DNA from: Ridgeia piscesae
Taxonomy: Eukaryota; Annelida; Polychaeta; Sabellida; Siboglinidae
NCBI GenBank assembly: GCA_025642075.2
Contig: JAODUO010000635.1
Coordinates: forward strand, 148,501 to 212,500
Reading direction: 5' to 3'
DNA: 64,000 bases
Within the stretch, counting starts at the first letter, position 1; each line of letters opens with the position of its first letter. Shown here one piece after another: positions 1 to 64,000 of the stretch. The notes under the pieces were generated by a model. The model ran no database searches and was not told the origin of the DNA. It saw only the letters and a program-made list of their open reading frames with translations. A program made the translations under genes and the position numbers.

Positions 1-331
1 TAGTGTTACTGTGAAGGCAGTTGGACATGGTTCACTGCACCAAGCTGCAGCGTTGTTGTGTCCGAGTGGTCAACCATGTCCAGGGGTAAGGGGTCTTATT
101 GTGTGGGCACAGTGGAAGGGTGTTGCTGGCAGCTAGGTCAAGTGACACACTGAACTGGACATGGATGGACTGGCCTGAGTGGATGTGGACTAGACTCAAC
201 TTGGTGGAGAGGAAACAAGTAAGTATAGTCTCGAGTATAGCAAGTAATGTCTTCTGCTATGGCACTCAGTCACAAGCACGCATGCATACACAAATATATA
301 CACATCCAGTAGTTACACAGCACATACACAG

Positions 332-332
<1 letters not shown>

Positions 333-408
<76 letters not shown>
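333..408. repeat. (CA)n microsatellite
   Basis: An almost perfect CA dinucleotide run of about 75 bp, preceded by imperfect acacat sequence. The open frame across it (His-Thr repeats) is a by-product. Confidence 0.95.
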
Positions 409-409
<1 letters not shown>

Positions 410-410
<1 letters not shown>

Positions 411-900
411 AATTTACTGTCAGCTATGACCTAGTAAGGTATAACATGGGTATGGTGGTCAGATCTCAGTTTTAAGCAGTTAATATAAATGTTTTCCATT
501 TTGTTATAAACCGTCTTAGCTTAAAATTAGACATTTTAAAGTGCAGATCTGGCTAAATCATAGGTAAAAGAATCACCTGCAGATTAATGTTGATGGTGTT
601 TGTGTAGTAACAGTATGTAACCACTTGGAGGCAATTTGTATCATTAGGTATCACATTTATTTGGGTCATTTGTTTAGTGATCCTGGTTTGTTATAGTGCA
701 CAATCCCTACTGGACCATCACACACTAGTATGGATGGTCGGTTACAGGATGGCTGGCTTTGTGTTATCTGGAAGTGGAATAAGAGTGTTTGTGTTTGGGA
801 ATATGGGATTAGGGTGGGGTGGATCGGGAAAGTATACGTCAGTGATGGGGGAGGGTGGGGGTGTGGTAGGGACGGGGTGTGGAGGGGGACATGGGTGGTG
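410..900. other. Non-coding, nothing recognised
   Basis: AT-rich then increasingly G/T-rich sequence without splice-framed coding signal. The G-rich end (about 790-910) may be the 3' part of the antisense LINE next to it. Confidence 0.5.
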
Positions 901-911
901 GTGTGTGTTGT

Positions 912-1225
912 CTATTGGAGGTGCCTGAAGGGTGCAGTTGTCAGGTTAATGTCCTGCAATGCACCCTTGAAGGTGTCGAGACTGTTGTGGGTAAATACAT
1001 TAGATGGAAGTATGTTCCACTGGGCTATTGTTCGTAGAAAGAAGCTGTATTTGTAGTAGTTGTGGGAGGTAGATATTTGTCTGTATTTGTGTGGATGGTT
1101 GGATCTTGTTTGGCTGTGTCTGGGCTTGAGGTATTGGTTGGGATTGATGTCTAAGAGATTGTTTGTTATTTTGTACATGGTGGAAAGTCTGGCCTCAGTC
1201 CTCCTCTGTTCTAGGGTTGGCCAGT
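912..1225 (-). mobile_element. Antisense non-LTR retrotransposon fragment (RT C-terminus)
   Basis: Read on the minus strand from about 1225, the frame gives WPTLEQRRTEARLSTMYKI, then LLDINPNQYLKPR, then YKYSFFLRTIAQWNILPSNV, then LDTFKGALQDINL. This is the typical end of a CR1/jockey-superfamily reverse-transcriptase ORF (LExRRxxxRLxxMYKI...YKxSFFPRTIxxWNxLP...SLDxFKxxL). The element is 5'-truncated near 1230-1245. It is a dead fragment, unrelated to the phosphatase gene. Confidence 0.8.
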
Positions 1226-1540
1226 GGTGATATAAGCCTCTTTAAAAAAACATTACTTACAAATATTTTACATTTCCACATTTAATTAATATGTGATCTA
1301 TTAATTTATGTAGTGCTGTGCTTTGCTTTGCAGTTCACATCTGTTGAAGAATCATTGGTGTCGGATCATTAATAACACCTGTCATGGGATATATCAGAGC
1401 ACCACTCAACGCTACAGGTGGGCTATGTATAAAATATTCACATGTCTATAACATATTTGTATGTGTCATGAGCTATACATATCTGTAACATACTAACATG
1501 CGTCACAAGCTACACATGTCTGTAACAGAGATGGAGTGAT

Positions 1541-2285
1541 TACAGTACCTTGGCATCACCATATCTAATGACTTAAAGTGGCACTCCCACATTTCTACAA
1601 TAACCAAAAAAGCAAATAGCACACTTGGCTTCCTAAGACGAAATATACGCAGATGCCCCATTAACAGCAAACGGACGGCATACATTGCCCTTGTGCGCGC
1701 TGTCTTAGAATACGGAGCCATAGTGTGGGACCCATACCATTGGGGGGACATAGACAAATTAGAACAAATTCAACACCGTGCAGCTCGCTTCATCACTGGA
1801 GACTACCGCTCTAGACACCCAGGATCTGTCACAACCATGCTCACCAACCTTAACCTCGACACATTAGACAATAGACGACGCGACCAAAGACTAAAATTCA
1901 TGTTCAGAACTGTTAGAGGATCTATCTCAGCTCTCCCCACTGAAACATTCTTCCGGCCCCAAAAAACAAACAAAAGACACATTAAGCCTAAACACTTCCC
2001 CGACCATGTATCCTCAAATTTTTTCCAACAACTAACAACCAACAACACCAGATGTTTTATAGTACCCACAGCCCACACTGAACAATTTAAGAATTCATTT
2101 TTTTTTTAAACAATAGCCGACTGGAACCAACTAAACGAGTCGCAGGTCCATGCTGAAACCATAACTGATTTCAGTCGCCTGACCTGCGGCTCAAACACTC
2201 AATAACATGTGCACACACCCCTGTCGTATATAATAGCCACTATTGCGTTCTTTACGACGTATCCCATTCAGATTCAGAATACAAA
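1541..2285 (+). mobile_element. CR1-like LINE 3' fragment nested in the hAT element
   Basis: The plus strand encodes QYLGITISNDLKWHSHI, then TLGFLRRNIRRCPIN, then LVRAVLEYGAIVWDPYH, then LEQIQHRAARFITGDY, the C-terminal part of a CR1/jockey-type reverse transcriptase (YLGVxxxxxLxWxxHI...LVRPxLEYxxxVWDP...IExVQRRAARFV). The frame runs to about 2109 and is followed by a short 3' UTR ending in a doubled ATTCAG motif near 2270-2280, as CR1/L2 elements often end. The 5' truncation lies only about 15 bp inside the hAT left end. Confidence 0.82.
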
Positions 2286-2559
2286 TGTACCCAAGTACGA
2301 GTACGATTATTTTGAACTTGCATGAGTACGAGTACCCAGAAAACAAATGTACTCGAGTATAACTTTAGAATATACTCGAGTATGAGTACGATTACATTAA
2401 AATGTAATCATGATTACTTTCATGATTACTTTAGTGAATATCCTGTTTCTAACATAAAGGTGACTTTCATGGTATCCTTACGTGTCATTCTTTTTCCGTT
2501 GCTGTGTTGCTATATCTAGGGTTCTAACTGATTACTGCTATCCACTATCCAGGTGTTAT

Positions 2560-2890
2560 TATTATTAATAATCAGACGACCTTCTCAGGTTGGTATGGTC
2601 TCTAAATCAAATTCAAATATGATGCATTTAATAATTTAAAATGCCCTGTTTATTTTAAATGTCAAATACGCATGATCAAATACATTACAATAACAACATT
2701 TCAAATCCAGGGGGTCATATTCAAAAGAGTATCCAATTCAAATATGTAGAATATAAGACATGGGGTCAAATACATTTGTATTTGAAAGTATTTGTATTTA
2801 ATGTTTAGGAATTAAAAATATTTGTAGTTAATTACTTTTCTAATTTAAAGTATTTGATATTTTCAAGTATTTTCAAATACATTGTCAGTA
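2560..2890. mobile_element. Possible second AT-rich nested element
   Basis: Repeated and mirrored CAAATAC / GTATTTG words (for example tcaaatacatttgtatttga near 2765) recall subterminal repeats of other hAT-like elements. No clean termini or target duplication could be defined. Confidence 0.25.
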
Positions 2891-4054
2891 TCAACATTTC
2901 GTTTTCACAGTCACATATAATGCCTGCCAAACTGATTACCTTCACTCCAACTTCACCCAACAGTGCTAATTACTGATGAAGACACTTAATAGCAAATGTC
3001 CTCCATGGCGACCACAACTTTTTGTTGCTCAGAGACCCTTTGTTCTTTAGCTGTTCTGATTTCCTGGCTGACTTTGAAGGTGAGCTGTGACAGCTTCTTC
3101 ACAAAACCCACAAGTTCCTAGCAGTGATTAGTAGTGTCTCTTCTGAGGGCAATTTTGTATCATGGACCTCCTGGCTTAACATAATAAACAACATATTTTG
3201 GCCTTTACCTCTGTAGACAGGTTTACAGTTTGAACTTAATTAAACATAATAGGCATGGATTTAGCAGCTAACTGCCCAAACCCAGTCAGTAAAAATATTT
3301 TGGATACATAGAAACCATGACCAGTCATTCACACCATACTGACAACGCAAACAGTACAGGTGGGGCTGTGTCATGGCTTCTAAAATTACAAAGCAAAACT
3401 TTAGTGGATGCTTATCTACTGCAGGGCTTCCCAGGGACTGTGGCAATATAACTTTGTACTGCCAGTACTACAGTAAGAACCAGGGTCAGGAGATGTGGCT
3501 TCTCTGGGCAGAGGTGTTAATTAGGGAAATCTGACTGAATATTTATTTAACTGAAATACTCAACAGTAATAGTAAATTAATAGCTCAAATAATATTACAT
3601 TTATTAGATTACTAGTAATATTGCCATTTCTTTCTGTCTAATATATTTGCTTGCAACAATTCATATGAAAAAATTTTAATCGTGAAAAATAATCGTGAGT
3701 ACGATTACTTTGGTAATGTACTTGAGTACGAGTATGATTACTTTGCTTTGTACTCGAGTACGAGTACGATTACTCAAAAAGTACTCATACACGAGTATGA
3801 GTACAATTACTCCATCTCTGGTCTATAAAATACTTAATGTGTCATGTGCTACGTTGATCTGTTACACACTTATATGTGTCATGAGCTACATGTGTCTGTA
3901 TTGTACTTACATGTGTCATGTTTGTTTGTAACACACTTATATGTGTCATGAGCTATGTTTGTTTGTAACACACATATATGTGTCATGAGCTATGTTTGTA
4001 CGTAACATACTTATGTAAATTTTGGGGTACAGAATTGGTAATATACTTATGGAT

Positions 4055-7000
4055 GTCTTGGACTACAGGTGACTGTCACATATTTGTCAGGGTGTACTAG
4101 TGGATATGTTGGATACCATGCATATTATGTTTGTAACACTCATGTAGGTGTCTTGGGCTGCAGGTTTTTATAACGTACCTGTGGATGTCTTGGCCCGGTC
4201 CATGTGTATGTGACATACGTGTGGTGTCTTGGATTCTTGGGCTATGTGTATGTAACATACTTAATTGTAGTCTCTTGGCTGTGTGTCTGTAACATACTTG
4301 TGGTGTCTTGCACTCTTGGGCTGGGTGTCTGTAACATACTTGTAGTGTCTTGGACTCTTGGGCTGTGTGTTTGTAACATACTTGTAGTGTCTTGCACTCC
4401 TGGGCTGTGTATATGTAATATACTTGTAGTGTCTTGGACTCCTGGGCTGTGTGTTTATAACATACTTGTAGTGTCTTGGACTCCTGGGCTGTGTGTTTGT
4501 AACATACTTGTGGTGTCTTGGACTCCTGGGCTGTGTGTTTGTAACATACTTGTGGTGTCTTGGACTCCTGGGCTGTGTGTTTGTAACCTACTTGTGGTGT
4601 CTTGGACTCCTGGGCTGTGTGTCTGTAACATACTTGTGGTGTCTTGCACTCTTGGGCTGTGTGTTTGTAACATACTTGTGGTGTCTTGGACTCCTGGGCT
4701 GTGTGTCTGTAACATACTTGTAGTGTCATGGACTCCTGGGCTGTGTGTTTATAACATACTTGTGGTGTCTTGCACTCTTGGGCTGTGTGTCTGTAACATA
4801 CTTGTGGTGTCTTGGACTCCTGGGCTGTGTGTTTGTAACATACTTGTTGTGTCATGGACTCCTGGGCTGTGTGTCTGTAACATACTTGTAGTGTCTTGGA
4901 CTCCTGGGCTGTGTGTTTATAACATACTTGTGGTGTCTTGGACTCTTGGGCTGTGTGTTTGTAACATACTTGTGGTGTCTTGGACTCCTGGGCTGTGTGT
5001 CTGTAACATACTTGTGGTGTCTTGCACTCTTGGGCTGTGTGTTTGTAACATACTTGTGGTGTCTTGGACTCCTGGGCTGTGTGTCTGTAACATACTTGTA
5101 GTGTCATGGACTCCTGGGCTGTGTGTTTATAACATACTTGTGGTGTCTTGCACTCTTGGGCTGTGTGTCTGTAATATACTTGTGGTGTCTTGGACTCCTG
5201 GGCTGTGTGTTTGTAACATACTTGTAGTGTCTTGCACTCTTGGGCTGTGTGTTTGTAACATACTTGTAGTGTCTTGCACTCTTGGGCTGTGTGTATGTAA
5301 TATACTTGTAGTGTCTTGCACTCTTGGGCTGTGTGTTTGTAACATACTTGTAGTGTCTTGCACTCTTGGGCTGTGTGTATGTAATATACTTGTAGTGTCT
5401 TGGACTCTGGGCTGTGTGTTTGTAACATACTTGTAGTGTCTTGGACTCTGGGCTGTGTGTATGTAATATACTTGTAGTGTCTTGGACTCCTGGGCTGTGT
5501 GTATGTAATATACTTGTAGTGTCTTGGACTCCTGGGCTGTGTGTCTGTAACATACTTGTGGTGTCTTGGACTCCTGGGCTGTGTGTCTGTAACATACTTG
5601 TGGTGTCTTGGACTCCTGGGCTGTGTGTTGTAACATACTTGTTGTGTCATGGACTCCTGGGCTGTGTGTTTGTAACATACTTGTGTGTCTTGCACTCCTG
5701 GGCTGTGTGTATGTAATATACTTGTAGTGTCTTGGACTCTTGGGCTGTGTGTATGTAACATACTTGTAGTGTCTTGGACTCCTGGGCTGGGTGTTTGTAA
5801 CATATTGTAGTGTCTTGGACTCCTCGGCTGTGTGTATGTAATATACTTGTAGTGTCTTGGACTCCTGGGCTGTGTGTATGTAATATACTTGTAGTGTCTT
5901 GGACTCCTGGGCTGTGTGTATGTAACATACTTGTGTGTCTTGGACTCCTGGGCTGTGTGTTTGTAACATACTTGTAGTGTCTTGGACTCCTGGGCTGTGT
6001 GTTTGTAACATACTTGTAGTGTCTTGCACTCCTGGGCTGTGTGTCTGTAACATACTTGTAGTGTCTTGCACTCCTGGGCTGTGTGTCTGTAACATACTTG
6101 TAGTGTCTTGCACTCCTGGGCTGTGTGTCATGTAACATACTTGTGGTGTCTTGGACTCCTGGGCTGTGTGTCTGTAACATACTTGTGGTGTCTTGCACTC
6201 CTGGGCTGTGTGTCTGTAACATACTTGTAGTGTCTAGCACTCCTGGGCTGTGTGTCTGTATAACCTACTTGTGGTGTCTTGGACTCCTGGGCTGGGTGTC
6301 TGTAACCTAATTGTGTGTCTTGGACTCCTGGCTGTGTGTCTGTAACCTACTTGTGGTGTCTTGGACTCCTGGGCTGTGTGTCTGTAACCTACTTGTGGTG
6401 TCTTGGACTCCTGGCTGTGTGTCTGTAACCTACTTGTGGTGTCTTGGACTCCTGGGCTGTGTGTCTGTAACATACTTGTGGTGTCTTGGACTCCTGGCTG
6501 TGTGTCTGTAACCTACTTGTGGTGTCTTGGACTCCTGGGCTGTGTGTCTGTAACATACTTGTGGTGTCTTGGACTCCTGGCTGTGTGTTTGTAACCTACT
6601 TGTGGTGTCTTGGACTCCTGGGCTGTGTGTCTGTAACATACTTGTGGTGTCTTGGACTCCTGGGCTGTGTGTTTGTAACATACTTGTGGTGTCTTGGACT
6701 CCTGGGCTGTGTGTTTGTAACATACTTGTGGTGTCTTGGACTCCTGGGCTGTGTGTTTGTAACATACTTGTGTGTCTTGGACTCCTGGGCTGTGTGTTGT
6801 AACATACTTGTAGTGTCTTGCACTCTTGGGCTGTGTGTTTGTAACATACTTGTAGTGTCTTGGACTCCTGGGCTGTGTGTATGTAACATACTTGTAGTGT
6901 CTTGGACTCTTGGGCTGTGTGTTTGTAACATACTTGTGTGTCTTGGACTCCTGGGCTGTGTGTATGTAACATACTTGTAGTGTCTTGGACTCTTGGGCTG

Positions 7001-9290
7001 TGTGTTTGTAACATACTTGTTGTGTCTTGGACTCCTGGGCTGTGTGTTTGTAACATACTTGTAGTGTCTTGGACTCTTGGGCTGTGTGTATGTAATATAC
7101 TTGTAGTGTCTTGGACTCCTGGGCTGTGTGTATGTAATATACTTGTAGTGTCTTGCACTCTTGGGCTGTGTGTATGTAATATACTTGTAGTGTCTTGGAC
7201 TCTTGGGCTGTGTGTTTGTAACATACTTGTAGTGTCTTGGACTCCTGGGCTGTGTGTTTGTAACATACTTGTAGTGTCTTGGACTCTGGGCTGTGTGTTT
7301 GTAACATACTTGTAGTGTCTTGGACTCCTGGGCTGTGTGTTGTAACATACTTGTAGTGTCTTGCACTCTTGGGCTGTGTGTCTGTAACATACTTGTGGTG
7401 TATTGGACTCCTGGGCTGTGTGTCTGTAACATACTTGTGGTGTCTTGGACTCCTGGGCTGTGTGTCTGTAACATACTTGTGGTGTATTGGACTCCTGGGC
7501 TGTGTGTTTGTAACATACTTGTGTGTCTGCACTCCTGGGCTGTGTGTCTGTAACATACTTGTAGTGTCTGCACTCCTGGGCTGTGTGTCTGTAAATACTT
7601 GTAGTGTCTTGACTCTTGGGCTGGTGTGTAACTTGTGTGTCTTGGACTCCTGGGCTGTGTCTGTAACCATACTTGTGGTGTCTTGGACTCCTGGGCTGTG
7701 TGTCTGTAATACTTGTAGTGTCTTGGACTCCTGGGCTGTGTGTCTGTAACATACTTGTGGTGTCTTGGACTCCTGGCTGTGTGTCTGTAACTACTTGTGT
7801 GTCTTGGACTCCTGGGCTGTGTGTCTGTAACATACTTGTGTGTCTTGGACTCCTGGCTGTGTGTCTGTAACCTACTTGTGGTGTCTTGGACTCCTGGGCT
7901 GTGTGTCTGTAACATACTTGTGGTGTCTTGGACTCCTGGGCTGTGTGTCTGTAACATACTTGTGGTGTCTTGGACTCCTGGGCTGTGTGTCTGTAACATA
8001 CTTGTAGTGTCTTGGACTCCTGGGCTGTGTGTCTGTAACCTACTTGTGGTGTCTTGGACTCCTGGGCTGTGTGTCTGTAACCTACTTGTTGTGTCTTGGA
8101 CTCCTGGCTGTGTGTCTGTAACCTACTTGTGGTGTCTTGGACTCCTGGGCTGTGTGTCTGTAACATACTTGTGGTGTCTTGGACTCCTGGCTCTGTGTTT
8201 GTAACCTACTTGTGGTGTCTTGGACTCCTGGGCTGTGTGTCTGTAACATACTTGTGGTGTCTTGGACTCCTGGGCTGTGTGTATGTAATATACTTGTGGT
8301 GTCTTGGACTCCTGGCTGTGTGTTTGTAACATACTTGTGGTGTCTTGGACTCCTGGGCTGTGTCTGTAACATACTTGTGGTGTCTTGGACTCCTGGCTCT
8401 GTGTTTGTAACCTACTTGTGGTGTCTTGGACTCCTGGGCTGTGTGTCTGTAACCTACTTGTGGTGTCTTGGACTCCTGGCTGTGTGTTTGTAACCTACTT
8501 GTGGTGTCTTGGACTCCTGGGCTGTGTGTCTGTAACATACTTGTGGTGTCTTGGACTCCTGGCTGTGTGTTTGTAACCTACTTGTGGTGTCTTGGACTCC
8601 TGGGCTGTGTGTCTGTAACATACTTGTGGTGTCTTGGACTCCTGGCTGTGTGTTTGTAACATACTTGTGGTGTCTTGGACTCCTGGGCTGTGTGTCTGTA
8701 ACATACTTGTGGTGTCTTGGACTCCTGGGCTGTGTGTCTGTAACCTACTTGTGGTGTCTTGGACTCCTGGGCTGTGTGTTTGTAACCTACTTGTGGTGTC
8801 TTGGACTCCTGGCTGTGTGTCTGTAACATACTTGTGGTGTCTTGGACTCCTGGCTGTGTGTCTGTAACATACTTGTGGTGTCTTGCACTCTTGGGCTGTG
8901 TGTCTGTAACATACTTGTGGTGTCTTGCACTCTTGGGCTGTGTGTCTGTAACATACTTGTGGTGTCTTGCACTCCTGGGCTGTGTGTCTGTAACATACTT
9001 GTGTGTCTTGGACTCCTGGGCTGTGTGTCTGTAACATACTTGTGGTGTCTTGCACTCTTGGGCTGTGTGTCTGTAACATACTTGTGGTGTCTTGGACTCC
9101 TGGGCTGTGTGTCTGTAACATACTTGTGGTGTCTTGCACTCTTGGGCTGTGTGTCTGTAACCTACTTGTGGTGTCTTGGACTCCTGGCTGTGTGTCTGTA
9201 ACATACTTGTGGTGTCTTGGACTCCAACATACTTGTGGTGTCTTGCACTCTTGGGCTGTGTGTCTGTAACATACTTGTTGTGTCTTGGAC
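4055..9290. repeat. 42-bp minisatellite flush with the exon 1 acceptor (about 125 units)
   Basis: Units follow the pattern tgtcttggactcctgggctg + tgtgtctgtaacatacttgt + gg, period 42 with scattered 1-bp losses. The last unit ends ttggactgcag, which is the acceptor of the transmembrane exon. Decayed units extend leftward (3829-4055 and about 1420-1525), interrupted by the hAT element. Because 42 is a multiple of three and units lack stops in several frames, long open frames (Leu/Val/Cys-rich on +, HTAQESKT on -) cross it; these are not genes. Confidence 0.95.
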
Positions 9291-9295
9291 TGCAG

Positions 9296-9416
9296 ATATT
9301 CAGCCGACACAGGTCACCTATGAGGACGAGAACAATCAATTGATGCTTCGATGGGCCATAGGCTGCATTTCGTTCACCATCTTCATGTTGGCTCTGGCAA
9401 TATGGATGCAGGCTAA
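9296..9416 (+). CDS. RPTP exon 1 (visible): transmembrane exon
   Basis: The acceptor is ttggactgcag and the donor is gctaa|gtaagc. The exon enters after one base of a split codon and leaves two bases (AA). It encodes a short extracellular stalk (IQPTQVTYEDENNQ) followed by a hydrophobic helix of about 20 residues (WAIGCISFTIFMLALAIWM, residues 20-38) ending in QAK. This is the expected single-pass helix of a type I receptor phosphatase. Earlier exons must exist, because the reading frame begins mid-codon and no signal peptide or ectodomain is present. The exon sits directly against the 42-bp minisatellite. Confidence 0.85.
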
Positions 9417-9420
9417 GTAA

Positions 9421-9990
9421 GCTTAGCAATTGGAAATACACACTGCACCTGCAAGTGAAATAATGTTTACTGTACTTGCTATTTTGAACCATTAAATGAC
9501 ACAATATGATTTCATACAATGATGAAACTATTGATATGTTTTGTGACGATAACTTGAGTGACGTCATTCAGATTAGTTCAAGGAAATCTATCCTTTTTTG
9601 GTTATTTTTAAAGGTAACTATTACAGTGACAGTGTCTGAAGAAACTCTTTGGAAGAAGAAATGTACGATTAATATGTATGATGATGACCCTTTTGAATTG
9701 CTTTCTGATCACAGAACTTGTAGTCAATTAGTTGGACGTATATTACTGTTGAATTGATGAAAACGTTCCCTCTGTGGAAGATGTTTTTGTGAAGATCCTT
9801 CTTGGTCGTCCTCCTGGCCTTACCTCAACACATTGTGTTTACACCTTCTGTGTACATGTTATCACTTCATGGTGGTTGTAATTAGTTTAACAACACACCC
9901 AGCTGCTGGGCTGATGCATCTGTGGCCGCTAACTTACATGAGCTGTAGACATCGCAACTACAATTACAACTTGGTTTACTTGTTGTTTTC
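9421..9990. other. Intron 1, nothing further recognised
   Basis: Unique intronic sequence between the transmembrane exon and exon 2. No repeat array or additional exon signal was seen. Confidence 0.6.
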
Positions 9991-9996
9991 TGCAAG

Positions 9997-10064
9997 GAAA
10001 AATATTTCGTCCTGGAGGCAAGCAAGAAAAATGAAGACAGCAAAAAGGCGTAAATCTCTAAAGG
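9997..10064 (+). CDS. RPTP exon 2: basic stop-transfer / juxtamembrane
   Basis: The acceptor tgttttctgcaag and donor aagg|gtgagt frame a 68-nt exon that completes the split Lys codon from exon 1. It encodes a strongly basic stretch (KNISSWRQARKMKTAKRRK, then SLK), as expected for the cytoplasmic stop-transfer segment immediately after a transmembrane helix. It leaves one base (G), which matches the entry phase of exon 3. Confidence 0.85.
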
Positions 10065-11099
10065 GTGAGTTTTCCAGAGTGTAGATATCTGTTGTGTTTT
10101 CTACCGCCTATTTATGTTGGCATCATGTAATTAGCTTCAGGCATGACATTCTCGTCGCCTACAGCTCCCTCAGGGGTTACACAAAGTGGGAAAGAATGGC
10201 CTGGAAAGGCTGCCAAAATAAATCACTTTTAAGAAGGGTGTTAGGGCATCACCCTTTGGCTACAAGCTGTTCATATTGTAGTGTTGTTGGTGGAGAGAAG
10301 GGGTTTACTTCCAACCTGTTGATTCTCAATGCCTATTGAAATTTCAAATAAAATGTATTGAAACTCTTTATCATAGATACAAATTATATAAATTAAATGA
10401 AGGCAAATGACACAGTATAAAGGGAACAATAAAGGAAGAACATTATGTTGGTGAAGAGAATAGTTTTGACACCATCGGTCGCTGTTGATGCTGTAGAGTT
10501 GTTGGTGCAGAGAAGAAGCTCAACTTTGTTACTCGCCAGTAAAACTATGTGAGAAGTATGTCATTAATTATACTATCAACCAAAACAAAAATTCTTGAAA
10601 TCACATCAGCTTTGGTTAATAAGTGTGTTTTTCGCACCCTCATATGGCTGTGTAAATAAAAAATTTCTTAATAATTGCATAACATTTAATTCCTCTTTGT
10701 TAACAAAAGAATAGCAGCTGAGATCAATTGTTTACTTTGACATTTGTATTAGGTGGTTTGGTTTACTGCCTTTATTCAGTGACAATCTTGTCCACAAACG
10801 TATATACTCAACCCACCCAGTACAAGTACCACAACTCACATGCAGGATAAACCATCTACTAATAGATAATTTCTTGGGTGACCCCATCAAAAAAATTAAG
10901 CAGAATGTCATCCACTGCACAGTAAACCGATAACATGGTGCGCTTCACGTCGGCACGGTCGAAGAAAGGTTTCATCGCATTTCAGCTGTTTATTAAATTA
11001 GCCTAGCCAACCATGCACGTCGAGAAAATGACTTTAGCTGTCCACAACAACCAACAAATCAAAAAACCATTAGCACGTCATTTAATTTGTGCTTATTTG

Positions 11100-11410
11100 A
11101 TTGGGCGGGGCTGGCTGGCTGGGAACAGGAGAGGCTGATTGGCTGCATTGCTGCGTGAGTGTCATTCACACTAGCACAATCTACCTGATTTGCGGCTTCC
11201 CCCCACACTGTGTGTGTTTGTGGCCGGGTGTCCTCGGCAGACGTGTATGTGTCCGGTGTAGTGGCTGTGACCCGGGGCCGTGGCTCGCGTAGGACTTTAA
11301 CTGACCAGTGCATGGTGGTCAAACTAACTGGCTCTCAGATGGCACGTTGAAAGTAAACATGAGCCAGTGAACCACTGAGTCCGTACTCACTGAAGACATG
11401 CAGCTAACAA
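11100..11410 (+). promoter_or_regulatory. Candidate internal promoter and alternative first exon
   Basis: Inside the intron between exons 2 and 3 lies a GC-richer block that starts with a CCAAT-type box next to a GC box (gattgggcggggc, about 11099-11111) and has a second ATTGG at about 11138-11142. Further on it has cccggggccgtggctcgcg. About 250 bp downstream, ATG at 11398 (G at -3) reads Met-Gln-Leu-Thr and then meets a good donor, acaa|gtaagc (11411). That donor leaves one base, exactly the phase needed to join exon 3, giving MQLTTKEVRSISEV. A short upstream ORF (Met-Ser-Gln-stop, 11359-11370) precedes it. Such an isoform would lack the transmembrane helix. This is inferred from signals only. 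Confidence 0.4.
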
Positions 11411-11564
11411 GTAAGCCTATATATGGATGTTTTATGTGATATGAACTTACAGTAACGTATTGCATTGTGCATCAGCATTCCATTGTTTTGATGATACATA
11501 ATACAACTGTTTTAAATTACATCATGTTTGTTTGACCAAGATGGTTAATTTTATAAATTCAATA

Positions 11565-11566
11565 TG

Positions 11567-11617
<51 letters not shown>

Positions 11618-11624
11618 TATATTT

Positions 11625-11655
<31 letters not shown>

Positions 11656-11675
11656 ATAAATATATATATATACAT
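11565..11675. repeat. (TA)n microsatellite
   Basis: Alternating TA run with short interruptions (atttattatattttata) in the middle, inside intron 2. Confidence 0.95.
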
Positions 11676-11679
11676 TTAA

Positions 11680-12780
11680 TGAAAATAAATGTACTTATAA
11701 TTTAGCTTATAAGCATACATGTGTGAGAGTGTCTCTTAGACGACTTAAACCTTGAGCACCTAACTTAGTGATTAATCCATGACCTCCTATGTAGGCTATA
11801 AAAGTTTTCACTTTACACCATGTAACTTGTGTCAGTACATGGAGAATCAACGTTTGTGCACTCACCCTTTTCATAATAATGACAGCGGTTGACTTTTTTA
11901 GGTCTGGGATTATCATCAGAGTACTGCATCATTAAACAAACAACATTCTATATACTGTGTTCAAAGATAAACATTATCTGATAATGAGGTAACAACAGTG
12001 AATGCCAAATTTATAATATAACAGTTAACAAAACCAAGAGCGATGAGCTAGTCTTTTTAAAACGGACTAAATTCAGGGAAAGTTTTGTTTTAATCAAGCA
12101 TGATGGCTATGTGGTGATTTTAGCATTATTTTCAAAGAAATTGACTGACTTAGCTGTAAGTATAATTATGTTGGACTGTAGCACCATAAAATGGGCAGCT
12201 TTGTCAGTATAATTAATATACAGTGAAACATTGAAATAACATTTAGACCACACAGATACTTATCAGCCTTCTATTCAAGACAATTTGTCGGTCAAATTTA
12301 TAAATATATCCTTTAAATATTTTAGTTGTTCCTACAAAGTGATTGTGATTATGTAAAAAGTCATAATATTTTTTCACTGGTGATTTTAATAATAAATTTA
12401 GCATGATTAATTCATTGAAGAGTTCAGTTCCTGTTACAAAATGGAGATTTCACAAAAACACTTAAAAATATGAACATAATGAGAAAAGGTCATTATAGCG
12501 ATTGCCACACTTTGTCATTTCCATAGGTTTTATTGTGAACATAATTTCACACAAACGTCCCAACGTATTATGGTTAACTTAGTGTAATTGTTCTAAAACT
12601 GCATGTCGTTGAGAGACTCAGGTGTTGTAATTGATGTGGCGAAGTGTGAAAAGCGAGACCTATTCATCCTCTCACTCCACCACTTACTCAACCTTTAACA
12701 GCATCTAACTTAAGACCCAAGGTCCTCAACACAGACTCACCCGTCCTAATTGGTGTCAGCCTTGTTCAGTTTGCAGCAGA
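11680..12780. other. Intron 2 unique AT-rich sequence
   Basis: No coding motif, array or recognisable element was seen here. Confidence 0.5.
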
Positions 12781-12842
12781 GAAACCATCACAACTAAATG
12801 AGTAGATCCTGAAGCAGGCAGACATATGGGGGTACATGCTGA

Positions 12843-14050
12843 AGACTGTTGGAATGGGAGTAGATATTGAAGAGGGTGGAAATGGGAGTAGATATTGAAG
12901 AGGGTGGGAATGGGAGTAGATATTGAAGAGGGTGGGAATGGGAGTAGATACTGAAGAGGGTGGGAATGGGAGTAGATACTGAAGAGGGTGGAAATGGGAG
13001 TAGACTCTAAAGAGGGTGGAAATGGGAGTAGATACTGAAGAGGGTGGGAATGGGAGTAGATACTGAAGAGGGTGGAAATGGGAGTAGATTCTGAAGAGGG
13101 TGGGAATGGGAGTAGATACTGAAGAGGGTGGGAATGGGAGTAGATTCTGAAGAGGGTGGGAATGGGAGTAGATATTGAAGAGGGTGGGAATGGGAGTAGA
13201 TACTGAAGAGGGTGGGAATGGGAGTAGATATTGAAGAGGGTGGGAATGGGAGTAGATACTGAAGAGGGTGGGAATGGGAGTAGATTCTAAAGAGGGTGGG
13301 AATGGGAGTAGATACTGAAGAGGGTGGGATTGGGAGTAGATACTGAAGAGGGTGGGAATGGGAGTAGATTCTAAAGAGGGTGGGAATGGGAGTAGATTCT
13401 GAAGAGGGTGGGAATGGGAGTAGATTCTAAAGAGGGTGGGAATGGGAGTAGATACTGAAGAGGGTGGAAATGGGAGTAGATACTGAAGAGGGTGGAAATG
13501 GGAGTAGATACTGAAGAGGGTGGGAATGGGAGTAGATATTGAAGAGGGTGGGAATGGGAGTAGATTTAAAGAGGGTGGGAATGGGAGTAGATACTGAAGA
13601 GGGTGGAAATGGGAGTAGATATTGAAGAGGGTGGGAATGGGAGTAGACTCTAAAGAGGGTGGGAATGGGAGTAGATACTGAAGAGGGTGGAAATGGGAGT
13701 AGATATTGAAGAGGGTGGGAATGGGAGTAGATACTGAAGAGGGTGACAATGGGAGTAGATTCTAAAGAGGGTGGGAATGGGAGTAGATTCTGAAGAGGGT
13801 TGGAATGGGAGTAGATATTGTAGAGGGTGGGAATGGGAGTAGATTCTGAAGAGGGTGGGAATGGGAGTAGATACTGAAGAGGGTGGGAATGGGAGTAGAT
13901 TCTGAAGAGGGTGGGAATGGGAGTAGATTCTGAAGAGGGTGGGAATGAGAGTAAATATTGTAGAGTGTGGGAATGGGAGTAGATTCTAAAGAGGGTGGGA
14001 ATGGGAGTAGATTCTGAAGAGGGTGGGAATGGGAATATATTTTGAAGGGT
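12843..14050. repeat. 28-bp minisatellite (about 43 units)
   Basis: Units read gggtgggaatgggagtagat + actgaaga, period 28, with common variants at the tattgaa/tactgaa/ttctgaa/ttctaaa block. Strong purine bias on the + strand (GGGTGGGAATGGGAG). The minus-strand Pro/Ser/Ile-rich open frames are repeat artefacts. Confidence 0.95.
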
Positions 14051-14284
14051 GTGTAACTGTGTACTGTGTATACAGTATGTATAGTTATAATAGTATGTTA
14101 TTAACATAATGATTACATTATTATGACTATATTAATTGGGGGAAAAAACTGTTTACCATTTTCAAATGCTATGCTTTTAATTTAAAGAAGGCATTGAAAC
14201 AAGTGTATTTCTTGTTGAGAATATTAGTCAGTTAGATTAAAAAAAATTATAATAGTTAATCATTGACACTGTGAATATGTTATA

Positions 14285-14400
14285 TGGCAGTGTGCCACAG
14301 TGTAGCCATAGAGCACTGCAGTCTCAACTGAGAGACATCGCATTAAATTCCACCCAATGCTGTTTGCCTTGGGCAACTTAATTCTATTTTAAGGCCGCAT
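14285..14400 (+). mobile_element. Possible decayed tRNA-derived SINE
   Basis: Sequence gtgtagccatagagcactgc resembles a tRNA A-box region and gcattaaattccaccc a damaged B box, followed by ttgccttgggcaacttaatt, a motif seen downstream of the tRNA head in several SINE families. Weak, by eye only. Confidence 0.35.
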
Positions 14401-14562
14401 TAATATGAGTATTACAATAGGTTTTTAAAATAAATTTTATCTGCTTCCAAAATAAATTATTCGTGGTTATTTCTAGTTTGCCTAACAGAAATCTGTTGAT
14501 GTGACTTAGCTTCAGTGACGCCAGTGCTGTTGTGTGCATCTATGAATGCTGGGTTGTTGCAG

Positions 14563-14675
14563 CGAAGGAAGTGAGAAGCATAAGTGAAGTGTCGGGCAAA
14601 GCCATCCACATTGATGACTTTGTGAAGGAGATTGAACGTAGGAAGAAGAAGGGCATATTCACTACAGAGTTTAAG
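14563..14675 (+). CDS. RPTP exon 3: juxtamembrane lead-in to D1
   Basis: The acceptor gttgttgcag and donor tttaag|gtaagc are both strong. The exon completes an Ala codon with exon 2 and reads KEVRSISEVSGKAIHIDDF and then VKEIERRKKKGIFTTEFK. The pattern 'IxIDDFVKxI...GFxxEF' matches the segment that precedes the first PTP domain in RPTPs (PIxVxxFxxHV...GFxxEYExL). It ends in phase 0. Confidence 0.88.
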
Positions 14676-15054
14676 GTAAGCTGTCACACAGCTATATGCC
14701 AAAGTTCCGCGTGATTACAGGTGCACTGTTTGTGGCTTCACTGGTAATTCCAACAACTCTTGTTGGTTTAAGCACTTTACTCAAAGACATTTGGCTTTTG
14801 AAGTGCTGTCCTCAGGTTCGCCCACTCCACACGCTGTTAGTGGCAGTCAATGTCTGCAGTGGTTTTAAATACAAGCAGAGGTTTTATCTGTGTATCACTG
14901 AATATGTGAATGACTGATTAGCCAACAAAATGGAATGGATGAGTGGAGGTAAGTAATCATTATGACATTTCTGTCGGAGTACAAAGTTTCAACTGCAGTA
15001 ACCACATGTGGCTCAGTGTCTTTCTAACTCATTTATACATACTTGCCATTGACT

Positions 15055-16256
15055 GACTGGTGCTAGGTACTTCCCGTTGACACATGAATGATGCTAGGTA
15101 CTTCCCGTTGACACATGAATGATGCTAGGTACTTCCCGTTGACACAGTGAATGATGCTAGGTACTTCCCGTTGACACATGAATGATGCTAGGTACTTCCC
15201 CTTGACACAGGAATGATGCTAGGTACTTCCCATTGACACAAGAATGATGCTAGGTACTTCCCATTGACACATAAATGATGCTAGGTACTTCCCATTGACA
15301 CAGGAATGATGCTAGGTACTTCCCATTGACACATAAATGATGCTAGGTACTTCCCGTTGACACAAGAATGATGCTAGGTACTTCCCATTGACACAAAAAT
15401 GATGCTAGGTACTTCCCATTGACACATAAATGATGCTAGGTACTTCCCCTTGACACAGGAATGATGCTAGGTACTTCCCGTTGACACATGAATGATGCTA
15501 GGTACTTCCCGTTGACACAGGAATGATGCTAGGTACTTCTTGTTGACACAGGAATGATGCTAGGTACTTCCCGTTGACACATGAATGATGCTAGGTACTT
15601 ACCGTTGACACAGGAATGATGCTAGGTACTTCCCATTGACACAGGAATGATGCTAGGTACTTCCCATTGACACAGGAATGATGCTAGGTACTTCCCATTG
15701 ACACAGGAATGATGCTAGGTTCTTCCCATTGACACACAAATGATGCTAGGTACTTCCCGTTGACACAAGAATGATGCTAGGTACTTCCCATTGACACAAG
15801 AATGATGCTAGGTACTTCCCATTGACACATAAATGATGCTAGGTACTTCCCGTTGACACAAGAATGATGCTAGGTACTTCCCATTGACACATAAATGATG
15901 CTAGGTACTTCCCGTTGACACATAAATGATGCTAGGTACTTCCCGTTGACACATGAATGATGCTAGGTACTTCCTGTTGACACAGGACTGATGCTAGGTA
16001 TTTCCCATTGACACAGGACTGCTGCTAGGTACTTCCCCTTGACACAGGAATGATGCTAGGTACTTCCCGTTGACACATGAATGATGCTAGGTACTTCCCA
16101 TTGACACATGAATGATGCTAGGTACTTCCCATTGACACATGAATGATGCTAGGTACTTCCCGTTGACACAGGAATGATGCTAGGTACTTCCCATTGACAC
16201 AAGAATGATGCTAGGTACTTCCCATTGACACAGGAATGATGCTGGGTACCTCCCAT
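15055..16256. repeat. 31-bp minisatellite, left block (about 39 units)
   Basis: Units read tgctaggtacttcccattga + cacaggaatga with G/A variation at ccc(g/a)ttg. The array is split from its right block by an inserted element at about 16257-16605. Confidence 0.95.
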
Positions 16257-16608
16257 TAATAATAATAATAATAAAATACAATATTTATATAGCGCCATAA
16301 TCACATGGTGCTTTACAGTACAATAATAATAATAATAATAATAAATCTACAGAGAAATTAAAACATTACAATATTCAGTTAAATAATTTAAAAGCTAAAC
16401 AGCAAATGGTCGTAAATTGAATTAAGCAGTAAAGTAAAAATTATTTATATAAGGATAGTAAACCTAAAAGGTTTAGGTGCAATAAATAATTAAGTATTAT
16501 TTTACATTAAATTAAATGAACTAGTAGGAATAAATATTGTGCTATTAAAACAGTTGATATGTCGATTTGTTGTCTATGTATTGCTGCCAGAACATAAATA
16601 TCTTTATT
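16257..16608. mobile_element. Element inserted into the 31-bp array
   Basis: About 350 bp of AT-rich non-array DNA interrupts the minisatellite within a unit. It starts with an AAT trinucleotide run followed by acaatatttatatagcgcca and ggtgctttacag, a signature I associate with a widespread class of invertebrate short repeats. The word ccatt is present on both sides (about 16252-16256 and 16609-16613), compatible with a short target duplication. The two array blocks differ in their majority variant (gaatga left, gggctga right), so they evolved separately after the split. Confidence 0.6.
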
Positions 16609-17405
16609 GCCATTGACACAGGGCTGATGCTAGGTGCTTCCCATTGACACAGGGCTGATGCTAGGTGCTTCCCATTGACACAGGGTTGATGCTAGGTACT
16701 TCCCATTGACACAGGGCTGATGCTACGTACTTCCCATTGACACAGGGCTGATGCTAGGTACTTCCCATTGACACAGGGCTGATGCTAGGTACTTCCCATT
16801 GACACAGGGCTGATGCTAGGTACTTCCCATTGACACAGGGCTGATGCTAGGTACTTCCCATTGACACAGGGCTGATGCTAGGTGCTTCCCATTGACACAG
16901 GGCTGATGCTAGGTGCTTCCCATTGACACAGGGTTGATGCTAGGTGCTTCCCATTGACACAGGGTTGATGCTAGGTACTTCCCATTGACACAGGGCTGAT
17001 GCTATGTACTTCCCATTGACACAGGGCTGATGCTAGGTACTTCCCATTGACACAGGGTTGATGCTAGGTACTTCCCATTGACACAGGGCTGATGCTAGGT
17101 ACTTCCCGTTGACACACGGCTGATGCTAGGTACTTCCCATTGACACACGGCTGATGCTAGGTACTTCCCATTGACACAGGGCTGATGCTAGGTACTTCCC
17201 ATTGACACAGGGCTGATGCTAGGTACTTCCCATTGACACAGGGCTGATGCTAGGTACTTCCCGTTGACACAGGAGTAGCGCTGGGTATTTCCCATTAACA
17301 CAGGGTTGATGCTGTGTATTTCCCATTGACACGTGGCTGATGTTGGGTACTTCCCTTTGACATATTGCTGGTGCCGGGTACTTTCCATTGACACATCACT
17401 GGTTT
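16609..17405. repeat. 31-bp minisatellite, right block (about 25 units)
   Basis: Same repeat as the left block, with the majority unit ctgatgctaggtacttccca + ttgacacaggg. The last units (17270-17400) are increasingly diverged. Confidence 0.95.
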
Positions 17406-17411
17406 TGGGTA

Positions 17412-17422
17412 TATTGTATATA

Positions 17423-17508
<86 letters not shown>
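17412..17508. repeat. (TA)n microsatellite
   Basis: About 80 bp of alternating TA directly after the last diverged 31-bp units. Confidence 0.95.
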
Positions 17509-17509
<1 letters not shown>

Positions 17510-18031
17510 CTTTATATAATGTTTTCCCTTGTTGTTCTGTTTGTATGGTATTGACAACTGTACTGTAAAGAGCTACAATAAATTTGATTTGAAATTTGAC
17601 ACAGAACTGCCACATTGGTTCTCTCAGTTCTTCCCAGGTTAAACTGTACTAAGATAATTATTAAATCATTATTGAGTTGTTGATATTCTAAGAAGTGGTT
17701 TATTATGTGGAAAGGAACATTAATGATAACAATCAGGTTTTAATGATAAGAGTGATAACACGTGTGGCGTACTGTCATAGTGGCAGTGCGGCTGACTTCA
17801 GTGCAGTGACTGAGCTGTGATTGGGACGTGGAGAATCAATAGTGAGTACTCGAGGACCACAGCTCCCTACAGCAATATGGGAGCTTGGAGAGGACTCGCA
17901 GTGTAATTGGCAAGTTTGAGATGGGACTAAATCTAATGAGGTGTGTGTGTAGTGCCACCTGCCTGACTGCCACCAGAGACAGGGCCGCCAGCACGGGCAG
18001 GGCGGTGTGGAGGGCAGGACAGTGGCAGGGT

Positions 18032-20095
18032 AGCGTAGGCACATGGAGGGCAGTGTAGGCACATGGAGGGCAGTGTAGGCACATGGAGGGCAGTGTAGGC
18101 ACATGGAGGGCAGTGTAGGCACATGGAGGGCAGTGTAGGCACATGGAGGGCAGTGTAGGCACATGGAGGGCAGTGTAGGCACATGGAGGGCAGTGTAGGC
18201 ACACGGAGGGCAGTGTAGGCACATGGAGGGCAGTGTAGGCACATGGAGGGCAGCGTAGGCACATGGAGGGTAGCGTAGGCACATGGAGGGCAGCGTAGGC
18301 ACATGGAGGGCAGCGTAGGTACATGGAGGGCAGCGTAGGAACATGGAGGGTAGCGTAGGCACATGGAGGGCAGTGTAGGCACATGGAGGGCAGTGTAGGC
18401 ACATGGAGGGCAGTGTAGGCACATGGAGGGTAGTGTAGGCACATGGAGGGCAGTGTGGGCACATGGAGGGTAGTGTGGGCACGTGGAGGGTAGTGTGGGC
18501 ACGTGGAGGGCAGTGTAGGCACGTGGAGGGCAGTGTAGGCACGTGGAGGGTAGTGTAGGCACGTGGAGGGCAGCGTAGGCACATGGAGGGCAGTGTAGGC
18601 ACATGGAGGGCAGCGTAGGAACATGGAGGGTAGTGTAGGCACATGGAGGGCAGTGTAGGCACATGGAGGGCAGTGTAGGCACATGGAGGGCAGTGTAGGC
18701 ACATGGAGGGTAGTGTAGGCACATGGAGGGCAGCGTAGGCACATGCAGGGCAGTGTAGGCACATGGAGGGCAGCGTAGGAACATGGAGGGTAGTGTAGGC
18801 ACATGGAGGGCAGTGTAGGCACATGGAGGGCAGTGTAGGCACATGGAGGGCAGTGTAGGCACATGGAGGGCAGTGTAGGCACATGGAGGGCAGTGCAGGA
18901 GGGTAGTGGAGGCACATGGAGGGAGGTAGGAACATGGAGGGTAGTGAACATGGAGGGTAGTGTAGGCACATGGAGGGCAGTGTAGGCACATGGAGGGTAG
19001 TGTAGGCACATGGAGGGCAGCGTAGGAACATGGAGGGTAGCGGAGGCACATGGAGGGTAGTGTAGGAGGGTAGTGGAGGCACATGGAGGGTAGTGTAAGC
19101 ACATGGAGGGCAATGCAGGAACATGGAGGGCAGTGTAGGCACATGGAGGGTAGTGTAGGAGGGTAGTGGAGGCACATGGAGGGTAGTGTAGGGACATGGA
19201 GGGCAGCGTGGGCACATGGAGGGCAGCGTGGGCACATGGAGGGTAGTGTAGGCACATGGAGGGCAGCGTAGGCACATGGAGGGTAGCGTAGGCACATGGA
19301 GGGCAGCGTAGGCACATGGAGGGTAGTGTAGGCACATGGAGGGTAGCGTAGGCACATGGAGGGCAGCGTAGGCACATGGAGGGCAGGTGGCACTGGAGGG
19401 CAGGTAGGCACATGGAGGGCAGCGTAGGCACATGGAGGGCAGCGTAGGCACATGGAGGGCAGTGTAGGCACATGGAGGGCAGCGTAGGCACATGGAGGGC
19501 AGCGTAGGCACATGGAGGGCAGCGTAGGCACATGGAGGCAGTGTAGGCACATGGAGGGCAGCGTAGGCACATGGAGGGCAGTGTAGGCACATGGAGGGAG
19601 CGTAGGCACATGGAGGGCAGTGTAGGCACATGGAGGGCAGCGTAGGCACATGGAGGGCAGAGTAGGCACATGGAGGGCAGCGTAGGCACATGGAGGGCAG
19701 TGTAGGCACATTGGAGGGCAGGGGCACATGGAGGGTGTAGGCACATGGAGGGCAGTGTAGGCACATGGAGGGCAGCGTAGGCACATGGAGGGCAGTGTAG
19801 GCACATGGAGGACAGTGTAGGCAATGGAGGGCAGTGTAGGCACTTGGAGGGCAGTGTAGGCACATGGAGGGCAGGTAGGCACATGGAGGGCAGTGTAGGC
19901 ACATGGAGGGTAGTGTAGGCACATGGAGGGCAGTGTAGGCACATGGAGGCAGTGTAGGCACATGGAGGGCAGTGTAGGCACATGGAGGGCAGTGTAGGCA
20001 CATGGAGGGTAGGGTAGGCACATGGAGGACAGTGTAGGCATCATGGAGGGCAGTGTAGGCATATGGAGGACAGTGTAGGCACTGGAGCTTAGGCC
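18032..20095. repeat. 20-bp minisatellite (about 100 units)
   Basis: Units read acatggagggcagtgtaggc, exactly 20 bp in the left half. C/T variants (cagcg, tagtg) form runs of identical neighbours, and small deletions accumulate toward the right end. The minus-strand Pro/Cys/Leu-rich frames (LPSMCLHCPPCAY) of more than 700 codons are artefacts of a repeat without stops. Confidence 0.96.
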
Positions 20096-20149
20096 TTGGA
20101 CAGTGTAGGCACTGCTCCTTACTATGGTTTGTTCATCACTTTTTATGGG

Positions 20150-20323
20150 TTTGTTCACATCTATGTTAGAGTATTTTCGAGCTTTTAGTGTCTCTTCCGA
20201 AAGACACAGGCAATGTGAGGTGAACGATATTGCCTAAGTTTCGAAATGGTGGCAGGTGGAATTGAACCACCGTCCCCTCAATTGACAGTCTGGGGCTCTA
20301 CCGCGCGACCACCGCTCCTCACA
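20150..20323 (-). mobile_element. tRNA-derived SINE remnant
   Basis: On the minus strand from about 20322 the sequence runs through an A-box-like GGTCGCGCGGTAGAGC and a near-perfect T arm (GGTGG TTCAATT CCACC, 20255-20271), with the B box GGTTCAATTCC. The anticodon arm does not fold cleanly and the 5' acceptor strand does not pair with TGCCACC, so it is not a working tRNA. Downstream, TGTCTTTCGGAAGAGACA (20189-20206 reversed) recalls the conserved central body of some invertebrate SINEs. Confidence 0.65.
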
Positions 20324-20334
20324 ATCCATTGCAC

Positions 20335-21205
20335 TGGCCGCCTTACAGTGCCATCCCTTCCATTGACCTCCTTATAGTGCCATTCCTTGCACTGGCCTCC
20401 TTACAGTGCCATCCCTTGCACTGACCTCCTTACAGTGCCATTCCTTGCACTGGCCTCCTTACAGTGCCATCCCTTGCATTGACCTCCTTATAGTGCCATC
20501 CCTTGCACTGGCCTCCTTACGGTGCCATCCCTTGCATTGACCTCCTTACAGTGCCATCCCTTGCACTGGCCTCCTTATGGTGCCATCCCTTGCACTGACC
20601 TCCTTACAGTGCCATCTCTTGCATTGACCTCCTTACAGTGCCATCCCTTGCACTGGCTTCCTTACAGTGCCATCCCTAGCACTGACCTCCTTATAGTGCC
20701 ATCCCTTGCACTGGCCTCCTTACAGTGCCATCCCTTGCATTTGCCTCCTTACAGTGCCATCCCTTGTACTGGCCTCATTGCAGTGCCACCCCTTGCACTG
20801 CCCTCCTTGCAGTGCCATCCCTTGCACTGGCCTCCTTACAATCCGATCCCTTGCACAGGCCTCCTTGAAGTGTCATCCCTTGCATTGGCCTCTTTACAGT
20901 GCTACCCCTAGCACTTGCCTCCTTACAGTGCCAAATCTAGCACTGGCTTCCTTGTGGTGCCACCCCTAGCACTGGCCTCCTTACAGTGCCACACCTAGCA
21001 TTGGCTTCCTTACGGTGCCACCCCTAGCACTTGCCTCCTTACAGTGCCACACCTAGCACTGGCTTCCTTACAGTGCCACCCATAGCACTGGCCTCCTTAC
21101 AGTGCCACCCCCAACATTGGCCTCTTTACAGTGCCACCCCTAGCATTGATTTCCTAAAAGTGCCACCCCAGCACTGGTTCTCATTACAGTGTCATCCCTT
21201 GCACT
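20335..21205. repeat. 29-bp minisatellite (about 30 units)
   Basis: Units read ttacagtgccatcccttgca + ctggcctcc, period 29, diverging to a ccacccctagc variant in the right third. It begins directly beside the SINE remnant. Confidence 0.93.
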
Positions 21206-21675
21206 GACCTGCCTCCCCGGGTGCAGTGATAGTGGTGACTGATCCACTGCAGGAAAAGTGCTTACAGGAATCATCTTGTTGTCAGTGCAGATAAAACTAG
21301 GAATTCTAGAAACGGCCACTGTACAATGTGATTCATTTACGAAAATACGTAAAGGTGAAGCATGTCTTTTAGAATGTTAAATTAATTCTGACGTTAACAG
21401 TTTGTTTGTGTCTTGATGAAAATATTTTTGCATAGCTCTGTCAACTATAATAATATGTTTTTATAGAGCACTAGATAAACAAAAATCTACTCAAATGCAT
21501 TGATAAAATTAATTAATAACATTAAATGGCTATATTGAATAAAAAAAAATTAGTTGTATTATGAGACAACTATTTATATGCTTTTATTATTCTATCCGGT
21601 AAATCAGTGTGAGCTATATAGTTCGCTACAATAATAATTAATATTGTTTATATATAAAAGTGTAATTATTAATAA

Positions 21676-21712
<37 letters not shown>

Positions 21713-24083
21713 TATAAATGATAATTACAATATTTATAATAATAAACTAATCATTAACATTATATTTTATAAATGATAAAAACTAAAATTATAAATAAGT
21801 AAAATGCATGTTAGGAGTTTGTCCTACATTTAAAATGAAAATGACAATGACTATTAAAGTATATAAAATTAATTTAAACAATTTCAATTTCAGTTGTTAA
21901 AAAAAACATTCAGTGTGACACCGTATTGTATTGGAATATTAATAATTAATACTTATAGATAATAAAAAATACATTAAGCCTACAGTTAAATATATATATT
22001 TACAATGACATAAGAATATGTGCATTTCATGCACCTTCCAATTGCAAATATTCAAAATGATGTATTCACCAGGGAAGCAGTGAATTTGTGTCGCTGTGAC
22101 TATCAAGACATGTCACAAGAAATGTCTGTTATAAAAATGAAGCAACAATTCCATCCCCTGATTGGTGCTATATACCTGCAATGTGGAATACCGGCCCAGC
22201 CTTAGAATAATTGTAAATGATACAAAGTCAACTGTTGTTGCACCTACATCCTTGAAAAGGGTTGGTAAGATTAATTATTACAAAAATGTGAAAGCTTCTC
22301 CTGTTAATTGTCTCCAGTTGATCTGTGTTCGTCAGAACGCTCGTTGAAAAGAATACACAACATTTAAATTGGGAGCAAATGATATACAGTGTATGTCTGT
22401 CTAACATACTGTAATATTATATTTTGTTAGAACATTTTACAAACAGCAAATAAAACATAGATGTTACTTGGTTTTGAAGGTTCACAAATGAATACGTGAA
22501 ATTTAACGTGTGAGATGCAAACCATCTGAGATAAAATGTTTGCACATCCTACACACACATAGATACTCTAAGTATGTTGTAGTTTGGTGGTGTCATTTAG
22601 TGACTCTAAAACATACATTTTAAATTCTACCTATTTGTGACAGGTCAGTGATGACCACCAGGGTTTATGCAGGATAACATTTCTGCCAGTCACACTTTTT
22701 TGGTGGACACCGGGATGTTTACTGACATACATACCAGCCAGTGGAGATGTGTTTTATGACCTGAAATAAACCTCAAACATGCACGTGACTGTATTTATTT
22801 ATCTATTGATGTATTTATTTATTTATGTATTTTTCCCCTTTAATTATTAATATTTTATGAGGACCACGTTGGAAATAAGTGTACATTTGTGTGCTTTAAT
22901 GTATTCATCCTCGGAAATATTATATATATATGCTTATTATTTTATTTGCTTTTGCATCTAAACTATGTTTAATTGTCATGTATATAATTTGTTAACAAAT
23001 AAACTCACTCACTCACTCACTCATCGCAGACACCCATTTTCAAAACTTAACTGACAATATCTATAATTATAAAGACTTTTTGCTCCTGATTTTGTTACCT
23101 GTCCAGTGATACTTCTACCCTTACACAAAAAGGTTTTACCCGTCCAAATGCCAGGTGGACAGGTCTCTGCATAAAGCTGTGATGACCACCTAGGAGGGCC
23201 TAGCACCAGCTGCTGTAACTGCACACAGAAGCCTGGCCATGACAAATGGCCCTCCTCCCTAGAGAACTACTGTTAGTTACAGTAGCTGCTTCTGGGGAGA
23301 CTTCAGACAGATTCATCAGCACTGACTGCACTGAGGTGATTGACTCAGGGTCAACAACAAAGATGACCATTACAGTGACCACACTCTCAGACCTGTATTA
23401 TGTCTGAGATTATTCAAAATCATGAACTTTGCTTTGAGGAGACTACATTGTTGGCCAGTGTCTATGATTGGGTTCAGTTTTTCAATCTGAATTTAAAATA
23501 TCTCTTTTTATATATTTATTCCTTCTCATTGACAATTAAGTGTCTATAATTTGGTTAATCTGTTTGATCTTACTGACCATGGTCTAAGGTCTGTTTAATT
23601 TATTTAGTATCATAGACTTTATTTAGTATCATAGAATAATGTGTATATGATCCATTTCATATGTTGGTCTCCTTGGTCTGGCTCTACCAGTGTCTAGATA
23701 AGTGCAATTGTTTGGTCTCTTGGTCTGTGTCTATGGTCTGTATCGTCTACAGAAGACAACTGCAAGACTACGTAAGCAACTTAATTCCACATGTCTAACA
23801 TTCCTGCTCATGCAATGTCTATGCACCTTATAGCAACTGATCAAGACAACTTACCTAGACACCATGTTCTCTCTGCCTCCCTTGCTGTGATATGACACAG
23901 AGGAAGACAGTGTTGATATATTGTATTTTGTAAAGACAAATTGCGATATCCTTGGAAACTTGTAGTTAACATCAGCTAACAATAATCAGAACAATTGTAT
24001 AATTTCATGGGCTGTTCCATATTTGTACTGTTAAATACAAATTCACAATCTCTTAGTTGCATTTTAAAAACAAATACATATAA

Positions 24084-24085
<2 letters not shown>

Positions 24086-24161
<76 letters not shown>
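24086..24161. repeat. (TA)n microsatellite with palindromic flanks
   Basis: About 75 bp of TA bounded by aaccata on the left and tatggtt on the right, so the whole tract is a perfect inverted repeat able to extrude as a cruciform. Confidence 0.9.
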
Positions 24162-24163
<2 letters not shown>

Positions 24164-24684
24164 TTTTAAACAAAACACAGAGAAGTAATTGTTCAAAACA
24201 TCACATCAAACTGAACACGTGCGTGCTTTGAATAATGAGGAGGTGAGCGGAAGCTGTGTGGACAGTGACAAATTGGTGAGATCTGTGAGACATGGGGGAA
24301 GCACTCTGTCCCTGCTGCCCTCTCTCTCAGCACAGGAGCTTAGGCACAGACTGGCTTCATTAGTATCAGTAAAACACAGTGCTGTTTCTTTGCTCTGAGT
24401 CTCCTAATTGTCAGCTGTCAGCCGCTAGCAAGCACTCCAGCAGACAAGCCAATTAAAGTCCTCTCTGACGGCACGGCACGGCACGAGGCAAACAGGTGCT
24501 TGTGAGTGCACACCGAGGACCACCTAGACAACCGATCCTGCTCACATTGTAAATAATATTGCTCCAACTTTTAATCAAAATCTTGTCGTCCTTAAATGCC
24601 CCAGTATTGTATGTGAGAAAATAAAACTGTGGTCATCTCTGTAAGGCTGACATGTTCAAATATGGACTTAAGTACATCATGTGT

Positions 24685-24800
24685 GATGGCCGCCGGATCT
24701 GGAACAGTCTGGCAAACGAACTATGAAAACGTACAACGGCAAGTTCCATAGACTGATGCAGAACAGGGCGGGTCCCTCGTGCAACTGCTCTGTCTACAGT
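24685..24800 (+). mobile_element. Possible decayed LINE 3' fragment
   Basis: A frame with one stop reads GRRIWNSLANEL, then KRTTASSID, resembling the WNxLPxEL...TxxSF motif near the end of CR1/jockey ORFs. Too short and damaged to classify. Confidence 0.3.
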
Positions 24801-25869
24801 TAAACAGCTTTCATGCCTATATTGCCATGCAACATTTTATGAACAGGTTTTTATTGCATATTGTATAAATACATGTACAGTGTAGTTCTTTTATTTTAAT
24901 CATTTTTACCTGGTTTTTTCTCCATTTTAATGCTTTCATTTTAATGCTTTTTATGACTTTTTTGTTTGTCAGAAAATAGCTCAGATGAGCTAATATTATA
25001 CTATTCTACATGTTTTTTTACATCGTAATGTTAGGATTTATAACTTTTTATAATTGTTATGTTGACATGTCTCAGGATAGTTTAATTTATTTCACATCAC
25101 AAACTTTCATTTTACATATCCAAGTCAAGATGACAAGTATGTTTACCTGTAAAGACGTTCGTCAAACGTGACACATTACCATCATCAGTACTAATGATGA
25201 ATGACATATACGATGATGTCATGTGTCAATAGTGTCATTAGTAGTGATGAAGTTAACATGTCATGTTCCATGACCTACTTGAGGGTTACTGAGATGTGCT
25301 AATATGGTGTTTGAATGGTTGACCTCAATGGTAGCTAGTGCAGTGTTTGTGTGTTTATGTGTTTATGACTGACATATTTGTTGACATTGGGTGTATTTTA
25401 AACAAATTAATATCTGACAAGTTGGTTTACATCTGCATGGAGTGCATTTGTGTCTGACATTTTAATTGGTTGACTTCTATGTGGAGTGCATTTGTGTCTG
25501 ACATTTTAATTGGTTGACTTCTATGTGGAGTGCATTTGTGTTTGACATATTGGCTGACCTCTGTGTGGAGTGCATTTGTTTTTGCTCCAAAATTATCATA
25601 TTAATTAAATATGTACGTTAATCATGCCTGTATGTCTGACACAATCCAACTAAAATTTCTAAACAAATACTAGATCCTAATTGAAAACAAAATTAAAAAA
25701 CGACGGCAATATTGAGGCACAGAACACTGGCATATGTATTTTATTATGATTGAAATGAATACATATAATGTATAAAACCACAAATAAAGTATATAATTAT
25801 ATATCTCACGAAGACATAGATCATATGAACCAGCCATGTCAAAGTAATTGTGTGTTTTCTTTGTCTCAG

Positions 25870-25960
25870 GCCCTGGCAAGAGTTGAACTCGTTCAGAAAT
25901 GTGATGTGGCACTACTTCCTGAGAACATCATGAAAAATATATCATCCTTCAGTCTGCCAA
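25870..25960 (+). CDS. RPTP exon 4: start of D1 with altered pTyr loop
   Basis: The acceptor ttctttgtctcag has a long pyrimidine tract and the donor is ccaa|gtaagt. The exon reads ALARVELVQKCDVALLPEN and then IMKNISSFSLP. It aligns without gaps to the family pattern CDxALLPENRGKNRYNNILPYD. The key phosphotyrosine-recognition motif KNRY is K123-N124-I125-S126 here, so both the Arg and the Tyr that stack on the phosphotyrosine ring are missing, and PYD is PSD. It leaves one base. Confidence 0.87.
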
Positions 25961-26094
25961 GTAAGTCTGACTAAGGCATACTCCCTTAGGGTAGCAACCC
26001 CTCGTATGATTACAGATTTGTTGAATTCACCCTCGAGTTTGCTGGGAATTGTTGTTGGTTAATTGTATGAATTGTTATTATGTGCGTGTTATGA

Positions 26095-26175
26095 ATGAAT
26101 GATGTGCGTGCGTGCGTGTTGCGTGCGTGCGTGTCGTGCGATGTGTGCATGCGTGCATGCATGAGTACATGCATG
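26095..26175. repeat. Degenerate (GCGT/GCAT)n microsatellite
   Basis: Alternating purine-pyrimidine run of gtgcgtgcgtgcgtgttgcg type that grades into gcatgcatg. It lies in the intron after exon 4 and is Z-DNA prone. Confidence 0.7.
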
Positions 26176-26724
26176 AATAGTCATACTTATAAAGTGTGAG
26201 GACAAGTGATTATAAATGTTATTGAAGTATAATTGTTCACTGGTTGCTAAGTTCTAGTCTAGCGTATCCTAAACAAATGTCTACAAACGGAGACAAGGTC
26301 ATGCTGAACTAGCTCCACACTGGCTGTACAAACAACAATTAAGTCATTATGAAAACTGGGAAAAACCTACATGTCTATGATAGCAATAGTATATCAATAT
26401 AATATTATGGTGACGTTGCATTTTTTCTTACATACAGTATAAACAACTGTGATGTTGTATTTTATATACAGTATAAACAACTGTGATGTTGTGTTTTACA
26501 TAGAGTATAAACAAACTGGGTAGGTGTGTTATTTACATTAGTATTACCATTTTGTTTTAATTACTATGGAGCGGTCTTTTTCACGGCTTCTCCAGAATCA
26601 AACAAAAAATTTATTAAACACAATAAACACGAGTTTATTATAATATATCATTGTCTCAATTGCATCATCACAGGAAATAGAAGCTGCTTGTACCACAACA
26701 AGCATGCACTTCCTAATGCTAGAT

Positions 26725-27540
26725 ATTCATCTTGCCCATGTGACATCTGTACTTGTTTCACACAGATAGTCATCTTGCCCATGTGACATCTGTACTTGTT
26801 TCACACAGATGTTCATCTTGCCCATGTGACATCTGTACTTGTTTCACACAGATGTTCATCTTGCCCATGTGACATGCTGTACTTGTTTCACACAGATAGT
26901 AATCTTGCCCATGTGAGATCTGTACTTGTTTCACACAGATAGTCATATTGCCCATGTGACATCTGTACTTGTTTCACACAGATGTTCATCTTGCCCATGT
27001 GACATCTGTACTTGTTTCACACAGATGTTCATCTTGCCCATGTGACATCTGTACTTGTTTCACACAGATAGTCATCTTGCCCATGTGACATCTGTACTTG
27101 TTTCACACAGATGTTCATCTTGCCCATGTGACATCTGTACTTGTTTCACACAGATGTTCATCTTGCCCATGTGACATCTGTACTTGTTTCACACAGATAG
27201 TAATCTTGCCCATGTGAGATCTGTACTTGTTTCACACAGATGTTCATCTTGCCCATGTGACATCTGTACTTGTTTCACACAGATGTTCATCTTGCCCATG
27301 TGACATTTGTACTTGTTTCACACAGATGTTCATCTTGCCCATGTGACATCTGTACTTGTTTCACACAGATAGTAATCTTGCCCATGTGAGATCTGTACTT
27401 GTTTCACACAGATGTTCATCTTGCCCATGTGACATCTGTACTTGTTTCTCACAGATAATCATCTTGCCCATGTGACATCTGTACTTGTTTCACACAGATG
27501 TTCATCTTGCCCATGTGACATCTGTACTTGTTTCACACAG
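26725..27540. repeat. 43-bp minisatellite flush with the exon 5 acceptor (about 19 units)
   Basis: Units read atgttcatcttgcccatgtg + acatctgtacttgtttcaca + cag. The last cacacag is the true acceptor of exon 5, and every unit therefore ends in the same pyrimidine tract plus AG. Confidence 0.95.
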
Positions 27541-27611
27541 GTGACCACTGTAGAGTGGTGCTGGAACCGAAGGAGAGCTCCACTGACTACATCAATGCCT
27601 GCTACATTGAC
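27541..27611 (+). CDS. RPTP exon 5: D1 DYINA motif
   Basis: The acceptor ttgtttcacacag is identical to the end of every unit of the preceding 43-bp array, and the donor is attgac|gtaagc. Read from the split Ser codon, the exon encodes DHCRVVLEPKES and then STDYINACYID, corresponding to the conserved RPTP segment DxxRVxL...SDYINAxYIDGY. It ends in phase 0. Confidence 0.92.
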
Positions 27612-27764
27612 GTAAGCATGTTTTCTCAGTGCACATCACTGTCAATGTGTCACTGCTTACTTAGACTTCGCTGTCCGACGTATGAGACACTCGATGCTCC
27701 CTGGTTGGATCGGTCAGCAGTCAGCATCCTGATGTCATTGCAACTTCTGTTTACTCGCTGGAGA

Positions 27765-29105
27765 CCTCAATAGCAGTGTTAATCTCAACAGTCATAACTA
27801 CTGGCTACTAGCTAAGTAGCTATACTGTCAGCAGTGTTAATCTCAGCTACCATTACTACTGGCTACTAGCAAAGTAGCTATTCTGTCAGCAGTGTTAATC
27901 TCAGTAGCCATGACTACTAGCTAAGTAGCTATTCTGTTAGCAGTGTTAATCTCGACAGCCATGACTACTGGCTACTAGCTAAGTAGCTATTCTGTCAGCA
28001 GTGTTAATCTCAGCTACCATTACTACTGGCTACTAGCTAAGTAGCTATTCTGTCAGCAGTGTTAATCTCAACAGCTATGACTACTGGCTACTAGCAAAGT
28101 AGCTATTCTGTCAGCAGTGTTAATCTCAGTAGCCATGACTACTGGCTACTAGCTAAGTAGCTATTCTGTCAGCAGTGTTAATCTCAGCTACCATTACTAC
28201 TGGCTACTAGCTAAGTAGCTATTCTGTCAGCAGTGTTAATCTCAACAGCCATGACTACTGGCTACTAGCAAAGTAGCTATTCTGTCAGCAGTGTTAATCT
28301 CAGTAGCCATGACTACTGGCTACTAGCTAAGTAGCTATTCTGTCAGCAGTGTTAATCTCAGCTACCATTACTACTGGCTACTATCTAAGTAGCTATACTG
28401 TCAACATTGTTAATCTCAGCAGCCATGACTACGGGCTACTAGCTAAGTAGCTATGCTGTCAGCAGTATTAATCTCAGCTACCATTACTACTGGCTACTAG
28501 CTAAGCAGCTATACTGTCAGCAGTGTTAATCTCAGTAACTCATGACTACTGGCTACTAGCTAAGTAGCTATACTGTCAGCAGTGTTAATCTCAGCTACCA
28601 TTACTACTGGCTACTAGCTAAGTAGCTATACTGTTAACAGTGTTAATCTCAGTAGCCATGACTACTGGCTACTAGCTAAGTAGCTATACTGTCAGCAGTG
28701 TTAATCTCAGTAGCCATGACTACTAGCTAAGTAGCTATACTGTCAGCAGTGTTAATCTCAGCAGCCATGACTACTTGGCTACTAGCTAAGTAGCTATACT
28801 GTCAACAGTGTTAATCTCAGTAGCCATGACTGGCTACAGCTAAGTAGCTATTCTGTCACAGTGTTAATCTCAGTAGCCATGACTACTGGCTACTAGCTAA
28901 GTAGTTATTCTGTCAGCAGTATTAATCTCAGCAGCCATGACTACAGGCTACTAGCTAAGTCGCTATTCTGTCAACAGTGTTAATCTCAGTAGCCGTGATT
29001 ACTGGCTACTAGCTAAGTAGCTATACTGTCAACAGTGTTAATCTCAGTAGTCATGACTACTGGCTACTAGCTAAGTAGCTATACTGTCAACAGTGTTAAT
29101 CTCAG
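27765..29105. repeat. 58-bp minisatellite (about 23 units)
   Basis: Units read ctactggctactagctaagt + agctatactgtcagcagtgt + taatctcagtagccatga. The inner block gctactagctaagtagct is a near palindrome. Variants alternate (cagctaccatta versus cagtagccatga) in a partly regular order. Lies between exons 5 and 6. Confidence 0.94.
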
Positions 29106-29267
29106 ATCAAACTGACATAACTGTTGGAGAGGTCAATGAAATAACCATCTAGCTATATCTAGTACTCTAAAAGTACTTAACTAAGTGATAATTTAGTAAA
29201 CATATAATTTTTTATGTCATGATTACACAAAACCTGCATCACCAGTTATCCATTGTTTATGTTTCAG

Positions 29268-29304
29268 TCGTACAGAAACACAAATGCGTACATTGCTGCC
29301 CAAG
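29268..29304 (+). CDS. RPTP exon 6: D1 short exon (YIAAQ)
   Basis: This 37-nt exon has acceptor tatgtttcag and donor cccaag|gtaggt. It encodes SYRNTNAYIAAQ, matching the conserved RPTP motif GYRxPxxYIATQGP. It ends one base into the Gly codon that exon 7 completes. Confidence 0.9.
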
Positions 29305-29369
29305 GTAGGTCTTGTTTGATTCTTCTTAGTTAAATCCAATGTATCCAGTGGTAGATGCTGCAATACACT

Positions 29370-29570
29370 TACTACCCACCCACCACCCACCCAAACACCC
29401 ACCCACCCACTCATTCACACACCCATCCACTCATTCATCACTCATCGACCGACCCGTCCGTCCGTCCGTCCGTCCGTCCGTCCGTCCGTCCGTCCGACCG
29501 ACCGACCGACCGACCGACCGACCGACTGACCGATCCCCCCCACCCACCAACCCACTCACTCACCTACTTC
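29370..29570. repeat. Compound microsatellite: (CCCA)n, (CGTC)n, (CGAC)n
   Basis: A CACCCACC-rich stretch passes into a clean (GTCC) tetranucleotide run (about 29453-29495) and then (GACC) (about 29496-29524), a one-base switch within the motif. Intronic, after exon 6. Confidence 0.92.
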
Positions 29571-29579
29571 TCTTTCGCC

Positions 29580-30350
29580 CTTTCAGTGTGTCACAGTTAT
29601 TAATGATTATCTAGACAAAACACCACAGATTTATTTCCAGTCATGTACATTTCAGTTGTATTTGTAGGTTATATAAATAATATGTAAAAAAATTGTGTTT
29701 CAAACATAACATCTTGTGTGGCTTTCTGTGAGCACACATTGTCTAGGTTGGAAGATAGTTGACACAGGTCATGTCTACAGCTTGACATCTGATACCACTG
29801 AAAGCCTAGTGCCAATGCCATTTACCCAGGCTATAATACCCAGTAACATATAGATGTTAAATACACAACATCAGCTTTACCAGAAATGGATATAATTTGA
29901 ATTCATTATACCGACTGATTAATTGTAGTGTGATTAAGTGCTGTTCATTTCGTAGAAGTATTGTCAGCCATGGCAGCTAGCATATTATATGCATGCATGC
30001 ATGAATTTGTGATTGGTAATTTTGTGTCAACTCAACTAAATGCTTTTGATAACAAATTGAGGACGTTGCTTGAGGCCAGCCCCAGGCCCAGAGATCAGAG
30101 GGGACAGTCACAGAGGCAGCTGTGCTCACTGCTCAATCATTCCATCTCTGTAAGCCTAATGATCCCATTTTAACTAGCAGTTCCCAAGTTCAGTTAATTA
30201 GACGCTTTGTATAAAAAATAAAAGTGATATCTATTTGTCATTAATATGAATTTTTTATTTCGATTGATAGTGGTAGACAAAATGGCAATGAAACACATGG
30301 GAACATACTAACTGATATGCAGTTGTTAAAAGTTTAAAATGGCAATATAA
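29580..30350. other. Intron 6 unique sequence
   Basis: No exon, element or array recognised. An atgcatgcatgcatg run is present near 29990. Confidence 0.5.
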
Positions 30351-31526
30351 AAAATGGCTTTATATGGCACATTGTCATCAATGTATGGCAAATTTGTTAC
30401 TGTGTGCAACATGCCCTACATGGCACACCGTCAGTGTTGTTTATGTATGCTACATGCCCTACATGTTGCACACTGTCAGTGGTGTTACTGTGTGCTACAT
30501 GCCCTACATTGCACACTGCCAATGTTGTTACTGCATGCTGCATGCCCTTTAGAGCACACTGTCAATGTTGTTACTGTGTTACAGGCCCGACATGCCACAC
30601 TGTCAATGTTGTTACTGTGTTACAGGCGCCACACTGTCAATGTTGTTACTGTGTTACAGGCGCCACACTGTCAATGTTGTTACTGTGTTACAGGCGCCAC
30701 ACTGTCAATGTTGTTACTGTGTTACAGGCCCCACATGTCACACTGTCAATGTTGTTACTGTGTTACAGGCCCCACACACCACACTGTCAATGTTGTTACT
30801 GTGTTACAGGCCCCACATGTCACACTGTCAATGTTGTTACTGTGTTACAGGCCCCACACACCACACTGTCAATGTTGTTACTGTGTTACAGGCCCCACAT
30901 GTCACACTGTCAATGTTGTTACTGTGTTACAGGCCCCACACACCACACTGTCAATGTTGTTACTGTGTTACAGGCGCCACACTGTCAATGTTGTTACTGT
31001 GTTACAGGCCCCACATGTCACACTGTCAATGTTGTTACTGTGTTACAGGCCCCACACGTCACACTGTCAATGTTGTTACTGTGTTACAGGCCCCACACAC
31101 CACACTGTCAATGTTGTTACTGTGTTACAGGCCCCACATGTCACACTGTCAATGTTGTTACTGTGTTACAGGCCCCACACACCACACTGTCAATGTTGTT
31201 ACTGTGTTACAGGCCCCACATGTCACACTGTCAATGTTGTTACTGTGTTACAGGCCCCACACACCACACTGTCAATGTTGTTACTGTGTTACAGGCCCCA
31301 CATGTCACACTGTCAATGTTGTTACTGTGTTACAGGCCCCACACACCACACTGTCAATGTTGTTACTGTGTTACAGGCCCCACATGTCACACTGTCAATG
31401 TTGTTACTGTGTTACAGGCCCCACACGCCACACTGTCAATGTTGTTACTGTGTTACAGGCCCCACATGTCACACTGTCAATGTTGTTACTGTGTTACAGG
31501 CCCCACACGTCACACTGTCAATGACT
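30350..31526. repeat. 41-bp minisatellite carrying the exon 7 acceptor and coding start (about 23 units)
   Basis: Units read gccccacatgtcacactgtc + aatgttgttactgtgttaca + g. The piece after each ttacag is the first ~27 bases of exon 7 (Gly-Pro-Thr-X-His-Thr-Val-Asn), and the piece before it is the acceptor. Short 34-bp variants (gcgccacactg) lie at the left and in the centre. Units alternate between acatgt and acacac forms. The rightmost copy is the functional exon. Confidence 0.96.
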
Positions 31527-31597
31527 TCTGGCAGATGATCTGGCAAGAGAAAGTGTACTGCATCATCATGGTTACCAAACTCTTTGAGCATGCCAGA
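31500..31597 (+). CDS. RPTP exon 7: D1 HTVNDFW motif
   Basis: The acceptor tgtgttacag and donor gccaga|gtaagt bound a 98-nt exon reading GPTRHTVNDFWQMIWQEK and then VYCIIMVTKLFEHAR. This is the RPTP segment GPxxxTVxDFWRMIWEQ...IVMLTxLxExGR. The first 27 coding bases are repeated about 23 times upstream in the 41-bp array, each copy with its own acceptor. The final copy is taken as the exon because only it continues into DFWQMIW. Confidence 0.93.
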
Positions 31598-32199
31598 GTA
31601 AGTTCAGTTCTCATCATGTCTCAAATAGCTTTCACTATAATCATTTGTAATTTACATGTCATTTAAATGTCAAGTCACAACCTATAACATAGGTTTACTG
31701 TGACCTTTACACATAGAATAATATGTTTAAGAATAAAATCAACATATACCTAAGAAGGGCATATAGATAGATAGGTTGGATTCTGAATAAGCGAGAGGGC
31801 TTCCTAGTCCACCTGCCATCTACAGTTGATTCTCTAGGTGGCAATCTTGTTAATGTTAAAGAAGATTTTCTCCAAAGTCATAAGCATCCTACATAGAACT
31901 ACAGTGAGGATGGGACCAATTGGGAGTTTATCTGGACCACCAATTTAAAGAACCGGTTACACCCTCTACCTGAGGATCACCAGAAAACCCCTGAGCCATG
32001 TTGAAACTGACTCCCACTGTGCCCCATTGACGTCACGCCTCTTCCTTTGGATCTGCACATGAATACAGAACAAATCACCACTTATAATGTAGTTGCATAG
32101 CCACTATTCAACTAATCAACAGACATTTTACATTACTTTTAGTTAGAGGCTTTCTTAACTGAAAATTAGATTCTTGGGAATTACTTGTGTAACAGCAAG

Positions 32200-32765
32200 A
32201 ATGTAAGCAGTACTATCACAATGAACACGATCACTACAGAGACAGATGTTTGTGTTTGTTTAGCAACAGTGTGAGAAGTACTAACACAATGAACACAATC
32301 ACTACAGAGATGTTTGTGTTTGTTTAGAAACAGTGTGAGAAGTACTAACACAATGAACACAATCACTACGGAGATGTTTGTGTTTGTTTAGCAACAGTGT
32401 GAGAAGTACTGGCACAATGAACACAATCACTACAGAGATGTTTGTGTTTGTGTTTGTTTAGCAACAGTGTGAGAAGTACTAACACAATGAACACAATCAC
32501 TACAGAGATGTTTGTGTTTGTTTAGCAACAGTGTGAGAAGTACTAACACAATGAACACAATCACTACGGAGATGTTTGTGTTTGTTTAGCAACAGTGTGA
32601 GAAGTACTGGCACAATGAACACAATCACTACAGAGATGTTTGTGTTTGTGTTTGTTTAGCAACAGTGTGAGAAGTACTGGCACAATGAACACAATCACTA
32701 CAGAGATGTTTGTGTTTGTTTAGCAACAGTGTGAGAAGTACTGGCACAATGAACACGGCCGCTAC
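32200..32765. repeat. 64-bp minisatellite carrying the exon 8 acceptor and coding start (about 8 units)
   Basis: Units read caacagtgtgagaagtacta + acacaatgaacacaatcact + acagagatgtttgtgtttgt + ttag. They contain the tttgtttag acceptor plus about 45 bases of exon 8 (Gln-Gln-Cys-Glu-Lys-Tyr...). Some units have an extra ttgtgt. A two- to three-unit super-repeat (…ggcacaatg / …aacacaatg) is visible. Confidence 0.93.
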
Positions 32766-32840
32766 AGAGACATAGAAGTGTGGCTGAAGAACACACACAT
32801 ACTCTCTGATTTCTACGTTCGCACATTCAGAATCAAAAAG
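32724..32840 (+). CDS. RPTP exon 8: D1 central strand segment
   Basis: The acceptor tttgtttag and donor aaaaag|gtaaac give a 117-nt, phase 0-0 exon of 39 codons: QQCEKYWHNEHGRYRDIEV followed by WLKNTHILSDFYVRTFRIKK. It matches the family segment KCxxYWP...YGDIxVxLxxxxxxxxYxIRTFxxxK. The first ~45 coding bases recur in the 64-bp array immediately upstream. Confidence 0.9.
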
Positions 32841-33560
32841 GTAAACATGTTCACATTGGCAGATATTACAAGTAGGAAGAAGCACAACTGTAAAAGAATG
32901 TTATTACAAGTGCATTTACTAGTGCATGTTCTTGTTGTAACAATCCAATCATGCTCTGCCGATCTTTTAAAGCATCTCTAATGACATACATATTTATTAC
33001 TGCTTACACTATTTAAATTCATGAAAGTATTTTGCTGTATATTTATTCAAGTTTTATTAGTCTTAACTAATTAATATGTTTTACAACTGAATCAACTTCT
33101 TTTATGTAACTATTTTGCATGATATTTTATTATTTGAACTTTTAAACTAGCATCATTAATTTATGTATTTGAGTTGTTAAATCGGTCTTATTTCCTACAT
33201 ATGTCTTATGTTAAACACCATGAATGCTCGGGATGTGGTGCTATACAAAATAAGCATAATTATTATTATAAAGCAGTATCTGGATTATTGATTATTACCA
33301 TGTGCCTAATAGAGTATTCTGCTGTAAATACTGTATAATTGTGCAGTTTTATCACAAACATGACCAGCTAATTGTTGCTCGTCTGTCATAGCTTATATAA
33401 GATCCAGCACAATCATGGCCTGTGTATGGAGGAGTTGGCCGTAGAAATGTTAAGAGTCAAACTGGCTGCCTGTTCTTGGTCCTCCACTCCATCCATCATT
33501 TGATGCTGTCACAAATAGTTCAATAATAACCTTGTTTTCTTTCCACAACTGGTGACCTTT
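32841..33560. other. Intron 8 unique sequence
   Basis: AT-rich intronic DNA with no recognisable feature before the 29-bp array. Confidence 0.5.
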
Positions 33561-33569
33561 CTGAGGTGT

Positions 33570-35036
33570 CTTCCAGTGATACCTGTGTCTTCTGTCTTCC
33601 TGTGACTTGTGTGTTCTGTGTCTTCTGTCTGCCTCTGACCTGTGTCTTCTGTCTGCCTCTGACCTGTGTGTTCTGTCTGCCTCTGACCTGTGTGTTCTGT
33701 CTGCCTCTGACCTGTGTGTTCTGTGTCTTCTGTCTGCCTCTGACCTGTGTGTTCTGTGTCTTCAGTCTGCCTGTGAGTGACCTATGTCTTCTGTGTCTTT
33801 TGTCTGTCAGTAACCTGTGTCCACAGTCTACCTGTGTCTTCTGTGTCTATTGTCTGCCTGTGACCTGTGTGTTGTCTCCCGTCTGCCTGTGACCTGTGTA
33901 TTGTCTTCTGTCTGCCTGTGACCTGTGTGTTGTCTTCTGTCTGCCTGTGACCTGTGTGTTGTCTTCTGTCTGCCTGTGACCTGTGTGTTGCCTTCTGTCT
34001 GCCTGTGACCTGTGTATTGTCTTCTGTCTGCCTGTGACCTGTGTGTTGCCTTCTGTCTGCCTGTGACCTGTGCATTGTCTTCTGTCTGCATGTGACCTGT
34101 GTATTGTCTTCTGTCTGCCTGTGACCTGTGTGTTGTCTTCTGTCTGCCTGTGACCTGTGTGTTGCCTTCTGTCTGCCTGTGACCTGTGTGTTGCCTTCTG
34201 TCTGCCTGTGACCTGTGTGTTGTCTTCTGTCTGCCTGTGACCTGTGTGTTGCCTTCTGTCTGCCTGTGACCTGTGTGTTGTCTTCTGTCTGCCTGTGACC
34301 TGTGTGTTGTCTTCTGTCTGCCTGTGACCTGTGTGTTGTCTTCTGTCTGCCTGTGACCTGTGTGTTGTGTTCTGTCTGCCTGTGACCTGTGTGTTGTTGC
34401 CTTCTGTCTGCCTGTGACCTGTGTGTTGTCTTCTGTCTGCCTGTGACCTGTGTGTTGTCTTCTGTCTGCCTGTGACCTGTGTGTTGCCTTCTGTCTGCCT
34501 GTGACCTGTGTGTTGTCTTCTGTCTGCCTGTGACCTGTGTGTTGTCTTCTGTCTGCCTGTGACCTGTGTGTTGTCTTCTGTCTGCCTGTGACCTGTGTGT
34601 TGTGTTCTGTCTGCCTGTGACCTGTGTGTTGTTGCCTTCTGTCTGCCTGTGACCTGTGTGTTGTCTTCTGTCTGCCTGTGACCTGTGTGTTGCCTTCTGT
34701 CTGCCTGTGACCTGTGTGTTGTCTTCTGTCTGCCTGTGACCTGTGTGTTGTTGCCTTCTGTCTGCCTGTGACCTGTGTGTTGTCTTCTGTCTGCCTGTGA
34801 CCTGTGTGTTGTCTTCTGTCTGCCTGTGACCTGTGTGTTGTCTTCTGTCTGCCTGTGACCTGTGTGTTGTCTTCTGTCTGCCTGTGACCTGTGTGTTGTC
34901 TTCTGTCTGCCTGTGACCTGTGTGTTGTCTTCTGTCTGCCTGTGACCTGTGTGTTGTTGCCTTCTGTCTGCCTGTGACCTGTGTGTTGTCTTCTGTCTGC
35001 CTGTGACCTGTGTGTTGTCTTCTGTCTGCCTGTATA
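33570..35036. repeat. 29-bp minisatellite running into the exon 9 acceptor (about 45 units)
   Basis: Units read ttgtcttctgtctgcctgtg + acctgtgtg. The final unit changes to ctgcctgtatag, supplying the AG of the exon 9 acceptor; the other units have no YAG at that place. The array thus provides a pyrimidine-rich tract over 1 kb long. The left 250 bp are a diverged form (tgcctctgacc). Confidence 0.95.
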
Positions 35037-35037
35037 G

Positions 35038-35189
35038 GTTGGCTGTGCTGAGGAGCGCACTGTCACACAGTTCCAGTTTGTCTGCTGGACGGACCACGAC
35101 TGTCCAAACCCCAGCTCACTGCTCGAGTACCGCAGACGCATCCGGGCATTTGTGAAGGACCAGCCAGGACCCCTTGTGGTACACAGCGG
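35038..35189 (+). CDS. RPTP exon 9: D1 WPD loop and start of the catalytic loop (Cys to Ser)
   Basis: The acceptor gtctgcctgtatag and donor cagcgg|gtcagt frame 152 nt. The translation starts VGCAEERTVTQFQFVCW and ends QPGPLVVHSG. The WPD loop reads W256-T257-D258-H-D-C-P, so the general-acid Asp is kept while the Pro is Thr. The catalytic signature VVHCSAGxGR starts VVHSG: the Cys codon is AGC at 35185-35187 (S289). The segment FxxxxWxDHxxP...LLxYxxxVRxFxxxxxGPLVVH identifies the domain securely. The Cys-to-Ser change needs only one base (TGC to AGC). Confidence 0.92.
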
Positions 35190-35194
35190 GTCAG

Positions 35195-35475
35195 TGCTCT
35201 CACAACCATATGGGTCCACTCAGACTGTGGTGGTCCAAATTCAGACCACACACGTCTACTTAAACAACTCAGGCAGGTCCACTCAGGCCACCTGGGTCCC
35301 TTAGACCACATAGGTCCACACAGACCATACAAGTCCACTCAGACCACACAGGTCCACTCAGACCATGGGGGTCCATTCAGACCACACAGGTGTACTTAAA
35401 CCACCCAGATAGGTCCACTAATTTCACATGGGTCCCCTTAGACTACATAGGTCCACTTAGACCATACAAGTTCTT
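35195..35475. repeat. Degenerate 'ggtccactcagacc' repeat after exon 9
   Basis: Loosely periodic ggtccactcagaccacacag words follow the exon 9 donor. They share the words ccacctgggt and cccttaga-cacataggtcc with the array after exon 11. Confidence 0.85.
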
Positions 35476-35656
35476 TCAAGTAGTGTTCTAGCTACCTTCT
35501 AAAAGATGTCAACATATGGGTCTCGTAATTGCTAAATCCTAATTGAAGCAGTTACATATATGACAGCTATACATACATGGTCTTGTGGAATGACTTGACA
35601 GCTGTTCATCCAGTAATTAGTTTCTGTGACGTTCCCTTGTGCTGTGGCCATTGCAG

Positions 35657-35792
35657 CACTGGTGTAGGCCGCACTGGGGCCTTCATTGCTGTGGACGCCA
35701 TGCTGGAGAGATTGTCTGTGGTGAAGACTGTGGACATCTTCAACTATGTCACTTCACTGAGACGCTGCCGGCAGAACATCATCAGGACTCTG
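35657..35792 (+). CDS. RPTP exon 10: D1 P-loop remainder
   Basis: The acceptor gtggccattgcag and donor actctg|gtaagt bound 136 nt. The first base completes G290 and the exon continues TGVGRTGAFIAVDAMLER, then LSVVKTVDIFNYVTSLRRCR, then QNIIRTL. This is the remainder of the PTP signature (GxGRTGxFIAxDxM...VDIxNxVxxLRxxRxxMVQT). The phosphate-binding Arg is kept at R295. The Q-loop Gln (QTxxQ) is replaced by R333. Confidence 0.93.
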
Positions 35793-35795
35793 GTA

Positions 35796-36080
35796 AGTAC
35801 CTGGCAGTGGGTACTTCTCAGTGGGTACCTAGCTGTGGGCATCTGGCAGTGAGTACCTGGCAGTGGGTACTTCTCAGTGGGTACCTAGCTGTGGGCATCT
35901 GGCAGTGGGTACCTGGCAGTGGGTACCTAGCAGTGGGTACCTGGCCATGGCTACTTGGCCATGGGTACCTAGCCTTGGGTACCTGGCCTTGGGTACCTGG
36001 CCTTGAGTACCTGGCCATGGGTACCTGACCGTGGGTACCTGGCAGTGCGTAACCTGGCTGTGGGTACCTGGCTGTGGGTC
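35796..36080. repeat. 14-bp-type repeat starting at the exon 10 donor
   Basis: From the donor onward (gtaagtacctggcagtgggt) the intron is built of gtgggtacctggca-like words of about 14 bp, so the 5' splice-site-proximal sequence has been repeated about 20 times. Confidence 0.88.
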
Positions 36081-36313
36081 CTATCGATCACAATTACAGT
36101 TGTAATAATATTTTTGACTGTAGATGGTTAGTTTAATTAACAGCTGTGATTCACTTACTCTAGTCAATTGTTTTTATTCTACCAAGGCTGGTTCATTTAC
36201 ATCAGTGAATTGTTTTGAATCCTAACTGCATATGTGGTTTGTTTACCTCAATCAGTTGTTTATTATCATGACACAGAGAATGTTGACTTACATCACAAGA
36301 TTATTTGATGTCA

Positions 36314-39300
36314 ACACAAGATGTGTGTTTGTGTTACAGCAACAGTATGAGTTTGTCTACACAAGATGTGTGTTTGTGTTACAGCAACAGCATGAGTTCG
36401 TCTACACAAGATGTGTGTTTGTGTTACAGCAACAGTATGAGTTCGTCTACACAAGATGTGTGTTTGTGTTACAGCAACAGTACGAGTTCGTCTACACAAG
36501 ATGTGTGTTTGTGTTACAGCAACAGTATGAGTTCGTCTACACAAGATGTGTGTTTGTGTTACAGCAACAGTATGAGTTCGTCTACACAAGATGTGTGTTT
36601 GTGTTACAGCAACAGTATGAGTTCGTCTACACAAGATGTGTGTTTGTGTTACAGCTACAGTATGAGTTCGTCTACACAAGACGTGTGTTTGTGTTACAGC
36701 AACAGTACGAGTTCGTCTACACAAGACGTGTGTTTGTGTTACAGCAACAGTACGAGTTCGTCTACACAAGACGTGTGTTTGTGTTACAGCAACAGTACGA
36801 GTTCGTCTACACAAGACGTGTGTTTGTGTTACAGCAACAGTACGAGTTCGTCTACACAAGACGTGTGTTTGTGTTACAGCAACAGTACGAGTTCGTCTAC
36901 ACAAGACGTGTGTTTGTGTTACAGCAACAGTACGAGTTCGTCTACACAAGACGTGTGTTTGTGTTACAGCAACAGTACGAGTTCGTCTACACAAGACGTG
37001 TGTTTGTGTTACAGCAACAGTACGAGTTCGTCTACACAAGACGTGTGTTTGTGTTACAGCAACAGTACGAGTTCGTCTACACAAGACGTGTGTTTGTGTT
37101 ACAGCAACAGTACGAGTTCGTCTACACAAGATGTGTGTTTGTGTTACAGCAACAGTACGAGTTCGTCTACACAAGATGTGTGTTTGTGTTACAGCAACAG
37201 TACGAGTTCGTCTACACAAGATGTGTGTTTGTGTTACAGCAACAGTACGAGTTCGTCTACACAAGATGTGTGTTTGTGTTACAGCAACAGTACGAGTTCG
37301 TCTACACAAGATGTGTGTTTGTGTTACAGCAACAGTACGAGTTCGTCTACACAAGATGTGTGTTTGTGTTACAGCAACAGTACGAGTTCGTCTACACAAG
37401 ATGTGTGTTTGTGTTACAGCAACAGTACGAGTTCGTCTACACAAGATGTGTGTTTGTGTTACAGCAACAGTACGAGTTCGTCTACACAAGATGTGTGTTT
37501 GTGTTACAGCAACAGTACGAGTTCGTCTACACAAGATGTGTGTTTGTGTTACAGCAACAGTACGAGTTCGTCTACACAAGATGTGTGTTTGTGTTACAGC
37601 AACAGTACGAGTTCGTCTACACAAGATGTGTGTTTGTGTTACAGCAACAGTACGAGTTCGTCTACACAAGATGTGTGTTTGTGTTACAGCAACAGTACGA
37701 GTTCGTCTACACAAGATGTGTGTTTGTGTTACAGCAACAGTACGAGTTCGTCTACACAAGATGTGTGTTTGTGTTACAGCAACAGTACGAGTTCGTCTAC
37801 ACAAGATGTGTGTTTGTGTTACAGCAACAGTACGAGTTCGTCTACACAAGATGTGTGTTTGTGTTACAGCAACAGTACGAGTTCGTCTACACAAGATGTG
37901 TGTTTGTGTTACAGCAACAGTACGAGTTCGTCTACACAAGATGTGTGTTTGTGTTACAGCAACAGCATGAGTTCGTCTACACAAGATGTGTGTTTGTGTT
38001 ACAGCAACAGCATGAGTTCGTCTACACAAGATGTGTGTTTGTGTTACAGCAACAGCATGAGTTTGTCTACACAAGATGTGTGTTTGTGTTACAGCAACAG
38101 CATGAGTTCGTCTACACAAGATGTGTGTTTGTGTTACAGCAACAGCATGAGTTCGTCTACACAAGATGTGTGTTTGTGTTACAGCAACAGTATGAGTTCG
38201 TCTACACAAGATGTGTGTTTGTGTTACAGCAACAGTATGAGTTCGTCTACACAAGATGTGTGTTTGTGTTACAGCAACAGTATGAGTTCGTCTACACAAG
38301 ATGTGTGTTTGTGTTACAGCAACAGTATGAGTTCGTCTACACAAGATGTGTGTTTGTGTTACAGCAACAGTATGAGTTCGTCTACACAAGACGTGTGTTT
38401 GTGTTACAGCAACAGTACGAGTTCGTCTACACAAGACGTGTGTTTGTGTTACAGCAACAGTACGAGTTCGTCTACACAAGATGTGTGTTTGTGTTACAGC
38501 AACAGCATGAGTTCGTCTACACAAGATGTGTGTTTGTGTTACAGCAACAGTATGAGTTCGTCTACACAAGACGTGTGTTTGTGTTACAGCAACAGTACGA
38601 GTTCGTCTACACAAGATGTGTGTTTGTGTTACAGCAACAGTATGAGTTTGTCTACACAAGATGTGTGTTTGTGTTACAGCAACAGCATGAGTTCGTCTAC
38701 ACAAGATGTGTGTTTGTGTTACAGCAACAGCATGAGTTCGTCTACACAAGATGTGTGTTTGTGTTACAGCAACAGTATGAGTTCGTCTACACAAGATGTG
38801 TGTTTGTGTTACAGCAACAGTATGAGTTCGTCTACACAAGATGTGTGTTTGTGTTACAGCAACAGCATGAGTTCGTCTACACAAGATGTGTGTTTGTGTT
38901 ACAGCAACAGCATGAGTTCGTCTACACAAGATGTGTGTTTGTGTTACAGCAACAGTATGAGTTCGTCTACACAAGACGTGTGTTTGTGTTACAGCAACAG
39001 TACGAGTTCGTCTACACAAGATGTGTGTTTGTGTTACAGCAACAGTATGAGTTCGTCTACACAAGATGTGTGTTTGTGTTACAGCAACAGCATGAGTTCG
39101 TCTACACAAGATGTGTGTTTGTGTTACAGCAACAGCATGAGTTCGTCTACACAAGATGTGTGTTTGTGTTACAGCAACAGTACGAGTTCGTCTACACAAG
39201 ATGTGTGTTTGTGTTACAGCAACAGTACGAGTTCGTCTACACAAGATGTGTGTTTGTGTTACAGCAACAGTATGAGTTCGTCTACACAAGATGTGTGTTT

Positions 39301-39783
39301 GTGTTACAGCAACAGCATGAGTTCGTCTACACAAGATGTGTGTTTGTGTTACAGCAACAGCATGAGTTCGTCTACACAAGATGTGTGTTTGTGTTACAGC
39401 AACAGTATGAGTTCGTCTACACAACATGTGTGTTTGTGTTACAGCAACAGATGAGTTCGTCTACACAAGATGTGTGTTTGTGTTACAGCAACAGTCATGA
39501 GTTCGTCTACACAACATGTGTGTTTGTGTTACAGCAACAGTACGAGTTCGTCTACACAAGATGTGTGTTTGTGTTACAGCAACAGTACTGAGTTCGTCTA
39601 CACAAGATGTGTGTTTGTGTTACAGCAACAGTATGAGTTCGTCTACACAACATGTGTGTTTGTGTTACAGCAACAGTACGAGTTCGTCTACACAAGATGT
39701 GTGTTTGTGTTACAGCAACAGTATGAGTTCGTCTACACAAGATGTGTGTTTGTGTTACAGCAACAGTATGAGTTCGTCTACAC
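36314..39783. repeat. 45-bp minisatellite carrying the exon 11 acceptor and coding start (76 units)
   Basis: Units read caacagtatgagttcgtcta + cacaagatgtgtgtttgtgt + tacag. From the first caacag at 36340 to exon 11 at 39761 there are 76 units. Each contains tgtgttacag plus the first ~23 bases of exon 11 (QQYEFVYT). Variation is confined to a few sites (tat/tac/cat before gag, aga-tgt/cgt). Three single-base indels (near 39450, 39491 and 39584) break an otherwise strictly modulo-3 array. Three frames stay open for more than 1000 codons; these are not separate genes. Confidence 0.97.
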
Positions 39784-39910
39784 CACCATGGCGATGTACC
39801 TGCGTTGTGGCTCCACTGTCATCACTGTCAAACAACTCCCATTCGTTGTGCAGAAGTTGTCAATGAAAAATCCTCAGACACACAAGAGTGGCTTTGACAA
39901 GGAATTCAAG
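39761..39910 (+). CDS. RPTP exon 11: D1 end and D1-D2 linker
   Basis: The acceptor tttgtgttacag and donor ttcaag|gtgagc give 50 codons in phase 0-0: QQYEFVYTTMAMYLRCGSTV, then ITVKQLPFVVQKLSMKN, then PQTHKSGFDKEFK. It matches the end of D1 (EQYxFxYxxxxEYxxxGxTxI) and the start of the D2 lead-in (GFxxEFxxL). The acceptor and the first ~23 coding bases are the seed of the 45-bp, 76-copy array upstream. I chose this last copy because only it runs on into unique coding sequence. Confidence 0.92.
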
Positions 39911-39949
39911 GTGAGCATTAATGTTCAGTATTATATCATTGTACATATC

Positions 39950-40620
39950 AGCAGGCAGGTCCACTCAGTCCACCTTGGTGCCCTTAGACTACATAGGTCC
40001 ACTCAGTCCACCTTGGTGCCCTTAGACTACATAGGTCCACTCAGTCCACCTGGGTGCCCTTAGACTACACAGGTCCACTCAGTCCACCTGGGTGCCCTTA
40101 GACTACACAGGTCCACTCAGTCCACCTGGGTGCCCTTAGACTACACAGGTCCACTCAGTCCACCTGGGTGCCCTTAGACTACATAGGTCCACTCAGTCCA
40201 CCTGGGTGCCCTTAGACTACATAGGTCCACTCAGTCCACCTGGGTGCCCTTAGACTACACAGGTCCACTCAGTCCACCTGGGTGCCCTTAGACTACACAG
40301 GTCCACTCAGTCCACCTGGGTGCCCTTAGACTACATAGGTCCACTCAGTCCACCTGGGTGCCCTTAGACTACATAGGTCCACTCAGGCCACCTGGGTGCC
40401 CTTAGACTACATAGGTCCACTCAGGCCACCTGGGTGCCCTTAGACTACATAGGTCCACTCAGTCCACCTGGGTGCCCTTAGACTACATAGGTCCACTCAG
40501 GCCACCTGGGTGCCCTTAGACTACACAGGTCCACTCAGGCCACCTGGGTGCCCTTAGACTACACAGGTCCACTCAGGCCACCTGGGTGCCCTTAGACTAC
40601 ACAGGTCCACCCAGACCACA
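39950..40620. repeat. 38-bp minisatellite after exon 11 (about 17 units)
   Basis: Units read ggtccactcagtccacctgg + gtgcccttagactacata. Starts about 45 bp after the exon 11 donor and is related to the degenerate repeat in the intron after exon 9. Confidence 0.95.
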
Positions 40621-42790
40621 CAAGTGCTGTTGATGTCATGTGGTGTATCACGTCACGCCATGCTGTGCTACTGCCATGTGGTGTGTGATGTCATGCCATG
40701 CTGTGCACGTGCCTTGATCATGGTGTGTCATGTCATGCCATGCTGTGCACTGCCATGTGGTGTGTGATGTCATGCCATGCTGTGCACTGCCATGTGGTGT
40801 GTGATGTCATGCCATGCTGTGTACTGCCATGTGGTGTGTGATGTCACGCCATGCTGTGTACTGCCATGTGGTGTATGATGTCATGCCATGCTGTGTACTG
40901 CCATGTGGTGTGTGATGTCACGCCATGCTGTGTACTGCCATGTGGTGTGTGATGTCACGCCATGCTGTGTACTGCCATGTGGTGTATGATGTCATGCCAT
41001 GCTGTGTACTGCCATGTGGTGTATGATGTCACGCCATGCTGTGTACTGCCATGTGGTGTATGATGTCATGCCATGCTGTGTACTGCCATGTGGTGTGTGA
41101 TGTCACGCCATGCTGTGTACTGCCATGTGGTGTATGATGTCATGCCATGCTGTGTACTGCCATGTGGTGTGTGATGTCACGCCATGTGTGTACTGCCTAT
41201 GTGGTGTATGATGTCATGCCATGCTGTGTACTGCCATGTGGTGTGTGATGTCATGCCATGCTGTGTACTGCCATGTGGTGTGTGATGTCATGCCATGCTG
41301 TGTACTGCCTTGTGGTGTATGATGTCATGCCATGCTGTGTACTGCCATGTGGTGTGTCATGTCATGCCATGCTGTGCACTGCCATGTGGTGTGATGTCAT
41401 GCCATGCTGTGTACTGCCATGTGGTGTATGATGTCATGCCATGCTGTGTACTGCCATGTGGTGTGTGATGTCATGCCATGCTGTGTACTGCCTTGTGGTG
41501 TGTGATGTCATGCCATGCTGTGTACTGCCATGTGGTGTGTGATGTCATGCCATGCTGTGTACTGCCATGTGGTGTGTCATGTCATGCCATGCTGTGTACT
41601 GCCTTGTGGTGTATGATGTCATGCCATGCTGTGTACTGCCATGTGGTGTGTGATGTCATGCCATGCTGTGCACTGCCATGTGGTGTGTGATGTCATGCCA
41701 TGCTGTGCACTGCCATGTGGTGTGTGATGTCATGCCATGCTGTGTACTGCCATGTGGTGTGTGATGTCATGCCATGCTGTGTACTGCCATGTGGTGTGTG
41801 ATGTCATGCCATGCTGTGTACTGCCATGTGGTGTGTGATGTCATGCCATGCTGTGTACTGCCATGTGGTGTTGATGTCATGCCATGCTGTGTACTGCCAT
41901 GTGGTGTGTGATGTCATGCCATGCTGTGTACTGCCTTGTGGTGTATGATGTCATGCCATGCTGTGCACTGCCATGTGGTGTGTGATGTCATGCCATGCTT
42001 GTGCACTGCCATGTGGTGTGTGATGTCATGCCATGCTGTGTACTGCCATGTGGTGTGTGATGTCATGCCATGCTGTGTGCACTGCCATGTGTGTGTGATG
42101 TCATGCCATGCTGTGTACTGCCATGTGGTGTGTGATGTCATGCCATGCTGTGTACTGCCATGTGGTGTGGTCATGTCATGCCATGCTGTGTACTGCCATG
42201 TGGTGTGTGATGTCATGCCATGCTGTGTACTGCCATGTGGTGTGTGATGTCATGCCATGCTGTGTACTGCCTTGTGGTGTATGATGTCATGCCATGCTGT
42301 GTACTGCCATGTGGTGTATGATGTCATGCCATGCTGTGTACTGCCATGTGGTGTGTGATGTCATGCCATGCTGTGCACTGCCATGTGGTGTATGATGTCA
42401 TGCCATGCTGTGCACTGCCATGTGGTGTGTGATGTCATGCCATGCTGTGCACTGCCATGTGGTGTGTGATGTCATGCCATGCTGTGTACTGTCATGTGGT
42501 GTGTGATGTCATGCTATGCTGTATACTGCCATGTGGTGTGATGTCATGCCATGCTGTGTACTGCCATGTGGTGTGTGATGTCATGCCATGCTGTGTACTG
42601 TCATGTGGTGTGTGATGTCATGCCATGTTGTGTACTGCCATGTGGTGTGTGATGTCATGCCATGTTGTATACTGCCATGTGGTGTGTGATGTCATGCCAT
42701 GCTGTGTACTGCCATGTGGTGTGTGATGTCATGCCATGCTGTGTACTGCCATGTGGTGTGTGATGTCGTAACATACTGTGTACTGTGGTG
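40621..42790. repeat. 37-bp minisatellite running to the exon 12 acceptor (about 58 units)
   Basis: Units read tgccatgtggtgtgtgatgt + catgccatgctgtgtac. The final partial unit tgtactgtggtgtgttgcag is the exon 12 acceptor. It abuts the preceding 38-bp array with almost no unique DNA between. Confidence 0.95.
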
Positions 42791-42798
42791 TGTTGCAG

Positions 42799-42898
42799 AC
42801 TCTGTGCAGTGTGGTGCCCAAGTTGACGGTGGGGGAGTGTGCGGGGGGACATCGCGCTGAGAACAGACACAAGAGTCGAGACATCATGCTGCAGCCCC
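42799..42898 (+). CDS. RPTP exon 12: start of D2
   Basis: The acceptor gtgtgttgcag and donor cagcccc|gtcagt bound 100 nt reading TLCSVVPKLTVGECAGGHRA, then ENRHKSRDIMLQP. This matches the D2 lead-in pattern (F..LN......A...N..KNR...ILP.D). The KNR triplet is K-S-R here. It leaves one base, completed by exon 13. Confidence 0.82.
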
Positions 42899-43059
42899 GT
42901 CAGTACATAGCACTACACACCTACAGCACCTCACATTACATGACATCAGCCAGGCGGGGCACACACATGTCTTGTGTTGACAACAACACTTTAGTTTAGA
43001 CACAGATTACATACACACATACCCATGCACGCATGCACACGCACGGACACACATACATA

Positions 43060-43072
43060 CACACAACCCCCC

Positions 43073-43117
<45 letters not shown>

Positions 43118-43130
43118 CACACATACATAC
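43060..43130. repeat. (CA)n microsatellite
   Basis: A CA run of about 40 bp preceded by a C9 tract, inside intron 12. Confidence 0.92.
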
Positions 43131-43254
43131 ACAGACTTATACATTCACATGCACACACACAACAATTAAAAGATGACATGAAAAGTAGACACATAAATAC
43201 ACAGTTGGGATTGTGATATCGCTATGTAAAACAGCCTTTGACTTGCTGTTGTAG

Positions 43255-43331
43255 CGGAGAGAGCTAGACCCTATCTGCTGACACACGACCACAGTGACAG
43301 CACTGACTACATCAACGCTGTCTACGTCGAC
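43255..43331 (+). CDS. RPTP exon 13: D2 DYINAVYVD motif
   Basis: The acceptor ttgctgttgtag and donor gtcgac|gtcagt bound 77 nt. With the split Pro codon it reads PERARPYLLTHDHSDS, then TDYINAVYVD, which matches the D2 segment DRxRPxL...SDYINAVFVDGY. It ends in phase 0. Confidence 0.9.
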
Positions 43332-44880
43332 GTCAGTACATCTCATAGCTGCCTCTCATGCACTCTCAGTCATTGTCATTCATTGACATCCACAATCACT
43401 TCCTCTGATTCATAGTTATATCTCCTGGCTAACCCTGAACCTTCTCAATATGGTATATTATTGAGTAATCTCAAAACATTGAATATATTAAAGACATTTT
43501 GAAAAGCAGTCATATTTTAAAGCATCTTTTAATTCCTATTTTACATGAAAACACTTGGAAAAAATGAAAATTTGATAAATTAATAACTTCAAAGATATTG
43601 AAAGAATCAAATTATATTATGATAAAAAAAATTGAAAATACAAATAAATTCAACACATTTTGTACTAGTATTAGCAATAATCTTGCAAATAATATTAAAT
43701 ACAGAGGCATTTGTGGTAATTCATATTATCTAGATAAAATAGTTAACTGTGATTTTTACATTTAAATATACCATACAAGGAATAATGTAATATCTGTAAT
43801 ACCTTTCCAAGAAGTAGCTGTGGAAGATATGGTTTCTCTTTCAAATTGCAAAAAAATTATGAAGTAGCACTAATTAAATATTTAGCTTTTTAATCAATCA
43901 AGTATTAACGACAGGAATATTTCCTGATAGATAAACATTGCTAAGGTAACGTTAAACTCTCAACTGAAATTGCAGCACATATATTAATACATAAATTAAT
44001 GACTAGATTGGGTATAAGGTAGAAATACCAATAAACATTTATCGGAACCTTTTAGAAACTGTTGGCACCATTGACAATGTAATTTTAATTAACAAATTAT
44101 AATATTATACACAGAATAAACCTGAACTTATTCAGCAGTTACCTTATTGATCGTTAACAATATAATAAAACTGACAATATAAAATCAAGTACATTATCAA
44201 TAGCAACAGATTAGTCCTCTCTAGGGAAGTTACTACAATATGTAGTATGAAGGAATGCTGTTATACATCATATATGTATATTGATGAATTGCACACGGCA
44301 GCAAATTGTTTGATTTCATAATTTATGCTAAAATTTATACTTTATCAACAACATTAAAAAAATTTCAGCAATGGCATACATGACAAAAATGATGAATCTA
44401 ATTAATAAAGGAAGAACTTAAAATTAAATTAGTAGTCCAGAATAATTAAATCATCACAGACGTATGATCTCTCTCTCCCCAACAGTTTCTGCCAGCTATC
44501 TCAGTCGGGGATCTCATTCTGAACCTGTCTGTCCTAGTTGAATCACATCTGAGCAGTGTTTGTTTCATGCCTGACACATGGGCCCAGTTATGGCCGCACC
44601 CAGTAACAACAGATTGCAAAATTGAAATTCACAGCATTTCAAAAGACAAATATGCAGACTTTTTTAAATGAGTTTCCGTCATGAAACAAATCAAATTAAG
44701 CTAATTGCTGACATTGTTTCTAAAATACAAAACATAAAATATATACAGTATGTCTACAAAATAGGCATTATATTATAATGTAGACTGCTGAAAATGATGT
44801 GAAGTGAGGCCCTCTTTAGGACACTCGACCACTCTAGACTATCACCCTGTCTGGCTTTTGGACATGTTGTTCTATGTGTT
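43332..44880. other. Intron 13 unique AT-rich sequence
   Basis: No array, element or further exon recognised. This is the longest array-free intron within the D2 region. Confidence 0.55.
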
Positions 44881-44885
44881 GCTAG

Positions 44886-45017
44886 GGTTACTGCCAAACC
44901 AACGCCTACATCGTCACCCAGTGGCCCCTCAAGAGCACAATCAATGATGTTTGGCGACTGGTGTACGATTACATCATTCCTACTATAGTCCTACTTGACA
45001 ACGTGTCATTCTCAAGG
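44886..45017 (+). CDS. RPTP exon 14: D2 YIVTQ and W-R-LVYDY motif
   Basis: The acceptor gtgttgctag and donor tcaagg|gtgagt give 44 codons in phase 0-0: GYCQTNAYIVTQWPLKST, then INDVWRLVYDYIIPTIVLL, then DNVSFSR. It closely follows the D2 family segment GYxxxxAFIVTQxPLxxTxxDFWRLVYDxxxxxIVML. Confidence 0.93.
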
Positions 45018-45135
45018 GTGAGTCTTACTGCATCTACCGGCTCTAATGGTACTTCTTTTCAGTAGTTAAGACAGTTCACATTTAAATGGTAATAAAATGC
45101 CAAATTTATGCTAGCTCTAATGCTGAAATAAAATC

Positions 45136-45262
45136 AGTCAGTCAGTCAGTCAGTCATTCAGTCAGTCAGTCAGTCAGTCAGTCAGCAGTCAGTCAGTCAG
45201 TCAGCAGCAGCAGGCAGGCAGGCAGCCAGGCTGCCAGGCAGGCAGGCAGGCAGGCAGGCAAT
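45136..45262. repeat. Compound (CAGT)n / (CAGG)n microsatellite
   Basis: A cagtcagtcagt run turns through a short cagcagcag into ggcaggcaggcagg, all sharing the CAG core. Confidence 0.93.
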
Positions 45263-45373
45263 CTTTATTACAGACAAAAAGCGTACATTCAATATGCATT
45301 ATGTACAGAGTAAAATATCTCAAATAATATGTTTATTAAACTGTAAATATTGCATCCAGTTCCTCCATGATAA

Positions 45374-45434
<61 letters not shown>
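45374..45434. repeat. (TA)n microsatellite
   Basis: Alternating TA run in intron 14. Confidence 0.93.
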
Positions 45435-45503
45435 TCAACACTGCTATGCTTAATACTCTGAACAGTCAATAGAACAAGCCCCAGGTTTAACAAACCCATG
45501 GTC

Positions 45504-45584
45504 CCCTGTCTTGTTGAAATACCCCAGGTTTTGGCCTACCTGTGTGGGTTGAGTTGGTTCTTTAAGGTCCCCCGTCTGTTGTAG
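45504..45584. repeat. Partial duplication of the exon 15 5' edge
   Basis: The stretch gaaataccccaggttttggc + ctacctgtgtgggt occurs at about 45515-45549 and again at the start of exon 15 (45584-45617). The upstream copy reads gttgagttgg where the exon has gactgggtcc, and its acceptor-equivalent is cttgttg, not gttgtag. Confidence 0.85.
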
Positions 45585-45707
45585 AAATACCCCAGGTTTT
45601 GGCCTACCTGTGTGGGTGACTGGGTCCACTATGGTCCCCTCTCCGTGTGCCTGGTGCGGGAAGAAGAGACACCAACGATGACAACGAAGGTCTTCCAGAT
45701 AAGTAAG
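45585..45707 (+). CDS. RPTP exon 15: D2 YWP...YGP segment
   Basis: The acceptor cgtctgttgtag is preferred to the nearby ccccag because only it keeps phase 0 and gives KYPRFWPTCVGDWVHYGPLS, then VCLVREEETPTMTTKVFQISK. This matches the D2 segment CPxYWPxxxxxxYGPxxVxxxxxxxxxxxxxRxFxIxN. The donor is agtaag|gtaggt and the length is 41 codons. A partial second copy of the exon's 5' edge lies about 70 bp upstream. Confidence 0.88.
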
Positions 45708-45949
45708 GTAGGTTCACCTGCCTGCGTCTCTGTCATATAGTGGCAGATTGCTGCATCAACATTAACATGTATGTTTATGGGTGCCCTGTATATGTTGTGT
45801 ATGTGTGCTGTATGCTAGTGTATGCAAATGTATGTAGATGTGTTGTTATATCATTAGGAACTAGTAGTAAATGGTTTATTTCCTGATGGTAGCCAGGTCA
45901 CATGGTATGTTGTGATTTTTAATGGACCGTATCACTATAACATATCTTA

Positions 45950-45996
<47 letters not shown>

Positions 45997-46673
45997 CAAT
46001 AAAGCTTTAGATAAAATTCATAGCCATCAACAATACTGATAAAATAATAATAATAATAAATTAATAAAAAATATAAGAAATGAGTAATTAAACTGTAATT
46101 ATTTATAATATAATTATTTTAATAAAGGACATTAACAAAACATTATCTAAAATAAAAATGGTAAATTAATCAATTAAGTTAATAAAAAAAAACAATATGG
46201 ACTGTGTGACAGACAGCCATGTGGATCAGTGCGTCACATAACATTAGGTCAGTCCACAGACAGTCACATGTGACACCGTGCCTTGTCTTTGTCAAACCTC
46301 AATGAAATGTGCGTGTTGTGTTCAATGTGTTGTGAGTTTTGCTTGTTGTGAGCTCAGGTGAACAGTCCACACCTTGTCTGGCTAGATGCAATGAGACACA
46401 CTCAATAGTCTTCCTTATTGGGAAAGATTTGTAAATACATACATTTTGAAAAATACTAAAAATAGTAAAATAAACACTGTTAAATAAGAAACATCATTAA
46501 GCATTGAGGTAACCAGTGGGAAATGCCAGCTGTGTAACAGTTATATGCCACCGCGTTCTTTCATTGCGTCCGAGATTTCGAGCAACTACGACAGCGTGAA
46601 GTGAGGACAAGACGCACACGGTGTAGACATGCATGCCAGTACTTGTCATGTCATGTGTGTTGTTAATTGACAG
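45708..46673. other. Intron 15
   Basis: Contains a (TA)n tract (about 45951-45991) and AT-rich DNA. No other feature seen. Confidence 0.55.
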
Positions 46674-46736
46674 CGCAAGAAGTACGAGGGGCTGCTGGAG
46701 GAGATTGTGAAGTCTATACAGGAGAGGGGCACAACA
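46674..46736 (+). CDS. RPTP exon 16: small D2 insert exon
   Basis: The acceptor gttaattgacag and donor acaaca|gtgagc bound a 63-nt, phase 0-0 exon encoding RKKYEGLLEEIVKSIQERGT and a final T. It lies between the 'FQIS' strand and 'PVIRTVKMF', where most D2 domains have only a short connection, so it adds a charged, probably helical insert. Because it is symmetric (21 codons), it could be skipped without a frameshift. The splice sites are good, but the lack of a family match lowers confidence. Confidence 0.65.
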
Positions 46737-46918
46737 GTGAGCTCTCAAGTAACTGTCCACCTCTCACACGCACAGTGCATGGCATGGAGAGATCTCACAT
46801 TAGCTCCTTATACCACCACATTACTTTCACTGCTCTAGGGGGAGGGCAGGTAGACACATGCAGAGTCGAGTTGCTTCAGTACAGTGCATGTGTTGTCATT
46901 TATTGATTGCATGTATAC

Positions 46919-46973
<55 letters not shown>

Positions 46974-47126
46974 ATATATTTATTATACACATATACATTA
47001 TACATATGTGTGTACGTCCATGCATGGTTATATGCAATAGCATGCGTACATGCATGTTGAGATATAACAACATGCATGTTTATATATATACACTTTCCAT
47101 AATATATATATATATAGATGTATATG

Positions 47127-47174
<48 letters not shown>

Positions 47175-48918
47175 CCCTGTCACGTTTTTCTGCCCACCTT
47201 GTTACCAAAGATTTGTTGTCAGATAAATGAAACGTACAGATGAACAAGTCACCTTATCATATAAGGTATCAAGATGGTTTCCAAACAAAACAGGCAGATC
47301 ACAAAACAACCATATTATTGAAGACTGAATAAACATGACATGACTATATCATGTTGAGTTGTTGACATTCCTAAAAACATACGTAAGCACCGTAATGGAG
47401 GTGAATGTCATTATACTTCTATTCCGTAAGGTTTTACTTAATGGAATGCCTGTACAAGTTAAATTGATGAAATTACAACTACAGTTATTTATTTGTCCCT
47501 CATGGATGAAATTCTGTTGTGGTGCACGTGAGGTAAAATTATTAATACATAAAGTACGTTGTACAAAGTATGTTGTACAGTAAAAAGATTGTAAGAATTA
47601 TATATGGAATATACAATAGGTGAAAGCAATTGTTAACGGTCAGATATGCATTGGGGAGGAAGATAGATCACTTAGAAGCCAGATAGAGGACGGAATGAAG
47701 GAAGATGTAGCACATCTCAGATAGTCAACATTGGATTCTATCAATTTATATGCAATACCATCAACTTGTTGAAATCTTGGCGATGTTTCTTTTTCAAACT
47801 GGTAAATTTTAGTGTGAATCAAATGCAGTGGTGAACGACGTCATTCATATTAAATAGTTTGGCTTTAATTGATACTAATCACCATATGGTGGCTCCTGTG
47901 ATAGCGACTTTTCAGTGTTAACAGGAGTCACTGACCCCCATTTCACTGTCTTAAATTACTGATGTAGTTCGTTTTGTTTAGGTTTCACCTTATGATTATT
48001 GTACTTATTTTGGGGTCAAAAAACAAACAATCTTGTTCTTATTGGCACATAAAACTAACTGCAATATTAATACTACTCAAACTGCATTTCTAGAAATGAT
48101 ACAATTGTCAGGTTTCAGTCACTTAAGGACATCACCAAAGACTTGACAAACCATTTTTACCTGAATAAACCTGATGAATGATAAAGTAGACCACATCAGC
48201 TACTGTGTAGATGGCACTATCTGAGTAGTGATGATTTACAGTGCATGTATACCGGCCTACTAATACACTAACTATAGTAGTAGCAGCTAGTGATACTATA
48301 ACAATATTAGTATCGTCCACATTATCAATTGTTTTATTTCAGTTTTACATATCACTGACTTCAGTATTGATGTGTTGAAAAAGTCAAATAATATGCAATA
48401 CTGCAAAATGATACAGTGATGCGGTGTTATGTGATGTGATGTCAGCAGATCAAATATAGCATAACATAATACAGCATTCCAGAATCATTCCATGCATAAC
48501 ATTATTAAGTCACACACACACCAGAAAACTGACAACATTTTTTACTGTCAGTGATGTCAAACAAACAGTGGCGCCACATAGTGTATAAATCAGTACTACT
48601 TTGTGAGCTGGGAGTGGTATGCAATATAACTATATACATGTCGATGACAGTGGTAAACTATTTTGGGGACATACACAAAGGTCAGTTCCTAGTGAGAAGT
48701 ATTACAATATGGAAATTAAAAAGAAACAAGCTTACATCTTAAACTAAAACTGACATGTCACTTCAATACATTGTAAATCAAGTAAATCAAGGCTATATCT
48801 GATGCAGTGTCACTCTTTTCATGACTATGGCATGACAATACAAGGCAATAAAGGTATTTTAATTTAACTTGATTTGATCAGAGAATTTCCTCATGTTCCA
48901 CTTGTGTCTGGTTCCCAG
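46737..48918. other. Intron 16 with two (TA)n tracts
   Basis: TA runs lie at about 46919-46980 and 47100-47171, flanking a gcatgcatgtt/acatgcatg-rich stretch. The rest is unique and no exon signal with coding support was found. Confidence 0.55.
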
Positions 48919-49115
48919 GTGTTGGCGTCACTGCCAGCGTCCAGTGCCAGTGGCCAGCCGGTCATTCGCACCGTGAAGATGTTTACCCTGCGCAGCTGGC
49001 CGTCCAGTCAGAAGATACCCACAGCTGCCACCGGACTCATAGAACTCCTGACAAAGGTCGAGAACTGGCACTTGAAGCACTGCCCAGGACGCATCCCTAC
49101 CTGTGTCATCTCCAG
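48919..49115 (+). CDS. RPTP exon 17: D2 WPD-equivalent loop to catalytic position
   Basis: The acceptor ctggttcccag and donor atctccag|gtaact bound 197 nt. The translation begins VLASLPASSASGQPVIRTVK, continues MFTLRSWPSSQKIP, and ends GRIPTCVIS with two bases of R616. It fits the D2 segment VxxxxxxxWPxxxxP...LxxLxxxVExW...GRxPxVVHC. The WPD-like loop is W577-P-S, lacking the Asp, and the catalytic Cys position is Ser (TCC at 49111-49113, S615). The exon's 3' edge and donor are copied about 15 times in the following 40-bp array. Confidence 0.9.
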
Positions 49116-49720
49116 GTAACTTTACTGACAGCATCCCCACCTGTGTCATCTCTAGGTAACTTTACTGACAGCATCCCCACCTGTGTCATCTCTAGGTAAC
49201 TTTACTGACAGCATCCCCACCTGTGTCATCTCTAGGTAACTTTACTGATAGCATCCCCACCTGTGTCATCTCTAGGTAACTTTACTGATAGCATCCCCAC
49301 CTGTGTCATCTCTAGGTAACTTTACTGATAGCATCCCCACCTGTGTCATCTCTAGGTAACTTTACTGATAGCATCCCCACCTGTGTCATCTCCAGGTAAC
49401 TTTACTGACAGCATCCCCACCTGTGTCATCTCCAGGTAACTTTACTGATAGCATCCCCACCTGTGTCATCTCTAGGTAACTTTACTGATAGCATCCCCAC
49501 CTGTGTCATCTCTAGGTAACTTTACTGATAACATCCCCACCTGTGTCATCTCTAGGTAACTTTACTGACAGCATCCCCACCTGTGTCATCTCTAGGTAAC
49601 TTTACTGACAGCATCCCCACCTGTGTCATCTCTAGGTAACTTTACTGATAGCATCCCCACCTGTGTCATCTCTAGGTAACTTTACTGACAGCAATACTGG
49701 CTGGCTGGTGACATTTCTAG
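49091..49720. repeat. 40-bp minisatellite derived from the exon 17 donor edge (about 15 units)
   Basis: Units read gcatccccacctgtgtcatc + tctaggtaactttactgaca. The first part is the last ~25 coding bases of exon 17 (gcatccctacctgtgtcatc tccag) and the second is its donor and intron start. Each unit thus holds a 5' splice site. A looser ctggctgatgacat-type tail continues to about 50000. Confidence 0.95.
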
Positions 49721-50084
49721 ATAACTGTTGCTGGCAGCGTTACTGGCTGGTTGATGACATATTTAGATAACTCTTACCGACACTGTCACTGGCTGACCAG
49801 TGTCATCTTTAGGTAACTTTTACTTGACCTTCTCTGGCTGACTGATGTCATCTGTAGGTAACTATTACTGTCACCTTCTCTGGCTGACTGATGTCATCTG
49901 TAGGTAACTATTACTGTCGGCTGCCCTCGCTGACCAGTGTCATCTTTAGGTAATTTTTACTTGACCTTCTCTGGCTGAATTATGACATCTCTATAAAACT
50001 ACTACTGAAAATCATTTCATCATTATTCCCTCAATAACATCTTTTATGATATATTTATTATTGAGCACTTATTGTCATAAATCA

Positions 50085-52643
50085 CATTGATGTGGATGTT
50101 ACTGCAGGAATGGTGTGAAACATTGTGGCTGCTACTGTGTCATAAGTGACATTGGTGTGGATGTCATTGTAGGAATGGTGTGAATCGCTGTGGCTGCTAC
50201 TGTGTCATAAGTGACATTGGTGTGGATGTCATTGTAGGAATGGTGTGAATCGCTGTGGCTGCTACTTTTGTCATAAGTGATATTGGTGTGGATGTCATTG
50301 CAGGAATGGTGTGAATCATTGTGGCTGCTACTGTGTCATAAGTGACATTGGTGTGGATGTCATTACAGGAATGGTGTGAATCGCTGTGGCTGCTACTGTG
50401 TCATAAGTGACATTGGCGTGGATATTATTGCAGGGATGGTGTGAATCATTGTGGATGCAACTTTGTCATAAGTGACATTGGTGTGGATGTCATTGTAGGA
50501 ATGGTGTGAATCATTGTGGCTGCTACTGAGTCATAAGTGACATTGGTGTGGATGTCATTACAGGAATGGTGTGAATCATTGTGGCTGCTACTGAGTCATA
50601 AGTGACATTGGTGTGGATGTCATTACAGGAATGGTGTGAATCATTGTGGCTGCTACTGAGTCATAAGTGATATTGGTGTGGATGTCATTACAGGAATGGT
50701 GTGAATCATTGTGGATGCAACTTTGTCATAAGTGACATTGGTGTGGATGTCATTACAGGAATGGTGTGAATCATTGTGGCTGCTACTGAGTCATAAGTGA
50801 CATTGGTGTGGATGTCATTACAGGAATGGTGTGAATCATTGTGGCTGCTACTGAGTCATAAGTGACATTGGTGTGGATGTCATTACAGGAATGGTGTGAA
50901 TCATTGTGGCTGCTACTGAGTCATAAGTGACATTGGTGTGGATGTCATTACAGGAATGGTGTGAATCATTGTGGCTGCTACTGAGTCATAAGTGATATTG
51001 GTGTGGATGTCATTACAGGAATGGTGTGAATCATTGTGGATGCAACTTTGTCATAAGTGACATTGGTGTGGATGTCATTACAGGAATGGTGTGAATCATT
51101 GTGGCTGCTACTGAGTCATAAGTGACATTGGTGTGGATGTCATTACAGGAATGGTGTGAATCATTGTGGCTGCTACTGAGTCATAAGTGACATTGGTGTG
51201 GATGTCATTACAGGAATGGTGTGAATCATTGTGGCTGCTACTGAGTCATAAGTGATATTGGTGTGGATGTCATTACAGGAATGGTGTGAATCATTGTGGC
51301 TGCTACTGAGTCATAAGTGACATTGGTGTGGATGTCATTACAGGAATGGTGTGAATCATTGTGGCTGCTACTGAGTCATAAGTGACATTGGTGTGGATGT
51401 CATTACAGGAATGGTGTGAATCATTGTGGCTGCTACTGAGTCATAAGTGACATTGGTGTGGATGTCATTACAGGAATGGTGTGAATCATTGTGGCTGCTA
51501 CTGAGTCATAAGTGACATTGGTGTGGATGTCATTACAGGAATGGTGTGAATCATTGTGGCTGCTACTGAGTCATAAGTGACATTGGCGTGGATATTATTG
51601 CAGGGATGGTGTGAATCGCTGTGGCTGCTACTGTGTCATAAGTGACATTGGCGTGGATATTATTGCAGGGATGGTGTGAATCGCTGTGGCTGCTACTGTG
51701 TCATAAGTGACATTGGCGTGGATATTATTGCAGGAATGGTGTGAATCATTGTGGCTGCTACTGTGTCATAAGTGACATTGGCGTGGATATTATTGCAGGG
51801 ATGGTGTGAATCGCTGTGGCTGCTACTGTGTCATAAGTGACATTGGCGTGGATATTATTGCAGGGATGGTGTGAATCGCTGTGGCTGCTACTGTGTCATA
51901 AGTGACATTGGCGTGGATATTATTGCAGGAATGGTGTGAATCGCTGTGGCTGCTACTGTGTCATAAGTGACATTGGCGTGGATATTATTGCAGGAATGGT
52001 GTGAATCATTGTGGCTGCTACTGTGTCATAAGTGACATTGGCGTGGATATTATTGCAGGAATGGTGTGAATCATTGTGGCTGCTACTGAGTCATAAGTGA
52101 CATTGGCGTGGATATTATTGCAGGAATGGTGTGAATCATTGTGGCTGCTACTGTGTCATAAGTGACATTGGTGTGGATATTATTGCAGGAATGGTGTGAA
52201 TCGCTGTGGCTGCTACTGTGTCATAAGTGACATTGGTGTGGATGTCATTGCAGGAATGGTGTGAATCATTGTGGCTGCTACTGTGTCATAAGTGACATTG
52301 GTGTTGATGTGATTGCAGGAATGGTGTGAATCAATGTGGCTACTACTTTGTCATAAGTGACCTTGGTGTGGATTTCATTGCAAGAATGGTGTGAATCATT
52401 GTGGCTGCTACTGTGTCATAAGTGACATTGGTGTGAATGTCATTGCAGGAATGGTGTGAATCGCTGTGGTTGCTACTTTGTCATAAGTGACATTGGTGTA
52501 GATGTCATTGCAGGAATGGTGTGAATCATTGTGGCTGCTACTTTGTCATAAGTGACATTGGTGTAGATGTCATTGCAGGAATGGTGTGAATCATTGTGGA
52601 TGCAACTTTGTCATAAGTGACATTGGCGTGGATGTCATTGTAG
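50085..52643. repeat. 65-bp minisatellite carrying the exon 18 acceptor and P-loop coding start (about 39 units)
   Basis: Units read gaatggtgtgaatcattgtg + gctgctactgtgtcataagt + gacattggtgtggatgtcat + tacag. They repeat the acceptor plus about 40 bases of exon 18 (Asn-Gly-Val-x-x-Cys-Gly-Cys-Tyr-Cys-Val-Ile). Blocks of variants are clustered: ctactgag in the middle (in-frame TGA), ctactgtg and gcgtggatatt to the right. Confidence 0.96.
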
Positions 52644-52779
52644 GAATGGTGTGAGTCGTTGTGGCTGCTACTGTGTCATAAGCATCGCCTGGGACAAACT
52701 GCGTGAGGAGGGATCTGTTGACGTATTTCACGCGGTCAAGATGGTCAAGATGAATAGACCTCAATTAGTGGACAACCTG
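52644..52779 (+). CDS. RPTP exon 18: D2 P-loop remainder
   Basis: The acceptor gatgtcattgtag and donor aacctg|gtaggt bound 136 nt. The first base completes R616, then NGVSRCGCYCVISIAWDKLR, then EEGSVDVFHAVKMVKMN, then RPQLVDNL. This matches the D2 signature LNGxGRSGxFCxxxxxxExL...VDVFxAVKxLRxxRPxMVxxxxQY. The phosphate-loop Arg is kept (R621). The exon's first ~45 bases are the seed of the 65-bp array upstream. Confidence 0.92.
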
Positions 52780-53279
52780 GTAGGTTTACATCAAATGGCT
52801 GTCAGACGTAGGGCTCCAGATCTTCATTTATCTAGAGTCTGGTAATATTTACATCACATTGCAGTCAGGCTTGACTTAAGACTCCAGGTCTCTACATTTC
52901 TAGAACCTTGTAATGTTTAATTAAGCCACTAATGTATAATAACTGTTTCCAATTTGTTTTATGTTGTGTTAGTTATTCCTATTGATTTGACTTTTGTATT
53001 GACACAGTGACAAAAATATGCACTGACTGGTGATTGACTGGTAGAGTAAATTAATCAATGTTCAGGATCTGGTCATTGTTGGTTTTTCAGGAGACATACA
53101 AGTTTTTGTATCTGATAATACGATACATGATCCACCAAATACAACTGAATGACATGCTCCGTGTCAGATTCAGATCAATCTCTGAGTCAAGTGCATGAGG
53201 AGAGCAATGTTGTGAGTTAGGGTGAAGTGTTTGTCTGGGCGTGTAGCTGGGTGGGGTGAGAGGCTCACTGAATGAACTG

Positions 53280-56200
53280 TGTAGCTGTGGTGGAGCTGGT
53301 GGTGGAATAACCCAAAGTGATGTGTGTTGAAGTAGTAGATTCAGGTGTAGCTGGTGATGGAATAACCCAAAGTGATGTGTGTTGAAGTAGTAGATTCCAA
53401 TGTAGCTGGTGATGGAATAACCCAATGTGGTGTGTGTTGAAGTAGTAGATTCAGGTGTAGCTGGTGATGGAATAACTCACAGTGGTATGAATGGAAGTAG
53501 ATTCCATTGTAGTTGGTGATGGAATAACCCAATGTTGTGTGTGTTGAAGTAGTAGATTCCAGTGTAGCTGGTGATGGAATAACTCACAGTGGTGTGAATG
53601 GAAGTAGATTCCAATGTAGCTGGTGATGGAATAACCCAATGTTGTGTGTGTTGAAGTAGTAGATTCAGTGTAGCTGGTGATGGAATAACTCACAGTGGTG
53701 TGAATGGAGGTAGATTCCAATGTAGCTGGTGATGGAATAACCCAATGTTGTGTGTGTTGAAGTAGTAGATTCAGGTGTAGCTGGTGATGGAATAACTCAC
53801 AGTGGTGTGAATGGAAGTAGATTCCAATGTAGCTGGTGATGGAATAACCCAATGTGGTGTGTGTTGAAGTAGTAGATTCAGGTGTAGCTGGTGATGGAAT
53901 AACTCACAGTGGTGTGAATGGAAGTAGATTCCAATGTAGCTGGTGATGGAATAACCCACAGTGGTGTGAATGGAAGTAGATTCCCAGTGTAGCTGGTGAT
54001 GGAATAACTCACAGTGGTGTGAATGGAAGTAGATTCCATGTAGCTGGTGATGGAATAACCCAATGTGTGTGTGTGTTGAAGTAGTAGTTTCCCGGGTGTA
54101 GCTGGTGATGGAATAACCCAATGTGGTGTGTGTTGAAGTAGTAGATTCCAGTGTAGCTGGTGATGGAATAACCCAATGTGGTGTGTGTTGAAGTAGTAGA
54201 TTCAGGTGTAGCTGGTGATGGAATAACCCAGTGGGTGTGTGTTGAAGTAGTAGATTCAGGTGTAGCTGGTGATGGAATAACCCAATGTTGTGTGTGAATG
54301 AGAGTAGTAGATTCCAGGTGTAGCTGGTGGTGGAATAACCCAAAATGGTGTGTGTTGAAGTAGTAGATTCCGGTGTAGCTGGTGATGGAATAACTCACAG
54401 TGGTGTGAATGGAAGTAGATTCCAATGTAGCTGGTGATGGAATAACCCAATGTTGTGTGTGTTGAAGTAGTAGATTCAGGTGTAGCTGGTGATGGAATAA
54501 CTCACAGTGGTGTGAATGGAAGTAGATTCCAATGTAGCTGGTGATGGAATAACCCAAATGTGGTGTGTGTTGAAGTAGTAGATTCAGGTGTAGCTGGTGA
54601 TGGAATAACTCACAGTGGTGTGAATGGAAGTAGATTCCAATGTAGCTGGTGATGGAATAACCCAATGTTGTGTGTGTTGAAGTAGTAGATTCAGGTGTAG
54701 CTGGTGATGGAATAACTCACAGTGGTGTGAATGGAAGTAGATTCCAATGTAGCTGGTGATGGAATAACCCAATGTTGTGTGTGTTGAAGTAGTAGATTCA
54801 GGTGTAGCTGGTGATGGAATAACTCACAGTGGTGTGAATGGAAGTAGTTTCCCAAAGTGTAGCTGGTGATGGAATAACCCAATGTTGTGTTTTGTTGAAG
54901 TAGTAGATTCAGGTGTAGCTGGTGATGGAATAACCCAATGGTGTGTGTGTTGAAGTAGTAGATTCAGGTGTAGCTGGTGATGGAATAACCCAATGTGGTG
55001 TGTGTTGAAGTAGTAGATTCAGGTGTAGCTGGTGATGGAATAACTCACAGTGGTGTGAATGGAAGTAGATTCCAATGTAGCTGGTGATGGAATAACCCAA
55101 AATGGTGTGTGTTGAAGTAGTAGATTCAGGTGTAGCTGGTGATGGAATAACTCACAGTGGTGTGAATGGAAGTAGATTCCAATGTAGCTGGTGATGGAAT
55201 AACCCAATGTTGTGTGTGTTGAAGTAGTAGATTCAGGTGTAGCTGGTGATGGAATAACTCACAGTGGTGTGAATGGAAGTAGATTCCAATGTAGCTGGTG
55301 ATGGAATAACCCAATGTTGTGTGTGTTGAAGTAGTAGATTCAGGTGTAGCTGGTGATGGAATAACTCACAGTGGTGTGAATGGAAGTAGATTCCAATGTA
55401 GCTGGTGATGGAATAACCCAATGTTGTGTGTGTTGAAGTAGTAGATTCAGGTGTAGCTGGTGATGGAATAACTCACAGTGGTGTGAATGGAAGTAGATTC
55501 CAATGTAGCTGGTGGTGGAATAACCCAATGTTGTGTGTGTTGAAGTAGTAGATTCCAATGTAGCTGGTGGTGGAATAACCCAAGTGTGTGTTGAAGTAGT
55601 AGATTCCAGTGTAGCTGGTGATGGAATAACTCACAGTGGTGTGAATGGAAGTAGATTCCAGTGTAGCTGGTGATGGAATAACCCAATGTTGTGTGTGTTG
55701 AAGTAGTAGATTCGGGTGTAGCTGGTGATGGAATAACTCACAGTGGTGTGAATGGAAGTAGATTCCAATGTAGCTGGTGGTGGAATAACCCAATGTTGTG
55801 TGTGTTGAAGTAGTAGATTCCAATGTAGCTGGTGGTGGAATAACCCAATGTGATGTGTGTTGAAGTAGTAGATTCCAGTGTAGCTGGTGATGGAATAACT
55901 CACAGTGGTGTGAATGGAAGTAGATTTCAATGTAGCTGGTGATGGAATAACCCAATGTGGTGTGTGTTGAAGTAGTAGATTCAGGTGTAGCTGGTGATGG
56001 AATAACTTACAGTGGTGTGAATGGAAGTAGATTTCAATGTAGCTGGTGATGGAATAACCCAATGTGGTGTGTGTTGAAGTAGTAGATTCAGGTGTAGCTG
56101 GTGATGGAATAACTCACAGTGGTGTGAATGGAAGTAGATTTCAATGTAGCTGGTGATGGAATAACCCAATGTGGTGTGTGTTGAAGTATTAGATTCAGGT

Positions 56201-56290
56201 GTAGCTGGTGATGGAATAACTCACAGTGGTGTGAATGGAAGTAGATTCCATTGTAGTTGGTGGGGGAATAACTCACAATTGTGTGTGTTG
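53280..56290. repeat. 107-bp higher-order repeat of two ~53-bp monomers (about 28 dimers)
   Basis: Monomers share tgtagctggtgatggaataa and then differ: one continues ctcacagtggtgtgaatgga (no second 'gtagta'), the other cccaatgttgtgtgtgttga + agtagtagattca. They mostly alternate strictly, giving a 107-bp period, with occasional doublets of one type. Lies between exons 18 and 19. Confidence 0.95.
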
Positions 56291-56927
56291 AAGTAGATTC
56301 TTGTTTAGCTGCTGGTGGTGGTATTATGTTGGAAGGTTTGGGGGGTTCATGTTTATGTTATGCAATTGTATGTGCAGTGTTGAAGTAACAATTACTTCTC
56401 TGTTCAAAGTAATCACAAAATCTCATGCTATTATTATAGTTGAATAGACCAAACGTTTTTACTACAATTTTTGCTACAATGTTTTGTATGCATGATATAA
56501 ATTCCTTGTCAAACACGCATGCTTTTGATTGTGCAGCCTGAAGTGAAATACCCTGAGAGTTGGTGTATGTTGGACTAGTTCAGTTAAATTGATGCAGGGG
56601 GCCATGGCCTGGTCCAGTTCAGTCAACAGCCTCTTCACTTCACTAAAGTACATGGTCACCTTTTTATTGATTTTGACCTGTCCATAGTGAAGATATTTAT
56701 AAGAAGTACACATGAAAATCCAATATGGCTGCCGTTTTCATGGGACAAATCTTAATAAAATACACTGTATCATGGTTACCTATATTGACATACAGTGCAA
56801 ATTTCAACTTGATTGGTAGAGAAGAATTAAGTGAAATGATATTTCTGAGTAAACAGTTGCCTTATAGTGCGATCTCCAGAACATACACAGCATGAACCAG
56901 CCATCACTGAGATGTTGTTTCTTGCAG

Positions 56928-57194
56928 ACGGAGTACATCTACTGCTACACCTTCATTATGGTGCTGCTGGACTACATACAGGCCCCAGGCCACAGACCAT
57001 TGCCACGCACCGAGAGTGGATCGACACGGACCAACCGTGTGATGCCGGGCACTTTCGAGAAGAGGAACATGTTAACGGAGACTGACAAGGGTGTGGCAGG
57101 TTGGGTCCAACTGTTGCCACTAGTTACTGGAAATGTTCTTTTCCAAGTCTCTGTTTACTTTGCTTATGGTCGCCCGTTGCAGGGCTGTGAGTAA
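56928..57194 (+). CDS. RPTP exon 19: end of D2 and C-terminal tail
   Basis: The acceptor ttgtttcttgcag opens TEYIYCYTFIMVLLDYIQ, the final D2 helix (usually QYxFCYxxxLEYL). It continues into a basic, Ser/Thr-rich tail (HRPLPRTESGSTRTNR...). The frame stays open to a TGA... stop region ending at 57194 (stop codon TAA/TGA not distinguished in function). A plausible donor, ggcag|gttggg at 57100, could instead splice the tail to later exons. I see no clear polyadenylation signal just after the stop; the nearest AATAAA noticed is at about 58185. The D2 assignment is strong; the 3' end is uncertain. Confidence 0.75.
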   Translation, partial: TEYIYCYTFIMVLLDYIQAPGHRPLPRTESGSTRTNRVMPGTFEKRNMLTETDKGVAGWVQLLPLVTGNVLFQVSVYFAYGRPLQGCE

Positions 57195-58299
57195 TAGAAA
57201 GTATTTCAGCTACATTATCTGATTCATATAAAATGTTACCCTGTGTAACAATTACAGTTACTGGGTAATTGTTTCATGATTTAAGAAAAACAGCATTGAT
57301 TTATTGAGCAACCTGCTCATGTTATTGCCATAGTACACATTTAAATGTGATTAATGTGATTCACAATGACAGGTATGATTGGTAGAGGCAACGTTATATT
57401 ACTGACTTAACACAAACTATTATGCGCTCAGTCCTGTGTATGATACAAGTGTATATCTGTAGTTTGAATTATTGTTTTATTTGTAATATATACATGTATA
57501 TAAAATTATATTAAAGTTTAAAATAATTATTTGTATTTATCACTTATATATTTTTATTGAGCAAACATTTAATTAATCAGACGAGGGACTCATGAAAAAA
57601 ACCAAGAAACAGTCAGTGCCCTCGAGCCTTAACTGTAGTTCTACCTTTATACTGTTTTCTTTGTTCTTATTAGAGACTTGATAATATACTACAATACAGT
57701 ACCACAGTATATATTTATACTCAAATACCATGTAAGTTCAACGTTGTTAAACAGATTGCTCAACTGTGTTTTTATAATTATTGACTGAATCTGAGACCCA
57801 GTAGCGATGATTAATAATGTATTTATTACAATAGTTTTTGTGATGTGTTTCCTATTTGTTCAGTGTTTAGTATTCAGTGGTTGCCAATTTAGTGGAACCT
57901 CAATGAGCCAGACTTTGATAATATGGATGTCATTAATTTGGACTACATTAATTAGAACTATAAAAAAACTCACTTATTGCAGTAATAATTGTAACTGTAT
58001 AAATACAACACATTGCTGGTTTTATTTTGATGTAAGTAGACAGTTATTGTATGTTATAATGAACAGCTATCCTGTCGGTGCGGCTGTTGGTGTATCGTTG
58101 CTATGACGACAAGACTTACACGGATCAATGGTGGAAAACCTGCAGTTGCTGAATGACACAAATCATCATCTATTATGTCGTGCAAATAAATCACTGCTTG
58201 GTTTCTAAACTGTGGTGGTGTTTTGCTAATTACATCAATGGTTGTGATGAAAACAAACAGCAATTTTGTAACTAAAACACATCAATTCTTCCCTTGCAG

Positions 58300-58321
58300 T
58301 CTCCAACTGTGGCATTTGGTG
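58300..58321 (+). CDS. Candidate 22-nt microexon of the RPTP 3' end
   Basis: A strong acceptor (attcttcccttgcag) and a strong donor (ttggtg|gtgagt) flank only 22 nt. If exon 19 used the donor at 57100 (phase 1), this would read VSNCGIW and leave two bases. There is no family motif to confirm it and no continuing exon was found, so it is only a splice-signal candidate. Confidence 0.25.
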
Positions 58322-59056
58322 GTGAGTATATTGTACTGATTAATGTCAACGTGGCTCGCAAACACACTACATTTCCTTCACACCGTCACCAAAACACCTC
58401 ATGTGGTCACTGAGAAACCGTGAGAGATCGCACGGATCAGGCAGTCTACCAAAGATGTCCTCCATCAGTTGTTTTCACTCAGAAAGCCAAGGCTTGGTAC
58501 ATAAGCCAACATTATATTATATTATATTGCCAGCATGTGAACTTACAGTGCCATGTTTGTCAGTAGTGCATGTGCATGGCAGTATAATGATGTCATCTTT
58601 TACATATTGTTCCCCACCGAGTAAGTACACTGTACTTCTGTATTTCAGCTGAACATTCTTCAGTAGCACAGCTACCTACCTAGTACCTACACACTATACT
58701 TGGTCATTCTTATTACAGTCAACCAATTGTTATAGTTATTTCTTTATTTAAACATTTTATTGCTGTATATTTTCATAATTCTTCGTACTGCAAGTCTACA
58801 CTTATGTGTGTATTTTAATATGTTGTGAGGTGCAGAAAATATTTATTTTGATCTGCAGCACAAACAAATAAGATATAATATTATTTATTTCTTGTTTTGA
58901 AGAAAGCTGCCATGTCCATACTACAGGGTTGTACTAGTCTTAAATGATGTATTGGTAGTTTTGCATTTTATAGTAAATTATGTTAGGATGGATTTGTAAA
59001 GCTCCACCAAAGGTGCAAAAACTAAATATTACACATCCACCACACGCGTGCGCACG

Positions 59057-59057
<1 letters not shown>

Positions 59058-59132
<75 letters not shown>
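59058..59132. repeat. (CA)n microsatellite
   Basis: About 75 bp of CA repeat after a cgcgtgcgcacgc stretch. Confidence 0.95.
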
Positions 59133-59134
<2 letters not shown>

Positions 59135-60274
59135 TGTGATATATTGGGTAAGTTAAATAAATTCAGTCAGTAAGTTAAATCATTAAAGCAAATAATATAT
59201 TGAACACAACTAAATTGACCTGATGAATTGGCTAATAATAAATATTAAGAAGGCAAGCCAAATTCAAAACACATGAAACATATTAACTTAAATAGTTTAC
59301 TTAAATGTCAACAGCTAGTAGTAGTCCCACAGCATTCAGAAACTTCCAGTTCATTTTGTTGATATATGCGCCTACTATCATTTGCCCTATTATGTCCCAC
59401 CTGTTATGTTCCTACAATTGATGTGTAGGGTTCTATATGTTGTAAAACTAAACACCGCATGGCATTATTCTGACACCTCATTTGGCCACAAAACGTTGTT
59501 GGTCTCTGTCATCTTACAATATTCAAACTATGTTGTACTCAATAACTAACATCTAAGAACACTGACCTTTGGTTGACGCTGTAACTCCTCCGCCTGTCAG
59601 TGAGCCATTAGCCTCAATGATCATGTCACCAACAGCAGCAGTAATCACATATCGAGCATCAGGACTGGAGTGGGTTGTCAACTAGGGCCGGGCCCATGCA
59701 GACTCCGGATATGAATGAGTGCAACATGTGAGAAGACGCTAAGAATACCAGACAACCTGCATTATTAGACTAAAACAATGCTGAAGTCTGATGCATTGAG
59801 AGACAGTTAAAACGTCATGTACAAATGGGGTGTGGTGGCAAGTAACGTGGATGTTAGAATGGTGATATGAACCAAGGTGGACAAAATGGCGACTTCCATC
59901 AACAAGACTGTAGACAAATTAGAAGCATTTGATAGTTTTGTTGGAAATCTAAGAAGAAAGCAACTAAACTGCTCATATTTCATTATTGATGTTTTCACCT
60001 ACTGGTATGGTAGGTACCATAACTACAGACGTGGCAAGACTGTTGTTGAGCTATTGAAAGCTCTTGCGTCATAACAGGGTTATATTTTAAGTGAAAAGGT
60101 TTATTACACCAGACCTATTACCAACATGTTGGATTCAATAACCCCGCTAAATATCTGGTAATCCATCAAATCAATGAGAGAAAAAAAACTATTTAACGAT
60201 GTTTCTTTATTATACTGCTATAAAACACAAATTGGTAATAGTTAACAGGTTCCCGATCGATCGATTTCATTGCA

Positions 60275-61651
60275 ATTGACAGTCACACCTTCAAGCAGTT
60301 GAGCAACAGCAAAGCCTCTACATGGTCTTCATTGACCTGTCGAAAGCTTTTGACACAGTGAACAGGTCAACCTTGTGGACTTTACTAAGGAGATATGGAT
60401 GTCCCGAGATTGTCAAGATAATTAAAGAATTCCACGATTCCAAGGCTGGAGCAGTGTCTATCGGTGGATCAACTACCTGATCCTTTTGAAATTAGCCATG
60501 GACTAAAGCAAGGATGTGTCTTGGCACCTTAGTACAGGAGTTTTCATCTGCACTAGATCCGATGGAAAACTATTCAAATTGGCTAGACTAAAGGCAAGCA
60601 CAAAAACTCGAGAACTCTGCATTCGTGAACTACTATTCGCAGATGATGCTGCTATCGTTGCCCATACACTAGAAGACATCAGAGAGATATGCAAGCAGTT
60701 TGAACAAGCTGCAACCACGTTTGGACTTACAATCAACACAAAGAAAACTGTGACGCTCTACCAACCACCACCCAGCCAAACCTCAATCGATCCACATGTT
60801 GAAATCTATGGCACACCACTAAAGTCAGTTAAGAACTTCACATACCTGGGCAGCACTGTTGCATCTGACAACACCATTGATGTGGAAATTAACAACCGTA
60901 TTCGAGCTGCCTCTGGAACCTTTGGAGGACTGTGGAAGCGTGTATGGTCACAACATGGTATTTCAGTCCCCACAAAGTGCAAGGTGTACAAGGCAATTGT
61001 GCTTACAACACTACTGTACTCAGCAGAGACATACACTCTCTATCGTCACCATTTTAGAAAATTCTCCGACATCTACGACAAATCCTGCAGATCTCATGGA
61101 AAGATCACATTCCAAATGTTGAAGTCTTGAGACGGGCTAATATGTCCAGCATAGAAGCCACTCTAACGGCTTCCCAACTCCGTTGGACTGGACATATCAT
61201 CCGTATGAATGACAGCAGATTACCAAAGGCTGTATTCTATGGAGAATTAACCGAAGGGAAACGTCTTCGTGGTGGACAACGGCTGCGATACAAAGATGTA
61301 GTCAAACGACACGTAAAGGCTACACACATCACCGTAGACCACTGGGAGACCCTTGCAAAAGATCGACAACAGTGGAGGCAGGCAATACACAAAGGAAAAA
61401 GCCACATTGAAGAAAAGATACAACAAAAATACCAACATGATCACAATCTCCGCCATGGCCTTCCTGATACTTCTGCCCCTGTCATCTTCTGTGTCAACTG
61501 CGGGAGAGGGTTTAAATATCAAATTCTCTCACCAACGAGCAAAGCACGTAACGGACGAACCCCTACACTGATGTCATCATCGGACACGATGGACAGCAAA
61601 GAGAGAGAGAGACACCTTCAAAGCATTGCTATATACCGAATTGTAAAATAA
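60275..61651 (+). pseudogene. Broken non-LTR retrotransposon (reverse transcriptase to C-terminal region)
   Basis: Pieces of a LINE reverse transcriptase lie in order in shifting frames. LYMVFIDLSKAFDTVNRSTL (RT domain, about 60316-60380) is followed by a TGA. ISHGLKQGCVLAP ends in TAG near 60530. LLFADDAAIVAHTLEDI (the FADD catalytic motif, about 60630-60680) continues in a frame open to 61130. The last frame holds TASQLRWTGHIIRMND, KRLRGGQRLRYKDVVKRHVK and a damaged Cys motif (FCVNCGRGFKY). Two stops and at least two frameshifts make it inactive. The segment between VLAP and the next frame is deleted. The family within non-LTR elements is not certain. Confidence 0.88.
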
Positions 61652-61659
61652 GGAACGGT

Positions 61660-63170
61660 GGGCTTGACCGATACTAGTGGTAATCCAGTCGGATCCGCAT
61701 ATAGTCTGGTACAGTGCAATCCGTTGTAAAGTCTGTGGTGCTTGGAGTAACGGAATACGGTTAAAATCGAATCATGCTTAGCAACACAGTATTATTTTGA
61801 GATGGTACCAGTTGATTGAATCGGTTTAAGTATGTTTTCAAAAGAAACAAATACGGCTTTTAATTAATTACAGGTATTATGGATTGTAGTTTTGAGTCCT
61901 GGATGCTTGGAACGAAGGAAAAGAGATCTCTGTGTCATGGCCCCGTTACATGTCTGACGTGTCCACAACAAACAGCCACATTCACACACTGCTGCTGTTG
62001 GGACCAGTCTTTAGAACAGCTTCCTAGCATAATATATGCTGTGATTTCACCAGAACTATTTTGGGGGTGGCCATTTTTAATTCACAGTGATACAGCAGAA
62101 TTAACATACACACGTGCAGGGCATGTTCACCACAACACGTCGTCTTGTGTACTAATGGTTGTCATTACGTATGATGACACGACCTGGTGAAGGATTCTGA
62201 CACAACTGAAATAGTTCATCTTTTTTCTGATCAAGCCTCAGGGAAATATTTCACTGTCCGACAAGCCCCGATCTAAACATGATTGCTGCATCATCCAATC
62301 AATACTTTCCCATCGACATCTGGAGCATTCTGTGACAAGAAATCTAATTTTGCTCGGCATTCCAGTAAGTCAGATTTCCACCTTTGGCGAACTTGTCCCA
62401 TATCAGAAACATATGATGTTCGTACAGTAATACTTTATTCATAATATCGAAACTACGCCGAACAGGTATTTCTAAGTCATATACCATAATTATATATCAT
62501 GCATACCAAAATAAGTAACAAGACAAACGAGACACATTACATTTTGCGTGTAGACACAAACGCATATGTTTCTATGTTGCTAAGATGCAGAGCTATTTGG
62601 CTAATAGTTGTCGTCCATGGCGGCCATTTTGAATTTCAATATCCAGGTAATCTGAGGATGTTTCTGTGATACTTAGAAGCCAATAAAATAGGTAATGGAT
62701 TTCCTTGGCGGCCATTTTCAATTTCAATACGGCGATTATCTGCGATATGGCATGTGACAGAAATGCATTGTTTGACCACGTAATTGACGGCTTAGACGCA
62801 ATCATCCCTTAGCAGCTTTTCATTATTACGTGATTTGTATATTTTTTTTTTTTAAGAACAATGCCACATTTAACTGGTTGAGTAAATAACCAATAGAATT
62901 ACTTCTACAGTTCATTGAACAATTAGAGGAAGTATTTGCCAATAACAAGTTATACCTGTTTTTTTGTGGTTCTGCGCTTGAATGTTTGTTTTGTGAATAT
63001 TTTGACTTGGTTTTTGACTGATGCCCTTGACTGGGTTTGTTTGTCTTTTTGTGCATGTCATGTCACGTATGTCACGTACGTACAAAACCCTGCATCGTCA
63101 AGAAAAGAGAACATGTTCTATTGTATTCCTCTTGTTCCTCTTACTCGGCCTTCTCTTTTGTGCCTTATTC
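61660..63170. other. Unique sequence, nothing recognised
   Basis: No coding motif with splice support and no array. The block 62600-62730 contains two similar tggcggccatttt-aatttcaat segments about 90 bp apart, a small local duplication. Confidence 0.5.
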
Positions 63171-63174
63171 CTCT

Positions 63175-64000
63175 TATTGGCCCTTCTGGTCTCTATCAGA
63201 ATGCTCTAGTTGGTCCTTTTTATTTTCCATCCTATTGCTCTAGTTGGCCCTTTTTATTTTCCATCCTATTCCTCTTGTAGACCCTTTTATTTTCCATCCT
63301 ATTCCTCTTGTAGACCCTTTTATTTTCCATCCTATTCTTCTTGTAGACCCTTTTATTTTCCATCCTATTCCTCTTGTTGACCCTTTTATTTTCCATCCTA
63401 TTCCTCTTGTTGGCCCTTTTATTTTACATCCTATTCCTCTTGTTGGCCCTTTTATTTTACATACTATTCCTCTTGTTGACCGTTTTATTTTCCATCCTAT
63501 TCCTCTTGTTGGCCCTTTTATTTTCCATCCTATTCCTCTTGTTGACCGTTTTATTTTCCATCCTATTCCTCTTGTTGGCCCTTTTATTTTACATCCTATT
63601 CCTCTTGTTGGCCCTTTTATTTTCCATCCTATTCCTCTTGTTGACCGTTTTATTTTCCATCCTATTCCTCTTGTTGGCCCTTTTATTTTACATCCTATCC
63701 CTCTTGTTGGTCCTTTTATTTTCCATCCTGTTCATCTTGTTGGCCCTTTTTATTTTCCATCCTGTTCATCTTGTTGGCCCTTTTTATTTTCCATCCTATT
63801 CCTCTTGTTGGCCCTTTTATTTTCAATCCTATTCCTCTTGTTGGCCCTTTTTATTTTCCATCCTGTTCATCTTGTTGGCCCTTTTTATTTTCCATCCTAT
63901 TCCTCTTGTAGACTCTTTTATTTTCCATCCTATTCCTCTTGTGTTTTTATTTTCCACCTTTCTCTTGTTGCCCTTTTTATTTTCCATCCTATTCCTCTTG
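63175..64000. repeat. 33-bp minisatellite running off the window (at least 25 units)
   Basis: Units read cccttttattttccatccta + ttcctcttgttgg, strongly pyrimidine-rich on the + strand. The array is still continuing at the window end. Confidence 0.95.

Follow-up and report, generated by a model that had tools for sequence, protein, structure and literature searches.

Mirage-type minisatellites at exon-intron junctions of a receptor-type tyrosine phosphatase gene in the tubeworm Ridgeia piscesae

Background

Why do so many minisatellites within a single gene appear to end at its splice sites? The question is raised by a 64,000-nucleotide stretch of the Ridgeia piscesae genome (assembly GCA_025642075.2, contig JAODUO010000635.1, positions 148,501 to 212,500 of the forward strand; hereafter the window). 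An initial sequence-only reading answered it with a recurrent mechanism acting at exon edges, and added that no described class of such repeats was known at this density. The latter statement is not supported: excerpts of two earlier reports (PMC3087553, PMC3902484) describe tandem repeats that span exon-intron boundaries, termed "mirages", in the Adh3, globin, and PGBD5 genes of amphioxus. Mirages in Adh3 (Canestro et al. 2002, via the excerpted PMC3087553) have boundary-spanning units of 10-72 bp and reportedly leave splicing regular; those of the globin genes BflGb6 and BflGb9 affect both 5' and 3' boundaries, retain AG or GT in many copies, contain copies that evolve in concert, and have been proposed as a source of new introns (PMC3087553, same excerpts). 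Length instability, in the germline or in somatic cells, counts as a further mirage trait. What is new here is the phylum, the copy number, and the density of the arrays, the mirage class itself having already been described.

The host gene

The host gene is an annelid receptor-type tyrosine phosphatase. The model rebuilt from the sequence comprises 19 exons (A to S) encoding 714 amino acids, with GT-AG borders and continuous phase; the last placed exon, S (56928-57089; this and all features below are on the forward strand), has an uncertain 3' end. The reconstructed protein matches PF00102 (E 3.8e-117) in two stretches, corresponding to tandem PTP domains, and its best match in the PDB, PTPRS, likewise covers two stretches. 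Both the two tandem PTP domains and the transmembrane segment of a receptor-type PTP are present, the latter being read from the hydrophobic sequence of exon A (9296-9416). Exon A had been taken as exon 1; as a transmembrane exon, it is hardly the first of the gene. At the position that we take to be that of the catalytic cysteine, alignments place a serine in both domains.

The closest named relatives are lophotrochozoan (Lingula, Capitella, Owenia, and Lamellibrachia), and the joins of the reconstructed protein resemble theirs in alignment. No array-like insert was found at the array junctions in aligned Lingula, Capitella, Owenia, Argopecten, and Lamellibrachia proteins, an alignment in which Lamellibrachia contributes the second domain only and in which D/E and the start of I fall in gapped stretches.

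Arrays at splice junctions

Tandem Repeats Finder (TRF; period at least 10, score at least 100, arrays merged) identified 25 minisatellites in the window, 21 of which lie inside the phosphatase gene. All ten junctions named in the sequence-only reading carry an array, namely the acceptors of exons A, E, G, H, I, K, L, and R (1, 5, 7, 8, 9, 11, 12, and 18) and the donors of exons J and Q (10 and 17), such that both sides of introns are affected (eight acceptor and two donor arrays). The ten arrays occupy eight introns, and not at least nine as had been stated, because introns J-K and Q-R hold two apiece.

Five arrays cross the junction and include coding bases in their unit. At acceptors, these are the arrays of exon G (31500-31597; array 30394-31523, 41-bp unit, 28 copies, 24 coding bases), exon H (32724-32840; array 32194-32770, 64/70-bp unit, about 9 copies, 47 coding bases), exon K (39761-39910; array 36310-39783, 45-bp unit, 77 copies, 23 coding bases), and exon R (52644-52779; array 50073-52682, 65-bp unit, 40 copies, 39 coding bases). 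The fifth spans the donor of exon Q (48919-49115; array 49091-49693, 40-bp unit, 15 copies, 25 coding bases) and is followed by related 46-bp repeats up to 50008; only 64 bp of the 3,528-bp intron Q-R lie outside arrays. A duplication absent from the earlier reading spans the acceptor of exon O (45585-45707) in the same manner, with two copies at 45516 and 45584 (45516-45617, 68-bp spacing, 33 coding bases).

The other five arrays have no coding bases in their units. The E array (26721-27540, 43-bp unit, 19 copies) ends flush with the AG of exon E (27541-27611), and the J array (35797-36079, 14-bp unit, 20 copies), which resembles the J donor, starts 4 bp past exon J (35657-35792). The A, I, and L arrays abut their exons without spanning the boundary: the I array (33583-35033, 29-bp unit, about 41-49 copies) ends 4 bp before exon I (35038-35189), the L array (40637-42785, 37-bp unit, 58 copies) ends 13 bp before exon L (42799-42898), and the A array (4203-9295, 42-bp unit, about 121 copies, consensus without AG) abuts the exon A acceptor by sequence comparison, although TRF ends it 70 bp short, at 9225, because its last copies are irregular.

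The claim that arrays end or begin exactly at junctions thus holds in that all ten overlap the junction or stop 0-13 bp away, but A, I, and L stop short and J starts 4 bp in. Similarly, the splice dinucleotide lies within the unit in seven of the ten arrays (E, G, H, K, R, J, and Q); A, I, and L run counter to the claim of a splice signal in each unit, which is rejected for them, and coding bases, said to be included often, occur in half of the units. That each array has a separate unit is borne out by self-comparison, which further reveals that many of the units reproduce a splice junction of the gene itself. When the sequence is compared with itself one period away, identity at G, H, K, R, Q, and O crosses the junction and ends within the exon, while at E, I, A, and L it stops at or just before the exon, ending before the AG in A and I (approximately 4 bp from the exon) and in L (13 bp). 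In the spanning arrays, only the exon-joined copy continues into unique coding sequence.

Splice signals within the copies

Across the seven arrays with a splice dinucleotide in the unit, 195 of the 202 copies scored have it intact, a count that takes in the used copies. Among scored copies, AG is kept in 19/19 (E), 24/26 (G), 8/8 (H), 74/74 (K), and 39/40 (R), and GT in 15/15 (Q) and 16/20 (J). AG is absent from 33844-35033 of the I array (1190 bp), from the 2149 bp of the L array, and from the last 1.29 kb of the A array. Avoidance of AG before acceptors is not claimed, given that per-unit shuffles yield P values of 0.13 (I), 0.72 (L), and 0.11 (A).

Enrichment at exon edges

Whether arrays touch junctions in excess of chance depends on the null model chosen, and the phosphatase gene was chosen because of its striking appearance. 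When its 21 arrays are treated as points placed within their own introns, 10 touch a junction versus 2.6 expected (P 2.7e-6; with the TRF end taken for array A, 9 touch and P is 3.9e-5), and pooling of introns gives P 1.8e-11. Under a seed-level null, in which each array is cut to one unit and given a random position within the intron that holds it, the expectation rises to 4.4 (P 0.0014), this own-intron null being conditioned on short introns and possibly absorbing part of a true edge bias; with pooled introns it is 1.6 (P 1.1e-6). The excess is smaller with wider limits, at 11 versus 6.6 (50 bp, points, own intron, P 0.005) and 10 versus 6.5 (40 bp, one unit, own intron, P 0.036).

The share of sequence taken up by arrays is 49.5% in the window, against 29% and 24% in its two contig flanks. 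Junction arrays also occur in the gene next door, which encodes the glycogen-debranching enzyme, and four other contigs have them at myosin exons. In the debranching-enzyme gene, arrays as points in pooled introns favour edges (5/20 touching versus 0.7 expected, P 0.0006), one-unit seeds give 5 versus 2.5 when pooled (P 0.09), and own introns give 5 versus 5.0. These counts exclude two long gaps in which exons could not be placed, along with a spanning donor array lying there (59794-60000) whose inclusion would have favoured edges, and they include one "spanning" case that overlaps by a single base, as well as several junctions that were picked automatically and are uncertain. For the two genes together (41 arrays, one-unit seeds, own introns), 15 touching arrays compare with 9.4 expected (P 0.0135), an excess driven by the phosphatase gene, while spanning arrays are at chance (8 versus 6.6, P 0.33).

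The myosin sample, drawn from 75 family matches with loci cut for 30, and with L041 and L043 excluded as having the same exon as L042, contained 4 touching arrays versus 2.9 expected among 30 arrays; the touching arrays were counted by hand, that of L039 lying at an exon identified by eye, and exons missed by tblastn would raise the expectation. This count replaced a test based on family-matched exons, in which array ends were fewer per kb near exons (4 ends in 12.1 kb at 60 bp or less or inside, versus 49 in 78.4 kb beyond), and which had classed the inside of exons with the near sequence and any unlisted exon with the far. A crude scan for strong motifs in 56 array units of the contig found no excess of acceptors (3 versus 3.4) or donors (5 versus 4.7).

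Origin of the arrays and alternative explanations

The reading that we favour, with a probability of roughly 0.7, is that these are mirage-type minisatellites seeded anywhere in introns, with no need for a splice-site-specific machine and with room for a mild edge bias. Tandem duplications of 14-65 bp would start in introns, in several cases straddling an exon-intron junction, presumably where short direct repeats allow slippage or end-joining, and could begin anywhere in a genome so saturated with arrays. They would then grow, probably by unequal exchange, up to a maximum of about 120 copies, the largest junction-spanning array having 77. Duplications wholly inside an exon would presumably be removed by selection, while those overlapping a junction would be tolerated because the exon-attached copy remains intact; splicing presumably acts on this copy, which exon definition would pair with the other end of the exon. 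Arrays would therefore seem to end at splice sites.

The recurrent exon-edge mechanism originally proposed is not established. On that view, exon edges would be true hotspots of minisatellite birth, for example where T/G-rich acceptor tracts promote slippage or where break repair is linked to transcription or splicing. Several acceptor units are indeed T/G-rich in their intronic part, and the touching arrays of the phosphatase gene exceed expectation under all four nulls, as do those of its neighbour under the pooled points null. However, spanning arrays at chance in two genes, the near-expected seed-level counts of the debranching enzyme and myosin, the lack of motif excess among contig units, and the selection of the phosphatase gene for its look make hotspots unlikely. 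Pooled nulls favour edges in the phosphatase gene and, with arrays as points, in its neighbour, so a mild edge bias may exist. A broader conjecture, in which junctions are preferred minisatellite birthplaces across the annelid lineage via transcription or splicing, introns such as Q-R are progressively replaced by repeats of their own splice sites, and mirages are general in animals but missed because short-read assemblies collapse them, is similarly doubtful.

It has also to be asked whether the decoy splice sites are used to generate isoforms differing in protein length, above all in the K array, where no scored AG is lost, the 45-bp consensus period is divisible by three, and the last four acceptors read into exon K in frame and without a stop. 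Those four (the used acceptor and the three preceding it) are nevertheless the only ones in frame among 76 found, the remainder being blocked by a frame shift and a stop near 39589, which rules out the array as a series of dozens of in-frame acceptors. Nor are the periods of the other spanning arrays (41, 64, 65, and 40) multiples of three; the aligned relatives have no insert at this place, the frame of the K array found no homologue in the protein database, and amphioxus mirages are reported, in the excerpts of PMC3087553 and PMC3902484, not to disturb splicing. We regard decoy use as scarcely credible. Multiplication or insertion of copies by the assembler is very improbable as well: long arrays are easily misassembled in copy number, and aberrant assembly was reported for a draft version of one mirage in amphioxus (PMC3087553, in excerpt), but the copies here carry sequence variants, units differ between junctions, the pattern recurs on other contigs, and re-examined and new reads reportedly confirmed the amphioxus PGBD5 repeats (PMC3902484, in excerpt).

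Comparison with known mirages

The tubeworm arrays resemble the Adh3 mirages in having minisatellite units that span an exon-intron boundary, and differ in their annelid host, in numbering ten per gene, and in reaching about 120 copies; with the BflGb6 and BflGb9 mirages they share the involvement of donor and acceptor sides and the retention of AG and GT. Globin units are longer (150-160 bp), with 6 and 3 copies in the two haplotypes of BflGb6, and the splice-site repeats of lancelet PGBD5 have 60- and 108-bp units in 2-7 copies (comparisons as given in the excerpts of PMC3087553 and PMC3902484). Within annelids, intron 1 of an earthworm metallothionein gene likewise contains minisatellites, which, in the excerpted PMC12783039, are not described as derived from splice junctions, unlike those of the tubeworm. 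No annelid mirage was found among the matches listed in open-licence PubMed Central, and mirages in the excerpted reports are from cephalochordates, a range, rather than a definition, outside which the tubeworm falls.

A phenomenon named in lancelets is hence found in a distant phylum, with higher copy numbers than in the excerpted reports and many arrays per gene, and is no longer a cephalochordate peculiarity. With dozens of near-identical acceptors lined up ahead of a single exon, the arrays offer natural experiments on splice-site choice. A repeat-saturated genome also readily mimics targeting of exon edges, and the simple seed-level null employed here is available for a genome-wide test of that claim.

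Minor observations

Slicing at fixed phase, applied to the polarity of copies outward from the junction, slipped at indels and gave no information. Among direct repeats sought at four array edges, there were none at G, L025 was a further partial copy, and matches were seen at K and R, where the intronic flank of the unit and its exonic end share 8 of 9 bases; these matches agree with seeding between short direct repeats but could also be relics of partial copies. The right end of the window had no match in a phage collection. A retrotransposon-like fragment shares 83% identity with a protein of Ridgeia piscesae.

Host gene

Within the window (contig C635, 148501-212500, of a 628-Mb assembly), 19 plus-strand exons, designated A to S, could be placed with GT-AG borders and continuous phase, from exon A (9296-9416), the first placed, to exon S (56928-57089), the last placed, whose 3' end is uncertain. 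The 714 encoded residues include a transmembrane segment and two tyrosine-phosphatase domains (PF00102); the nearest solved structures are PTPRS and kin, and the top protein relatives belong to Lingula, Capitella, and Owenia. A protein from Lamellibrachia satsuma aligns to 22% of the query at 71% identity. The DNA probably comes from a vestimentiferan tubeworm. Serine occupies the catalytic-cysteine position in both active sites (VVHSGTGVGRTG; CVISRNGVSRCG; window 35180-35670 and 49090-52660). The first-domain cysteine is kept in four aligned relatives, and serine is found at this position in all five relatives covering the second domain. Judged from these residues, the product may be a pseudophosphatase. 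In L. satsuma protein P0042, the exon S homologue runs into a coding repeat of ~12 residues (QAQGQQQVTQSM-like) that is absent from the window gene.

Arrays at splice junctions

Minisatellites (TRF, period of at least 10, score of at least 100, merged) number 25 across the window, with 21 inside the phosphatase gene, and arrays make up 49.5% of the window; in the flanks on the contig their share is 29% and 24%. Ten arrays, named here by exon, touch a splice junction (i.e. overlap it or stop within 0-13 bp), eight at acceptors (A, E, G, H, I, K, L, and R) and two at donors (J and Q). Each junction named in the sequence-only reading carries an array, although the introns involved are eight rather than at least nine. 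Setting each junction against the sequence offset by one period separated the junction arrays into three kinds. Identity crosses the junction and ends 23-47 bases into the exon in arrays G, H, K, R, and Q; it ends exactly at the AG in array E, and the array J unit resembles the exon J donor; in arrays A, I, and L it ends 4-13 bases short of the exon. The earlier statement that units include the splice signal holds for the first seven but not for the last three. A further duplication, of two copies, spans the exon O acceptor. Of the 202 copies scored, the used ones among them, 195 retain an intact splice dinucleotide. No array-like insert was found at the window-gene junctions in aligned relatives, where Lamellibrachia covers the second domain only and the alignment is gapped around D/E and at the start of I.

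Repeats across exon-intron boundaries have been named mirages in amphioxus, with normal splicing and unstable lengths reported in the cited passages (PMC3087553, PMC3902484), so that such a class, previously thought undescribed, already has a name. The arrays described here extend this phenomenon to a different phylum, where a single gene carries more of them, and at higher copy number, than in those passages; no annelid report was among the matches listed from open-licence papers.

Chance placement and other genes

With arrays shrunk to points within their own introns, 10 of 21 touch a junction versus 2.6 expected (P 2.7e-6), or 9 of 21 (P 3.9e-5) when array A is taken to stop where TRF ends it; pooling introns gives P 1.8e-11 for the same 10 of 21. 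The fairest null to the idea of arrays growing from pre-existing intron sequence is a one-unit seed beginning anywhere that overlaps the array's own intron; under this null, which takes intron size as given and can thereby mask an edge bias, 10 touching arrays compare with 4.4 expected (P 0.0014), and five spanning arrays, whose unit includes the junction, with 3.1 (P 0.17). For the same counts, pooled one-unit seeds give expectations of 1.6 touching (P 1.1e-6) and 1.1 spanning (P 0.004).

The next recognised gene upstream, a glycogen debranching enzyme (contig C635, 48742-127446; L006-L014), has junction arrays of its own. Among 20 arrays in 17 introns with both borders placed, five touch and three span, versus 5.0 and 3.5 expected from own-intron seeds and 2.5 (P 0.09) and 1.8 (P 0.27) from pooled seeds; as points, 4.3 touching are expected in own introns (P 0.39) and 0.7 in pooled introns (P 0.0006). 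One more spanning donor array lies in a gap left out of these counts. In a myosin sample of 28 loci out of the 30 cut, covering 85.6 kb with 61 exons and 30 arrays, four arrays touch versus 2.9 expected (P 0.34); by eye, three span (L025, L035, and L039, with about 25-38 coding bases) versus 2.0 expected (P of three or more 0.33), and one (L044) abuts. Two small kinesin stretches contained no arrays. Taken together, the phosphatase, debranching-enzyme, and myosin counts place junction arrays in several genes that are not linked, and random seeding within introns roughly accounts for how often they are seen. The recurrent exon-edge mechanism proposed from sequence is not established by these counts; the pooled nulls favour edges, and a bias toward them is possible.

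Proposed mechanism

Going past the sequence facts, we infer that tandem duplications would start at many places and that copies would then multiply and homogenise. Selection would remove duplications wholly inside exons and keep the exon-contiguous copy, which, through exon definition, would be the one spliced. At K and R, the unit's exonic end and intronic flank agree at 8/9 bases. Direct repeats of this sort would be the trace of slippage or end-joining, although partial copies could be another source of this match; no direct repeat was found at the G array edge.

Additional features of the arrays and window

Of 76 acceptors found before exon K, only the last four are in frame into it. Over window 36226-39591, the K array stays open for >1,000 codons in three reading frames, two on the plus strand and one on the minus strand; the first has a stop codon before exon K, and a search for its protein homologue found none. 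The stretches just before acceptors A (8007-9294), I (33844-35033), and L (40637-42785) contain no AG dinucleotide, which a need to keep AG out of the interval from branch point to acceptor would predict; per-unit significance is weak. Motif AGGTCCACTCAG is common to the arrays of intron I-J (35274-35391) and intron K-L (39957-40619), placing the same unit family in two introns. A retrotransposon-like fragment (1540-2109) shares 83% identity with a protein from the siboglinid annelid Ridgeia piscesae, which is not its highest match; the fragment matches no Pfam family, and some relatives among the matches listed carry reverse-transcriptase family PF00078. A retrotransposon fragment at 60507-61130 matches PF00078 itself.
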